A DNA stretch of 64,000 nucleotides, taken from the NCBI RefSeq assembly GCF_030408795.1, contig NZ_CP047211.1:2976001-3040000 (forward strand). The letters run 5' to 3'. The notes beneath the pieces were generated by a model. The model saw only the letters and a list, made by a program, of their open reading frames with translations, had not been told where the DNA came from and did no database searches. The stretch is from Corynebacterium hansenii (GTDB taxonomy: Bacteria; Actinomycetota; Actinomycetes; Mycobacteriales; Mycobacteriaceae). This document shows, piece after piece, positions 1-64,000 of the stretch (the first letter of the stretch is position 1; each line of letters begins with the position of its first letter). Both the position numbers and the translations under genes were made by a program.

Positions 1-1918
1 CCATGATGTCGCCGTGCGGTACCGCGTGGGCGCCGGACTCCGGCGACCAGTAGACGGAGCCGTGCTCGAAGCGCTGGAACTTGCCGCCGCGGATGTCCAG
101 CTCGCCGGTCTGGGCGAAGCCCAGCGGCCCCTCGGGCCCGTTGCCCGCCTTGTAGGCGGCCCCGATGGCGCCGAGGACGATCTGCGGGAGCCCGGCGGCG
201 GGCTTGACGATTTGCCCGCCCTCGAAGTCCTGCACCACGCCGCCGGGGACGTCGCGGCGGTCGGAGGTCGGGTAGCCGAGGCGGCCCTTCTCCCAGCCCT
301 CGTTGCCCCACATGTTCATGAAGTCGCCCATGACCAGGTGCGCGCCGAGCTCGGGCGTCCAGTAGATGGACCCGTGCTCGAAGTGGACGAAGCGGCCGAC
401 GCCGTCGGGCGTGGTCATCTCGCTGGTCTTCGGGTAACCCAGCGGCGACTCCGGGCCGCCGGCCTCGTGGTAGCGGGCGCCGATGCGGCCCCACACGAAC
501 TGGGCGCCGGTGAGGGGGTGCCAGTAGGCGCGGCCGTTGGTGAAGTCCTGCGCGCGGCCGCCGTTGGCCGTGTCGTACTCGGGCGACAGGCACGCGCCCA
601 TGTTGTCGAAGCTCTTGATGCGCTCGGCGATGGCTCCGCCCACGATGCAATTGGCTCCCCGGTCCTCGTCGGAAAGCTGCAGTGCGTCGGCGATCTGCGG
701 CCAGGCCTGGTTCATCTCGAACTGCCAGTAGGGCCACGAGTGCGTGCCGGATTCGCGGATCTTGACGGTGACCGGGACCTTCGCGGCGCGTGCGCGCTGG
801 GCGAAGGTCTCGGTGGTCATGCGCGCGATGACCTCCAGGCCGAAGCCCGCGGTGTTCTGCGGCAGGCCGGGGAACTGCGTCGACGGCACGTCCCACTGGC
901 CGGTGTTGCCGCTGCCCGCGGAGGCGTAGAGCGACATGCCCTTCAGCTTGGCCACGTTCTCCTTGGGGTCGTTGTCCTTCCACCGGGGCGAATCCACCGG
1001 GCCCCACATCTTCGTGGCGTCGTAGCCGCCGGCCTCGCGCATGGCCTGGCCGATGGCGGCGGGCATGCCGCGGCTGGAAGTGTCCAGGTAGCCGGAGAAG
1101 CTGCCGGCGAAGCGGAACAGATCCGGGTGGTGCGCCGCCAGGTTGAACGCGGCGGTGCCGCCCATGGACAGGCCGACGACCGCGCGGTCCTCGTTGGCGC
1201 GCCAGCCCTCGCGCAGCACGGGTACCAGCTCATCGACGAGGAACGACTCCCACTGGTAGTTCTTGCCGTTGTCCGGCTCGTTCCAGTTGGTGTAGAACGA
1301 CGACTCGCCGCCGACGGGCATGGCCACGATGACGTTCTTGTCGGCGTAGTAGCGCTCGATGTTCGTCTCCAGCGCCCAGCCGTTCCAGTCGTCTCGGGCG
1401 CGCATGCCGTCGAGATGCCAGATCGTCGGGAACGTCCGGCCCGGGTCGCGGTTCCAGTCGCGCGGCAGCAGCAGATCCACCTTGATCGGTTCGCCGGGCA
1501 TGGCGGCGGACTTGATGTGCAGCATCACGCGGCGCTCGGTGAGCCACTGCACCTTCTCCACCTCGACGGAGCCGGGCAGGTTCGGCAGCTTCTGCTCGGT
1601 CTCGCGGATGGGGGCCGGCTGTTCGCCGGGCCGGGGCTCGGGGGTCCACAGCGAGGACTGCATGGGCAGGGCGTCGGCGCCGGCACCGGCATCGTTGCCT
1701 TGGCTTGACGACGGCTCCCGCCCCGCCGGGGAGCCGGAGGGCTCCGCGGACCGCGACGCGCTCGTGGAGGGGGCGGAGGAGGCCGGTTTCTGCGACTGCG
1801 AACCCGCGGGGGACGCGTGCGCCGGGACTCCGGCGAGCGTCAGCGCCAGCGGGATCGCCGTGAGGACGGCGAGCACCCGGGAGCGGAGGCCCCGGGGGGA
1901 GTGTGCGGTATCTCGCAT
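1..1918 (-). CDS. Secreted mycolyltransferase with C-terminal LGFP repeats (Cop1/PS1-like), 3' end outside window
   Basis: Antigen-85 type esterase that would transfer corynomycolate from trehalose monocorynomycolate to arabinogalactan or to a second trehalose, acting outside the membrane. The start is ATG at 1918, the frame is open for 639 codons and runs off the left edge. Seen in order: a signal peptide (hydrophobic stretch about residues 13-30, ending near AHA at 35), a Ser/Ala-rich linker, the alpha/beta-hydrolase domain with GLSMGG (nucleophile Ser near 251) and GTHSWPYW (His near 393), then from about residue 420 repeated LGFP-type wall-binding units with LGYP and LGFA cores. This two-part build matches C. 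glutamicum Cop1. The linker contains one copy of the repeated 11-mer (1703-1713). The C-terminus is unseen. Confidence 0.93.
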   Translation of the reverse strand, partial: MRDTAHSPRGLRSRVLAVLTAIPLALTLAGVPAHASPAGSQSQKPASSAPSTSASRSAEPSGSPAGREPSSSQGNDAGAGADALPMQSSLWTPEPRPGEQPAPIRETEQKLPNLPGSVEVEKVQWLTERRVMLHIKSAAMPGEPIKVDLLLPRDWNRDPGRTFPTIWHLDGMRARDDWNGWALETNIERYYADKNVIVAMPVGGESSFYTNWNEPDNGKNYQWESFLVDELVPVLREGWRANEDRAVVGLSMGGTAAFNLAAHHPDLFRFAGSFSGYLDTSSRGMPAAIGQAMREAGGYDATKMWGPVDSPRWKDNDPKENVAKLKGMSLYASAGSGNTGQWDVPSTQFPGLPQNTAGFGLEVIARMTTETFAQRARAAKVPVTVKIRESGTHSWPYWQFEMNQAWPQIADALQLSDEDRGANCIVGGAIAERIKSFDNMGACLSPEYDTANGGRAQDFTNGRAYWHPLTGAQFVWGRIGARYHEAGGPESPLGYPKTSEMTTPDGVGRFVHFEHGSIYWTPELGAHLVMGDFMNMWGNEGWEKGRLGYPTSDRRDVPGGVVQDFEGGQIVKPAAGLPQIVLGAIGAAYKAGNGPEGPLGFAQTGELDIRGGKFQRFEHGSVYWSPESGAHAVPHGDIM

Positions 1919-2335
1919 GATGAGGGCTTTCCCTTACAAGTAAACGTGTCGTGTCCGGTGTCCAACCGCGGCGAACCCCGCCGATGGGCGCGGCACGCGG
2001 AAGCGAGCCCGGCCCGTCGCCGTGGAGGCCGCTCGGCGTCCGGCTCCCGGGAGTTCCCCTCTCCCGGGTGGGCGGTCGCGGCGCGACCGCCGCTTCGACC
2101 TTGATTCTTACCCGGGCGCGGCGCCGATTCTGGTGCGACGCGCCAAGAACCTCAGCTTTAAGTTCAACTTTAGGGTTGGGGCGGAGCAAAAGCCACGGAG
2201 CGGGCCACGCGGGCACGAACGGGGGCCTGTGCGCGAACGGGAGCGCGTGCACGAACGGGGGCGCGCCGACGGTAGCCGCCCTGTGCCCGGCAGGAGCTGC
2301 GTAGGATCCGCCGGCCCGACGGCCCATCCACGGCT

Positions 2336-2399
2336 AACCCACCCCGTATGCGCAGACCCACCCGCTGTAACGGGTGGGTCTGCGCATACGGGGTGGGTT
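2336..2399. repeat. Perfect long hairpin, 29-bp stem and 6-base loop
   Basis: Left arm 2336-2364 is exactly complementary to right arm 2371-2399, with loop CTGTAA. The arms carry ACCCACCC-type sequence twice, around a TATGCGCAG core. There is no T-run. It resembles in size, but not in sequence, the hairpins at 21387-21454 and 30954-31021. Confidence 0.9.
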
Positions 2400-2519
2400 G
2401 ACGAGGCGAGGGGCACGCTGGCGAGGGGCACGCCGGCAAAGGGCCACTCCCCCCACGCATGCGAAAACCCGCACTCTCCCGTCGCCGGTCGGTTTACCCA
2501 GGGGGCCCCGCACATGCGA

Positions 2520-2553
2520 AAACCCGCCCGGACCTTCCGGTCGGGGCGGGTTT
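2520..2553 (-). terminator. Probable terminator of the cmt gene
   Basis: Arms 2520-2534 and 2539-2553 pair over 15 bases with one mismatch and a TTCC loop. On the leftward transcript the stem is followed by GGTTTTCGC, a weak T-run. It lies about 110 bases after the stop of the mycolyltransferase at 2664. Confidence 0.6.
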
Positions 2554-2663
2554 CGGGGTGATCCCGGGTTCGGCGCTATCGCGGCGCACGAGGAGCGGCG
2601 CTGCGGGAGCGTCGGGGATCCGGAGCCGGTCGCGTGCGGCGACCGGGCGGGGTCTGGCGCGGG

Positions 2664-3698
2664 CTAGATGCCCAGGGCCGCCTTGATGTGCGGGCGGGCC
2701 ATGGCGAGGTCGTTCTGCCACAGCGACCAGGCGTGGATGCCGTCCGGGCTGTAGTGCATGACCGGGTTCAGGCCGGCGGCGCGGGCCTGCGACTCGAAGA
2801 CGCGGGTCGAGGCGCGGGACAGACCCTCCAGCGCGATGCCCATGCCGATCTGCGGCAGCTCAGCCGGCGCGCCCGCCAGGGCCTCCGGGGTGCTCCAGTG
2901 CGAGGGGTAACCGTTGGCCGAGGAGATGAACATCGGAAGACCCTGCAGCTTGTCCATGTTCATGGACGGATCGTTGCGCACGTGGCCCGGGGTCGGGATG
3001 CCCGGGGGGCCCCACATGGCGGACGGCTCGTAGCCCTGGTCGACCTGCGCACCGGCGATGGCGGTGGACATGACCGGGTTGGAGACCTGGAAGTAGCCGG
3101 AGAAGACCGACGCGTGCTTGAACTGGTCGCGGTGGTTGTACGCCAGCGACATCGCGGCGGAACCGCCCATGGACAGGCCGGCGACGGCGTTGTTGTCGCG
3201 GCGCGTCTGGAAGTGGTCGGCCAGGTAGGCCGGGAGCTCCTGGGTCAGGAACGTCTCCCACTTGTAGTTGCGGGCCTGGCCCTTGGAGTTGACGGCCGGG
3301 CCGTTCCAGTCGGTGTAGAACGAGGCCTCGCCGCCGACCGGGATGGCCAGCGTCACGTTGTCGTGCTCGAACAGGCGCGGGGCGTTGGCGGTCCAGACGT
3401 ACTCGGACCAGTCATCGCGGGCGCGCAGGCCGTCCAGGAGGTACAGGCCGGGGCTGTTCGGGTGGATGCCGGGACGGACGTGGACGGTGATGTCCTTGCC
3501 CATCGCGGGGGAGTACACCTGGCAGTACTGCACCCAGTAGTTGTACGTGTCCCACTCGCAGCCGGGACGCAGCCAGCCGCGGTGGGCGTTGGCCTCCTGC
3601 GGGGCCGCGAACTGCATCATGCCGAAGATGGCGGCCACGGCGACCATCGCGGCCACGACCTTGGCCTTCCACCCGCGCGCAATTGCGGTGAAGCTCAT
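2664..3698 (-). CDS. cmt: Secreted trehalose mycolyltransferase (antigen 85 type)
   Basis: Predicted 344-residue exported esterase that moves corynomycolyl chains between trehalose esters and the cell wall. The ATG at 3698 is preferred over an ATG further upstream because AACGAGGAGAAAC, a strong ribosome site, precedes it and a signal peptide (hydrophobic residues about 14-30, cleavage near ANA at 39) follows at once. GLSMGG places the nucleophile at Ser176, and GIHAWSLW near residue 310 supplies the His. Two early cysteines (about 47 and 59) could form a disulfide. There are no LGFP repeats, so it is the short class, unlike the neighbour at 1918. The gene is monocistronic, with a hairpin downstream at 2520-2553. 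Confidence 0.92.
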   Translation of the reverse strand: MSFTAIARGWKAKVVAAMVAVAAIFGMMQFAAPQEANAHRGWLRPGCEWDTYNYWVQYCQVYSPAMGKDITVHVRPGIHPNSPGLYLLDGLRARDDWSEYVWTANAPRLFEHDNVTLAIPVGGEASFYTDWNGPAVNSKGQARNYKWETFLTQELPAYLADHFQTRRDNNAVAGLSMGGSAAMSLAYNHRDQFKHASVFSGYFQVSNPVMSTAIAGAQVDQGYEPSAMWGPPGIPTPGHVRNDPSMNMDKLQGLPMFISSANGYPSHWSTPEALAGAPAELPQIGMGIALEGLSRASTRVFESQARAAGLNPVMHYSPDGIHAWSLWQNDLAMARPHIKAALGI

Positions 3699-3949
3699 GT
3701 TTCTCCTCGTTGACGTTCGAGCATGTGCGCCGCACCGCGAAGCCATCCGGTCACCGGCCGCCGGTTCGCGCCGACGGGGTTCCGGGCCATTCGCAATGGG
3801 GCGCACGTTCCGATGGGTTCATCGGACATGCGGACGCTAACGTTACCGTTCCGCGATAATTTCTCAAACCGTTATCAGGCAGCATCGATGCGACTTCCCC
3901 CCGTCGCTTCCCCCTGGTCGCTTCGGTGTCCAACGTTTCCGCAGGATCG

Positions 3950-3983
3950 GCTTCTCGACGTGCGCGAATGGCCGTCGCAAAGC
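3950..3983. repeat. Inverted pair of the 11-base repeat word
   Basis: GCTTCTCGACG (variant, 3950-3960) faces CGTCGCAAAGC (3973-3983) across 12 bases; 9 of 11 positions can pair. It lies downstream of ubiA and may end its transcript. Confidence 0.6.
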
Positions 3984-4016
3984 AACCCGCCGGCGGGCAC
4001 GGAAGCGGATGCGAAA

Positions 4017-4055
4017 GCGGCCGCGACCCCGTACTGAGACGGAGGTCACGGCCGC
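4017..4055 (-). terminator. Hairpin just downstream of ubiA
   Basis: GGCCGCGACC (4019-4028) can pair with GGTCACGGCC (4044-4053) with one G-T wobble. There is no clear T-run. It begins 22 bases past the ubiA stop. Confidence 0.4.
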
Positions 4056-4076
4056 GGATGCGAGCCGGGCGCGCGG

Positions 4077-5150
4077 CTACAGCGCGGGCACCGCGTACAC
4101 CGCGATGCCGATGGAGATGACCCACAGCAGCGCCAGCGCCTGCAGGGCGCGGTCGTGCAGGGCGATTTCGTCCGGGCTGCCCGCCGTGCCGCGGTCGACG
4201 TCGGCGGCGTAGCGCAGGATCGCGACGGTGAACGGCACCATGGAGATCTGGTACCAGACGGCGGCGGCCCCGACGGAGCGGTTGCCCATCTCGAAGCCCC
4301 ACAGCGAGTACGCCAGCACGACGGCGGTGGCGGACAGCGTCCACACGAACCGCAGGTACGTGGCCGTGTAGCCCTCCAGCGACTTGCGGATCTTCTTCTG
4401 CGACCGCTCCGCCAGCAGCAGCTCCGCGTACCGCTTGCCGGCCGCCATGAACAGCGATCCGAACGCCGCGACCAGCAGGAACCACTGCGACAGCAGGATC
4501 GACGCCGCCACGCCGCCCGCCATCGCGCGCAGCATGAAACCGGAGCTGACCAGCGCGATGTCGATCACCGGCTGATGCTTCCAGCCGAAGCAGTAACCCA
4601 GCTGCAGGGCGATGTACACCGCCGCGACGATGGCCAGGCCCGGCCCGGACGACGCCAGGAAGGACAGGCCGATGGAAGCCGCGATGAGGACCACCGCCAT
4701 GACGTAGGCGACCCGCACCGGCAGCACGCCCGCCGCGATCGGGCGGAAGCGCTTCGTCGGGTGCGCGCGGTCGGCCTCGACGTCGCGGGCGTCGTTGATC
4801 AGGTAGATCGCCGACGCCGCGAGGCAGAACACCACGAACGCGATGAGCACGTCGAGAAGCGTGCGGCCGTCGGTCAGCGCCTCGGCGCCGGCCGCCGCGG
4901 GGGCGGCGATGACCAGGACGTTCTTGACCCACTGCTTCGGCCGCAGCGCCTTGATCATGCCGTCGAGCAGGTTCTTCGGCGGGTGGCCCTGCGGGTTCGC
5001 GGGCTCGTCGATGCCGTAGGTGTGCGGCTCGGAACCCAGGTTCAGGCCGTCGCGGCGGTCGTCTACGCGATCGCCTCGCACGGCACGTCCCGCGCCCCGT
5101 GCGGCATCGGCCGCCGCCGGGTCGGGGTGGTTCACGCGGTCGTCGGTCAC
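4077..5150 (-). CDS. ubiA: Decaprenyl-phosphate phosphoribosyltransferase (DPPR synthase)
   Basis: Polytopic UbiA-family enzyme joining phosphoribosyl pyrophosphate to decaprenyl phosphate, the first committed step to the arabinose donor DPA for arabinogalactan. The 357-residue frame starts at GTG 5150, whose bases overlap the PAP2 stop (GTGA), with AAGGACAG just upstream. The first 40 residues are polar and poorly conserved. Then comes PKQWVKNVLV and the catalytic NDARDVEADR segment (about 119-129) followed by HPTKRFRPIAAG, and several hydrophobic helices to the C-terminus. Family (Rv3806c) length is about 300, so the N-terminus is long; a later start cannot be excluded. Third gene of the glfT2-PAP2-ubiA operon. 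Confidence 0.93.
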   Translation of the reverse strand: MTDDRVNHPDPAAADAARGAGRAVRGDRVDDRRDGLNLGSEPHTYGIDEPANPQGHPPKNLLDGMIKALRPKQWVKNVLVIAAPAAAGAEALTDGRTLLDVLIAFVVFCLAASAIYLINDARDVEADRAHPTKRFRPIAAGVLPVRVAYVMAVVLIAASIGLSFLASSGPGLAIVAAVYIALQLGYCFGWKHQPVIDIALVSSGFMLRAMAGGVAASILLSQWFLLVAAFGSLFMAAGKRYAELLLAERSQKKIRKSLEGYTATYLRFVWTLSATAVVLAYSLWGFEMGNRSVGAAAVWYQISMVPFTVAILRYAADVDRGTAGSPDEIALHDRALQALALLWVISIGIAVYAVPAL

Positions 5151-5818
5151 TTGGCTGTCCTTCCGTCTGCGGCGGTCGTCGCCGGGCCCCCGTCGGCGGG
5201 GGCCCCGAGGATTCTGTCCGTGATCGTCGCGGTCGTCCAACCGAGGGCGGCCCCCGCGAGGACGTCCGTCGGGTAATGCACCCCGAGCACCAGCCGCGAC
5301 AGCATGATCGCGGGCACCCCCGCCAGGGGCGCGGGCCCGAAGCCCATCTTCGACATCGCCACCAGCGCGGCCGTCGTCGACGTCGCGTGCGACGACGGGA
5401 AGCTCAGCTTCGACGGGGTGCCCACCCCGACGCGGATGCCGGGGTGATGGGGCCGCTTGCGGCGCACGACGCGCTTGATGATCACCGACGCGGCATGCGA
5501 CGCGAACGCGGACACGCCGACGACGGCCCACCCGCGGCGGCGCTCCTCGTCGACCGCCGCGCCGAGGGCGGCGAGGCCCATCCAGCCCGCGGCGTGCTCG
5601 CCGAAGAAGCTCATCGCCTTCGCGGCCGGCATGACGCCGGGGGCGTCGGCGATCTTTTCCTGGATCGCCATGAGCATCGCCACCTCGCCGGCGGCGGGCG
5701 GGATGGTCACGGTTTTCTCTTCTGCGTCCACTGTGACTGCATCGCCCGCGGCGGCCGCGCCGTTACCCGCGCCGGAGCCGGTGGCCGGGCGCAGAACGCT
5801 ACTGCTGCTCGAAAACAT
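5147..5818 (-). CDS. PAP2-family phosphatase (Rv3807c-like, candidate DPPR phosphatase)
   Basis: 223-residue membrane phosphatase of the PAP2 superfamily. All three lipid-phosphatase motifs are present: KRVVRRKRP (KX6RP), SFPSSHAT (PSGH variant), and SRLVLGVHYPTD (SRX5HX3D). Position between glfT2 and ubiA matches Rv3807c of mycobacteria, which is suggested to remove the 5-phosphate of decaprenylphosphoryl phosphoribose. That role here is inferred from context. The start ATG at 5818 lies inside the 3' end of glfT2 (20-base overlap), with GGTGGGCGG in front of it. The first 35 residues are low in complexity and probably cytoplasmic. Confidence 0.88.
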   Translation of the reverse strand: MFSSSSSVLRPATGSGAGNGAAAAGDAVTVDAEEKTVTIPPAAGEVAMLMAIQEKIADAPGVMPAAKAMSFFGEHAAGWMGLAALGAAVDEERRRGWAVVGVSAFASHAASVIIKRVVRRKRPHHPGIRVGVGTPSKLSFPSSHATSTTAALVAMSKMGFGPAPLAGVPAIMLSRLVLGVHYPTDVLAGAALGWTTATITDRILGAPADGGPATTAADGRTAK

Positions 5819-7850
5819 CCGCCCACCTCTTCCGGCTGGTCAGTTCGGGGTGCGCGTCGCGGTAGCGGCGGCGCATCTCGTCGAAGCGCTCGGCGACCTG
5901 CTTCTGCAGCGCGCGCGATTCCTCCAGCAGCGCCTTGGCCTTCTCGCGGTCGCGCTGGCGGTAGACCACGCCGCGGCCATCCGCGGTGGTCACCGTCGCG
6001 CCGTCGACGCGGGACAGGGAGAACCAGCGGGCCTCCAGCGGCGAGAGGTTCGCCTGCGGGGTCTCGTGGTGCGCGGGGTCGTGCGGGCGCAGGCTGTGGA
6101 GCAGGCCCTTGGCCAGCCACACGGACTTCTTCAGCGGGGCCAGGCGCCCGCCGATGTCCTTCGTGGGCACGCCCGGGATGCCGCTGGGCTTCGGCAGCAC
6201 GCCGGCCGTCGGCAGCACGCGGGCGTCGGGGTACTCCTTGCGCAGCGCGTTGATGCGCGGCAGGGAGGTTTCCAGGATGTCGAACAGCCGGTCCGGGCCG
6301 GCGAGGAAGTCCTTCATCGCCTCGTTCTGGATGGCGACGGTCGAGTACTCCAGGCACAGCAGGTGCTTGGCGGTGGCCTTCATCATCGACTTCACGATGC
6401 CGTCGACCGGGCCGTCGTGCTCGAGTGCGGCGACCACGAGGCGGTTGCGCAGGTGGAAGTACGCCTGCCAGTCGATGGCGTCGTCCTTGTCGGACCAGGC
6501 CATGTGCCAGATGGCGATGCCGGGCCAGGTGGCCGTCGGGAAGCCGTGGCGCGCGGCGCGCAGGCCGTACTCCGCATCGTCCCACTTGATGAACAGCGGC
6601 AGCGGCTGGCCGATCTTCTCCGCGATGACGCGCGGGATCAGGCACATCCACCAGCCGTTGTAGTCGACGTCGATGCGGCGGTGGAGGTCCTTGGAGTCGA
6701 TCTTCTCGCCGGTGGCGTTGACGCCGTGCTCGCCACGGTCGCGCAGCGGGTGGGCGTGGAAGTCGTGGTCGTAGTGGACGTGCGGCGCGGAGGTCCACAT
6801 GAAGTCGTGGCGGCCGACGACCTCGCCCATGGAGTGCAGGTGGCTGCGTTCCTGCAGGTTGAGCATCTGGCCGCCGACGAGCATCGGGGACTTCGCGAAG
6901 CGCCCCACGGCGACGGCGCGCAGGATCGAGTCGGGCTCGATGGCGATGTCGTCGTCCATGTAGAGGATGAACGGGCTGTCGGTGGCGCGCGCGGGGTCGG
7001 AGTCGGGGCCGCCGAGGGCCTCGTACATGATGCGCGAGTAGCCTCCCGAGCCGCCCAGGTTGCCCTGCGGGAACATCCGCAGCCGGTCGCCGAAGTGCTT
7101 TTCGACGGCCGGGAATCCGGGCTCGTCGGCGGGATGGCGGGTGCCCTGATCGGGCATGAGCACGGCGTCGATGATGCCGTCGACCTCGGGGTCGGAGGCG
7201 AGCGCCTCCAGCGCGGCGACGGCGTCCTCCGGGCGGTTGAACGTGGGGATGCCCACGGTCACCCGTCCCTCCGGCGCGGGATGGGTCGTTCCGTCCGGGT
7301 GCGTCTGGTCCGGCGCCGCGACGGGCGACCACCAGGCGGCGGAGTGGACGGTGACGTCGGTTTCGCAGGTCAGGTCGAACCAGATCCAGCCGCCGTCCTC
7401 GAACGGCGCCAGCGACACCGGGATCTCCACGATGGAGCGTTCCGCCGGGTTCGCCTGATCGCCGGCGAGCTCGCCGGTCACCGCGATGCGGCTGCCGTCG
7501 ATCTTGGAGCGGTACACGTCGACGCGGGCGACGCCCGACAGTTCGATGCGCAGGACGACCCGATCCAACGACGTCCAGCGGCGCCAGTAGCTGGCGGGGA
7601 AGGCGTTGAAGTAGGTCTCGAAACTGACCTCGTCACCGGCGGTGACGGAAGCTTCGGTCCGCGACGGCGCGACGACGCGCGCGGCGTTCGTTTCCGGCTC
7701 GACGAGGTACAGCGACCGCACGTCTCGCGGTTCGCCCGGCTTGGGAAGCAGGATCCGCTGCAGTCTTTCGACGGCGAGGCTTCCGTTCTGGACGTCTGTG
7801 CTCATGGGGGGCATCACGGCTTTCGGGTCGACTCGTAACTGGTCGGTCAC
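5799..7850 (-). CDS. glfT2: Galactofuranosyltransferase GlfT2
   Basis: Bifunctional processive enzyme that polymerises the galactan of arabinogalactan from UDP-galactofuranose, on the cytoplasmic face of the membrane. 683 residues from GTG 7850; ATG codons at residues 13 and 16 are alternatives. An N-terminal beta-rich region (about 40-180) precedes a GT-A domain from about 195 (VTVGIPTFNRPED). Metal-binding DDD is at 299-301, the catalytic WDDAEYG at 423-429, and HMAW at 449-452, corresponding to the residues known in the M. tuberculosis enzyme. A helical C-terminal region follows. First gene of the operon; the PAP2 gene starts within its last codons. The UDP-galactofuranose it needs is made by Glf (12899). 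Confidence 0.95.
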   Translation of the reverse strand: MTDQLRVDPKAVMPPMSTDVQNGSLAVERLQRILLPKPGEPRDVRSLYLVEPETNAARVVAPSRTEASVTAGDEVSFETYFNAFPASYWRRWTSLDRVVLRIELSGVARVDVYRSKIDGSRIAVTGELAGDQANPAERSIVEIPVSLAPFEDGGWIWFDLTCETDVTVHSAAWWSPVAAPDQTHPDGTTHPAPEGRVTVGIPTFNRPEDAVAALEALASDPEVDGIIDAVLMPDQGTRHPADEPGFPAVEKHFGDRLRMFPQGNLGGSGGYSRIMYEALGGPDSDPARATDSPFILYMDDDIAIEPDSILRAVAVGRFAKSPMLVGGQMLNLQERSHLHSMGEVVGRHDFMWTSAPHVHYDHDFHAHPLRDRGEHGVNATGEKIDSKDLHRRIDVDYNGWWMCLIPRVIAEKIGQPLPLFIKWDDAEYGLRAARHGFPTATWPGIAIWHMAWSDKDDAIDWQAYFHLRNRLVVAALEHDGPVDGIVKSMMKATAKHLLCLEYSTVAIQNEAMKDFLAGPDRLFDILETSLPRINALRKEYPDARVLPTAGVLPKPSGIPGVPTKDIGGRLAPLKKSVWLAKGLLHSLRPHDPAHHETPQANLSPLEARWFSLSRVDGATVTTADGRGVVYRQRDREKAKALLEESRALQKQVAERFDEMRRRYRDAHPELTSRKRWADVFEQQ

Positions 7851-8193
7851 GTACCCCGAATAGTAACGGCGGCGCCCGTGCCCGTCGTCATTGACGGGCC
7901 AAGTCCGGGTGGTGAGGTGGCTCGGAGGGGAATCGGAGGGGACTCGAAGGACGCCCGCCGGCAGCCGCCGCGCCGCCGGCCACCCGCAGTCGAACGTGGC
8001 CGGCGGCCGTTCACCCCCGGCGCCGCGAAAGCGAGAAACGGTGTTTCACCGTACCTTTCACGGACCCGCGCCTCCGATCGGAAAAACCATTCGGAATTAC
8101 GTTGCGCGGCGGGCTGACAATCCTCAGTCCCACGAGTAACATTCGCCTCACTGATTCCGTTTCGTCTCATTTTTCTCAGTTTGGAGTGCTCTC
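7851..8193. other. Divergent promoter region between glfT2 and an amidase gene
   Basis: 343 bases without a gene, holding the upstream regions of both divergent operons. The part from 8100 to 8190 is less G+C-rich and carries GGAGTGCTCTC just before the TTG start at 8194. No palindromic operator was recognised. Confidence 0.5.
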
Positions 8194-10224
8194 TTGCCGA
8201 CTCGTAGTCGCATCAATTCCACCGCGATCGGCCGTCGCCCCTTCCTGGCGGGACTTGCGGCGACCACCGCCGCCGCATCCACGGCCGCCATCGCGAAGTC
8301 CGGCGTCGTCGGCTCGGGCCTGCGCCTGCTGGAGACGCCCGCGCCCGGCCCCGTCGACGTCCACATGGCCACCCAGGCCCTGTCCGACGCCGCCGCCGTC
8401 CTCGTCGACGACGCCGCCCTGGCCACCCGCGGACTCGTCGAAGCCCTGCACCCCAACCGCGGCCTGGTCAAGGAACTGCGCCACGACCGCGAATTCTCCA
8501 TGTTCGCCCTGACCTGGCGCGACGCCCCCAACGTCACCGCCTTCTTCCGCGCCGAACGCCCCGACGGCTCCTGGTCCGAATGGTTCTCCGCCGACTCCGT
8601 GGGCGCCCCCGGCATCACCGGCGAAGGCATCCAGGGCACCGACCCGGTGTACATCGGCCGCACCAAGGCCGTGCAGGTGTCCTCCTTCGGCCTCAACGTC
8701 TTCGGCGAAAAGCCCGAGGACATCATCGACGTCGTCAAGCGCGCCGGCGCCGGGGACTTCGCCGGCCTGGCCGACCTGCTCGGCCCCGTCGCCCTCCACG
8801 ACGTGAAGGGCGTGTTCATCGACGGCGGCCTCACCCCCGACGGCGTCGAACCCGTCGCCAACGACTCCGACGTCACCGGCATGCCCCGCGTGATCACCCG
8901 CGCCGGCTGGGGCGCCGACGAATCCATCCGCGGCTCCGGCCCCACCTACGACGACAAGCTCGAGGCCGCCACCGTCCACCACACCGCCGGCGCCAACAAC
9001 TACTCGCAGGCCGAGGCCGCGGGCATCGTGCGGGGCATTTACAAGTACCACACCCAGGTCCTGGGCTGGGGCGACGTCGGATACAACGCCCTCGTCGACA
9101 AGTTCGGCAACATCTACGAGGGCCGCTACGGCGGGCTGACCAAGAACGTGCAGGGCGCGCACGCCGGCGGCTTCAACAAGGGCACGTTCGGCATCTCGAT
9201 GATGGGCGACTACTCCACCGCCCACCCGACGCAGGCGATGATCAACTCCGTCGGCGCGATGATCGGCTGGCGCCTGCGCATCGCCGGCCTCGACCCGTCC
9301 GGCAAGGCCACGCTCGTGTCGCAGGGCTACAAGTCCGCGAAGTACGGCGCCGGCCAGAAGGCCAACCTGCCGACCATCTTCGCCCACCGCGACGTCGGCG
9401 ACACCACCTGCCCCGGCAACGCCGGCTACGCGCAGATGGACCGCATCCGCGCCATCGCCGCGCAGAAGTCCACCGGCCTCGGCGACGGCATCATCAACAA
9501 CGAGCACCCCGACGGAACCACCGACATCCGCGCCGACCTGCCCGGCAGCAGCGCCGACATCGGCGAGATCATCGACGGCCTGGGGCTGCCGCCGGAAGCC
9601 ATCGCCGCGATCCCGGGGCTGCAGGCCATGGGCGACGACAAGAACGGCGCGGGCAAGAACGGCGACGGCAAGAAGGCAGATGACAAACAGGCCGACACCT
9701 TCTCCGGCGGCCGAAGCATCCTCGCCGCGTCGCTCGGCCTCGCCGGCGCGCCCGGCCTGGGCAACGACGCCGAGTCCGTCCTCGGCGCCGTCGGCCGCAA
9801 CGCCGACCAGGGGCCGTCGCTCGCCGACATCCCCGTCGTGGTTCAGCCGACGACCGCCAAGGACGGCGACGACGAGTTCGCCGCCGAGTGGCGCAAGGTC
9901 ACCGACGAGTACGGCGACGTCCTGGGCAAGCCGGTCACCGGCGTGCAGCAGGGCGCCACGGTGCCCAACGACTCCGGCACCGCGGATCCGGTGCGGTACG
10001 TGAAGTTCGAGCGCGGGATCATCGTGAACTCGATCGCCACCGGCACGCACGCCATCTGGGAAGAAGTCGCCGAGGCCTGGGCGAAGCAGGGCTTCGAGAT
10101 CGGCCGCCTCGGCGCGCCGACCACCACGCAGGCCCCGAACTGGGGCGCCGACCGCGCGGACTTCCAGGGCGGCAGCATCACCCGCGATGGCGTGACCCGC
10201 GCCGTCAACGTCGCGTACGCATAG
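8194..10224 (+). CDS. Secreted N-acetylmuramoyl-L-alanine amidase, Tat-type signal, LGFP-like C-terminus
   Basis: 676 residues, predicted to cleave the MurNAc to L-Ala bond of peptidoglycan outside the cell. The start is TTG, supported by GGAG nine bases before it and by a signal sequence that begins at once, with IGRRPFLAGLA resembling a twin-arginine motif. A conserved N-terminal region (SMFALTWR...SWSEWF) is shared with the paralogue at 13271. The amidase_2 domain runs from about 235 (VITRAGWGA) with Zn ligands expected in VHHTAG and AHRDVGDTTCPG. After a Lys/Gly-rich linker the last 110 residues hold one LGFP-like unit (FEIGRLGAPTTTQ). It lies divergent from glfT2, suggesting wall-linked expression. 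Confidence 0.88.
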   Translation: MPTRSRINSTAIGRRPFLAGLAATTAAASTAAIAKSGVVGSGLRLLETPAPGPVDVHMATQALSDAAAVLVDDAALATRGLVEALHPNRGLVKELRHDREFSMFALTWRDAPNVTAFFRAERPDGSWSEWFSADSVGAPGITGEGIQGTDPVYIGRTKAVQVSSFGLNVFGEKPEDIIDVVKRAGAGDFAGLADLLGPVALHDVKGVFIDGGLTPDGVEPVANDSDVTGMPRVITRAGWGADESIRGSGPTYDDKLEAATVHHTAGANNYSQAEAAGIVRGIYKYHTQVLGWGDVGYNALVDKFGNIYEGRYGGLTKNVQGAHAGGFNKGTFGISMMGDYSTAHPTQAMINSVGAMIGWRLRIAGLDPSGKATLVSQGYKSAKYGAGQKANLPTIFAHRDVGDTTCPGNAGYAQMDRIRAIAAQKSTGLGDGIINNEHPDGTTDIRADLPGSSADIGEIIDGLGLPPEAIAAIPGLQAMGDDKNGAGKNGDGKKADDKQADTFSGGRSILAASLGLAGAPGLGNDAESVLGAVGRNADQGPSLADIPVVVQPTTAKDGDDEFAAEWRKVTDEYGDVLGKPVTGVQQGATVPNDSGTADPVRYVKFERGIIVNSIATGTHAIWEEVAEAWAKQGFEIGRLGAPTTTQAPNWGADRADFQGGSITRDGVTRAVNVAYA

Positions 10225-10343
10225 CAGGCGGCGCAGGGCCGGCGCGGCTTCCCCGGCCGCCCGGTCCTCCTCTTCGGGGGGCCGACGCCGGCTGGGGCCG
10301 GGGGCGGCTGAGGGGCCGCTGGCGCACCTGCGCGCCTTTTGCT

Positions 10344-11648
10344 TTACGACGCCCCTGCGCCCGGCACGTCGATGCGCGCGGCCCGATCGGTGGCGCGGTA
10401 CATGGCCTCCTCGAGGGGCCCGCGCCGATGCCGCCATTTCCACGCGACCGCGAACACGAGCGCGGCGATGATCGACACGACCAGCCACGTCTCAGGTTCC
10501 ACGGCCGCGACGGCGGGGAAGAAAACGCCGGCGAGATCGATGACCGCGAAACTGACCACGTGCGCGACGTAGATGGTCAACGACATCGACCCCATCATCC
10601 GCAGCGGGTACAGCGCGGCAGCCCCGAAACGCGTGCGGCCAACCATGAGCAGCAGCGCGACGACGGCGAGTGACGCGGCGGCGGCGCCGACGACGTCGAG
10701 AAGCCCGGCCGCATGCGCCGAACCATCGACGAACGCGCCCAGCAGCCGCTCCCCCGTGCCCATGTCGGTCGACGCCGGCGCGGGCGGATCGGGCATGCCG
10801 GGAAGCACGGGCATCGACGCATCACCGCCGACGCCGCCGACGGCATCGGGCGTTCCAGCAGGCTCGGGCATGGTGGCATCGACCCGCAGCGCCCCCGCGC
10901 TCCAGTCGACTCCGCCCATGCCGTCGCTCCAGGCGTCGTCGATGTCGGCACCGCCGGTGCCCACTCCGAACACCGGCACCAGGGCGCTCCACGCGAACGC
11001 CGCCGCCAACGCCACGGCCGTCCCACCGGCCGCCAACCACGCCCACAGGCGGGGACGGCGCAGCACGAGGCGGTAGATCAGCAAGCCCACCAGCCCGTAA
11101 AAAGCCCAGGCGGTCAGGGGGTACGTGAACACGATGGAGTCGCGCACCGTCGCGTTGGTCACCAGCGACGGATACACCCGCAGCGGCGCCATCAGCAGCG
11201 GCCCGACCACGGCGAGCACCGCCGCGACCACCGCGACCGTCCCGGTCCGCGCCCCCGCCAGCGGCAGCGCCACCAGGAACATCGCGCCCATCGGCACGAG
11301 CACCACCAGCACGTCGTCCTGCAGCGACGCCAGCACCAGGCCCATCGCGATGAGGATCACCGCCCGCGCCCCCAGCCGCATCCGCGATCGCAGCAGCTCC
11401 ACGCCGCCCTCCGCGACGCCGCGGCGGGCGATGATCCCGATGGTCACGCCCGCGAGCACGGCGAAGAGCACCGACGGGTAGCCGTTGACCACCGCCGGCC
11501 ACGTCGACGGGTCGGCCAGCGCGGGCCGCCCCTGCCAGGGGCCGAGGTGCGCGCCCATCATGCCGATGATCGCCACCGCCCGCGCAATGTCCAGGCCATG
11601 GATGCGCGGCGTTCCCCCGGGCGGCGCCGGGGCGTGCTGATGCGTCAC
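10344..11648 (-). CDS. DUF418-family polytopic membrane protein
   Basis: 434 residues. The N-terminus, GLDIARAVAIIGMMGAHLGP, and the C-terminal RRGPLEEAMYRAT box are hallmarks of the YeiB/DUF418 family, related to membrane acyltransferases; substrate unknown. About ten hydrophobic helices. Unusually, a loop of roughly 90 residues (about 215-305) rich in Gly, Pro and Asp interrupts the membrane part. GTG at 11648 is the start with only a weak ribosome site. The stop codon TAA lies inside a copy of the repeated word (10341-10351). Position between the amidases and glf hints at an envelope-modification role, an inference only. Confidence 0.7.
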   Translation of the reverse strand: MTHQHAPAPPGGTPRIHGLDIARAVAIIGMMGAHLGPWQGRPALADPSTWPAVVNGYPSVLFAVLAGVTIGIIARRGVAEGGVELLRSRMRLGARAVILIAMGLVLASLQDDVLVVLVPMGAMFLVALPLAGARTGTVAVVAAVLAVVGPLLMAPLRVYPSLVTNATVRDSIVFTYPLTAWAFYGLVGLLIYRLVLRRPRLWAWLAAGGTAVALAAAFAWSALVPVFGVGTGGADIDDAWSDGMGGVDWSAGALRVDATMPEPAGTPDAVGGVGGDASMPVLPGMPDPPAPASTDMGTGERLLGAFVDGSAHAAGLLDVVGAAAASLAVVALLLMVGRTRFGAAALYPLRMMGSMSLTIYVAHVVSFAVIDLAGVFFPAVAAVEPETWLVVSIIAALVFAVAWKWRHRRGPLEEAMYRATDRAARIDVPGAGAS

Positions 11649-11696
11649 GGGATCGCCGGGACGTCGTGAAGCTCTTTTATCTTCCGCTCCCGCGCC

Positions 11697-13270
<1,574 letters not shown>

Positions 13271-15649
13271 TTGCTGAACCGACGACGCATCAGCGCCCAT
13301 TCCGGCGCGCGGAAGCCGCTGATTTTCAGCGTGGTTTCCGCGCTCATCGCCGCGCCGCTCGTCGCCCTCGGGGCCACGGCGGCATTCGAACTCGTCGAGG
13401 ACAACGGCCGCGGGCCGATCGACGCGATCATCGACAAGGTCGCCCTGTCCACCGGCTCTTCCGTGCTCGTGGAGGATGCGGCCATCGCCACCCAGTCGGT
13501 GGTCGACGAACTGCACCCGAACCGCGGCGTGGTCAAGGAGCTCAGGCGCGACGAGGAGTTCTCCATGTTCGCGCTGACGTGGACCGGCTCCCCCGACGTC
13601 GCCACCTACTTCCGCGCGCTGCGCCCCGACGGCACGTGGTCCGAGTGGTACGACGCCGAGCCGCACTACCCCGCCGACGGCGAGGGCAACGGCCTCAACG
13701 GCACCGAGCTCATCTACGTCGAGCCGACCACCGCCGTGCAGATCTCCAGCCACGGCCTCAACGTCTTCGGCCCCGGCTCCGGCGTGACGGTCGACGACAT
13801 CGAGGGCTCCGCCGACCTCACCGACGAGCAGCGCAGCCGCCTGGAGGACTTCCTCGGCGCCGGCAGCTCCGGCGGCGGAGGCGGGACCGGCGACGCGTCG
13901 GGAAGCGCCGAAGGCGGAGCGGGCAAGGAAGGCGCCGACCGCCCCGGCGGGACCGGCAGCCTCGGCACCGGCAGCCTGGGCGAGCCGCATGAGATCGGCG
14001 AGGGCTCCTCCGGCGTGCGCGCCCGCGACGTCCGCGAGTCCGAGGGCGCCAACGGCCGCACGGTCAACGACCTGCCGAAATGGCGCGACATCGAGGCCGT
14101 CGACGACGAAAAGCCCCTCGACGACGTCCAGGCCGTGTTCATCGACGGCAAGGCCGACGCCGGCGACGGCATCGACCCCATCGTCGACGCGAAGAACATC
14201 ACCGGCATGCCGCGCGTGATCACCCGCGCCGGCTGGGGCGCCAACGAGGGCGCCCGCTGCCGCAACGCCACGTACGACGATTCGGTGAAGGCGACCACCG
14301 TCCACCACACCGCGGGCTCGAACAACTACACGCAGGCGCAGGCGGCGGGCATCGTCCGCGGCATCTACCAGTACCACGCGCAGACGCTGGGCTGGTGCGA
14401 CGTCGGCTACAACGCCCTGGTGGACAAGTTCGGCAACATCTACGAGGGCCGTTACGGCGGCCTGGACAAGAACGTGCAGGGCGCCCACGCGGGCGGGTTC
14501 AACAAGAACACCTGGGGCATCTCGATGATGGGCGACTACTCGTCGGTCCAGCCAAGCCAGGCGATGATCAACTCCGTGGGCAACATGCTCGGCTGGCGCA
14601 TGAAGGTCGCCGGCGTGAACCCGAAGGGCTCGACGTCGCTGACCTCGGCGGGCTCGAGCTACACCAAGTTCCCGTACGGCACCCAGGTGCAGCTGCCGAA
14701 CATCTTCGCCCACCGCGACGTCGGCAACACCACGTGCCCGGGCAACGCGGGCTACGCGCAGATGGACAACATCCGCAACATCGCCGACAAGAAGTTCCGC
14801 GCCCTCGGCAGCGGCCGGGTCGACAACGAGGGCCCGTCCGGCGACACCGGCACCAAGATCGACATCCCCGGCCTCGGCGACGGCCTGATTCCGGGCGGCG
14901 GCAACAAGGAGCGCCCGGGCACGGGCGGTACCGGCAACGGCACCGGCGGCAACGACAAGGAACGTCCGGGTACGGGCGGGACCGGCAACGGCACGGGCGG
15001 CGGCAACAACGAGCGCCCGGGCACGGGCAACGGCACCGGCGGCAACGGCACCGGCGGCAACGGCACGGGAGGCACGGGCACCGGCGACTCCGGCTCGATC
15101 TCGGCCGACGACGCCAACACCGCCATCACCGGCGCCCGGTCCATCCTCGCGGCGGCGTTCGGGGTGTTGGGCACCCCGGGCCTGGGGCAGACGGCGGACG
15201 CGATCTTCGAGGCCGTCGGCAAGTCCATCGATGAAGGCCCGTCGATCGACGACATCCCGGTCCTCGTCCAGAAGATCCTCGAGATCGACGAGAAGAACGA
15301 CCTCGCCGCCGAGTGGGCCAGCGTCGTCGAGCAGTTCGGCGACGTCCTGGGCCAGCCGCAGACCGGCGTCCAGAACGGCGCGACGGTCGCGAACCCGCAG
15401 GGCCGCGCGGACACGCTGCGCTACGTGAAGTTCGACAACGGCATCATCACCGACTCCAAGACCACGGGTTCGGTGGCGCTGTGGAACGAGATCGCCGACG
15501 CCTGGGCGAAGCAGGGCTTCGAGGTCGGCGAGCTCGGCGCCCCGACGTCGACGCAGACCGTCGACGGCAACGTCGAGAAGGCGGAGTTCCAGGGCGGCAC
15601 GATCACCTTCGACCGGACCACCGGCAAGGTCAAGGTCGACCTGAAGTAG
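13271..15649 (+). CDS. Secreted N-acetylmuramoyl-L-alanine amidase with Gly-rich linker and LGFP-like tail
   Basis: 792-residue paralogue of the protein at 8194, with the same order of parts: N-terminal SMFALTW...TWSEWYD region, amidase_2 domain (VITRAGWGA to CPGNAGYAQMD, ligands in VHHTAG and AHRDVG), repeat linker, and LGFP-like C-terminus (FEVGELGAPTSTQ). It also starts with TTG after GGAGTCATCACC. The leader has a hydrophobic segment about 17-35 but no twin-arginine signature, so Sec export or a membrane anchor is likely. A second linker (about 185-265) separates the first two parts. The Gly/Thr/Asn linker before the tail (about 545-610) is made of RPGTGGTGNGTGG-like repeats and probably spans the wall. 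Confidence 0.87.
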   Translation: MLNRRRISAHSGARKPLIFSVVSALIAAPLVALGATAAFELVEDNGRGPIDAIIDKVALSTGSSVLVEDAAIATQSVVDELHPNRGVVKELRRDEEFSMFALTWTGSPDVATYFRALRPDGTWSEWYDAEPHYPADGEGNGLNGTELIYVEPTTAVQISSHGLNVFGPGSGVTVDDIEGSADLTDEQRSRLEDFLGAGSSGGGGGTGDASGSAEGGAGKEGADRPGGTGSLGTGSLGEPHEIGEGSSGVRARDVRESEGANGRTVNDLPKWRDIEAVDDEKPLDDVQAVFIDGKADAGDGIDPIVDAKNITGMPRVITRAGWGANEGARCRNATYDDSVKATTVHHTAGSNNYTQAQAAGIVRGIYQYHAQTLGWCDVGYNALVDKFGNIYEGRYGGLDKNVQGAHAGGFNKNTWGISMMGDYSSVQPSQAMINSVGNMLGWRMKVAGVNPKGSTSLTSAGSSYTKFPYGTQVQLPNIFAHRDVGNTTCPGNAGYAQMDNIRNIADKKFRALGSGRVDNEGPSGDTGTKIDIPGLGDGLIPGGGNKERPGTGGTGNGTGGNDKERPGTGGTGNGTGGGNNERPGTGNGTGGNGTGGNGTGGTGTGDSGSISADDANTAITGARSILAAAFGVLGTPGLGQTADAIFEAVGKSIDEGPSIDDIPVLVQKILEIDEKNDLAAEWASVVEQFGDVLGQPQTGVQNGATVANPQGRADTLRYVKFDNGIITDSKTTGSVALWNEIADAWAKQGFEVGELGAPTSTQTVDGNVEKAEFQGGTITFDRTTGKVKVDLK
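14905..15085 (+). repeat. Imperfect tandem repeats encoding a Gly-Thr-Asn linker
   Basis: Repeated GGCACGGGCGGTACCGGCAA-like units inside the amidase gene encode RPGTGGTGNGTGG and shorter GNGTGG units. All lengths keep the frame, so copy-number change would alter linker length rather than expression. Confidence 0.75.
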
Positions 15650-15676
15650 CGCGGGCGTCCGCGCCGACAACGGATG

Positions 15677-15712
15677 CGGGGCGCGCATCGGCATCGGCCG
15701 GTGCGCGCCCCG
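15677..15712. terminator. Bidirectional hairpin between amidase and HAD genes
   Basis: Perfect 11-base arms, CGGGGCGCGCA (15677-15687) and TGCGCGCCCCG (15702-15712), lie between two convergent genes. There is no T-run on either strand, but the inverted repeat-word pair at 15719-15741 follows directly. Confidence 0.55.
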
Positions 15713-15718
15713 CGGCGT

Positions 15719-15741
15719 CGTCGCAAAGCAGCTTCGCGACG
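15719..15741. repeat. Back-to-back inverted pair of the 11-base repeat word
   Basis: CGTCGCAAAGC (15719-15729) and GCTTCGCGACG (15731-15741) are separated by one base and 10 of 11 positions are complementary. They lie between the convergent amidase and HAD genes. Confidence 0.75.
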
Positions 15742-15766
15742 CCCACCGTCAAGCCGCTCAGCTCGC

Positions 15767-16666
15767 CTAGAACCAGCGCTCGAGAACCTTCGCCACGCCG
15801 TCGTCGTCGTTGCGGGCGGTGACCTCGTCGGCGGCCTCCCGCACGGATGGCGCGGCGTTGCCCATGGCCACGCCCAGGCCGGCCCAGCGGATCATCTCGA
15901 TGTCGTTGGGCATGTCGCCGAAGCACACGACGTCATCGGCCGCCGCGCCGACCAGATCGGCGAGGCGCTCCAGCCCGGCGCGCTTGGTCACCCCCGGCGC
16001 GGACACCTCGATCAGCCCCTCGGGCATCGAGTACGTCACGTGCGCCAGCTCCCCCGGGATGTGCGGCGCGATGACGGAATGCAGCTCCGCGCTGGACATC
16101 GCCGGGTTGCTCAGCAGCATCTTCGTCGCCGGCTCGGACATCATCTCGGTTTCGCCGCAGACACCGTGCTCGGTGGACTCCCATGCGTGGGCGTAGGCCG
16201 GCCCGACGACGAACAGCTCCTCCGACGGGTCCAGCGCCGACCGCCCGGCGCGTTCCACGGCGACGCCCACCGGCCCGACGTCGGCCATCGCGGACCGGGC
16301 GATGGCGACGACCTCCGCCTGCGCCTCCGGCGGGAGACTGTGGTCGGCGAGGACCACATCGCGCCCGGAGTCGTACAGCACCGCGCCATTGCCGCACACG
16401 CACACCGGCCGCACGGGCAGCTGCTCCAGCACCGGCTGCAGCCAGCGCGCGGGGCGGCCGGTGGCCAGGGTCAGGGGCACGCCGCGGCGGATCATCCGGG
16501 CGATGGCCTCCTTCAGGCGCGGCGTGACGCGGTCCCTCGAGTCGAGCAGGGTGCCGTCGATGTCGGAGGCGACCAGCAGCGGGGGCAGGTCGCCCTTGCT
16601 TTGCGACGCCCCGCCGTCACCCGATGCGGCGGCCGCGTCGGGAGCCCCGGGAACCTCTTGGGCCAC
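15767..16666 (-). CDS. Cof-type HAD-superfamily phosphatase
   Basis: 299-residue hydrolase. DIDGTLLDS (about 35-43) is the nucleophile motif, LATGRPARW the second motif, and CFGDMPNDIEMI the metal-binding motif, in the order expected of the Cof/YbiV group acting on small phosphate esters such as sugar phosphates or flavin nucleotides; the substrate cannot be read. The GTG start at 16666 lies six bases after the acyltransferase stop, so it is the last gene of the serS operon. The first 30 residues form a Gly/Ala/Ser-rich extension carrying a copy of the repeated word (16598-16608). Confidence 0.85.
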   Translation of the reverse strand: MAQEVPGAPDAAAASGDGGASQSKGDLPPLLVASDIDGTLLDSRDRVTPRLKEAIARMIRRGVPLTLATGRPARWLQPVLEQLPVRPVCVCGNGAVLYDSGRDVVLADHSLPPEAQAEVVAIARSAMADVGPVGVAVERAGRSALDPSEELFVVGPAYAHAWESTEHGVCGETEMMSEPATKMLLSNPAMSSAELHSVIAPHIPGELAHVTYSMPEGLIEVSAPGVTKRAGLERLADLVGAAADDVVCFGDMPNDIEMIRWAGLGVAMGNAAPSVREAADEVTARNDDDGVAKVLERWF

Positions 16667-16672
16667 GGCCGA

Positions 16673-17725
16673 TCAGTCCTCCCGGGGGGCGGGTGTCGTG
16701 CCGGGGGCGGTGCCGTCTCCGGTGTCGGAGCCTGCGCCGGTGTCGGAGGCTGAGCCCGAGCCGGAGCCCGGTGCGGCGTAACCGTTGCCGCCGCCGTCGC
16801 CGAAACCGCCGTCGCCGTCGCCGCCGCGACCGGCACCGTTGGCGGTGTCGCCGAGGGGCTCCTTGCCTTCGCGGATGCGCTGCGCGTCGCGCTTGGCGAT
16901 GCGCTCCAGCCGCAGCTTCTCGTCCATCTCGTTGGCTTCCTCCAGCGTCGGCGCGGAGCCACCGAGCGAGGCCGGCATCCAGTAGGCGCCGGGGGCATCG
17001 CCGTAACGGTCGATGTAGTCGGCCCGCAGGGAGGCCAGCTGCTCGGCCATGGCGTCGTGGAGCGTCTGCGTGTCGGCGACGGCGTCGCCGGTGGTGCGGA
17101 TCGGCTCGCCGACGCGGATCCAGATGGGCACGTTCACGCGGCCGAGGTGCTTCTTGTGGCCCTTGGTCCACACGCGCTGCGACCCGAACATGATCACCGG
17201 GACGATGGGCACGCCGGCGTCGTGCGCCAGGCGGGCGGTGCCGGTCTTCAGGCGCTTGATCTCGAAGGACCGCGAGATCGTGGCCTCCGGGAAGATGCCC
17301 ACCAGGGCGCCGGCGCGCAGGCGGCGGACGGCTTCCTCGTAGGCGCCGCGGCCGGCGAAGCGGTCGACCTCGATGTGCTTCATCTTGCGCATCAGCGGGC
17401 CGGCGATCTTGTTGTCGAAGATTTCCTTCTTGGCCATGAAGCGCACCAGGCGGCGGCCGTTGAGGTACGCCGGGATGCCGCCGTGGATGAAGTCGAAGTA
17501 GCTGGTGTGGTTCACCGCGACCATCGCGCCGCCGTCGGTGGGCATGTTCTCCGCGCCCTCGACGGTGATGTCCAGGCCCTGGAACCGCATGTAGGCGATG
17601 GCCGCGGGCAGGATGGTCCGCCCGTAGAACCACTCCTTGGCCTCCGCGGTCAGCGGCGCCGGGCGGAACGACTTCGGGACGGTGAAGCCCTTGATCTTGG
17701 TGTACTTCGACGAATCGAACGCCAT
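16673..17725 (-). CDS. PlsC-family 1-acylglycerol-3-phosphate acyltransferase
   Basis: 350 residues. NHTSYFD (HX4D catalytic motif) near residue 73, FPEATIS (glycerol-phosphate binding motif) near 145, and PIVPVIMFGSQ near 170 identify a lysophospholipid acyltransferase acting on the inner membrane face. The start ATG is four bases after the serS stop. The C-terminal 60 residues are Gly/Asp-rich and disordered, unlike the compact family. Which acyl acceptor it uses is not shown by the sequence. Confidence 0.86.
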   Translation of the reverse strand: MAFDSSKYTKIKGFTVPKSFRPAPLTAEAKEWFYGRTILPAAIAYMRFQGLDITVEGAENMPTDGGAMVAVNHTSYFDFIHGGIPAYLNGRRLVRFMAKKEIFDNKIAGPLMRKMKHIEVDRFAGRGAYEEAVRRLRAGALVGIFPEATISRSFEIKRLKTGTARLAHDAGVPIVPVIMFGSQRVWTKGHKKHLGRVNVPIWIRVGEPIRTTGDAVADTQTLHDAMAEQLASLRADYIDRYGDAPGAYWMPASLGGSAPTLEEANEMDEKLRLERIAKRDAQRIREGKEPLGDTANGAGRGGDGDGGFGDGGGNGYAAPGSGSGSASDTGAGSDTGDGTAPGTTPAPRED

Positions 17726-17729
17726 GCGC

Positions 17730-19031
17730 TCAGCCCTTCTTCTTGGCGCCGGACTTCGGCGCGTTCTTCGGCTTCGCCACCGGCTCCAGGACGTCGCGGC
17801 CGACGAAGGGGCGCAGGGCCTCGGGGACGACGACGGAACCGTCGGCGCGCTGGTTGTTCTCCAGGATCGCCACCAGCCAGCGGGTGGTCGCCAGCGTGCC
17901 GTTCAGCGTGGCGCAGAACTGGGTGCCGCCGTTGTCGTCGCGGTAGCGGGTCTTCAGTCGGCGCGCCTGGAAGGTGGTGCAGTTCGAGGTGGACGTCAGC
18001 TCGCGGTAGGTGTTCTGCGACGGCACCCACGCCTCGGTGTCGAACTTGCGGGCCGCGGAGGAGCCGAGGTCGCCGCCGGCGATGTCGATGATGCGGTAGG
18101 GCACCTCGACGGCGGAGAGCATGTCGCGCTCCATGTCCAGCAGCTTTTGGTGCTCAGCCTCGGCGTCCTCCGGCTTGCAGTAGGAGAACATCTCCACCTT
18201 GTCGAACTGGTGGACGCGGAGGATGCCGCGGGTGTCCTTGCCGTAGGACCCGGCTTCGCGGCGGAAGCACGACGACCAGCCGGCGTAGCGGACGGGCCCG
18301 TCGGACAGGTCGATGATCTCGTCGGCGTGGTAGCCGGCCAGCGCCACCTCGGAGGTGCCCACCAGGTAAAGGTCGTCTTCCTCCAGGTGGTAGATCTCGT
18401 CGGCGTGGGCGCCGAGGAAACCGGTGCCGGCCATCGTCTCGGGGCGGACCAGCACCGGGGGGATCATCAGCTGGAAGCCGTGCTGCATCGCCTTCTGCGC
18501 GGCCAGGTTGAGCATGCCGAGCTGCAGCATCGCGCCGGCGCCGGTGAGGAAGTAGAACCGGGAGCCCGACACCTTCGCGCCGCGCTCCATGTCGATCAGC
18601 CCGAGCGCCTCGCCCAGGTCCAGGTGGTCCTTCGGCTCGAAATCGAACTCGGGGACCTCGCCGACGTGCTCGAGCACCACGTAGTCGTCCTCGCCGCCCG
18701 CCGGGGCGCCGGCGACGATGTTGCCCAGCTGCATCTGCAGATCGTGGACGGCGGCCTCCGCGTCGCGCTGCTCGTTCTCGGCGTCCTTCACCCGGCCGGA
18801 AAAGGCCTTGGCCTCCTCCAGCAGCGCGGGGCGCTCTTCCTTGGAGGCGGCGCCGATCTTCTTGCCGAAGCCCTTGTGCTCGGCGCGCAGCGCATCGGCC
18901 TTGGCGATGGCGTCGCGGCGGCGGGCGTCGGCGTCGAGCAGCCGGTCGACGAGGGCGGGGTCCTCGCCGCGGGTCCGCTGCGATTCACGGACGACGTCGG
19001 GGTTGTCGCGGAGGAATTTCAGATCGATCAC
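17730..19031 (-). CDS. serS: Seryl-tRNA synthetase
   Basis: 433 residues. Class II synthetase charging tRNA-Ser (and tRNA-Sec where present). The N-terminal arm of about 110 residues is a helical coiled coil ([12 protein letters not shown]...). The catalytic domain shows motif 2 ([22 protein letters not shown]) and motif 3 ([17 protein letters not shown]). The start is GTG 19031, giving [12 protein letters not shown], the usual family beginning. First gene of serS-plsC-HAD; the hairpin at 19086-19117 separates it from the upstream gene. Confidence 0.98.
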
Positions 19032-19085
19032 GTGCCCAGGGTACCCGGAGGGGGCCGGGGTCCACCGGCCAACCGCTGGATGCGC

Positions 19086-19117
19086 GCTTGACGACGATCA
19101 CGTGAGCGTCGTCAAGC
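19086..19117. terminator. Perfect inverted pair of the repeat word at the lysE stop codon
   Basis: GCTTGACGACG (19086-19096) and CGTCGTCAAGC (19107-19117) form a perfect 11-base stem with a 10-base loop ATCACGTGAG. The stop codon of the exporter gene (19098-19100) lies in the loop. It probably ends that transcript just upstream of serS. Confidence 0.7.
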
Positions 19118-19748
19118 CCTGCCACAGGAAAGAAACACCCAACGCCCCGAAGACGACGCCCGCCACCAGGTCGATCCACGGCCCCGCCGACACCAGCCGC
19201 CGCACCACCGGCTCCGTGGACACCGTCACCGCGATGAAGCCGAACCACAGCACCGACGTCGCCAGCAGCGCCGCAACGTACACCGCCTGCACCCACCAGG
19301 GCGCGCCGACCGGCATGAACTGCGACAACACCGCCGCGAAGAAAAGCACGACCTTCGGGTTGGACAGGTTCGTCAGCAGCCCCTGCCGGTACGCCCCGCC
19401 CACCGTGCCCAGCGCGCCCGCGCCCACCGCCGGGGCGCCGCCCGCGCGCAGCTCCCGGATCCCGCGGACCGCGCCCGCCAGCATCCGCGCGCCCATGTAC
19501 GCCAGATAACCGCCGCCGAGCAACTGGATCGCGCCCATCAGCGCCGGGTGCGACGACAGCACCGCCGCCACGCCCACCACCGTCAACGTCACCCACGCCG
19601 TCAACCCCGTCACGATCCCCGCCACCGCCGCCAGCGCATGCTTCCGCGACCGCGTGGCCATCCGCAGGATCAACAGGACATCCGGGCCGGGGGACGTCAT
19701 CCCGACGACGTGGATGCCCAGCATCGCCGTGAAAGCCGCCCAGTTCAT
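19098..19748 (-). CDS. LysE/RhtB-family exporter
   Basis: 216-residue membrane protein with about six helices. TSPGPDVLLILRMATRSRKHAL near the N-terminus and NLSNPKVVLFFAA (about 125-137) are the conserved family boxes. Members export amino acids such as lysine, threonine or homoserine lactones; the substrate is unknown here. The start is ATG 19748, since the frame further upstream is antisense to the next gene and lacks coding character. No linked LysG-like regulator is present. Confidence 0.86.
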   Translation of the reverse strand: MNWAAFTAMLGIHVVGMTSPGPDVLLILRMATRSRKHALAAVAGIVTGLTAWVTLTVVGVAAVLSSHPALMGAIQLLGGGYLAYMGARMLAGAVRGIRELRAGGAPAVGAGALGTVGGAYRQGLLTNLSNPKVVLFFAAVLSQFMPVGAPWWVQAVYVAALLATSVLWFGFIAVTVSTEPVVRRLVSAGPWIDLVAGVVFGALGVSFLWQGLTTLT

Positions 19749-19862
19749 CGGGCACCGAACCCCGGCGCCACCCCGGAAATGGGGGTCGGGCGGGACGAAA
19801 GCAGCGAAATGCGCATGGCGGGGATCATAGCCGCGCCTGCCCCGGTGGCCGGGTGATGCACA

Positions 19863-20966
19863 ATGGAAGAGATGGCTGAGCGACGGATCAAAAACGGCAT
19901 GCGCGACGGATGGGGCCTCCGGGTGGCCGCCGCCGCGATGCTCGTCGGCGCCGGACTGACCGCCTGGTGGCAGGGCGCCCCGGACATCACCGGCCCCGAC
20001 GTGATGAAACCGACCCGGCAGACGAAGGTCAAGGACGTCGACGCCGCGGCGTTCACCAACGCCCAAGTCGGCGACTGCCTCACCTGGGACATCGCCGACG
20101 ACGGATCCGTGAGCAACTTCGTCGTCGTCGGCTGCGACGAACAGCACCGCTACGAAGTCGCCGACCGCGTCGACCTGCGCAACGTCGACCCCTCCATCGG
20201 CCAATTCGGCGACGACTCCCCCGAACCCGACCAGGACACCCTGCTGCAGCTGCGCGACTCCGTGTGCCGCGAGCCCGTGCAGAAATACGTCAACGGCAAA
20301 CTCGACCCCAAGGGCCGGTTCGTGCCGTCGCCGATCCTGCCGCCCAGCAAATCGTGGGCCGACGGCGACCGCACCATGCTCTGCGGCCTGCAGCCCACCG
20401 CCGCCGGCGGCGCTCCCGCCCAGGTCAAGGGCCGCGTCGCCGACCTGGACCAGGCCACCCTCGTGGAGGCCGGCCAATGCGTCGCGCTGGACGAATCCGG
20501 CGGCCTGCAGCCCATCGACTGCGGGGAGCCGCACCTGCTCGAGGCGGTCGGCAAGGTCGACCTGCGCGAGAAGTTCCCCGATCGCACGCCCACGCCCGAT
20601 GAGCAGAACGAGCACCTCAGCCAGGCGTGCGTCGCCGCCGCCGAGGAATACCTGGGCGGCGAGGAAAACCTGTACCAGTCGACGCTGCTGCCGTTCTGGA
20701 TGAGCATCGCACCCGAGTCCTACGACGCCGGCACCCATTCCGTGAACTGCTGGCTGATGAAGGACAACGGCTTCGGCGGCTTCTCGTCGCTGGCGGGGTC
20801 CGCGAAGGGCGAGTTCACCATCAACGGCGAGCCGAAGGTGGATCCGCCGCCGCGCAACCCGCTGCGGGAGGGCGGCTCGCCGCAGCCGACTGCCCCGGGT
20901 GCCGGCGCCCCGACGGGCACCGTGGGCGGCGGCGGTGCCGCGGGTGGCGGCGCGGCGGGCAACTGA
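19863..20966 (+). CDS. Septum-formation-domain membrane-anchored protein
   Basis: 367 residues. An N-terminal basic segment and one transmembrane helix (about 19-37) are followed by two related extracytoplasmic domains, about 60-180 and 195-320, each with paired cysteines (GDCLTWD...VGCDEQHRYEV and GQCVALD...IDCGEPHLLEA), matching the actinobacterial septum formation family (PF13845). The tail is Pro/Gly-rich. A second ATG at 19872 is possible. The minizincin gene follows after five bases, so the two are likely co-transcribed. Function in division is a family label and not demonstrated here. Confidence 0.8.
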   Translation: MEEMAERRIKNGMRDGWGLRVAAAAMLVGAGLTAWWQGAPDITGPDVMKPTRQTKVKDVDAAAFTNAQVGDCLTWDIADDGSVSNFVVVGCDEQHRYEVADRVDLRNVDPSIGQFGDDSPEPDQDTLLQLRDSVCREPVQKYVNGKLDPKGRFVPSPILPPSKSWADGDRTMLCGLQPTAAGGAPAQVKGRVADLDQATLVEAGQCVALDESGGLQPIDCGEPHLLEAVGKVDLREKFPDRTPTPDEQNEHLSQACVAAAEEYLGGEENLYQSTLLPFWMSIAPESYDAGTHSVNCWLMKDNGFGGFSSLAGSAKGEFTINGEPKVDPPPRNPLREGGSPQPTAPGAGAPTGTVGGGGAAGGGAAGN

Positions 20967-20971
20967 GGCGC

Positions 20972-21316
20972 ATGATCGACGTTTCGGAGGAGCGCTTCGA
21001 CGAGCTCGTCGACGAGGCCATCGACCTGATCCCCGACGAATTCCTGGACATGATGGAAAACGTGGTGATCCTCGTCGCCCCGCGGAACCCCGATACCCCC
21101 GACTTGCTGGGGCTTTACGAGGGCGTTCCCCTGACCGAGCGGACCGCCGACCATTGGGGGCCGCCGGATTGCATCCACATCTACCGTGAGGCGCTGTGCG
21201 ATTACTGCGCGTCGGAGGAGGTGCTGGTGGAGCAGATCCGGGTGACGGTCCTCCACGAGGTGGGGCACTTTTTCGGCATGGACGAGGACGACTTGGATCG
21301 GCTCGGCTACGCCTAG
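20972..21316 (+). CDS. Small zinc metallopeptidase (minizincin, PF06262)
   Basis: 114-residue cytosolic protein with VLHEVGHFFGMDEDDL: HEXXH plus a downstream acidic ligand, the signature of the actinobacterial zincin_1 group. The N-terminal half (FDELVDEAIDLIPDEFLDMMENVVI) also fits that family. The start ATG at 20972 follows the previous stop by five bases, with GAGGCGC just before it, so it is translated from the same mRNA. Substrate unknown. Confidence 0.85.
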   Translation: MIDVSEERFDELVDEAIDLIPDEFLDMMENVVILVAPRNPDTPDLLGLYEGVPLTERTADHWGPPDCIHIYREALCDYCASEEVLVEQIRVTVLHEVGHFFGMDEDDLDRLGYA

Positions 21317-21386
21317 CACCCCGCCCCCTCCTCGCCCCCGCCCCCGCCCTAATCCCCGGACCTTCGTCGCCCCCGCCCCTTCGACC

Positions 21387-21454
21387 CAGATGCGCCCGTT
21401 ACATGCAGATGCGCCAGTTGCAACGGGCGTATCTGCCTGGAACTGGCGCATCTG
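21387..21454. repeat. 68-bp hairpin repeat, copy A
   Basis: Built from two 14-base units and their complements: CAGATGCGCCCGTT, CAGATGCGCCAGTT, then AACGGGCGTATCTG and AACTGGCGCATCTG. In this order the best-matched partners cross, but the units are similar enough to fold as one 33-bp stem with about six mismatches. It lies between convergent genes ending at 21316 and 21513, and shares its units with copy B at 30954-31021. Confidence 0.9.
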
Positions 21455-21512
21455 CGGTCGTGTGGTGGAGTGGCGGAGAGTGGTGGTGAAGGGAGGGGTT
21501 CAGCGGCGGGGG

Positions 21513-22424
21513 TCAGCGGGCCTCCGGCTCGTTGCTCAGCTCACCCCACCGCGCCAGCTTCCACGACCCGGCCTTGTCGCCATCGCCGGCATCGACATCG
21601 CGCACCAGCTCCACGCGCGCCGCATTGGGCAGCGGGTTCTCGAAGATGAACTTGCCGTCGATGCCCGCCAGATGCTGCGCGATCAGCCGAATCGCCGCAC
21701 CATGGCTGACCACCGCGATGTTGCGGCCCGCCCCCGCCGCCGCGTCGCCCACGGAACCGGCACCACTGGCAGCATCGCCCACGGCACCCGCACCCGCGGC
21801 CCCTGCCGCATGGTCGGCGGCTCCGGAGTGGGACGCCGGGCCGTCGCCAAGCGAAACACCGGGCGCACCACCCGACGCCGCGAGGCCCGACGCCGCGGGA
21901 TCCTCGCCGACGAGCTTCCGCAGCACCGGCAGATACCGCGCGAGCACGTCATCGGCCGACTCGCCACCGGGGACCTTCGCGGCGAAATCGCCGTGGAGCC
22001 AGCCGTGGAAAATCTCCATGAAGCGGCGGTGGGCCTCGTAGTCGCTGCGGCCCTCGATGTCGCCGGCCTGGACCTCGTGCAGGCCGGCCTCGTGACGCAG
22101 CCGCACGCCCGGCCCCGCCAGCAGGTGCAGGCCGGCCACGGCGCCCGCCCCGGTCTGCCGCGCCCGCAGCGCATGCGACGTGACCACCTCATGCAGCCGG
22201 TCCCACGACGGCAGCAGCACCCGGCCGAGCCGCCGCGCCTGGATGATGCCCTGGTCGGTCAGCGGCGCCCCCGGCAGGGCGGTGTCCAGGATCCGCGCGA
22301 TGTTCGCGTGGGTCTGGCCGTGGCGGATGAGAATCAACCGATCCTCGCCGCGGTGCGCCTGGCCGACCGACTCCTCCAGGGAGTGGTCCTCGCCGGCGGC
22401 GAAGTTGCCGTCGAACTTGGTCAT
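21513..22424 (-). CDS. Histidine phosphatase (phosphoglycerate-mutase-like)
   Basis: 303 residues. LIRHGQTHAN (phospho-accepting His near 34), the PGGESADDVLARY segment, and VVSHGAAIRL (second His) define the histidine phosphatase superfamily; substrate unknown. The start ATG 22424 overlaps the pheA stop (ATGA), so translation is coupled. A 60-residue Gly/Ala/Ser insertion (about 180-240), absent from typical members, lies between the last two motifs and contains one copy of the repeated word (21842-21852). The gene order pheA then phosphatase is, as I recall, kept in other corynebacteria. Confidence 0.85.
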   Translation of the reverse strand: MTKFDGNFAAGEDHSLEESVGQAHRGEDRLILIRHGQTHANIARILDTALPGAPLTDQGIIQARRLGRVLLPSWDRLHEVVTSHALRARQTGAGAVAGLHLLAGPGVRLRHEAGLHEVQAGDIEGRSDYEAHRRFMEIFHGWLHGDFAAKVPGGESADDVLARYLPVLRKLVGEDPAASGLAASGGAPGVSLGDGPASHSGAADHAAGAAGAGAVGDAASGAGSVGDAAAGAGRNIAVVSHGAAIRLIAQHLAGIDGKFIFENPLPNAARVELVRDVDAGDGDKAGSWKLARWGELSNEPEAR

Positions 22425-23356
22425 CGTCGCTTCCCTTCCTTCAGTTCGGCCACCCAATTCAGCGAGTCCTCGACGTCGGGCGGCCCGGCGTCGATGTTCG
22501 CCGATCCCTGCGCCGCGGGCCACGACCCGAGGAACCGCAGGTCGGCGGCCCGCCGGTGCAGCGCCGCCAGAGCCGACGCGACGGTGGGGTCGTCGATGTG
22601 GCCGGCGACGTCGATGTGGAAACGGTACGCGCCCATCGACTCGCGCGTCGGCCTCGATTCGATGCGGGTGAGGTTGATGTCGCGGACGGCGAATTCGTTC
22701 ATGGAGCGCATCAGCGTGCCGGGCTCGTTGCGCAGGGTGAACGACACGCTGGTGCGGTCGACGCCGGTGCGGGCGGTGGGCACGCCGGGCCGTCCGACCA
22801 GCACGAATCGGGTGCGGGCGCCGCGGACGTCGGCGACGCCCTCGGCGATGGCCTCGAGTTCGAGCAGTTCCCCGGCGCGCGCGGGTGCGGCGCAGGCGTC
22901 GTGGACCCCGTCGGCGACCAGGTGCGCCGCGGCTGCGTTCGACGTCGCCGAGTGGAAGTCGGCGTCGGGCAGGTTCGCATCGACCCACTGCTTGACCTGC
23001 GGGTATGCGACGGGGTGGGTGGTGAACGTCCGCACCGCCGCGGGGTCCGTCCCCGGCCGCACGAAGATGGAGAACTCCACCCCGATCTCCGTTTCGCGGT
23101 AGATCTGCAGTTCGGGCCCCATGGTCAGGGCGTCGAACGTGGGCGTCACCGGCCCGTCGACGCTGTTTTCGATGGCCACGCACGCGAAGTCGGCCTCTCC
23201 CCTGCGCACGGCGGCCAGCGCCGCGCCGGGGCTGTCGACGGGCACTGAGTCGACGGAATCGGGTCCGGCGGGGTCGATTTCGCCGCGGCGCGCCATCGTC
23301 AGCAGGGCCGCCTCGGTGAATGTCCCGGCGGGGCCGAGATAGGTCACGGTGGTCAT
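22421..23356 (-). CDS. pheA: Prephenate dehydratase
   Basis: 311 residues. Converts prephenate to phenylpyruvate in phenylalanine biosynthesis. The catalytic domain (about 1-185) starts [10 protein letters not shown] and ends with the diagnostic TRFVLV (Thr-Arg-Phe). The ACT regulatory domain (about 200-275) contains [10 protein letters not shown], the ESRP motif that binds phenylalanine, so feedback inhibition is likely. The start ATG 23356 lies 36 bases from the divergent amidase start at 23393. There is no chorismate mutase domain, as usual in Actinobacteria. Confidence 0.96.
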
Positions 23357-23379
23357 GCCCACCAGCCTAAGTCGCCCGT

Positions 23380-23385
23380 TAGACT
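23380..23385 (+). promoter_or_regulatory. -10 element of the amidase gene, probably leaderless
   Basis: TAGACT ends seven bases before the ATG at 23393, which would place the transcript start at or next to the A of the start codon. No ribosome site is present. Confidence 0.55.
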
Positions 23386-23392
23386 TTCGCCC

Positions 23393-24898
23393 ATGACCCG
23401 CGATCCCGACTTTTCCGGCGCCGGCGGCATCGTCGCCGCCGTGGAGTCGGGTGAGGCGTCGGCCGCCGAGATCGCGGCGGCGGCGGTGCGGGCCCTCGAC
23501 GGCCGGCCGGAGGAGACGGGAGTGGCCACGTTGACGCCGGAGCTCGCGTCGGCCACGGCGGAGGCGGTGGATCGCGCGGTGCGCCGCACGCGGGCCGGCG
23601 GTCCCCTTGCGGAGGGGCGCGCTCCCGGCCCCTTTTTGCTTGACGACGCCCACGCGCACCCCGTCACCGCACAACCCGCCTCAGCTCGGCCCGCCGCCGC
23701 CCACGTCTTCTCCCGCTCCTTGACCGGACTGCCGGTGGCGGTGAAGGACCTGTACACGATCGACGGCGTGACCTGCACGTTCGGTTCGTCGCGACTGTCC
23801 CGCACGGCCGATCACACGTCGGACCCGGTGGCGCGCCTGCTGGCCCGCGGGGCGACGATCCCGGCGACGACGGCGACCTCCGAGATGGGCGCGACGGCCT
23901 ACACCGAGCCGACCGATCTGCCCGCGCCGGATAATCCGCTGCTGCCGGGGCGCACGCCGGGCGGGTCGTCGGGCGGGTCGGCGGTCGCGGTGGCGTCGGG
24001 GGCGGTGGCCGCGGCGCTGGGGTCCGATGGCGGCGGTTCCATCCGCGTGCCCGCCGCCGCGTGCGGGTTGGTCGGCCTGAAGCCGGCCCATGACATCCGG
24101 GGCGGCCGCTTGGCCACGCCGGGTTTTCTCACGCGTTCGCTCGACGACGCCCGCCTCCTCGCCGATTTGCCCCCGCGCGACTGGGTTCCGCACGACCGGG
24201 CCCGGCCCACCCAGCTTTTTCGCACCAAACCTCCGCACGACCGGCCCCTGCGCATCGGCGTGACGGTCCGCCCGTTCCACGCCGACGTCGAGGTCGCCGC
24301 CCATTGGCGCGATGCCGCCCTCGCCGCGGCGGATCGCCTGTCCGACGCCGGCCACGACGTCGTGGAGGTGCTGCCGCCGTACCCGCCGGAGGGGCCGGAC
24401 ATCTTCCACACGTTCACCGAGGTCATGGCCTACTTCGCCTCGCGACTGCCCGACGGCGACTTCTCTCCCATGGTCCGCTGGGTCCGCGAGCGCGGCGCGG
24501 AGGTCTCCGACGGCGCCGCCGCCGGGCACCAACGCACGCGACTGGAACTGGGCGACGCCATCCGCGCCCGCTGGGACGTCGACGCCGTGATCACCCCGAC
24601 CCTGGCCTTCGACCCGCCGCCCATCGGGCATTTCGCGGCGATGGCGCCGCAGGACAATTTCCTCGCGCAGACGGAATGGACGCCGTGGCTGTCGCTGTGG
24701 AATCTCACGGGCTGGGCGGGCCTGTCGCTGCCGTTCGGCGGGGCGGGCGCATCGGTGCACGTGGGCGCGGTGCGATGCGGCGAAGCCACGCTGCTCGACA
24801 TCGCCGCCGACCTGGTCGACCCCGCGGCCGATCTTCACGCCGCCGAGCGCCGCGCGGGACTCCTGCGCAACTGCGACGTCCCGGGCGGACGGCGATGA
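23393..24898 (+). CDS. Amidase-signature-family hydrolase
   Basis: 501 residues. The Ser-cisSer-Lys triad is visible: Lys in [13 protein letters not shown] (about 119), cis-Ser in [15 protein letters not shown] (about 195), nucleophile Ser in [16 protein letters not shown] (about 219). Members hydrolyse carboxamides; substrate unknown. Without GatB/GatC neighbours it is unlikely to be the tRNA amidotransferase subunit. A poorly conserved stretch before the catalytic Lys carries a copy of the repeated word (23638-23648). The gene overlaps the next by ATGA. Confidence 0.88.
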
Positions 24899-25698
24899 CG
24901 GCGTCGTCGCCAAGCAACGTCCGGCCCCCGGCCCCCGGCCCGCGGCGCATCAAGGCGGAAATCCTGGTGGTGCTGGCGGTGACGTTCGGCACGTCGGCGC
25001 TCAATGCGATCGTGCGGCTCATCGGCGCGCTGGCCGAGGGCTCGCTGCGCGACCAGCCGGTGTCCCTCAACGATGCACTGGCCGACGACCCGTGGCTCAA
25101 CGGCGCCCTACAGCTGATCCGCATCGCCGGGCTGCTCGCGTGGGGTGCCCTCGCCTGGTACCTCCTGCGCGCCGACGGCATCCGCGGCATGCCCGGCCGC
25201 ATGCGCGCGGGCGATTGGGCGTGGGGCGCGGGCCTGGCGGCGCTGATCGGCGTGCCCGGCCTCGGGTTATACGTCATCGGCCTCGTCGCGGGGCTCGGCC
25301 GGCCGGTGGATCCGGCGGCGATGGGCGTCACGGCCCTCACCGTCGCGCCTCTGCTCGGCTGGGCGGCGGCGAACGCGGTGGCCGAGGAGCTGGTCGTCGT
25401 CGGCTGGCTGGTCACGCGCCTGCGGCAGCTGTGGGGCGGGGCCGCGCTTGACGACGCCCACCTCACGCGGCGCACCGTCGCCGCCATCATCGCCGCATCG
25501 TCGCTGCTGCGCGGCGCCTATCACCTGTACCAGGGCGTGGGCGCGGGGTTCGGCAACATCGCGATGGGCGTCATCTTCGCCGCGTGGTACCTGCGCACCG
25601 GGCGGGTGTGGCCGCTGGTCATCGCGCATTTCCTCATCGACGCCGTCGCCTTCGTCGGCTACCCGTTGGCCGCGCCGTGGCTGGAGTCGCTGGCCTGA
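24895..25698 (+). CDS. CPBP-family intramembrane metalloprotease
   Basis: 267 residues, about six to seven helices. [16 protein letters not shown] gives the EEXXXR-like motif 1 (Arg position degenerate), [11 protein letters not shown] motif 2 with its His, and [12 protein letters not shown] motif 3 (HXXXD). The family includes Rce1/Abi-type CAAX proteases and bacteriocin-immunity proteins. Translation is coupled to the amidase through ATGA. Two copies of the repeated word occur, at the N-terminus (24905-24915) and in the loop between motifs 1 and 2 (25446-25456). The replacement of the usual Arg in motif 1 by Gly/Trp leaves activity uncertain. Confidence 0.8.
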
Positions 25699-25736
25699 TC
25701 GCGTCGCCGGTTCGATCGGGGTCCGGGCACGCGAAA

Positions 25737-25765
25737 ACCCGGCCCCATCACGACGGGGGCCGGGT
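25737..25765. terminator. Terminator between convergent CPBP and M23 genes
   Basis: ACCCGGCCCC (25737-25746) and GGGGCCGGGT (25756-25765) are perfect complements. On the leftward strand the stem is followed by TTTTCGCG, a usable T-run for the M23 gene; the rightward gene would use the same stem. Confidence 0.75.
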
Positions 25766-25853
25766 CGGTTGTGCGTCTATCGCGTACGGGATCCGGTGGG
25801 TTCCGCGGGTTCCGGACAAACCCGCGGGCCAACGAATGCCCGGGAAGGTGATC

Positions 25854-26462
25854 CTAGAAGTGGATGCCGTGCTTGGCGAACCACGGCTCCGGGTCCACCG
25901 GGGTGGAGCCGTCGGGGTGGATCTCGAAGTGCAGGTGCGAGCCGGTGGAGTGGCCGCGGTTGCCCATGCCGGCGATGTACTGGCCGGCGGAGACCGCCTC
26001 GCCGACGGTGACCGCGAGGGTCTCCATGTGGCCGTACACGGACACGGAGCCGTCGTTGTGGCGGATGCGGATCCAGTTGCCGTAGCCGGAGGCCGGGCCG
26101 GAGTCGATGACGGTGCCCGCCATGACGGCGTGGATCGGGGTGCCCACGGAGTTGGCGATGTCGATGCCGTTGTGCATCGTGCCCCAGCGCGGGCCGTAGC
26201 CGGAGGTCTTGGTGCCGTCGGCCGGGCGGAAGACCCGGTCCACGACGGCGGCCGCGGAGCCCTGGCCGGCGTTGCCCGGCAGGGCGCCCTCGATGGCGTC
26301 CTGGATCATGGACGGCATCCCCGGCAGCGGGGCGGCGTTGGCCGCGGAAGCGTTGGCGGCGCCGCCGGCGGTGGCGATGCCGGCGAAGGCGGCGACCATC
26401 GCGACGTTGCGCTTGGTGATCTTCAGGGGGCTGCTCTTGCGGTGACGTCCGGTGTAACCCAT
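25854..26462 (-). CDS. Secreted M23-family peptidase
   Basis: 202 residues. Zn endopeptidase of the LytM type, expected to cut peptidoglycan cross-bridges or to act as an activator. Signal peptide at about 15-42 (MVAAFAGIATAGGAANASA). Catalytic motifs are MHNGIDIA (HXXXD) and SHLHFEIH (HXH), with YGHME between them; all metal ligands are present. The family's usual LysM or coiled-coil extension is missing, leaving a compact enzyme. A clear promoter lies at 26537-26566, giving a leader of about 70 bases. The gene is monocistronic. Confidence 0.92.
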   Translation of the reverse strand: MGYTGRHRKSSPLKITKRNVAMVAAFAGIATAGGAANASAANAAPLPGMPSMIQDAIEGALPGNAGQGSAAAVVDRVFRPADGTKTSGYGPRWGTMHNGIDIANSVGTPIHAVMAGTVIDSGPASGYGNWIRIRHNDGSVSVYGHMETLAVTVGEAVSAGQYIAGMGNRGHSTGSHLHFEIHPDGSTPVDPEPWFAKHGIHF

Positions 26463-26770
26463 GTGGCGGCTTTCTGATTCGAAGACTGGATTTCGTGATG
26501 GGCGGTTCGTAATCGCCCCGTTATTAAGTCGTGACCAGACTATGGAGGACCGCAGACGTTGTCCAACTTTTGGCCGAACTGGTGAAATCCCATCACCCCC
26601 GCCTAAATTCGTTCGCCGCAAAAGGCAACTGCGACAGGCGAAAACGCGGTTTCGTGACCACTCGGTGACATCCCCCCGAGGGGATGGGCGTTCCGCCGGG
26701 ACTTTTTATAACGGCACGATAACGAAACGGAGACGCACGAAACCCGCATCTGCCACATTCGCCACGGGCG
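26463..26770. other. 308-base upstream region of the M23 gene
   Basis: No gene. It contains the M23 promoter (26537-26566), an AT-richer block around 26610-26650 and 26700-26725, and a short hairpin CATCCCC-CGAGGGGATG near 26670-26687 that could end the pyruvyltransferase transcript. I saw no clear ydaO-type riboswitch, which controls some actinobacterial wall hydrolases. Confidence 0.45.
26537..26566 (-). promoter_or_regulatory. Promoter of the M23 peptidase gene
   Basis: On the leftward strand TTGGAC (26561-26566) and TAGTCT (26537-26542) are 18 bases apart, a good match to housekeeping sigma sites. Confidence 0.65.
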
Positions 26771-28213
26771 TCACAGGCGCCTCATGAGCCCCAAAATCCC
26801 GAGTCCGGCGCGCCGCCCCTTCACCGCCGCCGTGGTCAATCCCTCCACCACGGCGCTGACGGGATACGCCTCCTCGACGGTCTCCGCCTTCGCCTCGCGG
26901 TTGCGCTCCACCAACTCCGGGGAAATGCCCGGGCCGGGTTCGGCGCCGGCGACGTCGTCAAGCGAAACGACCGGCCAACCGCTGCCCGCGGCCGCCACCG
27001 ACGCGTGCTTGACGGAGTAATAGCCTCGCACGTGCACGTCGAGCGCGACGCCCGACGCCCCGCGCGCGGCCGCGATGAGATGCGGGTGGAAGCGCGTGGT
27101 CAGCCACCGCTGCCCGGCGCGCGCGGGCAGGCCGCGATCCCACAGCTCGGCGAAACGCACGAACAGCGCCCCCTCCGCCAGATCCGGTGCGCGGCGCGCG
27201 ACCTCCCGCCACACGTGCGCATCGGCGCCCGGGATCGCCTCGATCACCGCCAGGTCCCGCCCCGCCACCGGCCGACCATCGACGTCCCAGCCGCGCAGCG
27301 CGGCGATGACGGCATCGGCCAGCGCGCCGACGGGATCCTCCTCGCCGGCCAGCAGATCGCCCTGCAGGCACAGCACGATGGGCCGGGACACCACGTCGGC
27401 GCCCGGGCCGTCGTCCTCCGCGAGCTCGATGCCCAGGACGCGGCCGTCGCCGATGCCCGGGAGAGCGTCAAGCGCGTCGAGGCCGGCGGAGTGGCCGAGA
27501 CCGTCCCCAAGTCCGTTGTCCTCCAGATCCCCCGAACCGAGCACCGTCCACGCATCATCGCCGGTGCAGGTGACGCGCGTGGCCCCGTCGCCGCCGAGCG
27601 CGGCGCGCGCAATGTATAAGGAATCGGCGTCGCGCACGTCGATCAAGTCGAAACGGGGCCAGATGCGGTGCATGGTCTCGTCGTGAAGCCCCGCCGGGAC
27701 CAACCCCATGCCCGTGGCCAGCAGCCGCACCGCGCCCCGGTCGCCCTCCGCCGCCCGGGACCGCTCGGCCACCGCCGACGCCGCCGCGAGGACCACCGAC
27801 TTGTCGGGCCATATGTCGTTGACCCACCCGCCGCCGAGGGCGTGGATCGTCGACGCGGAATACAGCAGGTCCAGGCCCGGTTCGAGGCGCGGGGCGACGT
27901 CGTCGAGCACATCCGGGTCCACCGCCGCCACCTCCGCCCGGCGCGCGGCCTCGAGCCAATGGCCACCGTCGTCGGGGATGCCGGCGCGGGCGGCCTCCGC
28001 CAGGCGGAACAGCGTGTCCGTCGCCGTCAGATTCGGGTGCAGGCCCGCGTGCAGAACGCCGACCATCCCCGGATGCGGGCAATCCAGCACCACCCGCGCA
28101 CGCGGCCGGCGGCGCGCAAGGGTGCGCAGCCAGGCGGCGGCGATGTACTCGTCGCCGAAATTCGGGTGCCCCGTCGGCGCGACGAGGTAAATGACGTCGT
28201 CGTGGGCGCTCAT
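26771..28213 (-). CDS. Polysaccharide pyruvyl transferase family protein
   Basis: 480 residues. The N-terminus (VAPTGHPNFGDEYIAAAWLRTL) resembles the start of the PF04230 family, as do the RFHPHLIAAARGASG and YYSVKHASVA segments near the C-terminus. Family members add pyruvate ketals to wall or capsular sugars, using phosphoenolpyruvate; the acceptor cannot be inferred. Several Asp/Gly-rich stretches (about 225-275) look like insertions. One repeated-word copy lies near the C-terminus (26953-26963). The start ATG 28213 leaves 66 bases to the upstream kinase gene, so the two may be co-transcribed. Confidence 0.72.
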   Translation of the reverse strand: MSAHDDVIYLVAPTGHPNFGDEYIAAAWLRTLARRRPRARVVLDCPHPGMVGVLHAGLHPNLTATDTLFRLAEAARAGIPDDGGHWLEAARRAEVAAVDPDVLDDVAPRLEPGLDLLYSASTIHALGGGWVNDIWPDKSVVLAAASAVAERSRAAEGDRGAVRLLATGMGLVPAGLHDETMHRIWPRFDLIDVRDADSLYIARAALGGDGATRVTCTGDDAWTVLGSGDLEDNGLGDGLGHSAGLDALDALPGIGDGRVLGIELAEDDGPGADVVSRPIVLCLQGDLLAGEEDPVGALADAVIAALRGWDVDGRPVAGRDLAVIEAIPGADAHVWREVARRAPDLAEGALFVRFAELWDRGLPARAGQRWLTTRFHPHLIAAARGASGVALDVHVRGYYSVKHASVAAAGSGWPVVSLDDVAGAEPGPGISPELVERNREAKAETVEEAYPVSAVVEGLTTAAVKGRRAGLGILGLMRRL

Positions 28214-28279
28214 GCCCCAACGCTACGTGGATGGGGCGGGCGCGGTCGGCCGATCCGCGGCCGCTGCTCCGCCGCCCCG

Positions 28280-29107
28280 CTACGCGTACCGCTTCGCCAT
28301 CTCCAGCGCCTGCCCCGCGTATCCGCCGCCGAAGAGCACCGCGTGCATGAGCACCGCGTACAGCCGGTGCAGCGGCGCCCTCGACTCGCGCCCGGGCAGC
28401 GGGTGGACGGATTCGTAGCCGAGGATGATCTCGTCGAGGTGGGGCACGCCGAACATCCCGAGCATCGCCAGGTCCTCTTCGCGGTGCCCGCCGTGGGCGG
28501 CCGGGTCGATGAGCACCGCGCCGTCCGCGTCCCACATCAGGTTTCCCCACCACAGGTCGCCGTGGACGCGGGCGGGGGCTTCGCCGTCGTCGAACTCGCC
28601 GTCGAGGAGCTTCTCCACCAGCCGTTCGAACACCGCCAGCTCCGACGGCGCGTACGTCCCCGGGCGCCGTCCCAATTCGGCGACGGCGGGGGCGATGCGG
28701 TCATGCGCCCAGAACTCCCCGAACCTGGCGCGCGGGGTCAGGCGCATGGTCCGCGGATCGTCCAGGGGCCCGAACCAGCCGTCGCGTTCCCACCCCTCGG
28801 GCGCCGCGCCGAATCCGGCGGCCCCGGCGTCGTGGGTGCGGGCCAGCGCCTCGCCGAACCTCCGCGCCTTGCCCGCCGACGCCCGCTCCGCCGCGATTTT
28901 CCGCAGCACCAGTTTGTTGCGCCCCACTTCGAGGACGTCGACGACGCGCGCGCCGCCGTCGGCCTCGGGTTCCTTCAACCAGCGCAGGCCGGCGGCTTCC
29001 AGGGCGAAGAATCCGGCGGGTGCGCCGGGGCGGGTTTTGACGTGGGTGTCGTCGGGGGCTTTCGCGGCCGGGCGTTCCCACCCGTTGCCGGAGCGTTTCG
29101 CGAACAT
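28280..29107 (-). CDS. Fructosamine kinase/ketosamine-3-kinase family protein
   Basis: 275 residues of the aminoglycoside-phosphotransferase fold. VHGDLWWGNLMW is the catalytic loop (Asp base) and AVLIDPAAHGGHREEDLAML the metal-binding segment; both match the PF03881 family, which phosphorylates glycated amines as a repair step. The start ATG 29107 follows a -10 hexamer by six bases, suggesting a leaderless mRNA. It is transcribed away from the LCP gene at 29234. Confidence 0.87.
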   Translation of the reverse strand: MFAKRSGNGWERPAAKAPDDTHVKTRPGAPAGFFALEAAGLRWLKEPEADGGARVVDVLEVGRNKLVLRKIAAERASAGKARRFGEALARTHDAGAAGFGAAPEGWERDGWFGPLDDPRTMRLTPRARFGEFWAHDRIAPAVAELGRRPGTYAPSELAVFERLVEKLLDGEFDDGEAPARVHGDLWWGNLMWDADGAVLIDPAAHGGHREEDLAMLGMFGVPHLDEIILGYESVHPLPGRESRAPLHRLYAVLMHAVLFGGGYAGQALEMAKRYA

Positions 29108-29113
29108 GCCCCC

Positions 29114-29119
29114 AGAATA
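29114..29119 (-). promoter_or_regulatory. -10 element of the fructosamine-kinase gene, probably leaderless
   Basis: TATTCT on the leftward strand, followed by six bases (GGGGGC) and then the ATG at 29107. Confidence 0.5.
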
Positions 29120-29219
29120 ATCCCGCCCCAGCCGCCGATCGGGTCTCCGTTCGGCGCGATGGGCCTCCATTCGGCAGGATGCGCCGTCGTCGTCATTAAC
29201 GCCGATCCCCGGCCTGCCC

Positions 29220-29225
29220 TATTGT
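29220..29225 (+). promoter_or_regulatory. -10 element of the LCP gene, probably leaderless
   Basis: TATTGT ends eight bases before the ATG at 29234; no ribosome site lies between. Confidence 0.45.
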
Positions 29226-29233
29226 CTTTAGCC

Positions 29234-30934
29234 ATGAACGGAAGCGACCAGCCCCGCGATGACCGCGAGATCGTCCGCGGCCGCGACGGCAAGCCCCTGC
29301 GCGACAGGTACGGCCGGCCGATTTACCGGCGGTCGGCGCAGCCCCGCCGCGAGGCGCCGCGGCGCGGGTCCGCGGGTTCAGCTTCGCTTGACGACGCCCG
29401 CTCGCCCCGCCCCAGCCGCGCATCCCGGCAGGAGCGCCCGTCGCGTCCGGCGCAGGATCGCCGCGTTTCCCGCGAGGCCGATGAGCGTGGTCGCCGCGGC
29501 CGTTCCGACGAGGGGCGGCTGACCCGCGCCGACATGGAGAAGCTGCGGCGGCTGCGCGAGCGCGGCGCCCGCCCCGGTGCGGATCGTTCGGGCGCGGATC
29601 GTGGACGCGCCGATCGTTCGGGCGCCGATCGCGGGCAGCGGCCGCGCCGCCCCGGCGCAGGAGCGGCGGGTGCCGCAGGAGCTGCCGGAGCCGCGGGAGC
29701 GGGCGCGGCGGGCGCGGCCGGCGCGGCCGCCCGTGGAGCCGGCGCGGCCGGAGCTCGCCCCCGCGCCAACGAAACCCGCGTGTTCCAACGGCCCGACGAG
29801 GTCCGCGCCGACCGTCGCGCCTCCGACCGCCGCGGGGACCGCCGTGCCTCCGACCGTCCTCTTTACCGCGGCCAAGACGACCCCCGCTTCCCGCCGCGCG
29901 GCTATGACCCCGACCGCGGATACGCCGACGGCGCTCCGGGCGACTACGACGATGGGCGGGACGGCGGGCGTCGCAAAGCACTGCCCTTCGCCGACAAGCT
30001 CCGCCGGGGCCGCCGCGACCGCGGCCCCCGCAGGCTCCCCCGCTTCCGCATCAAGGCGTTCCTGCTGGTGCTGCTGCTGGTCATCGGCGGCGGCGCGATG
30101 TGGGTCGACTTCAACCTCAACCGCGTCGACGCCTTCGCCTCCGGCACCGACCGCCCCGGCCGATCGATGGCCACCAACTGGCTGCTCGTCGGCTCCGACT
30201 CCCGCGCCGGCCTCACCGACGAGGAAGCCGCCAACCTGTCCACCGGCGCCGGCGACTTCGGGCAACGCACCGACACCATCATGATCGCCCACTTCCCCCT
30301 GTTCGGGAAGGCGCGGCTGGTGTCCATCCCCCGCGACTCCTACGTCAGCATCCCCGGCCACGGCCAGGACAAGATCAACGCCGCCTACTCCTTCGGCGGC
30401 GCCCCGCTGCTCGCCCAAACCGTCGAGCAGAACACCGGCATCCGCATCGACCACTACATGGAGATCGGCTTCGGCGGCTTCGCGTCCATCGTCGACGCGA
30501 TGGGCGGCATCGAAATGTGCCCCGCCGAGGCGATCCAGGACCCGCTGGCCGGCCTGGACATCCAGGCGGGCTGCCAGAAATTCGACGGCGCCACCGGCCT
30601 GGGGTACGTCCGCACCCGCGCCACCGCCATGGGCGACCTCGACCGCGTCGCCCGCCAGCGCGAATTCATGGGCGCGATGATGAAGCGCGTCAAGTCCCCC
30701 GCCGTCTGGCTCAACCCCTGGCGCTGGTACCGCCTGGGCTCGACCGGCGCGAAGGCGCTGACCGTCGATTCCGGCGACCACGTGTGGCACCTCGCGTGGC
30801 TGATGGTGCGCATGTCCATGGGCTCCGAGTCCGAGACCGTGCCCACCGCCGGGACCATGGACACCGACGGCTCGGGCAACGTCCTGCTGTGGGACGAATC
30901 CGCGGCGCCGGCGTTCTTCGACGGGCTGAAGTAG
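29234..30934 (+). CDS. LCP-family (LytR-CpsA-Psr) glycopolymer ligase with long disordered N-terminus
   Basis: 566 residues. LCP proteins attach arabinogalactan or other glycopolymers to peptidoglycan outside the membrane. A 270-residue cytoplasmic N-terminus rich in Arg, Asp, Gly and Ala, including an Ala-Gly run (about 143-172), precedes one transmembrane helix (about 275-292). The catalytic LCP domain shows SDSRAG, QRTDTIMIAHF, and SIPRDSYVSIPG, whose Arg and Asp residues bind the polyprenyl pyrophosphate. There is no C-terminal LytR_C domain. Two repeated-word copies lie in the N-terminal tail (29386-29396, 29969-29979). The copy B hairpin follows the stop. Confidence 0.93.
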   Translation: MNGSDQPRDDREIVRGRDGKPLRDRYGRPIYRRSAQPRREAPRRGSAGSASLDDARSPRPSRASRQERPSRPAQDRRVSREADERGRRGRSDEGRLTRADMEKLRRLRERGARPGADRSGADRGRADRSGADRGQRPRRPGAGAAGAAGAAGAAGAGAAGAAGAAARGAGAAGARPRANETRVFQRPDEVRADRRASDRRGDRRASDRPLYRGQDDPRFPPRGYDPDRGYADGAPGDYDDGRDGGRRKALPFADKLRRGRRDRGPRRLPRFRIKAFLLVLLLVIGGGAMWVDFNLNRVDAFASGTDRPGRSMATNWLLVGSDSRAGLTDEEAANLSTGAGDFGQRTDTIMIAHFPLFGKARLVSIPRDSYVSIPGHGQDKINAAYSFGGAPLLAQTVEQNTGIRIDHYMEIGFGGFASIVDAMGGIEMCPAEAIQDPLAGLDIQAGCQKFDGATGLGYVRTRATAMGDLDRVARQREFMGAMMKRVKSPAVWLNPWRWYRLGSTGAKALTVDSGDHVWHLAWLMVRMSMGSESETVPTAGTMDTDGSGNVLLWDESAAPAFFDGLK

Positions 30935-30953
30935 CCGGCGGGGTCCAACCACG

Positions 30954-31021
30954 CAGATGCGCCAGTTCCAGGCAGATGCGCCCGTTGCAACGGGAGCATC
31001 TGCACGGAACTGGCGCATCTG
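30954..31021. repeat. 68-bp hairpin repeat, copy B
   Basis: CAGATGCGCCAGTT, CCAGG, CAGATGCGCCCGTT, then GC and the complementary arm, giving a 33-bp stem with two mismatches. It lies between convergent genes (stops at 30934 and 31076). The units are the same as in copy A (21387-21454) but in swapped order. Confidence 0.93.
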
Positions 31022-31075
31022 GCGGAGGGGGCCGGCACCACCGCGCCGCGTCCATCTACCGGATGGTCAGTCCAC

Positions 31076-32005
31076 CTACCGGATGGTCACCTGGCGGGAC
31101 ACGATGGTGTCGCGGGACTTCCGCTCGTCGGCGGTCAGCGGCTCATCGGACTTCAGCGCCGCGTCGATTCGCGCCGCGGCGTCGGCGATGACCTCGCCCC
31201 ACGAGTCGTGGGCGACGGTGTTGTCCAGGTCCCACACCGGCACGAGGACGCCGTCGGTGCGGAACACGCCGGCGAACTTGGTGCCCTCGCCCATGCTCAG
31301 GCGGTCGGCGGCGTGGACGCGGGCGAGGGCGTCCAGAAGCGTGCGCTCGTCCTCGAGGCGGATCCAGCGGATGTGGGCGCGCTCGCCCGGGTCGATCCAC
31401 CAGACGGCGCCGGGCACGTCGAGGTCGAGGCGGCGCGACGGCATGATCGTGTCGTTGGCGGCCGCCAGGTTCTGCTGCACCAGCGGGGTGCGCTCGACGT
31501 CGGCGGGGATCCACCATTCGAAGTCCTGGTGGACCTCCAGCTCGTCGAGCTTGACGCCGGTCAGGACGTCGGCGAGCGATCCGCCGTCGGTTCCGTCGAC
31601 GGCGTTGTCCAGCTGCTCGCCGTCGTCGGCGTTGCGGGCCCATTCGAGGGCGCGCGCGAGGTCGGAGGCGGCGTCGTTGGAGCGCGACTGGGTCTGCATG
31701 GCCACGTAGGCGGCGCCGCCCTCGGAGGTCGCGCGGGTCAGTGCGGCGATGCCGCCGGGCAGGACGGTGCACAGGTGGATCGGGCGCTTGGCGCCGGCGA
31801 CTTCGGCGGGCACGGTGGCCGAGGGGGCGAATTCGCGCAGGGCGACGAGGTCGGCTTCGGCGTCGAGCCCGGCGAAGGGCCGGGGGTTGCCGGCGAGGCG
31901 TTCGCGTTCGGCGGCGCGGGCGGCGAGCTTGGCCTGGCGGCGGCTCATCCCCTCGGGCACGTTCACGTCGGCTGCGGCACGGTTCTTACGAGACTTTTTT
32001 CCCAC
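31076..32005 (-). CDS. DUF5926 family protein
   Basis: 309 residues, soluble. A basic N-terminus (GKKSRKNRA...MSRRQAKLAARAAERERLAG) precedes a mixed alpha/beta body with FEWWIPADVERTP and VWDLDNTVAHDSWGEV. This resembles the DUF5926 proteins kept across Actinobacteria; no function is known to me. GTG 32005 is taken as start because it gives the usual GKKSRKN beginning and a TATGTT hexamer ends seven bases before it; an ATG at 32017 is the alternative. Confidence 0.75.
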   Translation of the reverse strand: MGKKSRKNRAAADVNVPEGMSRRQAKLAARAAERERLAGNPRPFAGLDAEADLVALREFAPSATVPAEVAGAKRPIHLCTVLPGGIAALTRATSEGGAAYVAMQTQSRSNDAASDLARALEWARNADDGEQLDNAVDGTDGGSLADVLTGVKLDELEVHQDFEWWIPADVERTPLVQQNLAAANDTIMPSRRLDLDVPGAVWWIDPGERAHIRWIRLEDERTLLDALARVHAADRLSMGEGTKFAGVFRTDGVLVPVWDLDNTVAHDSWGEVIADAAARIDAALKSDEPLTADERKSRDTIVSRQVTIR

Positions 32006-32012
32006 GGCCACC

Positions 32013-32018
32013 AACATA
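32013..32018 (-). promoter_or_regulatory. -10 element of the DUF5926 gene, probably leaderless
   Basis: TATGTT on the leftward strand, seven bases before the GTG at 32005. Confidence 0.4.
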
Positions 32019-32106
32019 CTGGCCGCGGTGCCCGCGGTGGCGTCGCCCGGCCGGTGTCCGCCGGGCCGCCCGCACCCGGAGTTCGGTCGCGGCGCCGGGG
32101 TCCGGG

Positions 32107-33111
32107 TCAGTTGGCGGTCGGCGTCCCGGGCTTTGCGACGGCCCTCGTCACGTCCTCCGGCCGCAGGGATTCGCGGTCGAAGCCGACGGCGTCTTCGGGC
32201 CGCAGCCCGGTGTCGCGCTGTCCCAGCGGCAACCCGCCCAGCGGGGTCCCCTGCGCCTCCGCGGTCGCGGCATCCTGGGCGGCGATCGCGTCGGCGGCGA
32301 GGTGGGAGCGCCCGGCGCGGGCCTCGCGGGCATCGCGCTCGTTCATCCCGGCCGCCATGGCGGCGGTGGCGGCGGCGTCGAAATGTCCGACCTGCGGCAT
32401 GGCCTCCAGCGTGCGGCGGGCGCGGGCGGGCCAGTCGGTGGCCAGCCAGTCGATGCCGCGGGCTTTGGCGTAGGTGACGTCGACGTCGGTCTTGGCCAGC
32501 CAGCAGTACAGCGGCAGGTTCCAGGACATCATGCCCATCGGGTCGCGGCGGGCGCCGTACATGTCCACGCCCATCGCGGTGGGGCCGCCGAGGTAGCGCT
32601 GCATGGCGGTGCGGGCGCCGGGGGTCTTGACCAGCTGGATGCGCTCGAGGTCGGGCAGCATCTCGCCGACGGCGTTGATGGAGCGGGCGGCGAAGCTGAT
32701 GATCCGCGTCCGCGGGTCCTTGTCCAGCCCGAAGTGGCGCAGCCGCTCGCGCAGCACCCGCTCGGTGCGAAGCCCCGTGGACACGGGGTGCTTGGTCTCG
32801 ATGAAAAGGCCCAGGCCGGGGTTGGCGACGGCGAACTCGAGGAAGGTGTCGAACTCCAGCACCGGCTGGGGCTTCTCCCAGGTGCCGGCGTTGAGGCGGC
32901 GGATCTGCGCCAGCGTCGCCGCACCGACCGCGCCGGAGCCGTCGGTGGTGCGGCCCAGCGTGCGGTCGTGCATGCAGATCAGGTGGCCGTCGGCCGTCAG
33001 GCGGATGTCGCACTCGACGCCGTCGGCGCCCTCGGCGACCGCGGCTTCGTAGGCGCCGATGGTGTGCTCGGGGTGGGCGCCGGAGGCTCCGCGGTGGGCG
33101 ATGATCTCCAT
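32107..33111 (-). CDS. Glycerophosphodiester phosphodiesterase family protein
   Basis: 334 residues, no signal peptide. IAHRGASGAHPEHTIGAYEAA carries the catalytic HR pair, GVECDIRLTADGHLICMHD the metal-binding Glu/Asp and the second His. Members release glycerol 3-phosphate from deacylated phospholipids. The ATG at 33111 overlaps the upstream stop by one base (TGATG). The C-terminal 80 residues, after the barrel, are Ala/Arg-rich and contain a copy of the repeated word next to the stop (32130-32140). Confidence 0.9.
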   Translation of the reverse strand: MEIIAHRGASGAHPEHTIGAYEAAVAEGADGVECDIRLTADGHLICMHDRTLGRTTDGSGAVGAATLAQIRRLNAGTWEKPQPVLEFDTFLEFAVANPGLGLFIETKHPVSTGLRTERVLRERLRHFGLDKDPRTRIISFAARSINAVGEMLPDLERIQLVKTPGARTAMQRYLGGPTAMGVDMYGARRDPMGMMSWNLPLYCWLAKTDVDVTYAKARGIDWLATDWPARARRTLEAMPQVGHFDAAATAAMAAGMNERDAREARAGRSHLAADAIAAQDAATAEAQGTPLGGLPLGQRDTGLRPEDAVGFDRESLRPEDVTRAVAKPGTPTAN

Positions 33112-34115
33112 CAGGATTTCTCCTCGTACAGGGACGTGATCGAGTCGTCGATGGGCGGGACGACGGTTTTCGGTGCGTTCGGGCGACGTGTCGTGATCAG
33201 GCCGCGGGACCAGAACGGCTGCTCGGTCCCATCGGGGTCGTCGATGTCGTCGACGGTGGCCTCCGCACCCGGCACCATGCGGCGCGGGTCCGGCGGCGAC
33301 AGCGCCCGGGCCAGCGACGCCGCGGTCACCGCCGTCGCCACCGCCGCGATGGTGGCCAGCACGCCGGTGCGGAACACACCGAGCGCCGAGTCGCTCCACA
33401 CGACCGACACCAGCGCCAGCGGCCACAGGGCGCAAGTGGCGAACCACGCCCACTGGCCGATGCCGCGCACGCCGGTCTCCGCCAGGATGACGACGGGCCC
33501 GGCGACGTTGCGCCCCGGCCACAGGTGCATGGCGCCGATGGTCCTGTGGCTGCGGGCCAGCGGCGGCTGCCACCGGCGGGCTCGGTCGGCGAGGGCGCGC
33601 AGGGTCGAAATGACGTAGGCGCCCAGCACCGCGCTGGACACCACGGCGAAGAAGTACAGCATCACCGCCAGCGGCCCGAGGAGAAACGACAGCAACGGGC
33701 TGCCGCCGGGCGACTGGAAGCTGCCCCACGTCGCGAACGCTCCGAGCCCGAAGAACGCCGCGGTGACGATCGCCCACCGACGGCCGGCCACGGCACGGCG
33801 GCACACGACCTCGCGCGGGTCGGGCGGCGGCGGGAGCTGGAACACGGCGAATCCGCTCATCGGGATCGGCGCCGGAACCGGGCCCGGCACCGGGCCCCGC
33901 GGGTGGATTTCACCGCTGATGGGTCGCGGGCCCTCGCCGTGGCCGCCCGGCAGATCGTGCACGCCGCCGGTCACGGGGCCGCGGCCGAACGCCGGCGGCG
34001 GGGGCGGCGACGGCGGCACGGCCCAATCCCCGGCCCATTCGCCGTCGCCGCGGATCCCCTGCGGCCCCTGCGGACCCGGACCTCCCGCGCCCGGCGCGTG
34101 CTGCGGCCCGATCAT
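33111..34115 (-). CDS. Proline-rich membrane protein of unknown function
   Basis: 334 residues, not recognised. The first 100 residues are Gly/Pro-rich (runs of PPPPP), followed by about five hydrophobic segments between 110 and 270 and a polar C-terminal tail. It is coupled at both ends: its ATG overlaps the pyk2 stop (ATGA) and its stop overlaps the GDPD start (TGATG). The three genes thus form one leftward operon. Confidence 0.75.
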   Translation of the reverse strand: MIGPQHAPGAGGPGPQGPQGIRGDGEWAGDWAVPPSPPPPPAFGRGPVTGGVHDLPGGHGEGPRPISGEIHPRGPVPGPVPAPIPMSGFAVFQLPPPPDPREVVCRRAVAGRRWAIVTAAFFGLGAFATWGSFQSPGGSPLLSFLLGPLAVMLYFFAVVSSAVLGAYVISTLRALADRARRWQPPLARSHRTIGAMHLWPGRNVAGPVVILAETGVRGIGQWAWFATCALWPLALVSVVWSDSALGVFRTGVLATIAAVATAVTAASLARALSPPDPRRMVPGAEATVDDIDDPDGTEQPFWSRGLITTRRPNAPKTVVPPIDDSITSLYEEKS

Positions 34116-36100
34116 CGGGCTTCACCGTCCCAGGACCGGATGCGGCGCAGCATGATGCGGTTCTTGCGCTGCGAGCGGCCCAGCTTCTTGGCCAGGTGGT
34201 CCAGGACGCCGATGGCGTCGGTGATGTGCGGGCCCTTGTTCAGCATGACGCACTCGGCGCGCAGCGCGAACGCGGCGTCGGTGATCTCCGCGCGGGAGGG
34301 CAGGCCGGACTTGGCCAGCGACTCGAGCACCTGGGTGCCCAGGACGGTGGGCACGCGGGCGGCCTGCGCCAGCGCGAGGATCTGGCCGGGGACCTCGCCC
34401 ATGCGCGGGAAGCCGAGTTCGACGGCCAGGTCGCCGCGGGCGATCATGATGCCCATGTTCGCGTGGCGCATGCCGGCGACGACGATTTCCGGCAGGTTGC
34501 GGAACGCCGGGATGGTCTCGATCTTCAGCACGATGCCCAGGTTGCGGGTGCGCTCGGCCAGTTCGTCGTCGCCGGCGGCCTCGTGCTCCGCGGCGATCTT
34601 CTCCAGCTCGCCGAGCACGTGAGCCACGTCGTCGGGCGTGCGGATGAAGCTCACGGCCGCCACGTCCCCGTGCTCCGCGATGAAGCGCAGGTGCTCGGCA
34701 TCTTCCTCGGTCAGCGCGGGCACGGGCAGGTCGGTCGTGGGCAGGTTGATGCCCTTGTGGCCGGCCAGGTTCTGGCCGCCGGGCTTGGCCCGGACCACCT
34801 TCAGTCGGGCTTCGTGGTGCTTGGCGACGCCCGCGTCCCCACCGTCGCCCGCGCCCTCGGTGCCGGCCACCTCTTCGACGGAGACGACCTCCGCGGCGAT
34901 CGAGCCGTCGTCGAAAAGCACGGGCTGCCCGACCTCGAGCGCGGCGACGGCCTCGGGCAGGGTGCACGACAGCCGCGGCACGTCCCCGCCGCATTCGACG
35001 GGCACGGACTCGACGGTTTCGGTGGTGATGATCATCTCGTCGCCGACCTCGAACCGCAGCCGCCGCGCGACCGGGGGCACGCCGGTGGCGCGGGTCTTCT
35101 CGTAGTCGTGGCGCAGCAGGGTGCCGTCGGCGATGTAGGCGTTGCGGTCGCCCTCGGCGAGCACGCCGCCGTCTTCGACGTGGGTGACGGTGAAGCGGCG
35201 CTTGGCCGAGCGGTTGTCGTGCAGCGTGATTTCGCTGCCCACCTGCAGGTTCTCCAGCCAGCCGGCATCGACGGTCAGCGGCAGCGGCGGGCGGCCGGGC
35301 AGTCCCTGCGGCACCGGGGCGGGCACTGCGGCGACCGCGCCGTCGCGGGATTCGTCCCGGCGATCCGGTCCGCCGGGGCCGCCGAGGTCCACCACGCGCG
35401 GCGTCAGCCACAGCTTCGCGGTGGTCAGCACCGTGCCGGCGTCGTCCCGCGTCGTCCGCGCGCGGCCGACCCTCGGGCCATCCGCCACGGCGCCGGTGCG
35501 GATCTTCGGACCCGCCAGATCCATGGACAGCTTGATGTCCCGGCCGACCTGCTCCGCCGCAGCCTTGACGTTGGCGATCATCTTCCGCCACGCGGCCGGC
35601 CCGTCGTGGGCGCAGTTGATGCGGGCGACGTCCATGCCCGCCCGGGCGAAACCGAGGACCAGCTCGGCGTCGTCGGCGGCCTCGGACGGCAGCGTCACCA
35701 TGATGCGCGCCGGAACGCCCTCGCGTTCCAGGCCGAAGAGCCGGTCCGAGTTCGCGTCGAGCGCGAGGTCCGCGGCGTCGTCGAGCTCGATGTACTTGCT
35801 CACGTCGGTGTCGACCTCGTCGCCCACGAGCGCCCGCAGCACGGTGCGCGCGATGACCAGGCGCCCGTAAACGCTGGACTCCGCGGTGGTCAGGCTGGTG
35901 ACGCCCAGGTCGTGCAGGCCGTTCTGCAGTTCGCGGATGTCGATGGTCCGCAGGTGCGCGTACTGCAGCAGATTCTCGGCGCCGGCGCGGTGGTCCGGAT
36001 GCACGCCCGACAGCATGTCCGCCGCGTCGGCGTTGACGCGGTCGAGCTGCCCGAGGAGGTCATCGAGCTGCTCGATCAGGGGACGGACGTCATGCTGCAT
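34112..36100 (-). CDS. pyk2: Pyruvate-kinase-like protein (Pyk2 type, divergent)
   Basis: 662 residues, against about 470 for standard pyruvate kinases. A helical N-terminal extension of about 150 residues precedes the barrel (MVTLPSEAADD...GMDVARINCAHD). SMDLAGPKIRTG, VLKIETIPAF (Lys/Glu pair) and IMIARGDLAVELGF are present, so phosphoryl-transfer residues survive, but the lid-side MLSGETA box reads MLNKGPHIT and the usual C-terminal allosteric domain is missing. The B domain is enlarged by low-complexity linkers, one with a repeated-word copy (34819-34829). C. glutamicum carries a comparable pyk2 next to ldh. Start ATG 36100 with GAGGAGAA upstream. Activity is uncertain. Confidence 0.82.
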   Translation of the reverse strand: MQHDVRPLIEQLDDLLGQLDRVNADAADMLSGVHPDHRAGAENLLQYAHLRTIDIRELQNGLHDLGVTSLTTAESSVYGRLVIARTVLRALVGDEVDTDVSKYIELDDAADLALDANSDRLFGLEREGVPARIMVTLPSEAADDAELVLGFARAGMDVARINCAHDGPAAWRKMIANVKAAAEQVGRDIKLSMDLAGPKIRTGAVADGPRVGRARTTRDDAGTVLTTAKLWLTPRVVDLGGPGGPDRRDESRDGAVAAVPAPVPQGLPGRPPLPLTVDAGWLENLQVGSEITLHDNRSAKRRFTVTHVEDGGVLAEGDRNAYIADGTLLRHDYEKTRATGVPPVARRLRFEVGDEMIITTETVESVPVECGGDVPRLSCTLPEAVAALEVGQPVLFDDGSIAAEVVSVEEVAGTEGAGDGGDAGVAKHHEARLKVVRAKPGGQNLAGHKGINLPTTDLPVPALTEEDAEHLRFIAEHGDVAAVSFIRTPDDVAHVLGELEKIAAEHEAAGDDELAERTRNLGIVLKIETIPAFRNLPEIVVAGMRHANMGIMIARGDLAVELGFPRMGEVPGQILALAQAARVPTVLGTQVLESLAKSGLPSRAEITDAAFALRAECVMLNKGPHITDAIGVLDHLAKKLGRSQRKNRIMLRRIRSWDGEAR

Positions 36101-36304
36101 GTGTATCGGGTTCTCCTCACCCCGCCTCCGCCACCGCCGCAGGGGTCGCCGGACCCCCAACACCGACGGCCGATCGGCGGACGCGGGGATTCGTCGGGCG
36201 ATCGGTATGCCCCAATCATGGCCGCGCCGGCGCGAAAGCGACACCCCAAAAGCCATTTCACGCAAGGTTTCACCGAGAATTCACCTTCCCGCCACCGGGC
36301 CCCC

Positions 36305-36345
36305 GCTTTACGACGGAAACCGCGGCGCGGGGGACGTCGCAAAGC
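36305..36345. repeat. Inverted pair of the repeat word downstream of mctC
   Basis: GCTTTACGACG (36305-36315) and CGTCGCAAAGC (36335-36345) face each other over 19 bases, 10 of 11 positions complementary. It lies 18 bases from the mctC terminator hairpin. Confidence 0.75.
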
Positions 36346-36362
36346 CGCCGAGAAACGCCAAA

Positions 36363-36399
36363 CCCGCCGGCCGCCCGCGATGATGCGGGAGCCGGCGGG
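36363..36399 (-). terminator. Terminator of the mctC operon
   Basis: CCCGCCGGC (36363-36371) pairs with GCCGGCGGG (36391-36399), with an inner CCCGC/GCGGG stem. On the leftward strand the stem is followed by TTTGG. It lies 27 bases past the mctC stop. Confidence 0.65.
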
Positions 36400-36425
36400 A
36401 AACGGTCGGGACCGTGCGAAACTGC

Positions 36426-38045
36426 CTAGTGCGAAACGGCCGCCTCGGCGCCGATGCCGGTCATGGAGCGGACCTCCATCTCGGCGCGCTTGCCCGGGAA
36501 GTTGTCCGGCTTGCCCACCAGCGTGCCGACGATGCCCAGCAGGAAACCGGCCGGGATCGCGACGAGCGACGGGTTCTCCAGCGGGAACAACGCGAAGTCC
36601 GCGCCGGCGATCAGCGACGTCTCCTGGCCCGACACCGCCGGGGAGAAGATGATCAGCACGATCGACGTCAGCAGGCCGCCGTAGATCGAGAACAGCGCGC
36701 CCGTGGTGTTGAAGCGGCGCCAGTACAGCGAGTAGATGATCGTCGGCAGGTTCGCCGCCGCCGCGATGCCGAACGCCAGCGCGACCAGGAACGCGATGTT
36801 CTGGCCCAGCGCGCCGATGCCCAGGATGATGGCCAGGATGCCGATGACCACCACCGTCGCCCGGGACACGCGGACCTGCTCCTCCTCCGTCGCCTCGCCG
36901 TTGCGCATGACGTTGTTGTAGATGTCGTGCGCCACCGACGCCGAGGCGGTGATGGCCAGGCCGGCGACGACCGCGAGGATCGTGGCGAAGGCGATGGCCG
37001 AGATGATGGCCATGAAGATCGTGCCGCCGACCTCCGCCGCCAGCAGCAGCACCGCGGAGTTCACGCCGCCCGGCGCCGCCAGGATCTGCTCCGGGCCGAC
37101 CAGCGCCGCGGCGCCGTAGCCCATGATGACCGTGAGCAGGAAGAACAGCGCCACGATGCCGATGGTCCAGGTGACCGAACGGCGCGCCTCGCGGGCGGTC
37201 GGGACGGTGTAGAAGCGCATCAGCACGTGCGGCAGGCCCGCGGTGCCGAACACCAGCGCCAGGCCCAGCGACACGAAGTCCAGCTTCGTCAGGACGTCGC
37301 CGCCGTACTTCAGGCCGGGCTTCAGAATCGCCTCGCCCGACGGGTGATTGGCCACCGCCGCGCCCAGGAGATTGTTGAAGCCGCCCTTGAGCGCCCAGAA
37401 CGTCAGGATCGCGATGATGATCGACCCGCCGACCAGAAGCACGGCCTTGATCATCTGCACGTAGGTCGTGCCCTTCATGCCGCCGACCAGGACGTAGACG
37501 ATCATCAGCGCGCCGACGACCGCGACGACCGTGTACTGCGCCATGCCGCCGTCGATGCCCAGCAGCAGCGCCACCAGGCCACCGGCGCCGGCCATCTGGG
37601 CGATCAGGTAGAACAGCGAAATGGTCAGCGTCGAAATGGCGGCGGCCGTGCGCACCGGCTTCTGGTTCAGGCGGAACGACAGCACGTCGGCCATGGTGAA
37701 ACGGCCCGTGTTGCGCAGCGGCTCGGCGACGAGCACCAGCGCCACCAGCAGGGCGATGAGGAAGCCGACTGAGTACAGGAACCCGTCGTAGCCCTGCACC
37801 GCGATGGCGCCCGTGACGCCCAGGAACGCGGCGGCCGACAGGTAATCGCCGGCGATGGCCAGGCCGTTCTGGGTGCCGCTGAAGGACGCGCCGCCGGTGT
37901 AGAAGTCACTGCCCTTCTGCGAGGTCTGGCGGGTCGCCCGGACGACGACCGTCAGCGTGACGACGATGAACGCGATGAAGATGGAGATGTTCAGCAGCGG
38001 GTTGCCGGTTTCGACGGCGTCCTGCGCGAGAAATGCGGTGTTCAT
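36426..38045 (-). CDS. mctC: Monocarboxylate/cation symporter (MctC/ActP, SSS family)
   Basis: 539 residues, about thirteen helices. Sodium-solute-symporter family: SFSGTQNGLAIAGDYLSAAAFLG near the N-terminus, QMAGAGGLVALLLG, and the VLGTAGLPHVLMRFYTVP-like segment mark the ActP/MctC branch, which takes up acetate, propionate and pyruvate. It follows a DUF485 gene by three bases, the standard yjcH-actP pairing, and shares its promoter region, which holds a LacI-type palindrome. Confidence 0.93.
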   Translation of the reverse strand: MNTAFLAQDAVETGNPLLNISIFIAFIVVTLTVVVRATRQTSQKGSDFYTGGASFSGTQNGLAIAGDYLSAAAFLGVTGAIAVQGYDGFLYSVGFLIALLVALVLVAEPLRNTGRFTMADVLSFRLNQKPVRTAAAISTLTISLFYLIAQMAGAGGLVALLLGIDGGMAQYTVVAVVGALMIVYVLVGGMKGTTYVQMIKAVLLVGGSIIIAILTFWALKGGFNNLLGAAVANHPSGEAILKPGLKYGGDVLTKLDFVSLGLALVFGTAGLPHVLMRFYTVPTAREARRSVTWTIGIVALFFLLTVIMGYGAAALVGPEQILAAPGGVNSAVLLLAAEVGGTIFMAIISAIAFATILAVVAGLAITASASVAHDIYNNVMRNGEATEEEQVRVSRATVVVIGILAIILGIGALGQNIAFLVALAFGIAAAANLPTIIYSLYWRRFNTTGALFSIYGGLLTSIVLIIFSPAVSGQETSLIAGADFALFPLENPSLVAIPAGFLLGIVGTLVGKPDNFPGKRAEMEVRSMTGIGAEAAVSH

Positions 38046-38048
38046 CGT

Positions 38049-38411
38049 CTAGACCTCTTCCGTGATCGGGGCGCGGTGCTCCATCCGGGCGCGGATGCGC
38101 TCGGAGGCCGGGTCGAGGCGGGTGTCCGCGAACTTCACGTACGCCCAAGTGATCAGGCCGGCGGTGACGAACTGCGCCAGGCCCAGGACCATGCCCAAGT
38201 TGATGTTGCCGAAGACGGAGATCGCCATCGCGTCCGGGAAGAACGTCGCGGTGACGATGTAGAGGACGTACCAGGCGATGAAGGCGACGAACAGCGGGAA
38301 GACGAACCCGCGGAACGTCCTGCGGAGGTCGTCGAATTCCTCCGAGGCCTGCACCTCGATGAACTCGGCCTCCGTCGGGCTCGAGCCCGGCGAAGTGGTG
38401 GGGTGTGACAT
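38049..38411 (-). CDS. DUF485 family membrane protein
   Basis: 120 residues with two helices (about 40-60 and 72-95). LRRTFRGFVFPLFVAFIAWYVLYI and NLGMVLGLAQFVTAGLITWAYVKFAD are the DUF485 signature. Members accompany ActP/MctC symporters as small partners. The start ATG 38411 has AGGTCAGGAC upstream. First gene of the mctC operon. Confidence 0.92.
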   Translation of the reverse strand: MSHPTTSPGSSPTEAEFIEVQASEEFDDLRRTFRGFVFPLFVAFIAWYVLYIVTATFFPDAMAISVFGNINLGMVLGLAQFVTAGLITWAYVKFADTRLDPASERIRARMEHRAPITEEV

Positions 38412-38632
38412 GTCCTGACCTTTCGGGAGAACCTTAAAGAAACCTTGGGTACCTTTTCCCAACGAAGCGATCCTATGGACGGCGCCCGTCCCGTTAAAAA
38501 TGCGAAGATCGGGGGCGGGGGTACTCGAATGGCCCCGCCACACTCGACTGACCAGCGATTATGACGACCTGCAAATTATTCGCAAGCTTCGCAAGGGCAA
38601 GCCTGCGAACGTCGCCAGCCCGGACGAATCAA

Positions 38633-38646
38633 TGAGAGCGCTCTCA
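38633..38646. promoter_or_regulatory. LacI-family operator-like palindrome
   Basis: TGAGAGCGCTCTCA, a perfect 14-base palindrome with the central CG typical of LacI/GalR-family sites. It lies 222 bases upstream of the DUF485 start and 347 from the phosphoesterase. No LacI-type gene is in the window. Confidence 0.6.
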
Positions 38647-38980
38647 GGTTCCGGCCCGAGCCGGGCCGGTCGCCAATCCGGATGCTCCGCTTTTGCCGCG
38701 CCCCCGGTTGGACGATGTGGGCTTTGGCGGGCTTTCGGGTGGGAACGGTTGGTTTTCGGCGGGCACCGTGAATCGGCCGGGATCGTTGTCTCGTCCGCAA
38801 ATTTCACACGTCGTCGCCGCGGACACAACGGGACGACGTTCGGGCGCGGAACACAATGCCGTCGCCGACGTGGCCCAGATCACGTCGCACGGTGATTTCG
38901 ACTACCCCCACATGACCCGGCATTCGGCCTGGGCAACACCGATCGGAACGGATCGGCGCGGCCCGGCGCGGACCCGCGGC

Positions 38981-38986
38981 TACGGT
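38981..38986 (+). promoter_or_regulatory. -10 element of the 2H phosphoesterase gene, probably leaderless
   Basis: TACGGT, then six bases, then ATG 38993. Confidence 0.4.
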
Positions 38987-38992
38987 GGCGGC

Positions 38993-39757
38993 ATGAGATT
39001 GTTCGCCTCGATTCGGCCGCCGGAGGAGGTTCGGGAGCACCTCGTCACGGCGCTGCGCCCCGTCCGCGACGACCACGGTCCGCTGCTGAGGTGGACCGAC
39101 CCCGATCAATGGCACCTGACGGTGGCGTTCTACGGCGAAAGGCCGGACGGCTCCGTCGATGAGCTGGCCGGGCACATCGCCGCCGCTGCGGCGACCACGG
39201 AGCTTCCCGACGCCCTCGACCTGCATTTGCGCGGCGCCGGCAGCTTTTCCGGCCGCACGTTGTGGATCGGCGTGGGCGGCGACGTCGCGCCGCTGCGGGA
39301 TCTGATGGCCGCCTGCGCCCATGATCCCTTCGCCGACCCCGATGACCCCGGCGTCTCGGATGGGTCCGCGGCCCGCGAGCGCCGCCGGGCGCACCTGACC
39401 GTCGCCCGCCTCCGCGCCCGCGAACAGGGAGGCCGCCGCGACGGGCGCCGTGCCCACCGGCGCAGCGCATGGGCGGGCGATCGCCGGCGGGGCCGTTCCC
39501 GCGAGGGCGGATATGGCAGCGGCGGCTACGGGCGGGACGGCGGTCACGGCCGCGATCTCGCGCGGCCGGCCCGCCATGACGGCGCGGACGTCCTCCGCGA
39601 CGTCGTCCACGCGCTCAGCGTCTACTCCGGCCCGTCGTGGTCGGCGACGGAGATCGAGTTGGTCTCCTCCAGGCTCGGCGAGGGCCGATCCGGCGGCGCG
39701 CTGCATGACACGGTCGCCACCATCCCACTGCACCCCTCGACCGGCGCGGATCACTGA
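38993..39757 (+). CDS. 2H phosphoesterase (RNA 2',3'-cyclic phosphodiesterase/LigT family)
   Basis: 254 residues. Two HXT motifs, WHLTVAFYG (about 41) and AHLTVARLR (about 132), define the 2H fold, which opens 2',3'-cyclic phosphates or ligates tRNA halves. The N-terminus (MRLFASIRPPEEV) is typical of ThpR. After the second motif an Arg/Gly/Tyr-rich insert of about 55 residues (about 145-200) is unusual and could bind RNA. Monocistronic, ending against the ldh terminator. Confidence 0.85.
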   Translation: MRLFASIRPPEEVREHLVTALRPVRDDHGPLLRWTDPDQWHLTVAFYGERPDGSVDELAGHIAAAAATTELPDALDLHLRGAGSFSGRTLWIGVGGDVAPLRDLMAACAHDPFADPDDPGVSDGSAARERRRAHLTVARLRAREQGGRRDGRRAHRRSAWAGDRRRGRSREGGYGSGGYGRDGGHGRDLARPARHDGADVLRDVVHALSVYSGPSWSATEIELVSSRLGEGRSGGALHDTVATIPLHPSTGADH

Positions 39758-39799
39758 GGCCCGTCACCGCTTCGGCGCCGCAAAAAGTCCCAAAAGTCC

Positions 39800-39844
39800 C
39801 AAAAAGCAAAGCGCGGCCGGCGCGCGGATCATCGCGCCGGCCGC
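39800..39844 (-). terminator. Strong intrinsic terminator of ldh
   Basis: GCGGCCGGCGCG (39813-39824) pairs perfectly with CGCGCCGGCCGC (39833-39844). On the leftward strand the stem is followed by GCTTTGCTTTTTGGG. It lies 17 bases past the ldh stop and also separates the convergent phosphoesterase gene. Confidence 0.85.
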
Positions 39845-39860
39845 ACAGAAGCAGCGCCCC

Positions 39861-40829
39861 TTACGGGTGGACGAACTCGCCGTCCTTCCAGAACGGGTCC
39901 TGGATCGCGCGGAGGGTCTCGACCGACTTGTTGAACTGTTCGGTCTCGTACTCGTCCAGCTCGAGCTCGACGACGCGGCGGACGCCCTTGCGGTTCACGA
40001 TGGCGGGCGTGCCGATGTACATGTCCTCGTGCCCGTACTCGCCGCGCAGCAGCGCCGACACGGGGAGGGCGACTTCCTGGTTCTGGAAGATCGCGCGGGT
40101 GATGCGGGCCAGGCCCATGCCGATGCCGTAGGACGTGGAGCCCTTGGCGTCGATGATTTCGTAGGCGGCGTCGCGGGTGCGGATGAAGATGGCCTCGAGT
40201 TCGTCGTGGAGCTCGGGGTTCTTCTCGAGCTGGCTGCGCAGGCCGACGCCGGCGATGTTGGCGGACGACAGGACGGGCAGCTCGGAGTCGCCGTGCTCGC
40301 CGACGATGTAGGCGTGGACGCTCATGGGCGAGACCTCGAAGTACTCGCCGAGCATGTAGCGGAAGCGGGCGGTGTCCAGGACGGTGCCGGAGCCGATGAC
40401 GCGGTGGGCGGGCAGGCCGGAGAACTTCCAGGTGGCGTGGGTGAGGATGTCGACGGGGTTGGTGGCGACGAGGATGATGCCGTCGAAGCCGCTGGCCATG
40501 ATGTCGCCGACGATGGACTTGAAGATGCGCATGTTCTTGTCCACGAGCTGCAGGCGCGTTTCGCCGGGCTTCTGGGCGGCGCCGGCGCAGATGACCACGA
40601 GTGCGGCGTCCTCGCAGTCGGCGTAGGTGCCGCGGGTGACCTTGGTTCGGGAGGGGGCCCAGACGACGCCGTGGTTGAGGTCCATGACGTTGCCTTCGGT
40701 TTTGCGCTCGTCGATGTCGATGATGGCCAGGTGGTCGCAGGTGCCCTGGTTGACCAGCGCGTAGGCGTAGGCGACGCCGACGTCCCCGGCACCGATGAGC
40801 ACGACCTTGTTTCCGGCGGAGACCTTCAT
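39861..40829 (-). CDS. ldh: L-lactate dehydrogenase
   Basis: 322 residues. NAD-dependent reduction of pyruvate to L-lactate. [21 protein letters not shown] is the nucleotide-binding loop; IIDID ends the second strand; ATNPVDILT and GEHGDSELP (proton-relay His near 185) are the catalytic segments; the substrate Arg is in [16 protein letters not shown] 40829 has GGAAGGAAG upstream. As I recall, ldhA lies beside pyk2 in C. glutamicum; here the mctC pair and a phosphoesterase gene separate them. Confidence 0.97.
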
Positions 40830-41079
40830 GGTTGCTTCCTTCCGGGGCGCGGGTTCGCGGTCGGGGTTCCGGGTGGTGGTTTCGCCACCGCACGTAGTCC
40901 GTTCACGCCCCAATGGTTGTGTACCTGTGTCCGATTATGCCCGCTTGGGCACTGGTTTTGACAGGGTTTTGTCCGGTGACCCTGGACACATGCACGGTAA
41001 CCGCTTTACGACGCCCCGGCGCGGCAGGCGGGGCGTGTTCCCGTGGGAGCAGCGGAAATTCCTTCTGGCGTCTGACAGT

Positions 41080-42921
41080 ATGAGGAACATGGATTTCGTG
41101 CGCTCGCTGAAGCCGGTGACGCGGCTCCGTGAGGCGCGGTTGCGCGAAACGGTGGCCCGTGAAACGGCCCGCGCCGTGAGCACGGGGCTGCCCATCCGCC
41201 GGCGTTCGCGCCCGTGGCGGGGGATCCCGTCGAACCCGGGGCTGGTCGGCGCCGAGATCGCGTCGTGGGCGGCGTTCAGCCCGTCGCTGATGCCGCGGCC
41301 GTGGGGGTCGACGGCGATGGTCTCCTTCGGCGCGCAGATCACGGGCCACGTGGTCGGCGTCGCGGTCGGCTACGGGTTCCGCCTGGCCGACGCCCGGTTG
41401 CGGAGGACGAAGCTGGGCCGGTTCGCGCCGTCGGTGCGCACGGAGCGGACCATCGCCATGGCATGGCACGGGTCGATGACGGCCGCCACGGCGTGGGTGT
41501 GGTGGCGGTCGATCCAGCACCAGCAGTCCATCGGCGGGCTCGTCGGCATGGACGCGCTGTCGTCCGCGCGGGCCCAGTTCGGCGGCACGGTCATGGCGTC
41601 GGGGGCGTACCTGGCCACGCAGGGGCTGACGTTCGCCGCGGAGTTCGTCTTCGACCGGATCCGCCGCGCCCTGCGCCCGTGGGTGCCGCGGGGCGTCGCG
41701 CCCGTGACCGCGGGAATCGTGGTCGGCGGAGGGCTGGGGCTGGCCGTCGACAAGCTGCTGGTGCGCAGGACCATCGAGCGCGTCTACCGCAACGCCCACC
41801 GGGTGAACATGCGGGTGATGCCGGGCCGCGTGCAGCCGTGGGAGCCGGAGCGCTCGGGCAGCCCGTGGTCGCTGGAGCCGTGGCACGCGCTGGGGGCGCA
41901 GGGCCGGTCGATGGTGGCCGACGGGCCGCGGGCGCGGGACATCGCCGCGGTGACCAAGCGGAAGCCGGACGAGGTCATGGAGCCGATCCGCGTGTACGCG
42001 GGCAAGGTGCGGGGGCGGTCGCTGAAGTTCCAGACGGAGCTGATCATCCGGGAGCTGCACCGCACCGGCGCATTCCGCCGGGATCACCTGGTCATCCACG
42101 TGACCACCGGCACCGGATGGATACCGCCGTGGGGGCTGATGGCGGTGGAGTTCTTCACCGGCGGCAATTGCGCGCAGGTGGGCCTGCAGTACTCGGACCT
42201 GCCGTCGCCGGTGGCGTGGCTGGCTGACCACGACACGCCCCCGGAGGCCGGCCGCGCGCTGTTCCGCCGCATCCGCGAGGAATGGGAACGGCTGCCGGAG
42301 GGCGACCGGCCGAAGCTGATCATCGCCGGCGAGTCGCTGGGCGGCTTCGGCGGCAACGGGGCGTTCGACGACGTCGCGGACATGCTCGCCTCGGTCGACG
42401 GGGCGGTGTGGACCGGCACGCCGCAGTTCACGCCCATCTGGAAGGAGCTGACGCGCACCCGCGACGCGGGATCGCCGGAGATCGCGCCGGTGATCGACGG
42501 CGGCCGGAACGTGCGCTTCGCCACCCGCCCGCAGGAGCTGTGGGAGACCTACGGCGGCGAGCCGCTGGGCGAATGGGAGCATCCGCGCGTGGCGTACCTG
42601 CAGCACGCGTCCGATCCGATCGTGTGGTGGGACTATCCGCTGGCGTGGCGGCGGCCCGATTGGCTGCGCGAGCGCCTGGGCCGCGACGTGCTGTCGGCGA
42701 TGCGGTGGTTCCCGGCGGTGACGTTCCTGCAGGTGCTCATCGACGGCCTGGTCAGCGTGGACGTCGGCGACGGCCACGGGCACAGGTACGAGGCCGAGTC
42801 GCTGCCGGCCTGGGCGGCCGTGCTGGGCTGCGAGCTCGACGACGACCACGCGGGAGCCGCGGGGGTGCGGTTCAAGAGGATCGCCAAGTGGGGCCGGAGG
42901 AATCTGCCGCCCAAGGCGTAG
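41080..42921 (+). CDS. Alpha/beta-hydrolase family membrane protein (PF10081-like)
   Basis: 613 residues. The N-terminal half has several hydrophobic segments (about 60-250) and the C-terminal half a hydrolase domain with LIIAGESLGGFGG (GXSXG, Ser near 422) and HASDPIVWWDYPLAWRRPDW near the end. This two-part build fits the actinobacterial PF10081 group; substrate unknown. ATG 41080 and ATG 41089 are both possible starts; TGAGGAAC lies between them, favouring the second if a ribosome site is used. Divergent from ldh. Confidence 0.8.
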   Translation: MRNMDFVRSLKPVTRLREARLRETVARETARAVSTGLPIRRRSRPWRGIPSNPGLVGAEIASWAAFSPSLMPRPWGSTAMVSFGAQITGHVVGVAVGYGFRLADARLRRTKLGRFAPSVRTERTIAMAWHGSMTAATAWVWWRSIQHQQSIGGLVGMDALSSARAQFGGTVMASGAYLATQGLTFAAEFVFDRIRRALRPWVPRGVAPVTAGIVVGGGLGLAVDKLLVRRTIERVYRNAHRVNMRVMPGRVQPWEPERSGSPWSLEPWHALGAQGRSMVADGPRARDIAAVTKRKPDEVMEPIRVYAGKVRGRSLKFQTELIIRELHRTGAFRRDHLVIHVTTGTGWIPPWGLMAVEFFTGGNCAQVGLQYSDLPSPVAWLADHDTPPEAGRALFRRIREEWERLPEGDRPKLIIAGESLGGFGGNGAFDDVADMLASVDGAVWTGTPQFTPIWKELTRTRDAGSPEIAPVIDGGRNVRFATRPQELWETYGGEPLGEWEHPRVAYLQHASDPIVWWDYPLAWRRPDWLRERLGRDVLSAMRWFPAVTFLQVLIDGLVSVDVGDGHGHRYEAESLPAWAAVLGCELDDDHAGAAGVRFKRIAKWGRRNLPPKA

Positions 42922-43038
42922 CGCGCATCTCCCGGTCGCCCTGCGGGATCGACGGAACCTACGTACCGTGGGCCGTGTTCGACGGCTGGACGGGTCGACG
43001 GCCCGTGCGGTCACCGTAACCAGGAAAGGATGCGAAAC

Positions 43039-43227
43039 ATGGGAATCTTCGACAAGGCCAAGCAGTTCGCCGCCGACAACCCGGACAAGGTGAGCCAGGG
43101 CATCGACAAGGCCGGCGACGCGATCGACGAGCGCACCGGCGGCAAGCACTCCGAGCAGATCGACAAGGCGCAGGACGCCGCCCGCAAGCATCTCGCCGAC
43201 GGCGAGGGCGAGCAGCCCCAGCAGTAG
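43039..43227 (+). CDS. Small Rv0909/MT0933-like antitoxin-family protein, copy 1
   Basis: 62 residues: GIFDKAKQFAADNPDKV followed by GIDKAGDAIDERTGGKHSEQIDKAQD, the PF14013 signature, highly charged and helical. The start is ATG 43039 because AGGAAAGG lies nine bases upstream; ATG 43030 would sit on that site. M. tuberculosis Rv0909 is called an antitoxin, but most corynebacterial copies are solitary and a stress role is equally possible. No toxin gene is adjacent. Confidence 0.85.
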   Translation: MGIFDKAKQFAADNPDKVSQGIDKAGDAIDERTGGKHSEQIDKAQDAARKHLADGEGEQPQQ

Positions 43228-43392
43228 CGCACGTCACGTGCATGGCGCCCGTTTCCCGGGAATCCCCCGGGCAGCGGGCGTTATTCTGTGTGCGGGACCC
43301 CTCCGCCGGCTCCGACCCCGGCTTTACCACCCCGGACCGGCACCGATTCCGCGCCGCCACGCGCCGCGGACCAGCACGAAAGGCGACGCGCC

Positions 43393-43593
43393 ATGAGCCT
43401 CATCGACAAGGCCAAGGATTTCATCGACAAGAATCCGGACAAGGTCCGCCAGGGCATCGAGAAGGCGGGCGACGTGATCGACGAGCGCACCGGCGGCAAG
43501 TACGCCGACAAGATCGATCGCGTGCAGGAAGAGGCCGCCAAGCGCCTGGGCGGCGGCGAGACGCGCGAAGGCGGCGAACCCGCCGCCCGCTAA
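43393..43593 (+). CDS. Small Rv0909/MT0933-like antitoxin-family protein, copy 2
   Basis: 66 residues, a close paralogue of the protein at 43039: SLIDKAKDFIDKNPDKVRQGIEKAGDVIDERTGGKYADKIDRVQ. The ATG at 43393 has GAAAGGCGA upstream. The 165-base gap between the copies is long enough for a separate promoter. It ends tail to tail with msrA, overlapping by four bases. Confidence 0.85.
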   Translation: MSLIDKAKDFIDKNPDKVRQGIEKAGDVIDERTGGKYADKIDRVQEEAAKRLGGGETREGGEPAAR

Positions 43594-44207
43594 CCGCAGG
43601 TGACGCCGGTGGCGTGCACGGGGCAGTATCCGCCCGGGTTCGCCTCCAGGTACCCGCGGTGGAAGGGTTCGGCGACCCAGAAGCGCCCGGTCGGGGTCCG
43701 GTCCAGCGGGGTGACCTCCGTGGTGATGGGCCCGAACCCGGCCGCCGCCAGCCGCGGCGCGTAGGCCGCGAGGGTCTCCTCCGTCACGCGCGCCTGTTCC
43801 GCGTCGAGCGGGAACACGGCCGAGCGGTACTGCGGGCCGATGTCGTTGCCCTGGCGGTCGCCCTGCGTCGGGTCGTGGTTTTCCAGCACCAGGCGCAGCA
43901 GCTGCGCGAAGCTGGTCCGCGCGGGGTCGAACACGGCGAGCACGGACTCGGTGTGCCCGGTCCGGCCGCCGCAGACCTCGCGGTACGACGGCCACTGCGT
44001 CGCCCCGCCGGCGTAGCCGGGCAGGGTCGTCCACACTCCCGGCGCATTCCACAGGAGCTTTTCGACGCCCCAGAAGCAGCCGGCGGCGACGATCATGGCG
44101 TGGTGCCCCTCGGGCCACGGCCCGCCGTACGGGGTGCCCAGGACCAGGTGCTCACCGGCGACGCGGCCGCCGTCGTCGAGGATGTCGGTCGGGGTGAAAG
44201 CAGTCAT
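43590..44207 (-). CDS. msrA: Peptide methionine sulfoxide reductase A
   Basis: 205 residues. Repairs methionine-S-sulfoxide in proteins using thioredoxin. The active-site Cys is in AAGCFWGVEK (about 42), followed by GYAGG and HTESVLAVFDP; the C-terminal GGYCPVHATGVTCG carries the resolving cysteines. ATG 44207 follows a -10 hexamer by seven bases. Next to sodA, giving a small oxidative-stress group. Confidence 0.96.
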   Translation of the reverse strand: MTAFTPTDILDDGGRVAGEHLVLGTPYGGPWPEGHHAMIVAAGCFWGVEKLLWNAPGVWTTLPGYAGGATQWPSYREVCGGRTGHTESVLAVFDPARTSFAQLLRLVLENHDPTQGDRQGNDIGPQYRSAVFPLDAEQARVTEETLAAYAPRLAAAGFGPITTEVTPLDRTPTGRFWVAEPFHRGYLEANPGGYCPVHATGVTCG

Positions 44208-44214
44208 GGGCGCG

Positions 44215-44220
44215 AGGATA
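44215..44220 (-). promoter_or_regulatory. -10 element of msrA, probably leaderless
   Basis: TATCCT on the leftward strand, seven bases before ATG 44207. Confidence 0.45.
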
Positions 44221-44396
44221 CGCGGCGGGCCGGGCGACCGTGAGCGCCGGAAGCGCCGATTCGAACGCCGCGCCCCGACCCCGATCCGCGTTCGCGGGTA
44301 CCGTCGCGTACGTACGCCCGGTGGCGTGGACCACACGCCGGCGATCAGCCCCGTCGGCGCGCGCCGGTCATCGCATGCCCACCTATCGAACCTGCG

Positions 44397-44426
44397 GAAT
44401 TACGCACATGAAACCTTGCGTAATTC
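44397..44426. promoter_or_regulatory. Inverted repeat over the sodA promoter, probable operator
   Basis: GAATTACGCA (44397-44406) and TGCGTAATTC (44417-44426) are perfect 10-base arms with a 10-base spacer. The right arm covers the -35 of sodA, so a bound dimer should repress. Confidence 0.7.
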
Positions 44427-44443
44427 TTTGGGATGGGTACCAT
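44416..44443 (+). promoter_or_regulatory. Promoter of sodA
   Basis: TTGCGT (44416-44421), 16 bases, TACCAT (44438-44443). The predicted leader is about 35 bases and contains AAGGAGGA. Confidence 0.55.
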
Positions 44444-44485
44444 CGGGTGTCAGAAGCGAAATCGACATTCCAAGGAGGACCACCC

Positions 44486-45088
44486 ATGGCCGTTTACGAG
44501 CTGCCGGAACTGGACTACGCCTACGACGCCCTCGAGCCGCACATCGCCGGCGAGATCATGGAGCTGCACCACACCAAGCACCACCAGAACTACGTCAACG
44601 GCGCCAACGCCGCCCTGGAGAAGCTGGAGGCCGCCCGCAACGACGGTTCCATCGCGGGCGTCGTCACCGCGCTCTCCAAGGATCTCGCCTTCAACCTGGG
44701 CGGCCACACCAACCACTCCATCTTCTGGAAGAACCTCTCCCCGAACGGCGGCGGCGAGCCGACCGGTGAGCTGGCCGAGGCCATCAACCGCGACTTCGGT
44801 TCCTTCGAGAAGTTCAAGGATCACTTCTCCGGTGCCGCGCTGGGCCTGCAGGGCTCCGGCTGGGCCATCCTGGGTTACGACCACATCGCCGGCCGTCTCG
44901 TCATCGAGCAGCTGACCGACCAGCAGGGCAACGTTTCCGTGAACCTGACCCCGCTGCTGATGCTCGACATGTGGGAGCACGCCTTCTACCTGCAGTACAA
45001 GAACGTCAAGGCCGATTACGTCAAGGCCGTCTGGAACGTCTTCAACTGGGACGACGTCGCCGAGCGTTACGCGAAGGCTTCCGCCTAA
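44486..45088 (+). CDS. sodA: Superoxide dismutase, Fe/Mn type
   Basis: 200 residues. Converts superoxide to peroxide and oxygen. Metal ligands are visible as His in MELHHTKHHQ (about 27), His in GGHTNHSIFW (about 77), and Asp and His in LLMLDMWEHAFYLQY (about 160 and 164). There is no signal peptide, though some corynebacterial SODs are found outside the cell. ATG 44486 follows AAGGAGGACC. The promoter has an overlapping inverted repeat (44397-44426). Manganese is likely in this genus; sequence alone does not prove it. Confidence 0.97.
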   Translation: MAVYELPELDYAYDALEPHIAGEIMELHHTKHHQNYVNGANAALEKLEAARNDGSIAGVVTALSKDLAFNLGGHTNHSIFWKNLSPNGGGEPTGELAEAINRDFGSFEKFKDHFSGAALGLQGSGWAILGYDHIAGRLVIEQLTDQQGNVSVNLTPLLMLDMWEHAFYLQYKNVKADYVKAVWNVFNWDDVAERYAKASA

Positions 45089-45102
45089 GTTTCCTTTCCG
45101 CC

Positions 45103-45121
45103 CCGCCCGGTTTCCGGGCGG
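45103..45121 (+). terminator. Hairpin after sodA
   Basis: CCGCCCGG and CCGGGCGG around TTT, 14 bases past the sodA stop. There is no T-run after it. Confidence 0.5.
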
Positions 45122-45209
45122 CGGCGCGGGATGCTTTGCGACGGCTCCGCCGTCGCGCATCGAGGGACTCCCCGGCGGTCCGCTGCACAAGTCGGCCGCC
45201 CGGTGAACC

Positions 45210-45253
45210 AACCCGCCCCACCCCCGCGTTTTTCGCGGTCGGTGGGGCGGGTT
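45210..45253. terminator. Bidirectional terminator between sodA and gntP
   Basis: AACCCGCCCCACC (45210-45222) and GGTGGGGCGGGTT (45241-45253) are perfect complements; the inner loop contains CCGCGTTTTTCGCGG, a second small stem. Confidence 0.65.
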
Positions 45254-45385
45254 TCGCGTTCGCCGCGTCATCTGGCCCGGACAGGCCGACGGACCGCACG
45301 GACCGCACGGACCGCCGGCCGAAACCAATGGCGGCTCAACCCATCGGCGGCTCAGCCCATCGGCACCGTCAGCCCACCGGCACCG

Positions 45386-46825
45386 TCAGACCACCAGGCC
45401 CAGCAGCATCACGGTGATCAAGCCGACGACGGACAGGATCGTCTCCATCAGCGACCACGTCTTGAGGGTCTGCGGCACGGTCATGCCGAAGTACTCCTTG
45501 ACCAGCCAGAAGCCGGCGTCGTTGACGTGCGAGAAGAACACGGAACCGGCGCCGATGGCCAGCACCATCAGGGCGGTCGTCGCGGGGTCCAGGCCGGTCG
45601 CGATGGGCGCCATGATCCCGGCGGCGGTGATGGTGGCGACCGTGGCGGATCCCGTCGCCAAGCGGATGAACACCGCCACCAGCCACGCCGCCAGCAGCGG
45701 CGAGATGGCCGCCCCCGACAGCCAATCGCCGATGACGCCGGCGACGCCGGACGCGACCAGGGTCTCCTTGAAGCCGCCGCCGGCGCCGACGATGAGCAGG
45801 ATGCCGGCGATGCCCGCGAAGGATGCGCCGACCAGGTCGGAGACCTCCTTCAGGCCGCGGCCGCCGCGCATGCCGAGCACCCACATCGCGTACAGCGACG
45901 TCGCCAGCAGCGCCACGAGCGGCGTGCCCGCGAACATCACCAGCGAATGGGCCGGATTGCCGGTGCCGCCGGCCCACGCCGTTTCCACGAGGGTGCGCAG
46001 GAGCATCAGCACCACGGGCAGGAGCACGACCGACAACGACACCGCGACGCCGGGGCGGTCCTCCTCCGCGACGGGCTCGCCGGCGGTGAAGGTGTCCGGG
46101 GCGGGGATGGGCACCCACCGCGCCATGAACTTGCCCGCCACCGGGCCGGCCAGCACCACGCACGGCACCGCGACGATGAGGCCCAGCCCCAGCGTCAGCC
46201 CCAGGTTCGCGCCGAGCGCGTCGATGGCGATCAGCGGCCCAGGGTGCGGCGGCACCAGGCCGTGCAGCGCCGACAGGCCGGCCAGCGCCGGGATGCCCAG
46301 CAGGATGACGGGCTGTCGCGCACGCTTCGCCGCCAGCATGACGACGGGGATGAGCAGCACCACGCCGACCTCGAAGAACAGCGGGATGCCGATGACGAAC
46401 GCCAGCGCCGCCATCACCCACGGCAGCTTCCCCGCGGTCGTGCGGTCGAGGAAACCCTCGACGATCGCGTCGGCGCCGCCGGATTTCACCAGCAGCATGC
46501 CGATGATCGCGCCGAGCGCGATGAGCACGCCCGTGCCGCCGACCGTCGACCCGACGCCCTTGGTGAAGGCGGTGAACGTATCGGTCAGGCCGATGCCCGC
46601 CACCAGTGCGAGCACCGCCGAACCCAGCATCAGCGACAGGAACGGATGCAGCTTGCCCCACACGATGAGCGCCACGATGGCGGCGATGCCCACCAGCGCC
46701 GCGATGACCAGCTGCGCGGGTCCGGCGGTGGTCAACGGGGCGGTGGCGTCGGCGGCGAGATAAGAGGTGGAGAGATTGGAAGTGGCGAGATCAGAGGTCC
46801 CGAGATGAGAGGAGGCGGCGATCAT
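45386..46825 (-). CDS. gntP: Gluconate permease (GntP family)
   Basis: 479 residues, about twelve to fourteen helices. Proton-coupled uptake of gluconate. GLVPPHPGPLIAIDALGANLG and GSATVATITAAGIMAP are the family's conserved boxes, and HVNDAGFWLVKEYFGM the C-terminal one. The first 30 residues are a polar extension rich in Ser/Thr (SHLGTSDLATSNLSTSYLA) absent from typical members; an internal start is possible. ATG 46825 overlaps the gntK stop (ATGA), so translation is coupled. Confidence 0.93.
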   Translation of the reverse strand: MIAASSHLGTSDLATSNLSTSYLAADATAPLTTAGPAQLVIAALVGIAAIVALIVWGKLHPFLSLMLGSAVLALVAGIGLTDTFTAFTKGVGSTVGGTGVLIALGAIIGMLLVKSGGADAIVEGFLDRTTAGKLPWVMAALAFVIGIPLFFEVGVVLLIPVVMLAAKRARQPVILLGIPALAGLSALHGLVPPHPGPLIAIDALGANLGLTLGLGLIVAVPCVVLAGPVAGKFMARWVPIPAPDTFTAGEPVAEEDRPGVAVSLSVVLLPVVLMLLRTLVETAWAGGTGNPAHSLVMFAGTPLVALLATSLYAMWVLGMRGGRGLKEVSDLVGASFAGIAGILLIVGAGGGFKETLVASGVAGVIGDWLSGAAISPLLAAWLVAVFIRLATGSATVATITAAGIMAPIATGLDPATTALMVLAIGAGSVFFSHVNDAGFWLVKEYFGMTVPQTLKTWSLMETILSVVGLITVMLLGLVV

Positions 46826-47469
46826 CGCGCGACCTCGTTTCCGGCCGCATCCGTGTCGGTCGTCGCCCCGCCCGCGGGCTCCATGCCCACGTGCGCGAAT
46901 CCGGCGTCGACGATCTCCCGCGGGGTCCCCGCCAGGTCGACGGTGACGCCGTCCTCATCCGAGCCGAGCTGCTCCAGGTCCGCGTACTGGCTGGGCAGCA
47001 GCGACGCCGGCATGAAGTGGCCGGTGCGGTGGGCCAGGCGCCCCTCGATGATCGAGGCGTCGCCATGCAGATGCACGAACACCACGCGCCCGTCGGCCTC
47101 CCGGAGAATGTCACGGTAGCGGCGCTTGAGCGCGGAGCACGTCACGATGGATCCGGGCCGCTCGGCGGTGCGGCCGGCGTCGTCAAGCGAACCGGCGGAA
47201 CCGGCACCCTCCGCGATCGCGGCGCCCCCGGCGACTGCGCCGCCCTCGGCGGCCCGCTGCGACATCCAATCGCGCATGGCCTCCAGCCAGGGGCGGCGGT
47301 CATCGTCGTCGAGGGGATGGCCCGCCGACATCTTGTCGATGTTGGCCTTCGGGTGGAAGTCGTCGGCCTCCGCGTACGGCCAACCGGTCAATTCGGCGGC
47401 CAGCTGTGCGGCGGTGGTTTTGCCGCAGCCGCTGACCCCCATGAACACCAGGTGTGTAAATGCGAACAT
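46822..47469 (-). CDS. gntK: Gluconokinase
   Basis: 215 residues. Phosphorylates gluconate taken up by GntP to 6-phosphogluconate. VFMGVSGCGKTTAA is the Walker A loop, EADDFHPKANIDKMSAGHPLDDDDRRPWL the family's substrate segment, and TCSALKRRYRDILRE the lid. A Gly/Ala insert of about 35 residues (about 75-110) precedes that last box; it contains SLDDAG, encoded by a copy of the repeated word (47178-47188). The start ATG 47469 follows a -10 hexamer by six bases. Confidence 0.95.
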   Translation of the reverse strand: MFAFTHLVFMGVSGCGKTTAAQLAAELTGWPYAEADDFHPKANIDKMSAGHPLDDDDRRPWLEAMRDWMSQRAAEGGAVAGGAAIAEGAGSAGSLDDAGRTAERPGSIVTCSALKRRYRDILREADGRVVFVHLHGDASIIEGRLAHRTGHFMPASLLPSQYADLEQLGSDEDGVTVDLAGTPREIVDAGFAHVGMEPAGGATTDTDAAGNEVAR

Positions 47470-47475
47470 GGGGTG

Positions 47476-47481
47476 AGATTA
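47476..47481 (-). promoter_or_regulatory. -10 element of gntK-gntP, probably leaderless
   Basis: TAATCT on the leftward strand, six bases before ATG 47469; no ribosome site. Confidence 0.5.
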
Positions 47482-47612
47482 TCGGCACGATGCGTTCGCC
47501 GGTGAGCGTTCTTTCACGATTCCGAAGCAGGATGGGATACATGACTTTTCGGCCGTTTCCGTTGACAAGGGCCCAACCCGCCGAATCCGGCCCGCGCCCG
47601 CCCGCCACTGGA

Positions 47613-47618
47613 TACCGT
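47613..47618 (+). promoter_or_regulatory. -10 element of the crotonase gene, probably leaderless
   Basis: TACCGT, then six bases, then ATG 47625. Confidence 0.45.
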
Positions 47619-47624
47619 TGCGCC

Positions 47625-48524
47625 ATGAACACCCGCGATACCGCCACCCCGGCCCACGACCAGCACACGGGCGCCGCCACGGACGACCCGGTGACCATCA
47701 CGTACGAGGAGCTCGATGGCGCGCGCATCGCCGTCGTCGCGCTGAATCGGCCGGCGAAGCTCAACGCGCTGACCATGGCCACGCTCCGCGGCCTCGATGC
47801 CGCGGCGAAGTCGCTGCGCCGCGATCGCGACCTGCGCGGGGTGATTTTCGCGGGCGAGGGGGCGTCGTTCTGCGCCGGCCTGGATTTCGCGTCGGTGATG
47901 AAGAAGCCGCTGGACATCGTCTCCGCGTTCGCCCCGAATCCGCTGGCGCGCGACGGCGCGAACCTGTTCCAGCGGGTGTGCTGGGAGTGGCGCCGCCTGC
48001 CCGCGCCCGTCATCGCGGTGGTCCACGGCCATTGCTACGGCGGCGGCGTGCAGCTGGCGCTTGGCGCGGACTTCCGCGTCACGGCGGCCGATGCCCGCTG
48101 GTCGGTGCTCGAGACCAAATGGGGCCTGATCCCCGACATGTCGGGCGCGCGCACGCTGGCCGACCACGTCGGCGCGGAGCGCGCCCGCTGGCTGACCATG
48201 ACGGGCGAGGAGCTGTCGGGCACGGAGGCCGTCGCGGCCGGGCTGGCCACGGAAACCGCGGATTCGCTTGACGACGCCCACGCGCGGGCCCGCGACATGC
48301 TCCGCCAGTTGATCGGCCGGTCCCCCGACCAGATCGCGGCGACGAAGTCGCTGTTCAATTCGGCGTGGCGCTCCCCGCGCGCCACGTTCCGGGCGGAGCG
48401 CTTCCAGCAGGCGAAGCTGCTGGTCAGCGAAAACGCCGCCCGCGCCCGGGCTGCGGGACTGAAGAAGAGGGCGCCGGATTTCGTCAGCCGCGGGACGCTG
48501 ATCTTCGGCCGGAAGAAGCGCTGA
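47625..48524 (+). CDS. Enoyl-CoA hydratase/isomerase family protein
   Basis: 299 residues of the crotonase fold. The two oxyanion-hole segments are GEGASFCAGLDF (about 82-93) and GHCYGGGVQLALGADFR (about 128-144), followed by ETKWGLIPDMSGARTL. It could act in fatty-acid or amino-acid CoA metabolism; the acyl substrate cannot be told. A repeated-word copy encodes ADSLDDAHARAR (48266-48276). Its last 41 bases overlap the end of the convergent RecB-like gene. Confidence 0.88.
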   Translation: MNTRDTATPAHDQHTGAATDDPVTITYEELDGARIAVVALNRPAKLNALTMATLRGLDAAAKSLRRDRDLRGVIFAGEGASFCAGLDFASVMKKPLDIVSAFAPNPLARDGANLFQRVCWEWRRLPAPVIAVVHGHCYGGGVQLALGADFRVTAADARWSVLETKWGLIPDMSGARTLADHVGAERARWLTMTGEELSGTEAVAAGLATETADSLDDAHARARDMLRQLIGRSPDQIAATKSLFNSAWRSPRATFRAERFQQAKLLVSENAARARAAGLKKRAPDFVSRGTLIFGRKKR

Positions 48525-50343
48525 CGCGGTCCTCCAGATCGCCGACGTAGGGGATCTCGCGGGTGGCGCGGCCGGTGGCCAGCCATTCGCGCACGACGGC
48601 GGTGGACCGGCAGTCGTCCCCGTTGTAGCGCAGCAGTTTCGCGCGGGCTGCGGCGGAGTCCATGCCGGGGCGCGGCTCCGGCGCACCGGCCTGGCCCGCG
48701 TCGCATGCGCCGATGCCGACGGCGTCGCGGTAGAAGGACAGCGACGCCTCGCCGTCGGCGTCTTCGTCGCGCCAGGTGAACCCGGCCAGCGGCGCGACGA
48801 CCTTCAGCCCCAGCCCCGCCGGGCTGATCAGCTGCCGTTTGGTCACGCGGAACAGGTCGACCCATTCCGCGGAGGAGATGAAGCGCTCGATCTCGGCGAC
48901 GTCGGGCACCGCGATGATGCGGGCCGGGCCGGTGGAATCCGGCGCGTGAGCGCCGGCCTCCACGACGAACTCCATGCCCGCGAATCGCTTGGCCGAATGC
49001 CGCAGCCAGTGGTTCTCGCCCTCCGCCGCCCAGCAGTAGGCGCGGAACGTCCGCCCATCGGCGTGCGCGGCGGCCCGGCGCGCCATGAGCCAGTCCCAGA
49101 ACAGCGCGAAATTCCGCGCCTCCGCCTCGCCGCCGAGCCCCTCCGGACCGGGCGGCGCCCACGTCACGTGCGGCACGTAGCCGTCGTCGGGGGTCCAGGC
49201 ACCCCACAGGTACGCGCCGTGCCCGGGGTACGCCTCGAGGTCGACGTCGATTTCCACGTCGGCGCGCGGCGCCGTCGTCTCGCGCACGCGCAGGGCGGCG
49301 GGCTCGCCGAACACCGACAGCAGCGCCAGGTGCCGGTGCTCGCCGGCCCCTTCGGCCCGCGCCAGCTGCCGGATGGTGGTGATCCCCGCCTGCCGGTACT
49401 CGTCGCCGCGGTTGCCCGGCAGCAGCAGCGAGATGTCGTCGGCGGCGCGCAGCTCGTCCTCGCACGCTTCACGCCAGCGGCAGCCGCGGCATTCGCGGAT
49501 CTTGCGCGGCGCCAGCGGCCATTCGCCGACGCGCCATTCGATTCCGTCGACCTTCGGCGCCGGCGGCGGGCCATTTTCGCTTGACGACGCTCCCCCGCCC
49601 GCACCGGGCATCTGCTCCCGGCCCCGGGCTTCGTGGCGCTCCACGGCGTGGATGGCTGCCCGTGCGCGTCGCAAAGCAGTGCGGTACGCGGCGACCCGAG
49701 GGCCCTCGTCGGCGACGACCACCCGCGTCGGGTCGGCGCCGATGCCCCCGACCAGCCCGCACGAGGCGCCGAGCCGGTGCAGCAGCGCGGCGGCTTGGCC
49801 CAAGCGCACGGCGTCGGCGGCGTTGTGGCGCAGCTTCAGCGCCTCATCGGCCACGATGCCCTCGCGCAGCGTCCGGCCCAGGACCCCCGGGCGGCCCAGG
49901 CGGGCGACGGGGAGGATGCGGGCGGCCTCCGTGCGGCGGCGGCGCGGCTCCAGCAGCTTGTGCGCGGCGATGAGCACCGGCAGATAGCCGTCGCCGAGGC
50001 GGACCAGCAGGTCGGGGCGGGACTCCTCCGCGATGCCGGAGAAGGCGCGGTCCCCCGGCGGCCGCGCGTGGCTGAGCACGCCGCCGACGATGAGGTCCGC
50101 CCCGGCGGCGATGGCCTCCAGCGTGTCCAGATCGGCGTCGGGCCCCGGTTCGATGACCGTCGGATCGGGCAGCGCGGCAATCACCGATGCGCGGTGATGC
50201 GCGCCCAACTCCGCGCGCCGCCGCGCCGATTCCGGCTCCCCCGGGCGCCGCGGCCCGGCCAGGCGATCGCGGACCAGCCGATACCGGCACCCGACCAAAT
50301 CGGGCCCGGTCACCGGCTGCGGGACGGTATCCTCGGTGTTCAC
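48484..50343 (-). CDS. RecB-family nuclease, TM0106-like, with C-terminal RNase H-like domain
   Basis: 619 residues. The N-terminal half resembles RecB-type nucleases: an early Cys (GCRYRLVRDRLAG), RPDLLVRLGDGYLPVLIAAHK with metal-binding Asp and Lys, and the cluster CRGCRWREACEDEL, a four-Cys Fe-S pattern together with the early Cys. The C-terminal half (from about 370) begins VEIDVDLEAYPG and ends YNGDDCRSTAVVREWL, an RNase_H-like domain (PF13482). Function in DNA repair or defence is unproven. A linker between the domains holds two copies of the repeated word (49579-49589, 49667-49677). Start GTG 50343. Confidence 0.8.
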   Translation of the reverse strand: MNTEDTVPQPVTGPDLVGCRYRLVRDRLAGPRRPGEPESARRRAELGAHHRASVIAALPDPTVIEPGPDADLDTLEAIAAGADLIVGGVLSHARPPGDRAFSGIAEESRPDLLVRLGDGYLPVLIAAHKLLEPRRRRTEAARILPVARLGRPGVLGRTLREGIVADEALKLRHNAADAVRLGQAAALLHRLGASCGLVGGIGADPTRVVVADEGPRVAAYRTALRRARAAIHAVERHEARGREQMPGAGGGASSSENGPPPAPKVDGIEWRVGEWPLAPRKIRECRGCRWREACEDELRAADDISLLLPGNRGDEYRQAGITTIRQLARAEGAGEHRHLALLSVFGEPAALRVRETTAPRADVEIDVDLEAYPGHGAYLWGAWTPDDGYVPHVTWAPPGPEGLGGEAEARNFALFWDWLMARRAAAHADGRTFRAYCWAAEGENHWLRHSAKRFAGMEFVVEAGAHAPDSTGPARIIAVPDVAEIERFISSAEWVDLFRVTKRQLISPAGLGLKVVAPLAGFTWRDEDADGEASLSFYRDAVGIGACDAGQAGAPEPRPGMDSAAARAKLLRYNGDDCRSTAVVREWLATGRATREIPYVGDLEDRVSASSGRRSASRG

Positions 50344-50473
50344 GATGCAACCAGAGTATCGCCCGGCCGGAACCGGGGTTAATCTGGTTACGAGACCACG
50401 ATCCGCGGCCCGCGCCGCGGCGCAGCTCGATCGACGAAACGAACGAAGACTCCGACCGCAGATTAGGGATTCC

Positions 50474-51226
50474 ATGAGCTTCTTGGGCGACTACCGCGAC
50501 CGCCGCCGCGAAACGAAACTGAAGCTGAAGGCCGCGAAGGCCAAGGCGAAGGAAGACGCGAAGCACGAGGCGAAGCTGAAGGACAAGGCGTACCGCGATG
50601 GCCTCAAGGCCGCCGAGGTCGAGCGCAAGCGCGATTCGAGGGCCGCCAAGAAGGAAGCCAAGCGCGACCGGAAGCTGGACAAGCGCGCCACCAAGCGGGC
50701 CGAGAAGATCCGCAAGGCGGGGTGGAAGGACGAGAAGAAGGCCCTCAAGGCCAAGCACAAGCACCAGACGCGCATGGCGGAGAAGATCCTCCAGCAGCAG
50801 CGCAGCCGCGGCGTCACCTCCGACAAGGCGAAGGGCTGGGTCGGCGCCGCCCGCCTGCTGCTGCCCGTGGCCCTGCCGCTCGGCTACCGGCTGCTGACGT
50901 TCGCGCAGAACCGCGGCCAGGACGCCTCCGCCCGCCGCTTCGGCGTGACCGGCGACGCCGTGGCCCGCCACCACGGTTACGGCGCCCCGCTGCGCGCCCG
51001 CATCGAGGGCATCCACGGTTCGCTGGACCGCCTGGAGAAGTCGAAGGCGTCGGGCACGATGGGCTTCGTCAAGGACGCCCGCAGCCGCCTGGACCTGCTC
51101 GTCGACGCCATCGAGACGGCCGAGCACATGACGCCGGACCAGCGCCGCCGCGCGCACATGTCCATCTCCGCGGAGCTCGACGGCATCGATTCCGAGATCA
51201 TGGCCAAGATGGGCCTGACCGCCTAG
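50474..51226 (+). CDS. DUF6474-like lysine-rich protein
   Basis: 250 residues. The first 110 residues are a Lys/Arg/Ala/Glu-rich predicted coiled coil, followed by a hydrophobic segment (about 125-145, GAARLLLPVALPLGYRLL) that could be a membrane anchor, then a helical C-terminal domain (HGSLDRLEKSKASGTMGFVKDARSRLDLLVDAIETAEHM). It resembles actinobacterial DUF6474 proteins; no function is known to me. ATG 50474 follows TTAGGGATTCC. Confidence 0.72.
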   Translation: MSFLGDYRDRRRETKLKLKAAKAKAKEDAKHEAKLKDKAYRDGLKAAEVERKRDSRAAKKEAKRDRKLDKRATKRAEKIRKAGWKDEKKALKAKHKHQTRMAEKILQQQRSRGVTSDKAKGWVGAARLLLPVALPLGYRLLTFAQNRGQDASARRFGVTGDAVARHHGYGAPLRARIEGIHGSLDRLEKSKASGTMGFVKDARSRLDLLVDAIETAEHMTPDQRRRAHMSISAELDGIDSEIMAKMGLTA

Positions 51227-51236
51227 ACCCGCCATC

Positions 51237-51278
51237 GCCGGCCGGACCGCCCTTCCCGGGTGGGCCGGCCGGCTTTTT
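51237..51278 (+). terminator. Intrinsic terminator of the DUF6474 gene
   Basis: GCCGGCCGG (51237-51245) and CCGGCCGGC (51265-51273), directly followed by TTTTT. Confidence 0.85.
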
Positions 51279-51439
51279 CACGCCCGGTCCCCGCACGTGA
51301 ACGCAGCGAACGCGGGGCCTCGGCTCCGGGAACCGTGAATGACCGAAAAATGAACCTTTCGTTAATTCCCCCCTCATCGGGGTGAACTGTCGCTGCCCCG
51401 AATTGGCGATACAGGTACTGGCCAAGTGTCATGTAGAGC

Positions 51440-53143
51440 ATGACTTTCGCCTCGGGCTCCTCCCCCTCGTCGCCGACGCCGTCCCGCCGCACCGTCCTCA
51501 AGGCCGGTGCCGCCACCGCCGCCCTCGTCGGCACGTCGAGCCTCGCCGGCCGCTTCACCGCCGCGGCCCAGGAAGCCGCGCAGCAGGCCGTCGACGCCGG
51601 CGGCCACGCCGTCTTCCAGCACGGCGTCGCATCCGGCGATCCGCTGCCCGACTCCGTCCTCCTGTGGACCCGCGCCACCTCCAACCCGGACGACATCCCC
51701 GGTTCCGGCGCCGGCACCGTCGTCAAGCTGCTCTGCGAGGTGGCCACCGACGACTCCTTCTCCGAGATCGTCCTGTCCGGCGAGACCACCGCCTCCCCGG
51801 ACAACGACAACACCGTCAAGCTCGACGCCACCGGCCTGAGGCCCGACACCCGGTACTGGTACCGCTTCACGGTCGCCGACGGCGAGTACGCCGGGCAGGT
51901 CTCCCCCATCGGCCGCACGCGCACCGCCCCGGCCGCCTCGGCGACGCCCGACAAGCTCGGCATCGCGTTGACCTCCTGCGCCAACTGGGAAGCGGGCTAC
52001 TTCTCCGCCTACCGCGACATGGCGGACAACCCGGACGTCGACGTCATCATGTGCGTCGGCGACTACCTGTACGAATACGCCAGCGGCGAATACGCGGCCA
52101 AGGACGGCGCCATCCGCAACCATGAGCCGGCGCACGAGATCATCTCGCTGTCCGACTACCGCCGCCGCTACGGCCACTACCGCACCGACGCCGACCTGCA
52201 GGCCGCCCACGCCGCCAAGCCGTGGCTGGTGACCTGGGACGACCACGAAATCGCCGACGACGCCCACGCCACCGGCGCCGACAATCACTCCCCCGAAAGC
52301 GAAGGCGACTACGCCGCCCGCCGCGACGCCGCCTACCAGGCGTACCTGGAGTGGCTGCCCGTGCGCGCCACCCCGCTGTCCCAGGGCGGCCACCTCTACC
52401 GCGCCTTCGCCTACGGCACCCTGGCGGACATCACGATGCTCGACCTGCGCACCTACCGCGACAAGGCCCCCGAGTTCGTCAACGCCCGCGACACCGACGA
52501 CGAGAACCGCACGATGCTCGGCTCCGAGCAGATGAAGTTCCTGCACAACCGGTGGTCGACGTCGTCGGCGTCGTGGAACCTGGTCGGCAATTCCGTGATG
52601 TTCACCCCGGTGCTCATCCCGCCGCTGGACCCGCAGACCTCCGGCGCGATCACCGAGCTGATGGGCCTGCCGCAGGAGGGCATCCCCTACAACTCCGACC
52701 AGTGGGACGGCTACGCCCATGAGCGCCGCCGCCTGATCCAGATCATGTCCGAGCAGGGGCTCGACAACGTCGTGTTCCTGACCGGCGACATCCACTCCTC
52801 GTGGGCCTGCGACGTGCCGGTGGCGCCCGGCCGCTACCCCGCCGACGGCGTCGCCGCCGCGGAGATCGTGTGCACGTCCGTCAGCTCGCCGAACATCGAC
52901 GACATCGTGAAGTTGCCGCCGCGCAACCCCATTTCGCTCGCCGCCGAGCAGGCGCTGTCCACGGCCAACCGCCACGTGAAGTGGGTGGAGTTCGACAACC
53001 ACGGCTACGTCAGCGTCCATGTCCGCGCCGATGAGATCGTGGCCGAGTACCGCTTCGTCGACGACAAGACCGTGCCCAACCGCCCGCTGCACACCGCCGC
53101 GCGGTACCGGGTGCGCCGCGGCGAGGGCGTGTCGCCCGCGTAG
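51440..53143 (+). CDS. phoD: Alkaline phosphatase/phosphodiesterase PhoD, Tat-exported
   Basis: 567 residues. Secreted metallophosphatase releasing phosphate from organic esters. The leader SRRTVLKAGAATAALVG is a clear twin-arginine signal. An N-terminal beta-sandwich (about 55-165) precedes the catalytic domain: LTSCANWEAGY, MCVGDYLYEY, WDDHEIADDA, and FLTGDIHSSWA hold the Fe/Ca ligands of the PhoD family. Expression under phosphate limitation is usual; the upstream 51300-51430 contains TTCGTTAATT but I cannot name a Pho-box with confidence. Confidence 0.95.
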   Translation: MTFASGSSPSSPTPSRRTVLKAGAATAALVGTSSLAGRFTAAAQEAAQQAVDAGGHAVFQHGVASGDPLPDSVLLWTRATSNPDDIPGSGAGTVVKLLCEVATDDSFSEIVLSGETTASPDNDNTVKLDATGLRPDTRYWYRFTVADGEYAGQVSPIGRTRTAPAASATPDKLGIALTSCANWEAGYFSAYRDMADNPDVDVIMCVGDYLYEYASGEYAAKDGAIRNHEPAHEIISLSDYRRRYGHYRTDADLQAAHAAKPWLVTWDDHEIADDAHATGADNHSPESEGDYAARRDAAYQAYLEWLPVRATPLSQGGHLYRAFAYGTLADITMLDLRTYRDKAPEFVNARDTDDENRTMLGSEQMKFLHNRWSTSSASWNLVGNSVMFTPVLIPPLDPQTSGAITELMGLPQEGIPYNSDQWDGYAHERRRLIQIMSEQGLDNVVFLTGDIHSSWACDVPVAPGRYPADGVAAAEIVCTSVSSPNIDDIVKLPPRNPISLAAEQALSTANRHVKWVEFDNHGYVSVHVRADEIVAEYRFVDDKTVPNRPLHTAARYRVRRGEGVSPA

Positions 53144-53505
53144 GCGCCCTCTTCCCGGTCCCGGCTCCGGCCGACCGACCGACGGCCCCGGACGCCCGCC
53201 AGTGGCGCCCGGGGCCGTTTTGCGTGGCTTCCCGGGCTCACTCCTGCGGCGAGCGCCGCGATGTGACGAATTCCACCCGACTTTGCGGACCATCCGCACA
53301 TTTCGTTTAACCCGCCGCATAGTACTTTTGCTTCTCGACGCCTATGCGGAATCCGAATCGACTGAGAATTCACCGAGATTCGCCGCAATTGAAGCGCCCG
53401 ACCATTAAATCCGTATACAATTCGATGCAAGACCGAGATCACACCAGAGAAGGCATGACGGTGCACGTGACGGCGCCGATGCCACCCACCACAGATAGGG
53501 AAGAC
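53144..53505. other. 362-base region upstream of lsr2
   Basis: Contains the phoD terminator, then from about 53300 to 53450 the most AT-rich stretch near this gene, with a TACAAT -10 candidate at 53416-53421 and a variant repeated word GCTTCTCGACGCC (53330-53342). AT-richness would suit autoregulation by Lsr2, an inference. Confidence 0.5.
53183..53221 (+). terminator. Intrinsic terminator of phoD
   Basis: CGGCCCCGG (53183-53191) and CCGGGGCCG (53209-53217), with an inner CGCC/GGCG stem, followed by TTTTGCG. Confidence 0.8.
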
Positions 53506-53859
53506 ATGGCGCGCAAAGAAGTAATCCAGTACATCGACGATCTAGACGGCACCGCGCTGGACGCGGAAGAGGTCAAGGTCGTTCGTTTCGGCTACCAGGG
53601 CCGCAATTACTACCTGGACCTTTCCGCAGACAATGCGGAGAAGTTCGACGAAATGATCCGCCCGTACGTGGAAAAGGCCCACGCCGACGATTCGGCGCCG
53701 GCCACCCGCACCCGCCGCGGCGGCAACCCGAATTCCACGAAGCAGCGCGAGCGCAACCGCATCATCCGCCAGTGGGCGAAGGACCGCGGCATGGACGTCG
53801 CCGACCGCGGCGCACTGCCGAAGGCGATCATCGACGAGTACGAGGCCTCGCACTCCTAG
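53506..53859 (+). CDS. lsr2: Lsr2-type nucleoid-associated protein (CgpS-like)
   Basis: 117 residues. H-NS-like protein that bridges AT-rich DNA and silences foreign genes. The N-terminal dimerisation domain (ARKEVIQYIDDLDGTALDAEEVKVVRFGYQGRNYYLDL) and the C-terminal DNA-binding domain (RERNRIIRQWAKDRGMDVADRGALPKAIIDEYEA) are complete. The minor-groove motif, RGR in M. tuberculosis Lsr2, reads RGA here. ATG 53506 follows GGGAAG and gives the standard beginning MARKE. Immediately after the stop a 20-base duplication repeats the end of the gene. Confidence 0.95.
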   Translation: MARKEVIQYIDDLDGTALDAEEVKVVRFGYQGRNYYLDLSADNAEKFDEMIRPYVEKAHADDSAPATRTRRGGNPNSTKQRERNRIIRQWAKDRGMDVADRGALPKAIIDEYEASHS

Positions 53860-53881
53860 AAGAGGCCCCGCACTCCTAGAA
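53842..53881 (+). repeat. 20-base tandem duplication of the lsr2 3' end
   Basis: GAGGCCTCGCACTCCTAGAA (53842-53861) is followed by GAGGCCCCGCACTCCTAGAA (53862-53881), 19 of 20 identical, both including the TAG stop. Confidence 0.9.
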
Positions 53882-54073
53882 TCGGATGCGCGAGCCCCGG
53901 AGCCGAGCCGAGCGCCGGTTCCGGGAGCCCGTGCGGGCGCCCGCCCGATGTCCGGCGACGGCGCAGCGGAACGGGGCCCGCAGGCAACTATTCGACATCG
54001 TCCCGCGTGACGGTTCCGGGCGCTCCCGGGCCGGCCCCGCGGGTTCCGGGCGCCCGAAAGGGGATGGGTCCCG

Positions 54074-55444
54074 TTGCTGGCACCCCTGGTCTTCGTCATT
54101 TCGGGGATCCTCAAAGCCTGGCACCTCGTCATTTCGGCGGTGCCGGGCGTTTCCGCGTCCACGGCCTGGACCGCGTCGGTGGTCCTGCTGCTGATCACGG
54201 TCCGCACGGCCCTGCTGCCCATCGCCTACAAGCAGTTGGTGATGGGCCGGAAGACGGTCAACCTGCGACCCGAGTTCGCCGCGATCCGGCTGAAGTACGC
54301 GCGCAGCATCGATCCGAACGCCGCGAAGTACGAGAAGTGGGCGGCGCAGGAGCTGCGGAAGCAACACGGCATCAACGTGTGGACGGGGCTGATCCCCCCG
54401 CTGGTGCAGATCCCGGTGTTCATCGGGCTGTACCGCATGCTCCGGCACATGGCCGCCGTCGGCGCGCACGGGTCGTCGCACGTGACCGAAAGGGTGGGCC
54501 TGCTCAGCGGCGATGAGGTCCGCGGATTCGCCTCCGCGACATTCTCGGGCGTTCCCCTGCCCGCATATCCCGCGATGCCGCAGCCGCAATTGGCCGAACT
54601 GGGCACGAGCTTTTCTGATGTCCTCTCCGTCGCCACCCCGCTCATTTTCGCGGCTGCCGCATTCACGGGCATCAACATGGCGATTTCCGTCAATCGACTG
54701 CGGCGCACGCTCGACCACGGTTCGCGCTTCATGCGCGGCACCTACAAATACCTGGTCTTCATGACCTTCTTCGCCGTGTCGTTCCCGCTGTTCTTCGGCT
54801 TTTTCGGCCCGGCGCCGCTGGCGATCGTCGTCTATTGGGTGTGCAACAACCTGTGGACCATGAGCCAGAATGCCATCATCACCATCATCCTCGAGGCCCG
54901 TCATCCCCTCACGCCGGAATTCAAGGCCCTCCGGGATCAATCGCGGGATGCGCGACGGCAGCAGCGGAAGAATCGGCGGCGCAATCGTCGTGAAGCTCGG
55001 TCCTCCCGCTGGCGCGCGGTGGCCGGGACCATCCGCCACCCGCGCCGACGCGAGGAACTGTGGGACGCCCACCGCACCTTCCTCGCGGAACGCGAGGCCG
55101 CGGCGAAGGCGATGACCGACAGGCAGATGGCGCAGAAGGTCAAGATTCACCAGACGCGGCAGCTCGCGCGCCTGCTGCGCACCGAGTCCCAGGGCGACCT
55201 GCCCAGCATGGACCGCCCGACGCGAGTCAACGACGCTTGGCGACGGACTGCGCCCCTCCCGGAGCCGGCCACCCAGGAGGACGAGCGGATCGTCGGCAAG
55301 CTGGGGAAGGTCGTCGTGCGGATGGTGCTGGCGAAGGATGCGCAGGACAAGAAGCGCGCCGAGACGAAGCGGGCGAAGGCGGCCGCGCGGCTCAAGGCGA
55401 GGGCAGCGGCCAGGGCCGCGAAGAACGCCGGGTTGGACGGCTGA
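54074..55444 (+). CDS. YidC/Oxa1/Alb3-family membrane insertase (second-paralogue type)
   Basis: 456 residues. Inserts or folds membrane proteins. Helices at about 1-15, 30-50 and, after PPLVQIPVFIGLYRML, three more to about 265; RTALLPIAYKQL holds the groove Arg of the family. A hundred-and-eighty-residue basic C-terminal tail, rich in Arg/Lys/Ala, is much longer than in standard YidC and could contact ribosomes. The start codon is TTG 54074, with a weak GGGATGGG upstream. The main YidC gene is normally beside rnpA and jag, not here, so this is probably the additional paralogue. Two repeat-word variants lie in the tail. Confidence 0.87.
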   Translation: MLAPLVFVISGILKAWHLVISAVPGVSASTAWTASVVLLLITVRTALLPIAYKQLVMGRKTVNLRPEFAAIRLKYARSIDPNAAKYEKWAAQELRKQHGINVWTGLIPPLVQIPVFIGLYRMLRHMAAVGAHGSSHVTERVGLLSGDEVRGFASATFSGVPLPAYPAMPQPQLAELGTSFSDVLSVATPLIFAAAAFTGINMAISVNRLRRTLDHGSRFMRGTYKYLVFMTFFAVSFPLFFGFFGPAPLAIVVYWVCNNLWTMSQNAIITIILEARHPLTPEFKALRDQSRDARRQQRKNRRRNRREARSSRWRAVAGTIRHPRRREELWDAHRTFLAEREAAAKAMTDRQMAQKVKIHQTRQLARLLRTESQGDLPSMDRPTRVNDAWRRTAPLPEPATQEDERIVGKLGKVVVRMVLAKDAQDKKRAETKRAKAAARLKARAAARAAKNAGLDG

Positions 55445-55477
55445 AACTGAGCGGGGGCTCAGCTGGCCGGCGTCGCG

Positions 55478-56107
55478 TCAGTGCTCGGCGTAGACCAGGT
55501 CGCGGGCCAGATCGCGGGCGGTTTGCAGCGGCGTGAGGTCCTTGGACATCTTCGCGCCGGCCAGCCCGCCGTCGAGGTAGAGCATCAGCATGTTCGCGTG
55601 CAGCGACGCCTGATTGCATTCCTTCTCTCCCAGCAGCGCGCGCAGCGTGTCCCACAGCCAGGTGCGGTGGGCCACGACGGTCGCGCGGATCTCCTCCTCC
55701 GATTCCGTCGCCGGGTTCGGGTATTCGGAGGCGGCGTTCTGGAAGTGCGAGCCGCGGAAGTCGATGCCGGGTTGCTCGGCGATGCACTGATCGAAGAACG
55801 CGAGGATCTTCTCCTCGGGCGTGTCCAGCGATTCCGCGCGGGCGTTCCAGGCGGCGCGCCACTTCTGGTCGAGGTCCTCCAGGTACGCGATGACCAGCTT
55901 GTCCTTCGACCCGAACAGCGAATACAGGCTGGCCTTGGCCACGTCGGCCTCGCGCAGCACGCGGTCGATGCCGATGACGCGGATGCCTTCGTTGGTGAAC
56001 AGCTCCGTGGCGGAGGTCAGCAGCCGGTCGCGGGGGCTCGGCCGGTTTCGGCGCCGCGACGTGGCCTTGCCACCCCGCGTCGTCTTGCCGGTCGTCGCAT
56101 CCGCCAC
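55478..56107 (-). CDS. TetR-family transcriptional regulator
   Basis: 209 residues. The N-terminal helix-turn-helix is clear: RDRLLTSATELFTNEGIRVIGIDRVLREADVAKASLYSLFGSKDKL. The ligand domain ends MLMLYLDGGLAGAKMS, a common ending in the family. The GTG at 56107 was chosen because further upstream frame would run through the putative operator at 56183-56192; an upstream GTG (56116) is also possible. Neighbouring genes do not reveal a target; an operator-like site upstream suggests autoregulation. Confidence 0.85.
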   Translation of the reverse strand: MADATTGKTTRGGKATSRRRNRPSPRDRLLTSATELFTNEGIRVIGIDRVLREADVAKASLYSLFGSKDKLVIAYLEDLDQKWRAAWNARAESLDTPEEKILAFFDQCIAEQPGIDFRGSHFQNAASEYPNPATESEEEIRATVVAHRTWLWDTLRALLGEKECNQASLHANMLMLYLDGGLAGAKMSKDLTPLQTARDLARDLVYAEH

Positions 56108-56182
56108 GTCGTGCACCCGTCCCTTCGCATCGTCCTCGTCGTGCCCCTCGCCGCCTGCACGGCGACTGCACCGAATGGTCAG

Positions 56183-56192
56183 ACTGGTCAGT
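56183..56192. promoter_or_regulatory. TetR-type operator candidate
   Basis: ACTGGTCAGT, with half-sites ACTG and CAGT, sits in AGACTGGTCAGTGCA and is flanked by a second GGTCA seven bases to the left, giving TGGTCAGACTGGTCA. Outer CTGCAC and GTGCAG arms (56166-56171 and 56191-56196) also pair. It is about 75 bases upstream of tetR. Confidence 0.5.
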
Positions 56193-56400
56193 GCAGATCG
56201 AGGTTTCACCCGAGTTTACAGCCACGCTGCCGCGTTGGACGGTCGGCCCGCCGGTTTCCGCTGTCTTCGGTCGGCCACTCCCGTTCGCGGGCGTCTCCCC
56301 CGCCGCGCGCGCCCAACATGCGCGCCGACGTTGCACGCCCTCCTGGCCCGCGGCATGTCCCGCTACGCGGCCTCGGCTCCGCGATTCCGGCTCCTATGTG

Positions 56401-56440
56401 GCTTTGCGACGCCAGCCGGATGAGCGGAGGCGTCGCAAAG
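56401..56440. terminator. Inverted pair of the repeat word, probable terminator
   Basis: GCTTTGCGACGCC (56401-56413) and GGCGTCGCAAAG (56429-56440) form a perfect 12-base stem with a 15-base loop. It lies about 150 bases downstream of the leftward gene ending at 56593. Confidence 0.65.
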
Positions 56441-56592
56441 TGCAGCCACCCTCCCGCAAACCCGCTGGTCGCGGTTTTCGGGGACCGGGAAATGTGCGGT
56501 TTCATGCGTCCCGGCACCGCAACAACCACCAACCCGGCCAGTGCCCCCACCCCAAGGGCCTCCACCCCGTAGAGAGCCTCAGCCCGCAACCC

Positions 56593-57207
56593 TCACTCAC
56601 CCTCGAACAGCCCGAACTCCCGGGCGGTGGACTCATCGGCGCGGCATTCGAGGTCGTCGTAAAGCTCCCAGCAGGGCAGCCGGTCCCAGTCGGTTTCGGC
56701 GCGCCGTCCGCCCTCGTGCACAAGGTCGAAGCGGTACGGCCCGACCCGGTGATCGAGCACGACGATCACGCCCAGCCGTTCCAGCGCCCGCGCCAGCCGC
56801 CGCTCGACGTTCGGCCTCGCGCCCTCCGGCACCCACGACAGCAGCGCGACCAGCTCCGACGCCCGCGGGTGCGCCAGGGCCCGGGCTTCCTCCAGCAGAG
56901 CCGCACGGCTCGCCACATCGGGCATCTTCTTGTCGACGACCATCGCCACCAGTTCCGCGCCCCACTGCGAAGGGGCCATGAGATCGGCCAACGTCTGCGC
57001 GGCGCCGGTCGCGCGCCAACCGTGGACGAGCACGCCCGTCGTCGTGGATGGCATGCGGCGGTGCACCACGGCGCCCTGGGGCCGGGCGACGCTGCGGGGC
57101 ACGATCACATCGAGCTCGGCGGGCGGCGACTGCCGGAACCCGTGCAGCCACGCCGCCGTGCGGTGGGAAAACACCGCAGTCGGGTTCAGCCTCATCACCA
57201 GCGCCAT
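56593..57207 (-). CDS. AbiEi-like/DUF559-like protein of unknown function
   Basis: 204 residues. FSHRTAAWLHGF at the N-terminus resembles the winged-helix start of type IV antitoxin AbiEi proteins; the C-terminal part (VVLDHRVGPYRFDLVHEGGRRAETDWDRLPCWE) resembles the nuclease-like DUF559 domain often fused to it, with an Asp and Glu in the right places. Start ATG 57207 by length; an upstream in-frame extension would translate a 15-base minisatellite (AAIPP repeats). No toxin partner lies next to it. A repeated-word copy overlaps its 3' part (56655-56665). Confidence 0.65.
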   Translation of the reverse strand: MALVMRLNPTAVFSHRTAAWLHGFRQSPPAELDVIVPRSVARPQGAVVHRRMPSTTTGVLVHGWRATGAAQTLADLMAPSQWGAELVAMVVDKKMPDVASRAALLEEARALAHPRASELVALLSWVPEGARPNVERRLARALERLGVIVVLDHRVGPYRFDLVHEGGRRAETDWDRLPCWELYDDLECRADESTAREFGLFEGE

Positions 57208-57261
57208 CGTCGATTCCCCCCATGGCACCGAGGGTCGCACGGCGAGCCGGGGTTTGCAGGT

Positions 57262-57306
57262 CGGCGGGATTGCGGCCGGCGGGATTGCGGCCGGCGGGAT
57301 TGCGGC
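57262..57306 (-). repeat. 15-base minisatellite, three copies
   Basis: CGGCGGGATTGCGGC three times head to tail, 55 bases upstream of the AbiEi-like start. Copy changes would not shift the frame. Confidence 0.9.
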
Positions 57307-57354
57307 CGACCGGCGCCCGCAAACCGCCCCACGCCCAAGCACCGGCGGGCGCAC

Positions 57355-57396
57355 GAAAAAGCCCGGACCCCCTTCCCGAAGGAAGGGGATCCGGGC
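57355..57396 (-). terminator. Intrinsic terminator of the GlsB-like gene
   Basis: Arms 57361-57376 and 57381-57396 pair over 16 bases with one mismatch. On the leftward strand GGGC is followed by TTTTTCG. Confidence 0.88.
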
Positions 57397-57421
57397 CCGA
57401 TCGCGTGGCGTAAAAGCGCGT

Positions 57422-57715
57422 TTAGCGGCGCTTGGTCACCAGGCCGACGATCCACAGCAGGATCACCGCGCCGAGGAGGCAGGTGAGGAAGCTGAAGATC
57501 AGTCCACCGCCCGCAACGTCGACGCCGAACAGGCCGAGCAGGAAACCACCGAGGAAGCCACCGATGATGCCGACGACGATGTTCAGGATGATGCCCATGG
57601 ACGCGTCGGTGGCCATGATCTTGGAGCCGATCCAGCCGGCCAGACCACCGATGATGATCCAGCCGATGAAGCCCATGGCCGGTGCGGACGCGGCGAGAAG
57701 CAGAGTGTCAGTCAT
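57422..57715 (-). CDS. GlsB/YeaQ/YmgE family stress-response membrane protein
   Basis: 97 residues, three helices. MGFIGWIIIGGLAGWIGSKIM, ILNIVVGIIGGFLGGFLLGLFG and the final helix are the family signature (Transgly_assoc). Role unknown; members are induced by stress. ATG 57715 follows AAAGGAAATACGATC. The same upstream 11-mer ACGCTAACGTT is found before the mycolyltransferase at 3698. Confidence 0.92.
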   Translation of the reverse strand: MTDTLLLAASAPAMGFIGWIIIGGLAGWIGSKIMATDASMGIILNIVVGIIGGFLGGFLLGLFGVDVAGGGLIFSFLTCLLGAVILLWIVGLVTKRR

Positions 57716-57755
57716 GATCGTATTTCCTTTCACGGGGAAGAAACCGTCGTTCACC

Positions 57756-57786
57756 ATTGTAATCGAGCGAGACGTTGATACTGCAA
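57756..57786 (-). promoter_or_regulatory. Promoter of the GlsB-like gene
   Basis: TACAAT (57756-57761, leftward) with TTGCAG 19 bases upstream (57781-57786); spacing is longer than ideal. Confidence 0.5.
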
Positions 57787-57986
57787 CGGAACGCTAACGT
57801 TTTGAGAAAGATTTTCTACGCCCCGTCACGGAATCCCCTCAGGTCACGCTTGGTTTTCCGTGTCAGGGGCAAAACGAGAAAGTTCTTCTGAAATTCACTT
57901 CCACCGGGCTGCACATCCGCGGATCGGCCGTCGAAAAGCGGTCGGCCGGGGGCCGGGGCCCCACCCGGGGCCCCGCACCGCATCGA

Positions 57987-58889
57987 CTACTTCGGCAGCG
58001 AGTCCGGTCGCACGACCATCATCGGGCACGGCGCCGCCTGCAGCAGCGCGCGCGACGTGGAGCCGAGCAGCATGCCCTTGAAGCCGCCGCGGCCGTGCGA
58101 GCCGACGACGAGCAGCTGCGCGCCCTCGGAGGCGTCGGCGAGCGCGCGCACCGGACGGTCACGGGTGACGACCTTGGTGACCTTCACGTTCGGGAACTGC
58201 TGCTGCCAGCCGGCGAGCCGCTGACCGAGGAGCGCGTTCTGCTCCTCCTCGACGACCTGCCACTGCTGCTGCGCCGCGGACAGGCCGGCGAGCGACGCCT
58301 GGACCTGCATGTCCATCCAGGTGTGGACGGCGATCAGCTCGGCACCGCGGGCGTCGGCCTCCTTGAAGGCGTTCTCGATCGCCTTCTGCGACACGCCGGA
58401 GCCGTCGACGCCGACGACGACCGGGCCGTACTTGGTCTCCTCGGTGACGTGGTTGTCCTCGCGGACCACGACCACCGGGCACGACGCGTGCGACACGACC
58501 GCGGCCGACACCGAACCCATCACCATGCCGGAGAGCCCGCCGAGGCCGCGCGAGCCCATGACGATCATGGTGCACTGCTCGGACAGGTCGAGCAGCATGT
58601 CGATCGGGCTGCCCTCCTCGATCTGGTGCGACACGTCGACGTCGGGCGCGAAGTCGCGCGCGACCTGCTTGGCTTCCTCGACCTTCTCCAGGGTCTCCGC
58701 CTCCAGGTCCTCGTAGAGCTCCTGCGGGGGGACCATGCCCTCCGCGTAGAGGAACTGCGGCATGGAGTAGCTGCTCACCAGCCGCAGGGGGATTCCGCGC
58801 TTCACCGCGGTGTTGGCCGCCCACTTGGCTGCGGTCTTCGACGCATCCGAGCCATCGACGGCGCAGACGATGATGTCTTGTTTGGGCAT
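57987..58889 (-). CDS. Universal stress protein with two Usp domains
   Basis: 300 residues. Tandem Usp domains, about 1-145 and 155-295, each with the ATP-binding pattern GXXGX9GS: GSRGLGGLSGMVMGSVSAAV and GSHGRGGFKGMLLGSTSRAL. Both are complete, so ATP binding is expected. ATG 58889 has a strong AGGAGGGGG. It is one of several usp genes typical of Corynebacterium; role is in stress or stationary phase. Confidence 0.95.
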   Translation of the reverse strand: MPKQDIIVCAVDGSDASKTAAKWAANTAVKRGIPLRLVSSYSMPQFLYAEGMVPPQELYEDLEAETLEKVEEAKQVARDFAPDVDVSHQIEEGSPIDMLLDLSEQCTMIVMGSRGLGGLSGMVMGSVSAAVVSHASCPVVVVREDNHVTEETKYGPVVVGVDGSGVSQKAIENAFKEADARGAELIAVHTWMDMQVQASLAGLSAAQQQWQVVEEEQNALLGQRLAGWQQQFPNVKVTKVVTRDRPVRALADASEGAQLLVVGSHGRGGFKGMLLGSTSRALLQAAPCPMMVVRPDSLPK

Positions 58890-58979
58890 TTTGCCCCCTC
58901 CTTGTAGGGCGGCGGCCGCTGCCGGCTTCCGCCTGTCTTGTGCACGTCCACCACCCACGGTACCCCCGTTTCACCCGCT

Positions 58980-60020
58980 TTACGACGGCTGACGGGCACC
59001 TTTTTTCGGCGATTGCGTGAACCACGCCAAACCGAGCTTATGAATCGACCGGATGCGCACCCGCGGGTCATGCGAGTAGGTGACGGTGATGATCTCGTCC
59101 GCTCCCGTCTCGGCGGCGAAACCCTCCAGACCTGCGACGACGTCGGCGGCGGTGCCGACGAACGAGCACCGCAGCATTGCCTGCACCCGTTGCCACTCGA
59201 TCATCGTCGCGCCGGCCTCGGGGTGGTCGACCGGTTCGGGCAGCGGCTTGCGGGCGCTGCCGCGGCCGAGTGACAGGAACATCCGCTGCACGACGGAGAA
59301 CTCCCGCCGCGCCCGGTCCGCGGTGTCGGCGACGAGGACGTTGGCTGCGACCATGACTCGGGGTTCGGCGATGGTGGCCGTGGGGGCGCCGGCGTCGAAG
59401 GCGCTCCGGTACACCTCGAGCGACTCGGCCAGCTGATGCGGCGCGAAGTGCGACGCGACGGCGAAGGGCATGCCCAGCGCCGCGGCAACCGACGCGCCGG
59501 CGGTCGTGGAGCCGAGCACGTACATGGGCACGTTGGTCGCCTGGCCGGGATGCGCGACGATCGTCGCCTCCGGCCGCACCGGTCCCAGGTACCGGATCAG
59601 GTCCCGGATGTCCGAGGCGAAGTCGGCGACGTCGGAGGCGCCGCGCCGCAGTTCGCGGGCCGTCGCCGGGTCCGTGCCCGGCGCGCGGCCGAGCCCGAGG
59701 TCGATGCGGCCGGGATAGATGGTGGCCAGCGTGCCGATGTCCTCCGCCACCCGCAGCGGCGCATGGTTGGGCAGCATGATCCCGCCGGACCCGACGCGGA
59801 TGGTCGACGTCGCCCCGGCGATGTGGCCCATCAGCACCGCCGTCGCCGACGACGCGATGTTGAGCGTGTTGTGGTGCTCGGCGATCCAGAACCGCCGGTA
59901 CCCCGCCGCTTCCGCCGCGCGGGCGGCTTCGACGCTGGCCGCGATGGCCTCGGCGGCGTTCGACCCCGCGGAGACCGGCACCAGGTCGAGGACGGAAAGC
60001 GGCACCCGTGTTTCGCTCAT
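58980..60020 (-). CDS. LLM-class flavin-dependent oxidoreductase
   Basis: 346 residues of the luciferase-like fold, FMN- or F420-type; the MsnO8-type family label fits best. LDLVPVSAG...ALEAARAAEAAGYRRFWIAEHHN at the N-terminus and GSGGIMLPNHAPLRVAEDIGTLATIYPGRIDLGLGRAPG are typical. Substrate unknown. The stop codon TAA is inside a copy of the repeated word (58977-58987). A -10 hexamer lies six bases before ATG 60020. Confidence 0.9.
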   Translation of the reverse strand: MSETRVPLSVLDLVPVSAGSNAAEAIAASVEAARAAEAAGYRRFWIAEHHNTLNIASSATAVLMGHIAGATSTIRVGSGGIMLPNHAPLRVAEDIGTLATIYPGRIDLGLGRAPGTDPATARELRRGASDVADFASDIRDLIRYLGPVRPEATIVAHPGQATNVPMYVLGSTTAGASVAAALGMPFAVASHFAPHQLAESLEVYRSAFDAGAPTATIAEPRVMVAANVLVADTADRARREFSVVQRMFLSLGRGSARKPLPEPVDHPEAGATMIEWQRVQAMLRCSFVGTAADVVAGLEGFAAETGADEIITVTYSHDPRVRIRSIHKLGLAWFTQSPKKGARQPS

Positions 60021-60026
60021 GCCCTC

Positions 60027-60032
60027 GTTGTA
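60027..60032 (-). promoter_or_regulatory. -10 element of the LLM gene, probably leaderless
   Basis: TACAAC on the leftward strand, six bases before ATG 60020; GAGGG lies between and could also act as a ribosome site. Confidence 0.4.
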
Positions 60033-60087
60033 CACGACGCCCCGGATCGCGCCCGGCCGCCGCCATGGCCGGGTCCGCCCCGATTGC

Positions 60088-60093
60088 TACGAT
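60088..60093 (+). promoter_or_regulatory. -10 element of the pseudouridine synthase gene, probably leaderless
   Basis: TACGAT, then six bases, then GTG 60100. Confidence 0.45.
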
Positions 60094-60099
60094 CCTCGC

Positions 60100-61272
60100 G
60101 TGCCCATGACCTTGGACGATCCCGGCTGCTTCGACGATCCGGCGGACGACGCGGACCTCGGCGAGCAACCCGATCCGGCCGAGAAACCGGAGCCGACTTC
60201 GCGCCGGTCGCCTCGCCGCCGCCGTCGCCGCACCGCGCCCCTGCCGATCCGCGACGGCCTCAACCCCTCCCGGGTCCGGGCGCCGCAGGCCGGTCCGGGA
60301 GCCTCCGGAACCGTCACCGCACTCGAGCTGCTCACCGCCGCCATCGAGGGGCAGACCCATCGCCATCCCGCCGACGATGCCGCCGCCATCGCCGCGCGCT
60401 TCGCCGACGGCCTGGTCGTCGACGCCGCCGGCCGCCCCCTCTCCCCCGGCTCCGAACTGCGGCCCGGCGCGGACATCTGGTTCTACCGGCTGCCGGCCCC
60501 GGAACCCCGGCTCGCGGGCCCGATGCCGATCATCCACCGCGACCGGGACATCGTCGTGGTGGACAAGCCGCCGTTCCTGGCCACGACGCCGCGCGGCCGC
60601 CACATCGTCGAATCGGCGGTGGTGCGCCTGCGCCGCGAACTCGGCGACGGCGACCTCATCCCCGCCCATCGCCTCGACCGCCTCACCTCCGGCGTCCTCG
60701 TCTTCGTGGCGCGGCCGGAGGCTCGCGGCGCGTACCAGGATCTGTTCGCCGAACCGGGGGCCGTCGTCAAGCGTTACGAGGCACTCACCCGACTACCCGG
60801 CCCCGCCGACCTGCCCGCACCCCCGTTCACGCTGGCCACGCGGCAGGAGAAGACCCGCGGCGTCCTGCAGGCGCGCACCGTCGCGGGCGAGCCGAACGCG
60901 CGGACCATCGTCGACGGCATCGAGGTTGGCGGCCATGTGCTCGGCGGCGCCGGAAGTGACGGCATTGGGCTTGGCGGCGCCGGGAGTGACGGCACTGGGC
61001 TTGACGACGCCCGCCGGCTCCCCGGAACGGCCCTCTGGCACCTGCGGCCGCTGACCGGGCGCACCCACCAGCTGCGGCTGCACCTCCACGAACTGGGGTT
61101 CCCCATCCTCGGCGACCCCCTCTACCCCGAGGTGCTGCCCGCCGACGCCGAAGATCCCGCGCGACCGATGCACCTGGTCTGCCGCGAGCTCGCGTTCGAC
61201 GACCCGTTCACCGGCGAGCGCCGGGTGTTCCGCAGCGGGCGGTCCACGGCCGATCCCGCCACCGCACCCTGA
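60100..61272 (+). CDS. RluA-family pseudouridine synthase
   Basis: 390 residues. Isomerises specific uridines in rRNA or tRNA. HRLDRLTSGVLVF holds the catalytic Asp, VVDKPPFLATTPRG the N-terminal box, and GRTHQLRLHLHELGFPILGDPLY the C-terminal one. The N-terminal 50 residues are basic (SRRSPRRRRRR). An insert of about 25 residues (about 285-308, GGHVLGGAGSDGIGLGGAGS) is encoded by a short tandem repeat ending in a copy of the repeated word (60999-61009). GTG 60100 is preferred over ATG 60106 because of the -10 position. Confidence 0.9.
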   Translation: MPMTLDDPGCFDDPADDADLGEQPDPAEKPEPTSRRSPRRRRRRTAPLPIRDGLNPSRVRAPQAGPGASGTVTALELLTAAIEGQTHRHPADDAAAIAARFADGLVVDAAGRPLSPGSELRPGADIWFYRLPAPEPRLAGPMPIIHRDRDIVVVDKPPFLATTPRGRHIVESAVVRLRRELGDGDLIPAHRLDRLTSGVLVFVARPEARGAYQDLFAEPGAVVKRYEALTRLPGPADLPAPPFTLATRQEKTRGVLQARTVAGEPNARTIVDGIEVGGHVLGGAGSDGIGLGGAGSDGTGLDDARRLPGTALWHLRPLTGRTHQLRLHLHELGFPILGDPLYPEVLPADAEDPARPMHLVCRELAFDDPFTGERRVFRSGRSTADPATAP

Positions 61273-61353
61273 TCCGGCGCAGACGACATAATGGGGAAGA
61301 TATGGCCGACCGCCGACCCGGCGGCCGGCAGGCAACCGCACGGAAGGTCATTC

Positions 61354-62151
61354 ATGTCCGCTCCCGACACCCCGGGCAGCCAGCACCGCACCAGCGCCGG
61401 AGGACCCGGCGCCACGCCTCCCCGGGCACCGGCCGCCCGCGCAACGGGCCTGACCAAACGCTACGGCGAAGGCGACACCGCCGTCGTCGCGCTCGATGCC
61501 GTCGACGTGGAATTCGGCCGCGGCGAGTTCACCGCGATCATGGGCCCCTCCGGCTCCGGCAAGTCGACGCTCATGCACTGCATGGCCGGCCTCGACTCCG
61601 CCACCTCGGGCGAGGCCCGCATCGGCGACACCGAGCTGTCCGGGCTGTCCGACAAGGAGATCACGGCGCTGCGCCGCGACCGCCTCGGATTCGTGTTCCA
61701 GTCGTTCAACCTGGTGCCCACCCTTACGGCGGAAGAGAACATCACGCTGCCCGTCGACATCGCCGGGCGGAAGGTCGACCGCGAGTGGTTCGACTCCATC
61801 ACCTCCAAGCTGGGCCTGACCGGCCGCCTGTCGCACCGCCCGTCGGAGCTGTCCGGCGGCCAGCAGCAGCGCGTCGCCTGCGCCCGCGCCCTCGTCGGCA
61901 GGCCCGAAATCATCTTCGGCGACGAACCGACCGGCAACCTCGACTCCAACTCCTCCCGCGAGGTGCTGCAGATCCTGCGCACCGCCGTCGACGACCTCGG
62001 GCAGACCGTCGTCATCGTCACCCACGACGCCAAGGCCGCCAGTTACGCCGACCGCGTCATCTTCCTCGCCGACGGCCGCGTCGTCGACGAGCTCCGCACC
62101 CCCGACACCGATGCCATCCTCAACCGCATGGCACGCATGGAACAGCTGTGA
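61354..62151 (+). CDS. ABC transporter ATP-binding protein (MacB/LolD-like)
   Basis: 265 residues. GPSGSGKSTLMHCMAGLD is Walker A, LSGGQQQRVACARALV the ABC signature, IIFGDEPTGNLD Walker B, and VTHD the H-loop. LDSATSGE and FVFQSFNLVPTLTAEENI mark the MacB/LolD subfamily, which pairs with FtsX-type permeases. ATG 61354 follows GGAAGG. A CATAAT -10 candidate lies at 61287-61292. It overlaps the permease (GTGA). Confidence 0.95.
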   Translation: MSAPDTPGSQHRTSAGGPGATPPRAPAARATGLTKRYGEGDTAVVALDAVDVEFGRGEFTAIMGPSGSGKSTLMHCMAGLDSATSGEARIGDTELSGLSDKEITALRRDRLGFVFQSFNLVPTLTAEENITLPVDIAGRKVDREWFDSITSKLGLTGRLSHRPSELSGGQQQRVACARALVGRPEIIFGDEPTGNLDSNSSREVLQILRTAVDDLGQTVVIVTHDAKAASYADRVIFLADGRVVDELRTPDTDAILNRMARMEQL

Positions 62152-64000
62152 GCGCATCCTCCTCGACCATGCGGCGGGTCTCGCTCCGCAGCCTCGCCGC
62201 CCACAAGATCCGATTCGCCCTGACCATCCTGTCCGTCGTGCTGGGCACCGCGTTCATCTCCGGCGCGTTCGTGTTCACCGCCTCGCTGAACAAGGCGTTC
62301 GACGGGGTGCTGGCCACCGCCTACGACGGCATGGACGTCATCGCCGAATCCCCGTCCGGCACCCCTGGCATGGACCGCGCAACCCTCGATCGGATCCGCG
62401 AGGTCGACGGCGTCCGCGCCGTCAACGCCAGCGCCCGGGCATCCAGCGTGGTCATGACCGGTTCCGACGGAAAGCCGATCCAGACCGGCGGCGCACCCGC
62501 CCAGGGCCTGCCCTTCTACGAGGAGCCCGGGGCCGTGGGGCCGGACACCCGGTTCGTGGACGGCAATGCGCCGCGCGGGCCCGATGAGGTCGCCGTCAAC
62601 GCCACCGCCGCCAAGCGCGGCAACGTCGGCGTCGGCGACCGCGTCACGGTGGTCACCGGCTCCGACCGCGCCGACGTCACCATCTCCGGCGTCTACGAGC
62701 TCGACGGCGACGTCGCCGGCTGGATGGGCGTCCTGTTCCCGCTGGACAAATGGATGGAGCTCTACACCGACGGCGAGCACGTCAGCCGCGTGACCGTTGG
62801 CGCCGTCGAGGGCGTCGACCCCGTGGCCCTGCGCGACCGGATCGCCGCGGCGTTCCCGGAGCTCGACGTCCACACCGGCAAGGAACTCGCCGAACGCGAC
62901 TCCAAGCAAATCTCGCAGGCCCTCGGCTTCGTCAACTACTTCCTCGTCGCCTTCGGCCTGATCGGCCTGCTGGTGGGCACGTTCATCATCTCCAACACCT
63001 TCTCCATGCTGGTGGCGCAGCGGACGAAGGAATTCGCCCTGCTGCGCGCGCTCGGCGCGTCCCGCGGGCAGCTCACCGGATCCGTGGTCATGGAGGCCGT
63101 GGTCGTCGGCCTGATCGGTTCGGTGCTCGGCGTCGCCGCCGGCTTCGGGCTGTCGCAGCTGCTGTACGCGTCCATGAGCGCGTTCGGCTTCGAGATGCCC
63201 GGTTCCGGCCTCACCGCCACGCCCTCCGCCGTCATCGTTCCGCTGGTCGCGGGCTTGGCCATCACGATCCTCGCGGCGTGGGCCCCCGCCGCGCGCGCCG
63301 GCGCGATTCCGCCGGTGGAGGCCATGCGCTCCGGCGACCAGGCGTCCAATCCGAGGCTGCGCGTGCGCACCTTCGTCGGCGCCGCCCTCGCCGTCCTCGC
63401 CGTGGGCCTCATCGCCTGGGCGCTGCAGTGGACCGACGGCGACACCGGGCCCCGCGCCCGCCTGGTCGGATTCGGTGCGGTCGCGGCCGTCGCCTCGATC
63501 TGGATGGCGGGTCCCGCCCTCTCCATCCCCCTCGTCGGCGGGTTGGGCACCATCATCGGCGCGCCGTTCAAGGCCGTCGGAAAGCTCGCGGCGACCAACT
63601 CGCGCCGCAACCCGCGGCGCACCTCCGCCACCGCATTCGCCTTGACGCTCGGCCTGGCCCTGGTGGCCAGCGTGGGCATGCTGGGCTCGACCATGAAGGG
63701 CGTCATCGACGACTTCATGGACCAGAGCTTCGCCGCCGACTACGTGCTCAGCCCGCCGCTGATGGCCCACGTGGCCATGCCCGAGGGCGTGCGCGGCGCC
63801 GTCGCCGAGATCGACGGCGTGACCGATACGGGCACCGTGTACCTCGGCGGCGTGCAGGTCATCGACCCCGACGACCCCGAGGCCATCGCCCGCGCCCAGG
63901 CCGAAATCGGCGGCGGGGCGACCGGGCCCGGCGGTCCCGGCGGTCCCGGCGGCGGTTCCTTCCTCGACGGCGACTACGGCCGCTGGTACTCCGCGGACGT
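62148..64000 (+). CDS. FtsX-like ABC transporter permease, 3' end outside window
   Basis: At least 617 residues from GTG 62148, which overlaps the ATPase stop. The first helix (about 18-38) is followed by a periplasmic-type domain (about 45-250), then the FtsX helices (about 255-385: FLVAFGLIGLLVGTFIISNTFSMLV...), a second set from about 405, and another extracytoplasmic domain still open at the edge. This duplicated build (two FtsX units) is the actinobacterial type. The cargo of MacB-like exporters varies (peptides, lipids), so the substrate is unknown. Confidence 0.93.
   Translation, partial: MSASSSTMRRVSLRSLAAHKIRFALTILSVVLGTAFISGAFVFTASLNKAFDGVLATAYDGMDVIAESPSGTPGMDRATLDRIREVDGVRAVNASARASSVVMTGSDGKPIQTGGAPAQGLPFYEEPGAVGPDTRFVDGNAPRGPDEVAVNATAAKRGNVGVGDRVTVVTGSDRADVTISGVYELDGDVAGWMGVLFPLDKWMELYTDGEHVSRVTVGAVEGVDPVALRDRIAAAFPELDVHTGKELAERDSKQISQALGFVNYFLVAFGLIGLLVGTFIISNTFSMLVAQRTKEFALLRALGASRGQLTGSVVMEAVVVGLIGSVLGVAAGFGLSQLLYASMSAFGFEMPGSGLTATPSAVIVPLVAGLAITILAAWAPAARAGAIPPVEAMRSGDQASNPRLRVRTFVGAALAVLAVGLIAWALQWTDGDTGPRARLVGFGAVAAVASIWMAGPALSIPLVGGLGTIIGAPFKAVGKLAATNSRRNPRRTSATAFALTLGLALVASVGMLGSTMKGVIDDFMDQSFAADYVLSPPLMAHVAMPEGVRGAVAEIDGVTDTGTVYLGGVQVIDPDDPEAIARAQAEIGGGATGPGGPGGPGGGSFLDGDYGRWYSAD

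Follow-up and report, generated by a model that had tools for sequence, protein, structure and literature searches.

The chromosome of Corynebacterium hansenii is densely strewn with a short bipartite word, GCTTNNCGACG, that is best explained as a predicted DNA-uptake sequence, with dialects, serving transformation through the Tad pilus, ComEA, and ComEC (a probability of roughly 0.78). Apparently, this would be the first DNA-uptake sequence outside Neisseriaceae and Pasteurellaceae, the two families in which, according to a 2016 review, sequence-specific uptake has evolved (PMC5031613). The word resembles the "self" tags by which a few Gram-negative bacteria select DNA for import; such a tag in Actinomycetota would be unexpected.

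The word and its placement in the chromosome

The first-pass annotation of the window (the whole stretch of 64,000 nucleotides that was analyzed) had described about 35 copies of GCTTKRCGACG, 19 on the forward and 16 on the reverse strand, between positions 1703 and 61009, where less than one copy was expected by chance given an estimated G+C content of two-thirds. The recount yields 34 exact copies (19 +, 15 -) over precisely this extent, compared with a mean of 0.32 and a largest value of 3 in 100 dinucleotide shuffles; the measured G+C content, 0.709, is a little above the estimate. Across the whole genome, this 11-base word occurs 497 times on the forward and 479 times on the reverse strand, and its backwards-read counterpart 14 and 24 times; in a 464-kb sample, consisting of the window and 20 evenly spaced 20-kb samples, 151 copies are far above the order-4 Markov expectation of 4.0. 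The excess of GCTTKRCGACG thus stands, but its status as the full word does not. In the same sample, a single-base change at any of the 9 fixed bases leaves an excess of at most 2.4-fold over the Markov expectation, and 15 of the 16 possible fillings of spacer positions 5-6 exceed expectation, so that a spacer confined to K and R can be rejected. The observed boundaries are those of the bipartite GCTTNNCGACG, with the half-words GCTT and CGACG, of which GCTTKRCGACG is the commonest part. Within this word, C. hansenii prefers K and then R in the spacer, and C is favored at +13; the flank signal consists mainly of this C, together with codon periodicity and no longer conserved flank (the spacer-flank part of this analysis comes from the initial gene caller, which placed many genes on the wrong strand).

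The complete word is present in 1,889 copies genome-wide, against 118 for the reversed word used as control, and in 53 copies in the window (25 +, 28 -; Table 1), with a rather even spacing (coefficient of variation, CV, 0.84). The equal use of both strands that had been noted in the window extends to the genome (952/937). Strand neutrality is observed as well in a 484-kb sample, where the 294 copies split 140/154 (+/-), and no replication-strand bias is detectable in its two chromosome halves (57/65 and 83/89), which are defined by contig numbering that starts at dnaA and a terminus assumed to lie near the middle.

Table 1. Copies of the word in the window: spelling, position, strand, and setting
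Spelling	Position	Strand	Setting
GCTTTCCGACG	667..677	-	in gene, sense
GCTTGACGACG	1703..1713	+	in gene, antisense
inverted pair GCTTCTCGACG(+) / GCTTTGCGACG(-)	3950..3983		12-base loop; intergenic, downstream of gene 4077-5150(-)
GCTTCTCGACG	4850..4860	-	UbiA-family gene, sense
GCTTCCCGACG	6534..6544	-	GlfT2 gene, sense
GCTTTTCGACG	7097..7107	+	GlfT2 gene, antisense
GCTTGACGACG	8730..8740	-	in gene, antisense
GCTTTACGACG	10341..10351	+	spans 3' end of gene 10344-11576(-)
GCTTCTCGACG	10694..10704	-	in gene, sense
GCTTCACGACG	11662..11672	-	intergenic
GCTTTGCGACG	13055..13065	+	intergenic
GCTTCCCGACG	13896..13906	-	in gene, antisense
pair GCTTTGCGACG(-) / GCTTCGCGACG(+)	15719..15741		between convergent genes
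GCTTTGCGACG	16598..16608	+	in gene, antisense
inverted pair GCTTGACGACG(+) / GCTTGACGACG(-)	19086..19117		10-base loop; 3' end of gene 19098-19724(-)
GCTTGGCGACG	21842..21852	-	in gene, sense
GCTTGACGACG	23638..23648	+	in gene, sense
GCTTGGCGACG	24905..24915	-	intergenic
GCTTGACGACG	25446..25456	+	in gene, sense
GCTTGACGACG	26953..26963	-	in gene, sense
GCTTCACGACG	27679..27689	-	in gene, sense
GCTTGACGACG	29386..29396	+	intergenic
GCTTTGCGACG	29969..29979	-	in gene, antisense
GCTTTGCGACG	32130..32140	+	in gene, antisense
GCTTGGCGACG	34819..34829	+	in gene, antisense
GCTTTTCGACG	34909..34919	-	in gene, sense
inverted pair GCTTTACGACG(+) / GCTTTGCGACG(-)	36305..36345		19-base loop; intergenic, downstream of gene 36426-38045(-)
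GCTTCCCGACG	39202..39212	+	in gene, sense
GCTTTACGACG	41003..41013	+	intergenic
GCTTGTCGACG	41745..41755	-	in gene, antisense
GCTTTTCGACG	44057..44067	+	in gene, antisense
GCTTTGCGACG	45133..45143	+	intergenic
GCTTGGCGACG	45653..45663	-	in gene, sense
GCTTGACGACG	47178..47188	-	in gene, sense
GCTTGACGACG	48266..48276	+	intergenic
GCTTGACGACG	49579..49589	+	in gene, antisense
GCTTTGCGACG	49667..49677	-	in gene, sense
GCTTGACGACG	51718..51728	-	PhoD gene, antisense
GCTTCTCGACG	53330..53340	+	intergenic
GCTTCACGACG	54986..54996	-	in gene, antisense
GCTTGGCGACG	55235..55245	+	in gene, sense
GCTTGCCGACG	55291..55301	-	in gene, antisense
GCTTTGCGACG	56401..56411	+	intergenic
GCTTTACGACG	56655..56665	-	in gene, sense
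GCTTTTCGACG	57929..57939	-	intergenic
GCTTTACGACG	58977..58987	+	spans 3' end of gene 58980-60035(-)
GCTTGACGACG	60762..60772	-	in gene, antisense
GCTTGACGACG	60999..61009	+	in gene, sense
GCTTTCCGACG	63575..63585	-	in gene, antisense

In the 484-kb sample, 199 copies lie inside genes, 91 between genes, and 4 at gene edges. The codon excess observed here is large: 200 synonymous shuffles of the same sequence give a mean of 29.6 and a maximum of 40 in-gene copies, so that the word is unexplained by codon usage, which is rejected as its source. Sense copies adopt one frame, G CTT NNC GAC G, in 104 of 120 cases, and CTT is a rare leucine codon (271 of 12,043), with 104 of these 271 codons located within the word. 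Between genes, the density is 1.65 copies per kb in convergent and 0.63 in divergent spacers; 65 intergenic copies were counted against a Markov mean of 1.03 with the initial gene caller, which miscalled many strands. The inverted pairs at gene ends that the annotation had pointed out are indeed present, 10 of the 16 close pairs being of the inverted hairpin type, with some of the hairpins at gene ends. In Neisseriaceae, the DNA-uptake sequence (DUS) occupies both strands and also occurs as inverted pairs at gene ends. Depletion of the word was observed in one prophage, of 44 kb and normal G+C content, which contains 1 copy where about 27 are expected.

Dialects and predicted uptake machinery across the genus

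The search in relatives recovered the word widely: among 201 Corynebacterium genomes, 140 carry GCTTNNCGACG in at least 280 copies, and 11 carry a one-base variant, GCTTNNCGATG, in at least 600 copies, with GCTTNNCGACG below 100 copies in 10 of these 11, whereas 51 have neither spelling. The two observed spellings, then, largely replace each other across these genomes, and the absence of the word recurs at separate places on the genus tree. In one region that was aligned between two related species, the C-to-T switch of spelling is observed in place at 6 of the 10 alignable sites. In two genomes, G010 and G015, CGACGCCACC may be a third dialect. Outside the genus, no enrichment was found in 15 of 16 genomes or in 62 loci. 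In one genome outside Corynebacterium, G032, the KR form occurs 44 times and its control 17 times.

The comEA/comEC and tad genes, which the annotation had proposed to look for, are observed in the C. hansenii genome as comEA-comEC-holA and a Tad locus, but comEC and TadA do not predict the word-carrying species. In two surveys of Corynebacterium, comEC was found in 25/25 and 30/30 genomes and the TadA ATPase in 16/16 and 30/30, word-less ones included; therefore, these genes do not explain the distribution of the word, and neither could be maintained as its presence/absence switch. The full set of called tad genes is present in the word-less G003 and G014. No TadF-like gene was called for the word-less G010 and G015, and no gene around comEC follows the word, both results coming from the initial gene caller, with which absences of small genes are unsafe. 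Inspection by eye of TadE, TadF, and Flp alignments (14, 14, and 17 genomes, respectively) revealed no residue that obviously tracks the word, and no receptor gene or counterpart of ComP was identified. Among the literature matches listed, the titles and abstract openings contain no report of natural transformation in Corynebacterium. A precedent is Micrococcus luteus, an actinobacterium of the same phylum, in which the competence genes are tad and comEA/comEC, the very gene set expected for uptake here; the text of the paper that describes them nowhere uses the phrase "uptake sequence" (PMC6667448).

Known systems and competing explanations

The word resembles the DUS of Neisseriaceae in being short, non-palindromic, present in very high copy number, and split into dialects, which in the DUS differ by one or a few bases in line with phylogeny (PMC3630211). 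Unlike the DUS, it has an unrelated sequence with an N2 spacer and a host in Actinomycetota with a Tad locus and no identified ComP counterpart, is missing in both spellings from 51 of the 201 genus genomes, and belongs to a lineage for which we infer uptake. Corynebacterium hosts, moreover, have a mycomembrane. The uptake signal sequence (USS) of Haemophilus influenzae comprises about 1,300 copies, with inverted pairs that act as terminators (PMC5217627), and the Pasteurellaceae have two main USS dialects (PMC12616744); GCTTNNCGACG is similar in copy number, inverted pairs, and the existence of two spellings but differs in sequence and in pilus class, and has the flank described above where the USS has spaced downstream segments.

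The main rival to the uptake-sequence reading, which we nevertheless consider unlikely, is a Chi-like hotspot, where an AdnAB-type helicase-nuclease would read single-stranded GCTTNNCGACG, halt degradation, and load recombinase. Several of the observations expected of an uptake sequence would also follow from an AdnAB-specific Chi site: Chi is a high-density chromosomal word depleted in phage DNA, the scarcity of GCTTNNCGACG in the prophage is consistent with it, and the copy number is of the same order as that of known Chi sites. On the basis of PDDEXK_1 nuclease domains, putative AdnAB/AddAB-like pairs of neighboring long ORFs were assigned in 12 of 12 genomes of the genus. However, such a pair is kept in all 6 word-less genomes examined, the strand bias anticipated of Chi is absent, and Chi is not known to make use of inverted pairs or of enrichment at 3' ends. 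A RecBCD-type Chi is rejected, RecC being absent from all 201 genomes.

A site that organizes the chromosome or binds a nucleoid protein, or one maintained by a DNA methyltransferase or some other modifying enzyme (the explanation proposed for the cyanobacterial HIP1 word), would fit a dense, rather evenly spread, genus-specific, and strand-neutral word, but appears quite improbable: in-place switching, repeated absence on the tree, and prophage depletion suggest either a drive linked to the exchange of genes or a reader that drifts fast, GCTTNNCGACG is not palindromic, and restriction sites are usually avoided rather than gained. That the word is a mini-element scattered over the genome, the stem of a terminator, or a by-product of codon usage is hardly credible and, as a full explanation, is refuted by the flank and shuffle results. 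Although hairpins at gene ends do arise from a number of copies, there are only 9 fixed bases with a preferred C downstream, and two-thirds of the copies reside in genes, far more than synonymous shuffles produce.

The resemblance to a DNA-uptake sequence proposed in the first-pass annotation is supported, at the level of sequence, by the count, strand, and codon tests that the annotation had named as able to refute it, by the spellings, in-place switching, and prophage depletion, and by the com and tad genes of the host. From these observations we infer uptake, a pilin receptor, and drive. Under the uptake-sequence reading, the transformation apparatus would expose at the cell surface a protein, most likely a TadE- or TadF-like minor pilin of the Tad pilus, that recognizes the two half-words in double-stranded DNA. 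Tagged fragments would be carried by the pilus across the outer layer of mycolates, brought into the cell by ComEA and ComEC, and then installed by recombination. Since import would favor tagged alleles, the tag would accumulate on both chromosome strands, in spacers and code-tolerant positions, but not in phage DNA that had entered the genome only recently. Drift of the reader's preference would change sites in place, giving rise to dialects such as GCTTNNCGATG, and loss of reader specificity would lead to the decay of sites.

Possible implications for gene exchange in Corynebacterium

On balance, we favor the broader proposition that this is a third, independently evolved uptake-sequence system, the first of its kind in Actinomycetota and in mycomembrane-bearing cells, which would employ a Tad-pilus reader rather than a type IVa minor pilin, would be old in Corynebacterium, and would have one-base dialects that divide the genus into sexual-isolation groups. 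If the uptake reading is correct, the existence of a third, unrelated system in high-G+C Gram-positives would imply that sequence-selective transformation evolved more widely, and that Corynebacterium, a genus that includes common commensals of the skin and nose, trades genes by natural transformation. The word and its variants could then provide practical tags for transforming species that are hard to modify, and the dialect series would offer a system for finding the receptor by co-evolution.

Form, number and setting of the word

The C. hansenii genome (3,098,017 bases, a single contig) carries 976 copies of GCTTKRCGACG against 38 of the same word read backwards. The dense excess described in the first-pass annotation stands in the window (bases 2,976,001-3,040,000 of the contig, G+C 0.71), where there are 34 copies against 0.32 expected from 100 dinucleotide shuffles, 19 on the plus strand and 15, rather than the 16 first given, on the minus strand. 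The 11-base word is thus real, but its restriction to K and R in the spacer is not. In 464 kb (the window and 20 evenly spaced 20-kb samples), no one-base variant at positions 1-4 or 7-11 exceeds expectation by more than 2.4-fold, which is close to chance, and 15 of the 16 spacer fillings are above expectation; given this intolerance of change in the fixed bases and the over-representation of the fillings, the word is bipartite, GCTT-NN-CGACG (GCTTNNCGACG, the first spelling), and in this species the spacer favors T or G followed by A or G. So defined, it occurs 1,889 times genome-wide (952 plus, 937 minus; reversed control, 118) and 1,893 times in another assembly of the species. The flanks of 65 intergenic copies favor C at +13 (0.78) and +14 (0.68), with a slight pyrimidine preference immediately 5' of the word; farther downstream, pooled copies show C with a three-base rhythm, which is what a preferred codon frame would give.

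Codon usage, for which the first-pass annotation had proposed a check, is not the cause of the excess. Gene prediction trained anew on genes with Pfam support (third-position G+C 0.93) divides the 294 copies in a 484-kb sample into 199 in genes, 91 between genes (intergenic share of the sequence, 18.6%) and 4 at gene edges, and 200 within-gene synonymous shuffles yielded a mean of 29.6 and a maximum of 40 against the 199 observed. The frame G CTT NNC GAC G is shared by 104 of 120 sense copies, so that 104 of the 271 CTT codons of the sample sit in the word. Between genes, an order-3 Markov simulation, based on earlier, poorer gene calls, predicted 1.03 copies where 65 were found.

The longest word-free gap in the samples, 14.1 kb, terminates just past a phage integrase. 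A prophage at ~719.5-763.8 kb, delimited with two further stretches (endolysin, tail, portal, major head protein, terminase, RecT/RecE and integrase genes), has 1 copy in ~44 kb against ~27 expected at genome density, in this one prophage, and its G+C is normal (0.67-0.73). A low-G+C island (0.48-0.60) at 839-845 kb (locus L101, 14001-20000) holds 1 copy in three 2-kb windows.

A second repeat family in the same genome, TTCGGGGTGGGTTAGC, with its first 15 bases exact in 14 copies in 484 kb (loci L010, L011, L014, L015, L017, L018, L023 and L025), often adjoins a CCCACCCG...CGGGTGGG hairpin, is itself in tandem at times, and looks like a REP-type element. Bases 1-18000 of the window hold cell-wall assembly genes: UbiA, PAP2, GlfT2, UDP-galactopyranose mutase, two LGFP-repeat amidases and two esterase-domain proteins that we take to be mycolyltransferase-like.

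Strand neutrality, hairpin pairs and possible readers

The strand neutrality originally noted extends to both replication arms. The 294 copies split 140/154, and, with the two halves of the contig, which begins with dnaA-dnaN-recF-gyrB, taken as arms and the terminus position thus assumed, the plus and minus counts are 57/65 and 83/89, or 146 leading and 148 lagging. Of the 140 motif-rich genomes, a single one departs from strand equality by more than 2 standard deviations. Spacing is somewhat evener than random (CV 0.84), and copies per kb reach 1.65 in convergent, 1.16 in tandem and 0.63 in divergent spacers. Among 16 pairs less than 40 bases apart, 10 form head-to-head hairpins, 2 are tail-to-tail and 4 same-strand, against an estimated ~2, ~2 and ~4 under random placement. 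Inverted pairs at gene ends, likewise first proposed from the sequence, are seen three times in the window.

Hairpin pairs of the word in the window
Feature	Position	Location
Hairpin pair	3950-3983	at or just downstream of gene 3' end
Hairpin pair	19086-19117	at or just downstream of gene 3' end
Hairpin pair	36305-36345	at or just downstream of gene 3' end

These features bear on the choice between a DNA-uptake sequence with dialects, the main reading, and a recombination hotspot. A Chi site of the E. coli type is unlikely because none of the 201 genus genomes has RecC. A Chi-like site read by AdnAB is the main alternative, though a much less probable one, given that adjacent AdnAB/AddAB-like PDDEXK_1 open reading frames occur in 12 of 12 genus genomes, and the response of AdnAB to Chi was described in 2016 as unknown (PMC4824097); but strand neutrality and the hairpin pairs speak against Chi, as does the absence of the word where the nuclease is kept, the PDDEXK_1 pair being present with and without the word in those 12 genomes. 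The word could also, with low probability, be a modification site or a nucleoid-protein site.

Uptake sequences are treated for Pasteurellaceae and Neisseriaceae in a review (PMC5031613), and a 2025 receptor study covers the same two families (PMC12616744); a spaced-motif survey mentions Corynebacterium five times, each for CRISPR (PMC5217627). No report of such a word in Corynebacterium or Actinobacteria appeared among the matches listed in the open literature (titles and abstract starts); a prior report in subscription journals or preprints is possible.

Spellings across the genus

Among 201 genus genomes, GCTTNNCGACG has at least 280 copies in 140 and fewer than 150 in 61, with none between. 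The one-base variant GCTTNNCGATG, the second spelling, has 625-1,337 copies in 11 genomes, 10 of which have fewer than 100 of the first, and G159 has both (352 GCTTNNCGACG, 1,337 GCTTNNCGATG). With 140 first-spelling and 10 more second-spelling genomes, 150 of 201 carry either spelling and 51 neither, two of the latter being weakly enriched in GCTTNNCGATG (G089, 213; G100, 159). The 18 named Corynebacterium loci fall into three groups: 11 with 8-14 copies over 13-22 kb, including those of C. tuberculostearicum, C. kefirresidentii, C. gottingense, C. lemuris and C. oculi; that of C. macginleyi, where the first spelling is missing and the second occurs 9 times; and 6 with 0-2 copies, including those of C. 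glyciniphilum, 'Ca. C. avicola' and C. parakroppenstedtii. Beyond the genus, 62 loci (1.17 Mb) hold 28 GCTTNNCGACG against 54 reversed words, and the KR form falls below its control in 15 of 16 genomes from other families of the order; the sole one above it, G032, has 44 GCTTKRCGACG against 17 reversed.

Other words are enriched in several genomes. In two species without GCTTNNCGACG, CGACGCCACC, which has CGACG-CC in common with the main word, occurs 22 times against 1.8 expected in 120 kb (G015) and 12 against 1.0 in 100 kb (G010; loci of both, L030-L032, L037-L039, L065, L078, L103, L104, L110, L111), and, judging from its sequence, may be a third dialect. C. parakroppenstedtii (G013), with 280 full first-spelling copies genome-wide, seemingly retains mostly the 3' half, and its TTGCCGACG (23 against 1.7 in 80 kb) may represent the word in degenerate form. 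CTACTCGAAA (8 copies in 60 kb of G012) and TACTCGAAA (10 in 100 kb of G014) each compare with ~0.1-0.3 expected.

On a tree of 68 taxa, 64 of them Corynebacterium (support at least 0.9 at 45 of 65 nodes), the first spelling occurs on both sides of the deepest split in the genus, the second is confined to one clade, and the word is absent several separate times, once (G055) in a neighbor of C. hansenii. By parsimony, presence and absence alone take 10 changes, and 13 are needed once the spellings are told apart; shuffling the labels 1,000 times gave 28.7 on average and never fewer than 21. Both gain and loss at the root fit these counts.

Machinery and spelling change

The com and tad genes whose presence was to be checked are in the C. 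hansenii genome. Adjacent comEA (299 aa) and comEC (665 aa) lie at 832.8-835.7 kb, in the order comEA-comEC-holA seen across genus samples, and a Tad locus at 257.9-263.0 kb is read as TadZ-TadA-TadB-TadC-Flp-TadE-TadF, TadA by Pfam match and the others presumptively, by gene order and known family features. The machinery is permissive rather than predictive, since comEC (25/25, then 30/30) and TadA (16/16, then 30/30) were found in all genus genomes examined, word-less ones included.

The comEC gene of one motif-rich species is split across two frames in one of its assemblies (G001:C4:524862-525658, locus L046), by frameshift, sequencing error or recent loss. The T2SSE profile matches TadA from ~2-13 in most motif-rich genomes, from 3-11 in word-less G003, G014, G044 and G046, and only from ~86-100 in word-less G010, G015, G049, G070, G082, G088, G092, G111, G164 and G174; the late start may be a clade signal.

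Of 10 first-spelling sites of G004 alignable to G006 in 20 kb around comEC, 6 have the second spelling in place, with spacer letters unchanged at 5 of these, and 4 have no site in G006, the first spelling being kept at 0 of 10. Between C. kefirresidentii and C. macginleyi, 4 of 8 sites are switched, partly the same events. This concerted one-base change, as seen in the alignments, is the trace expected from a drifting reader. If the word does serve in uptake, it would be the reader that varies.
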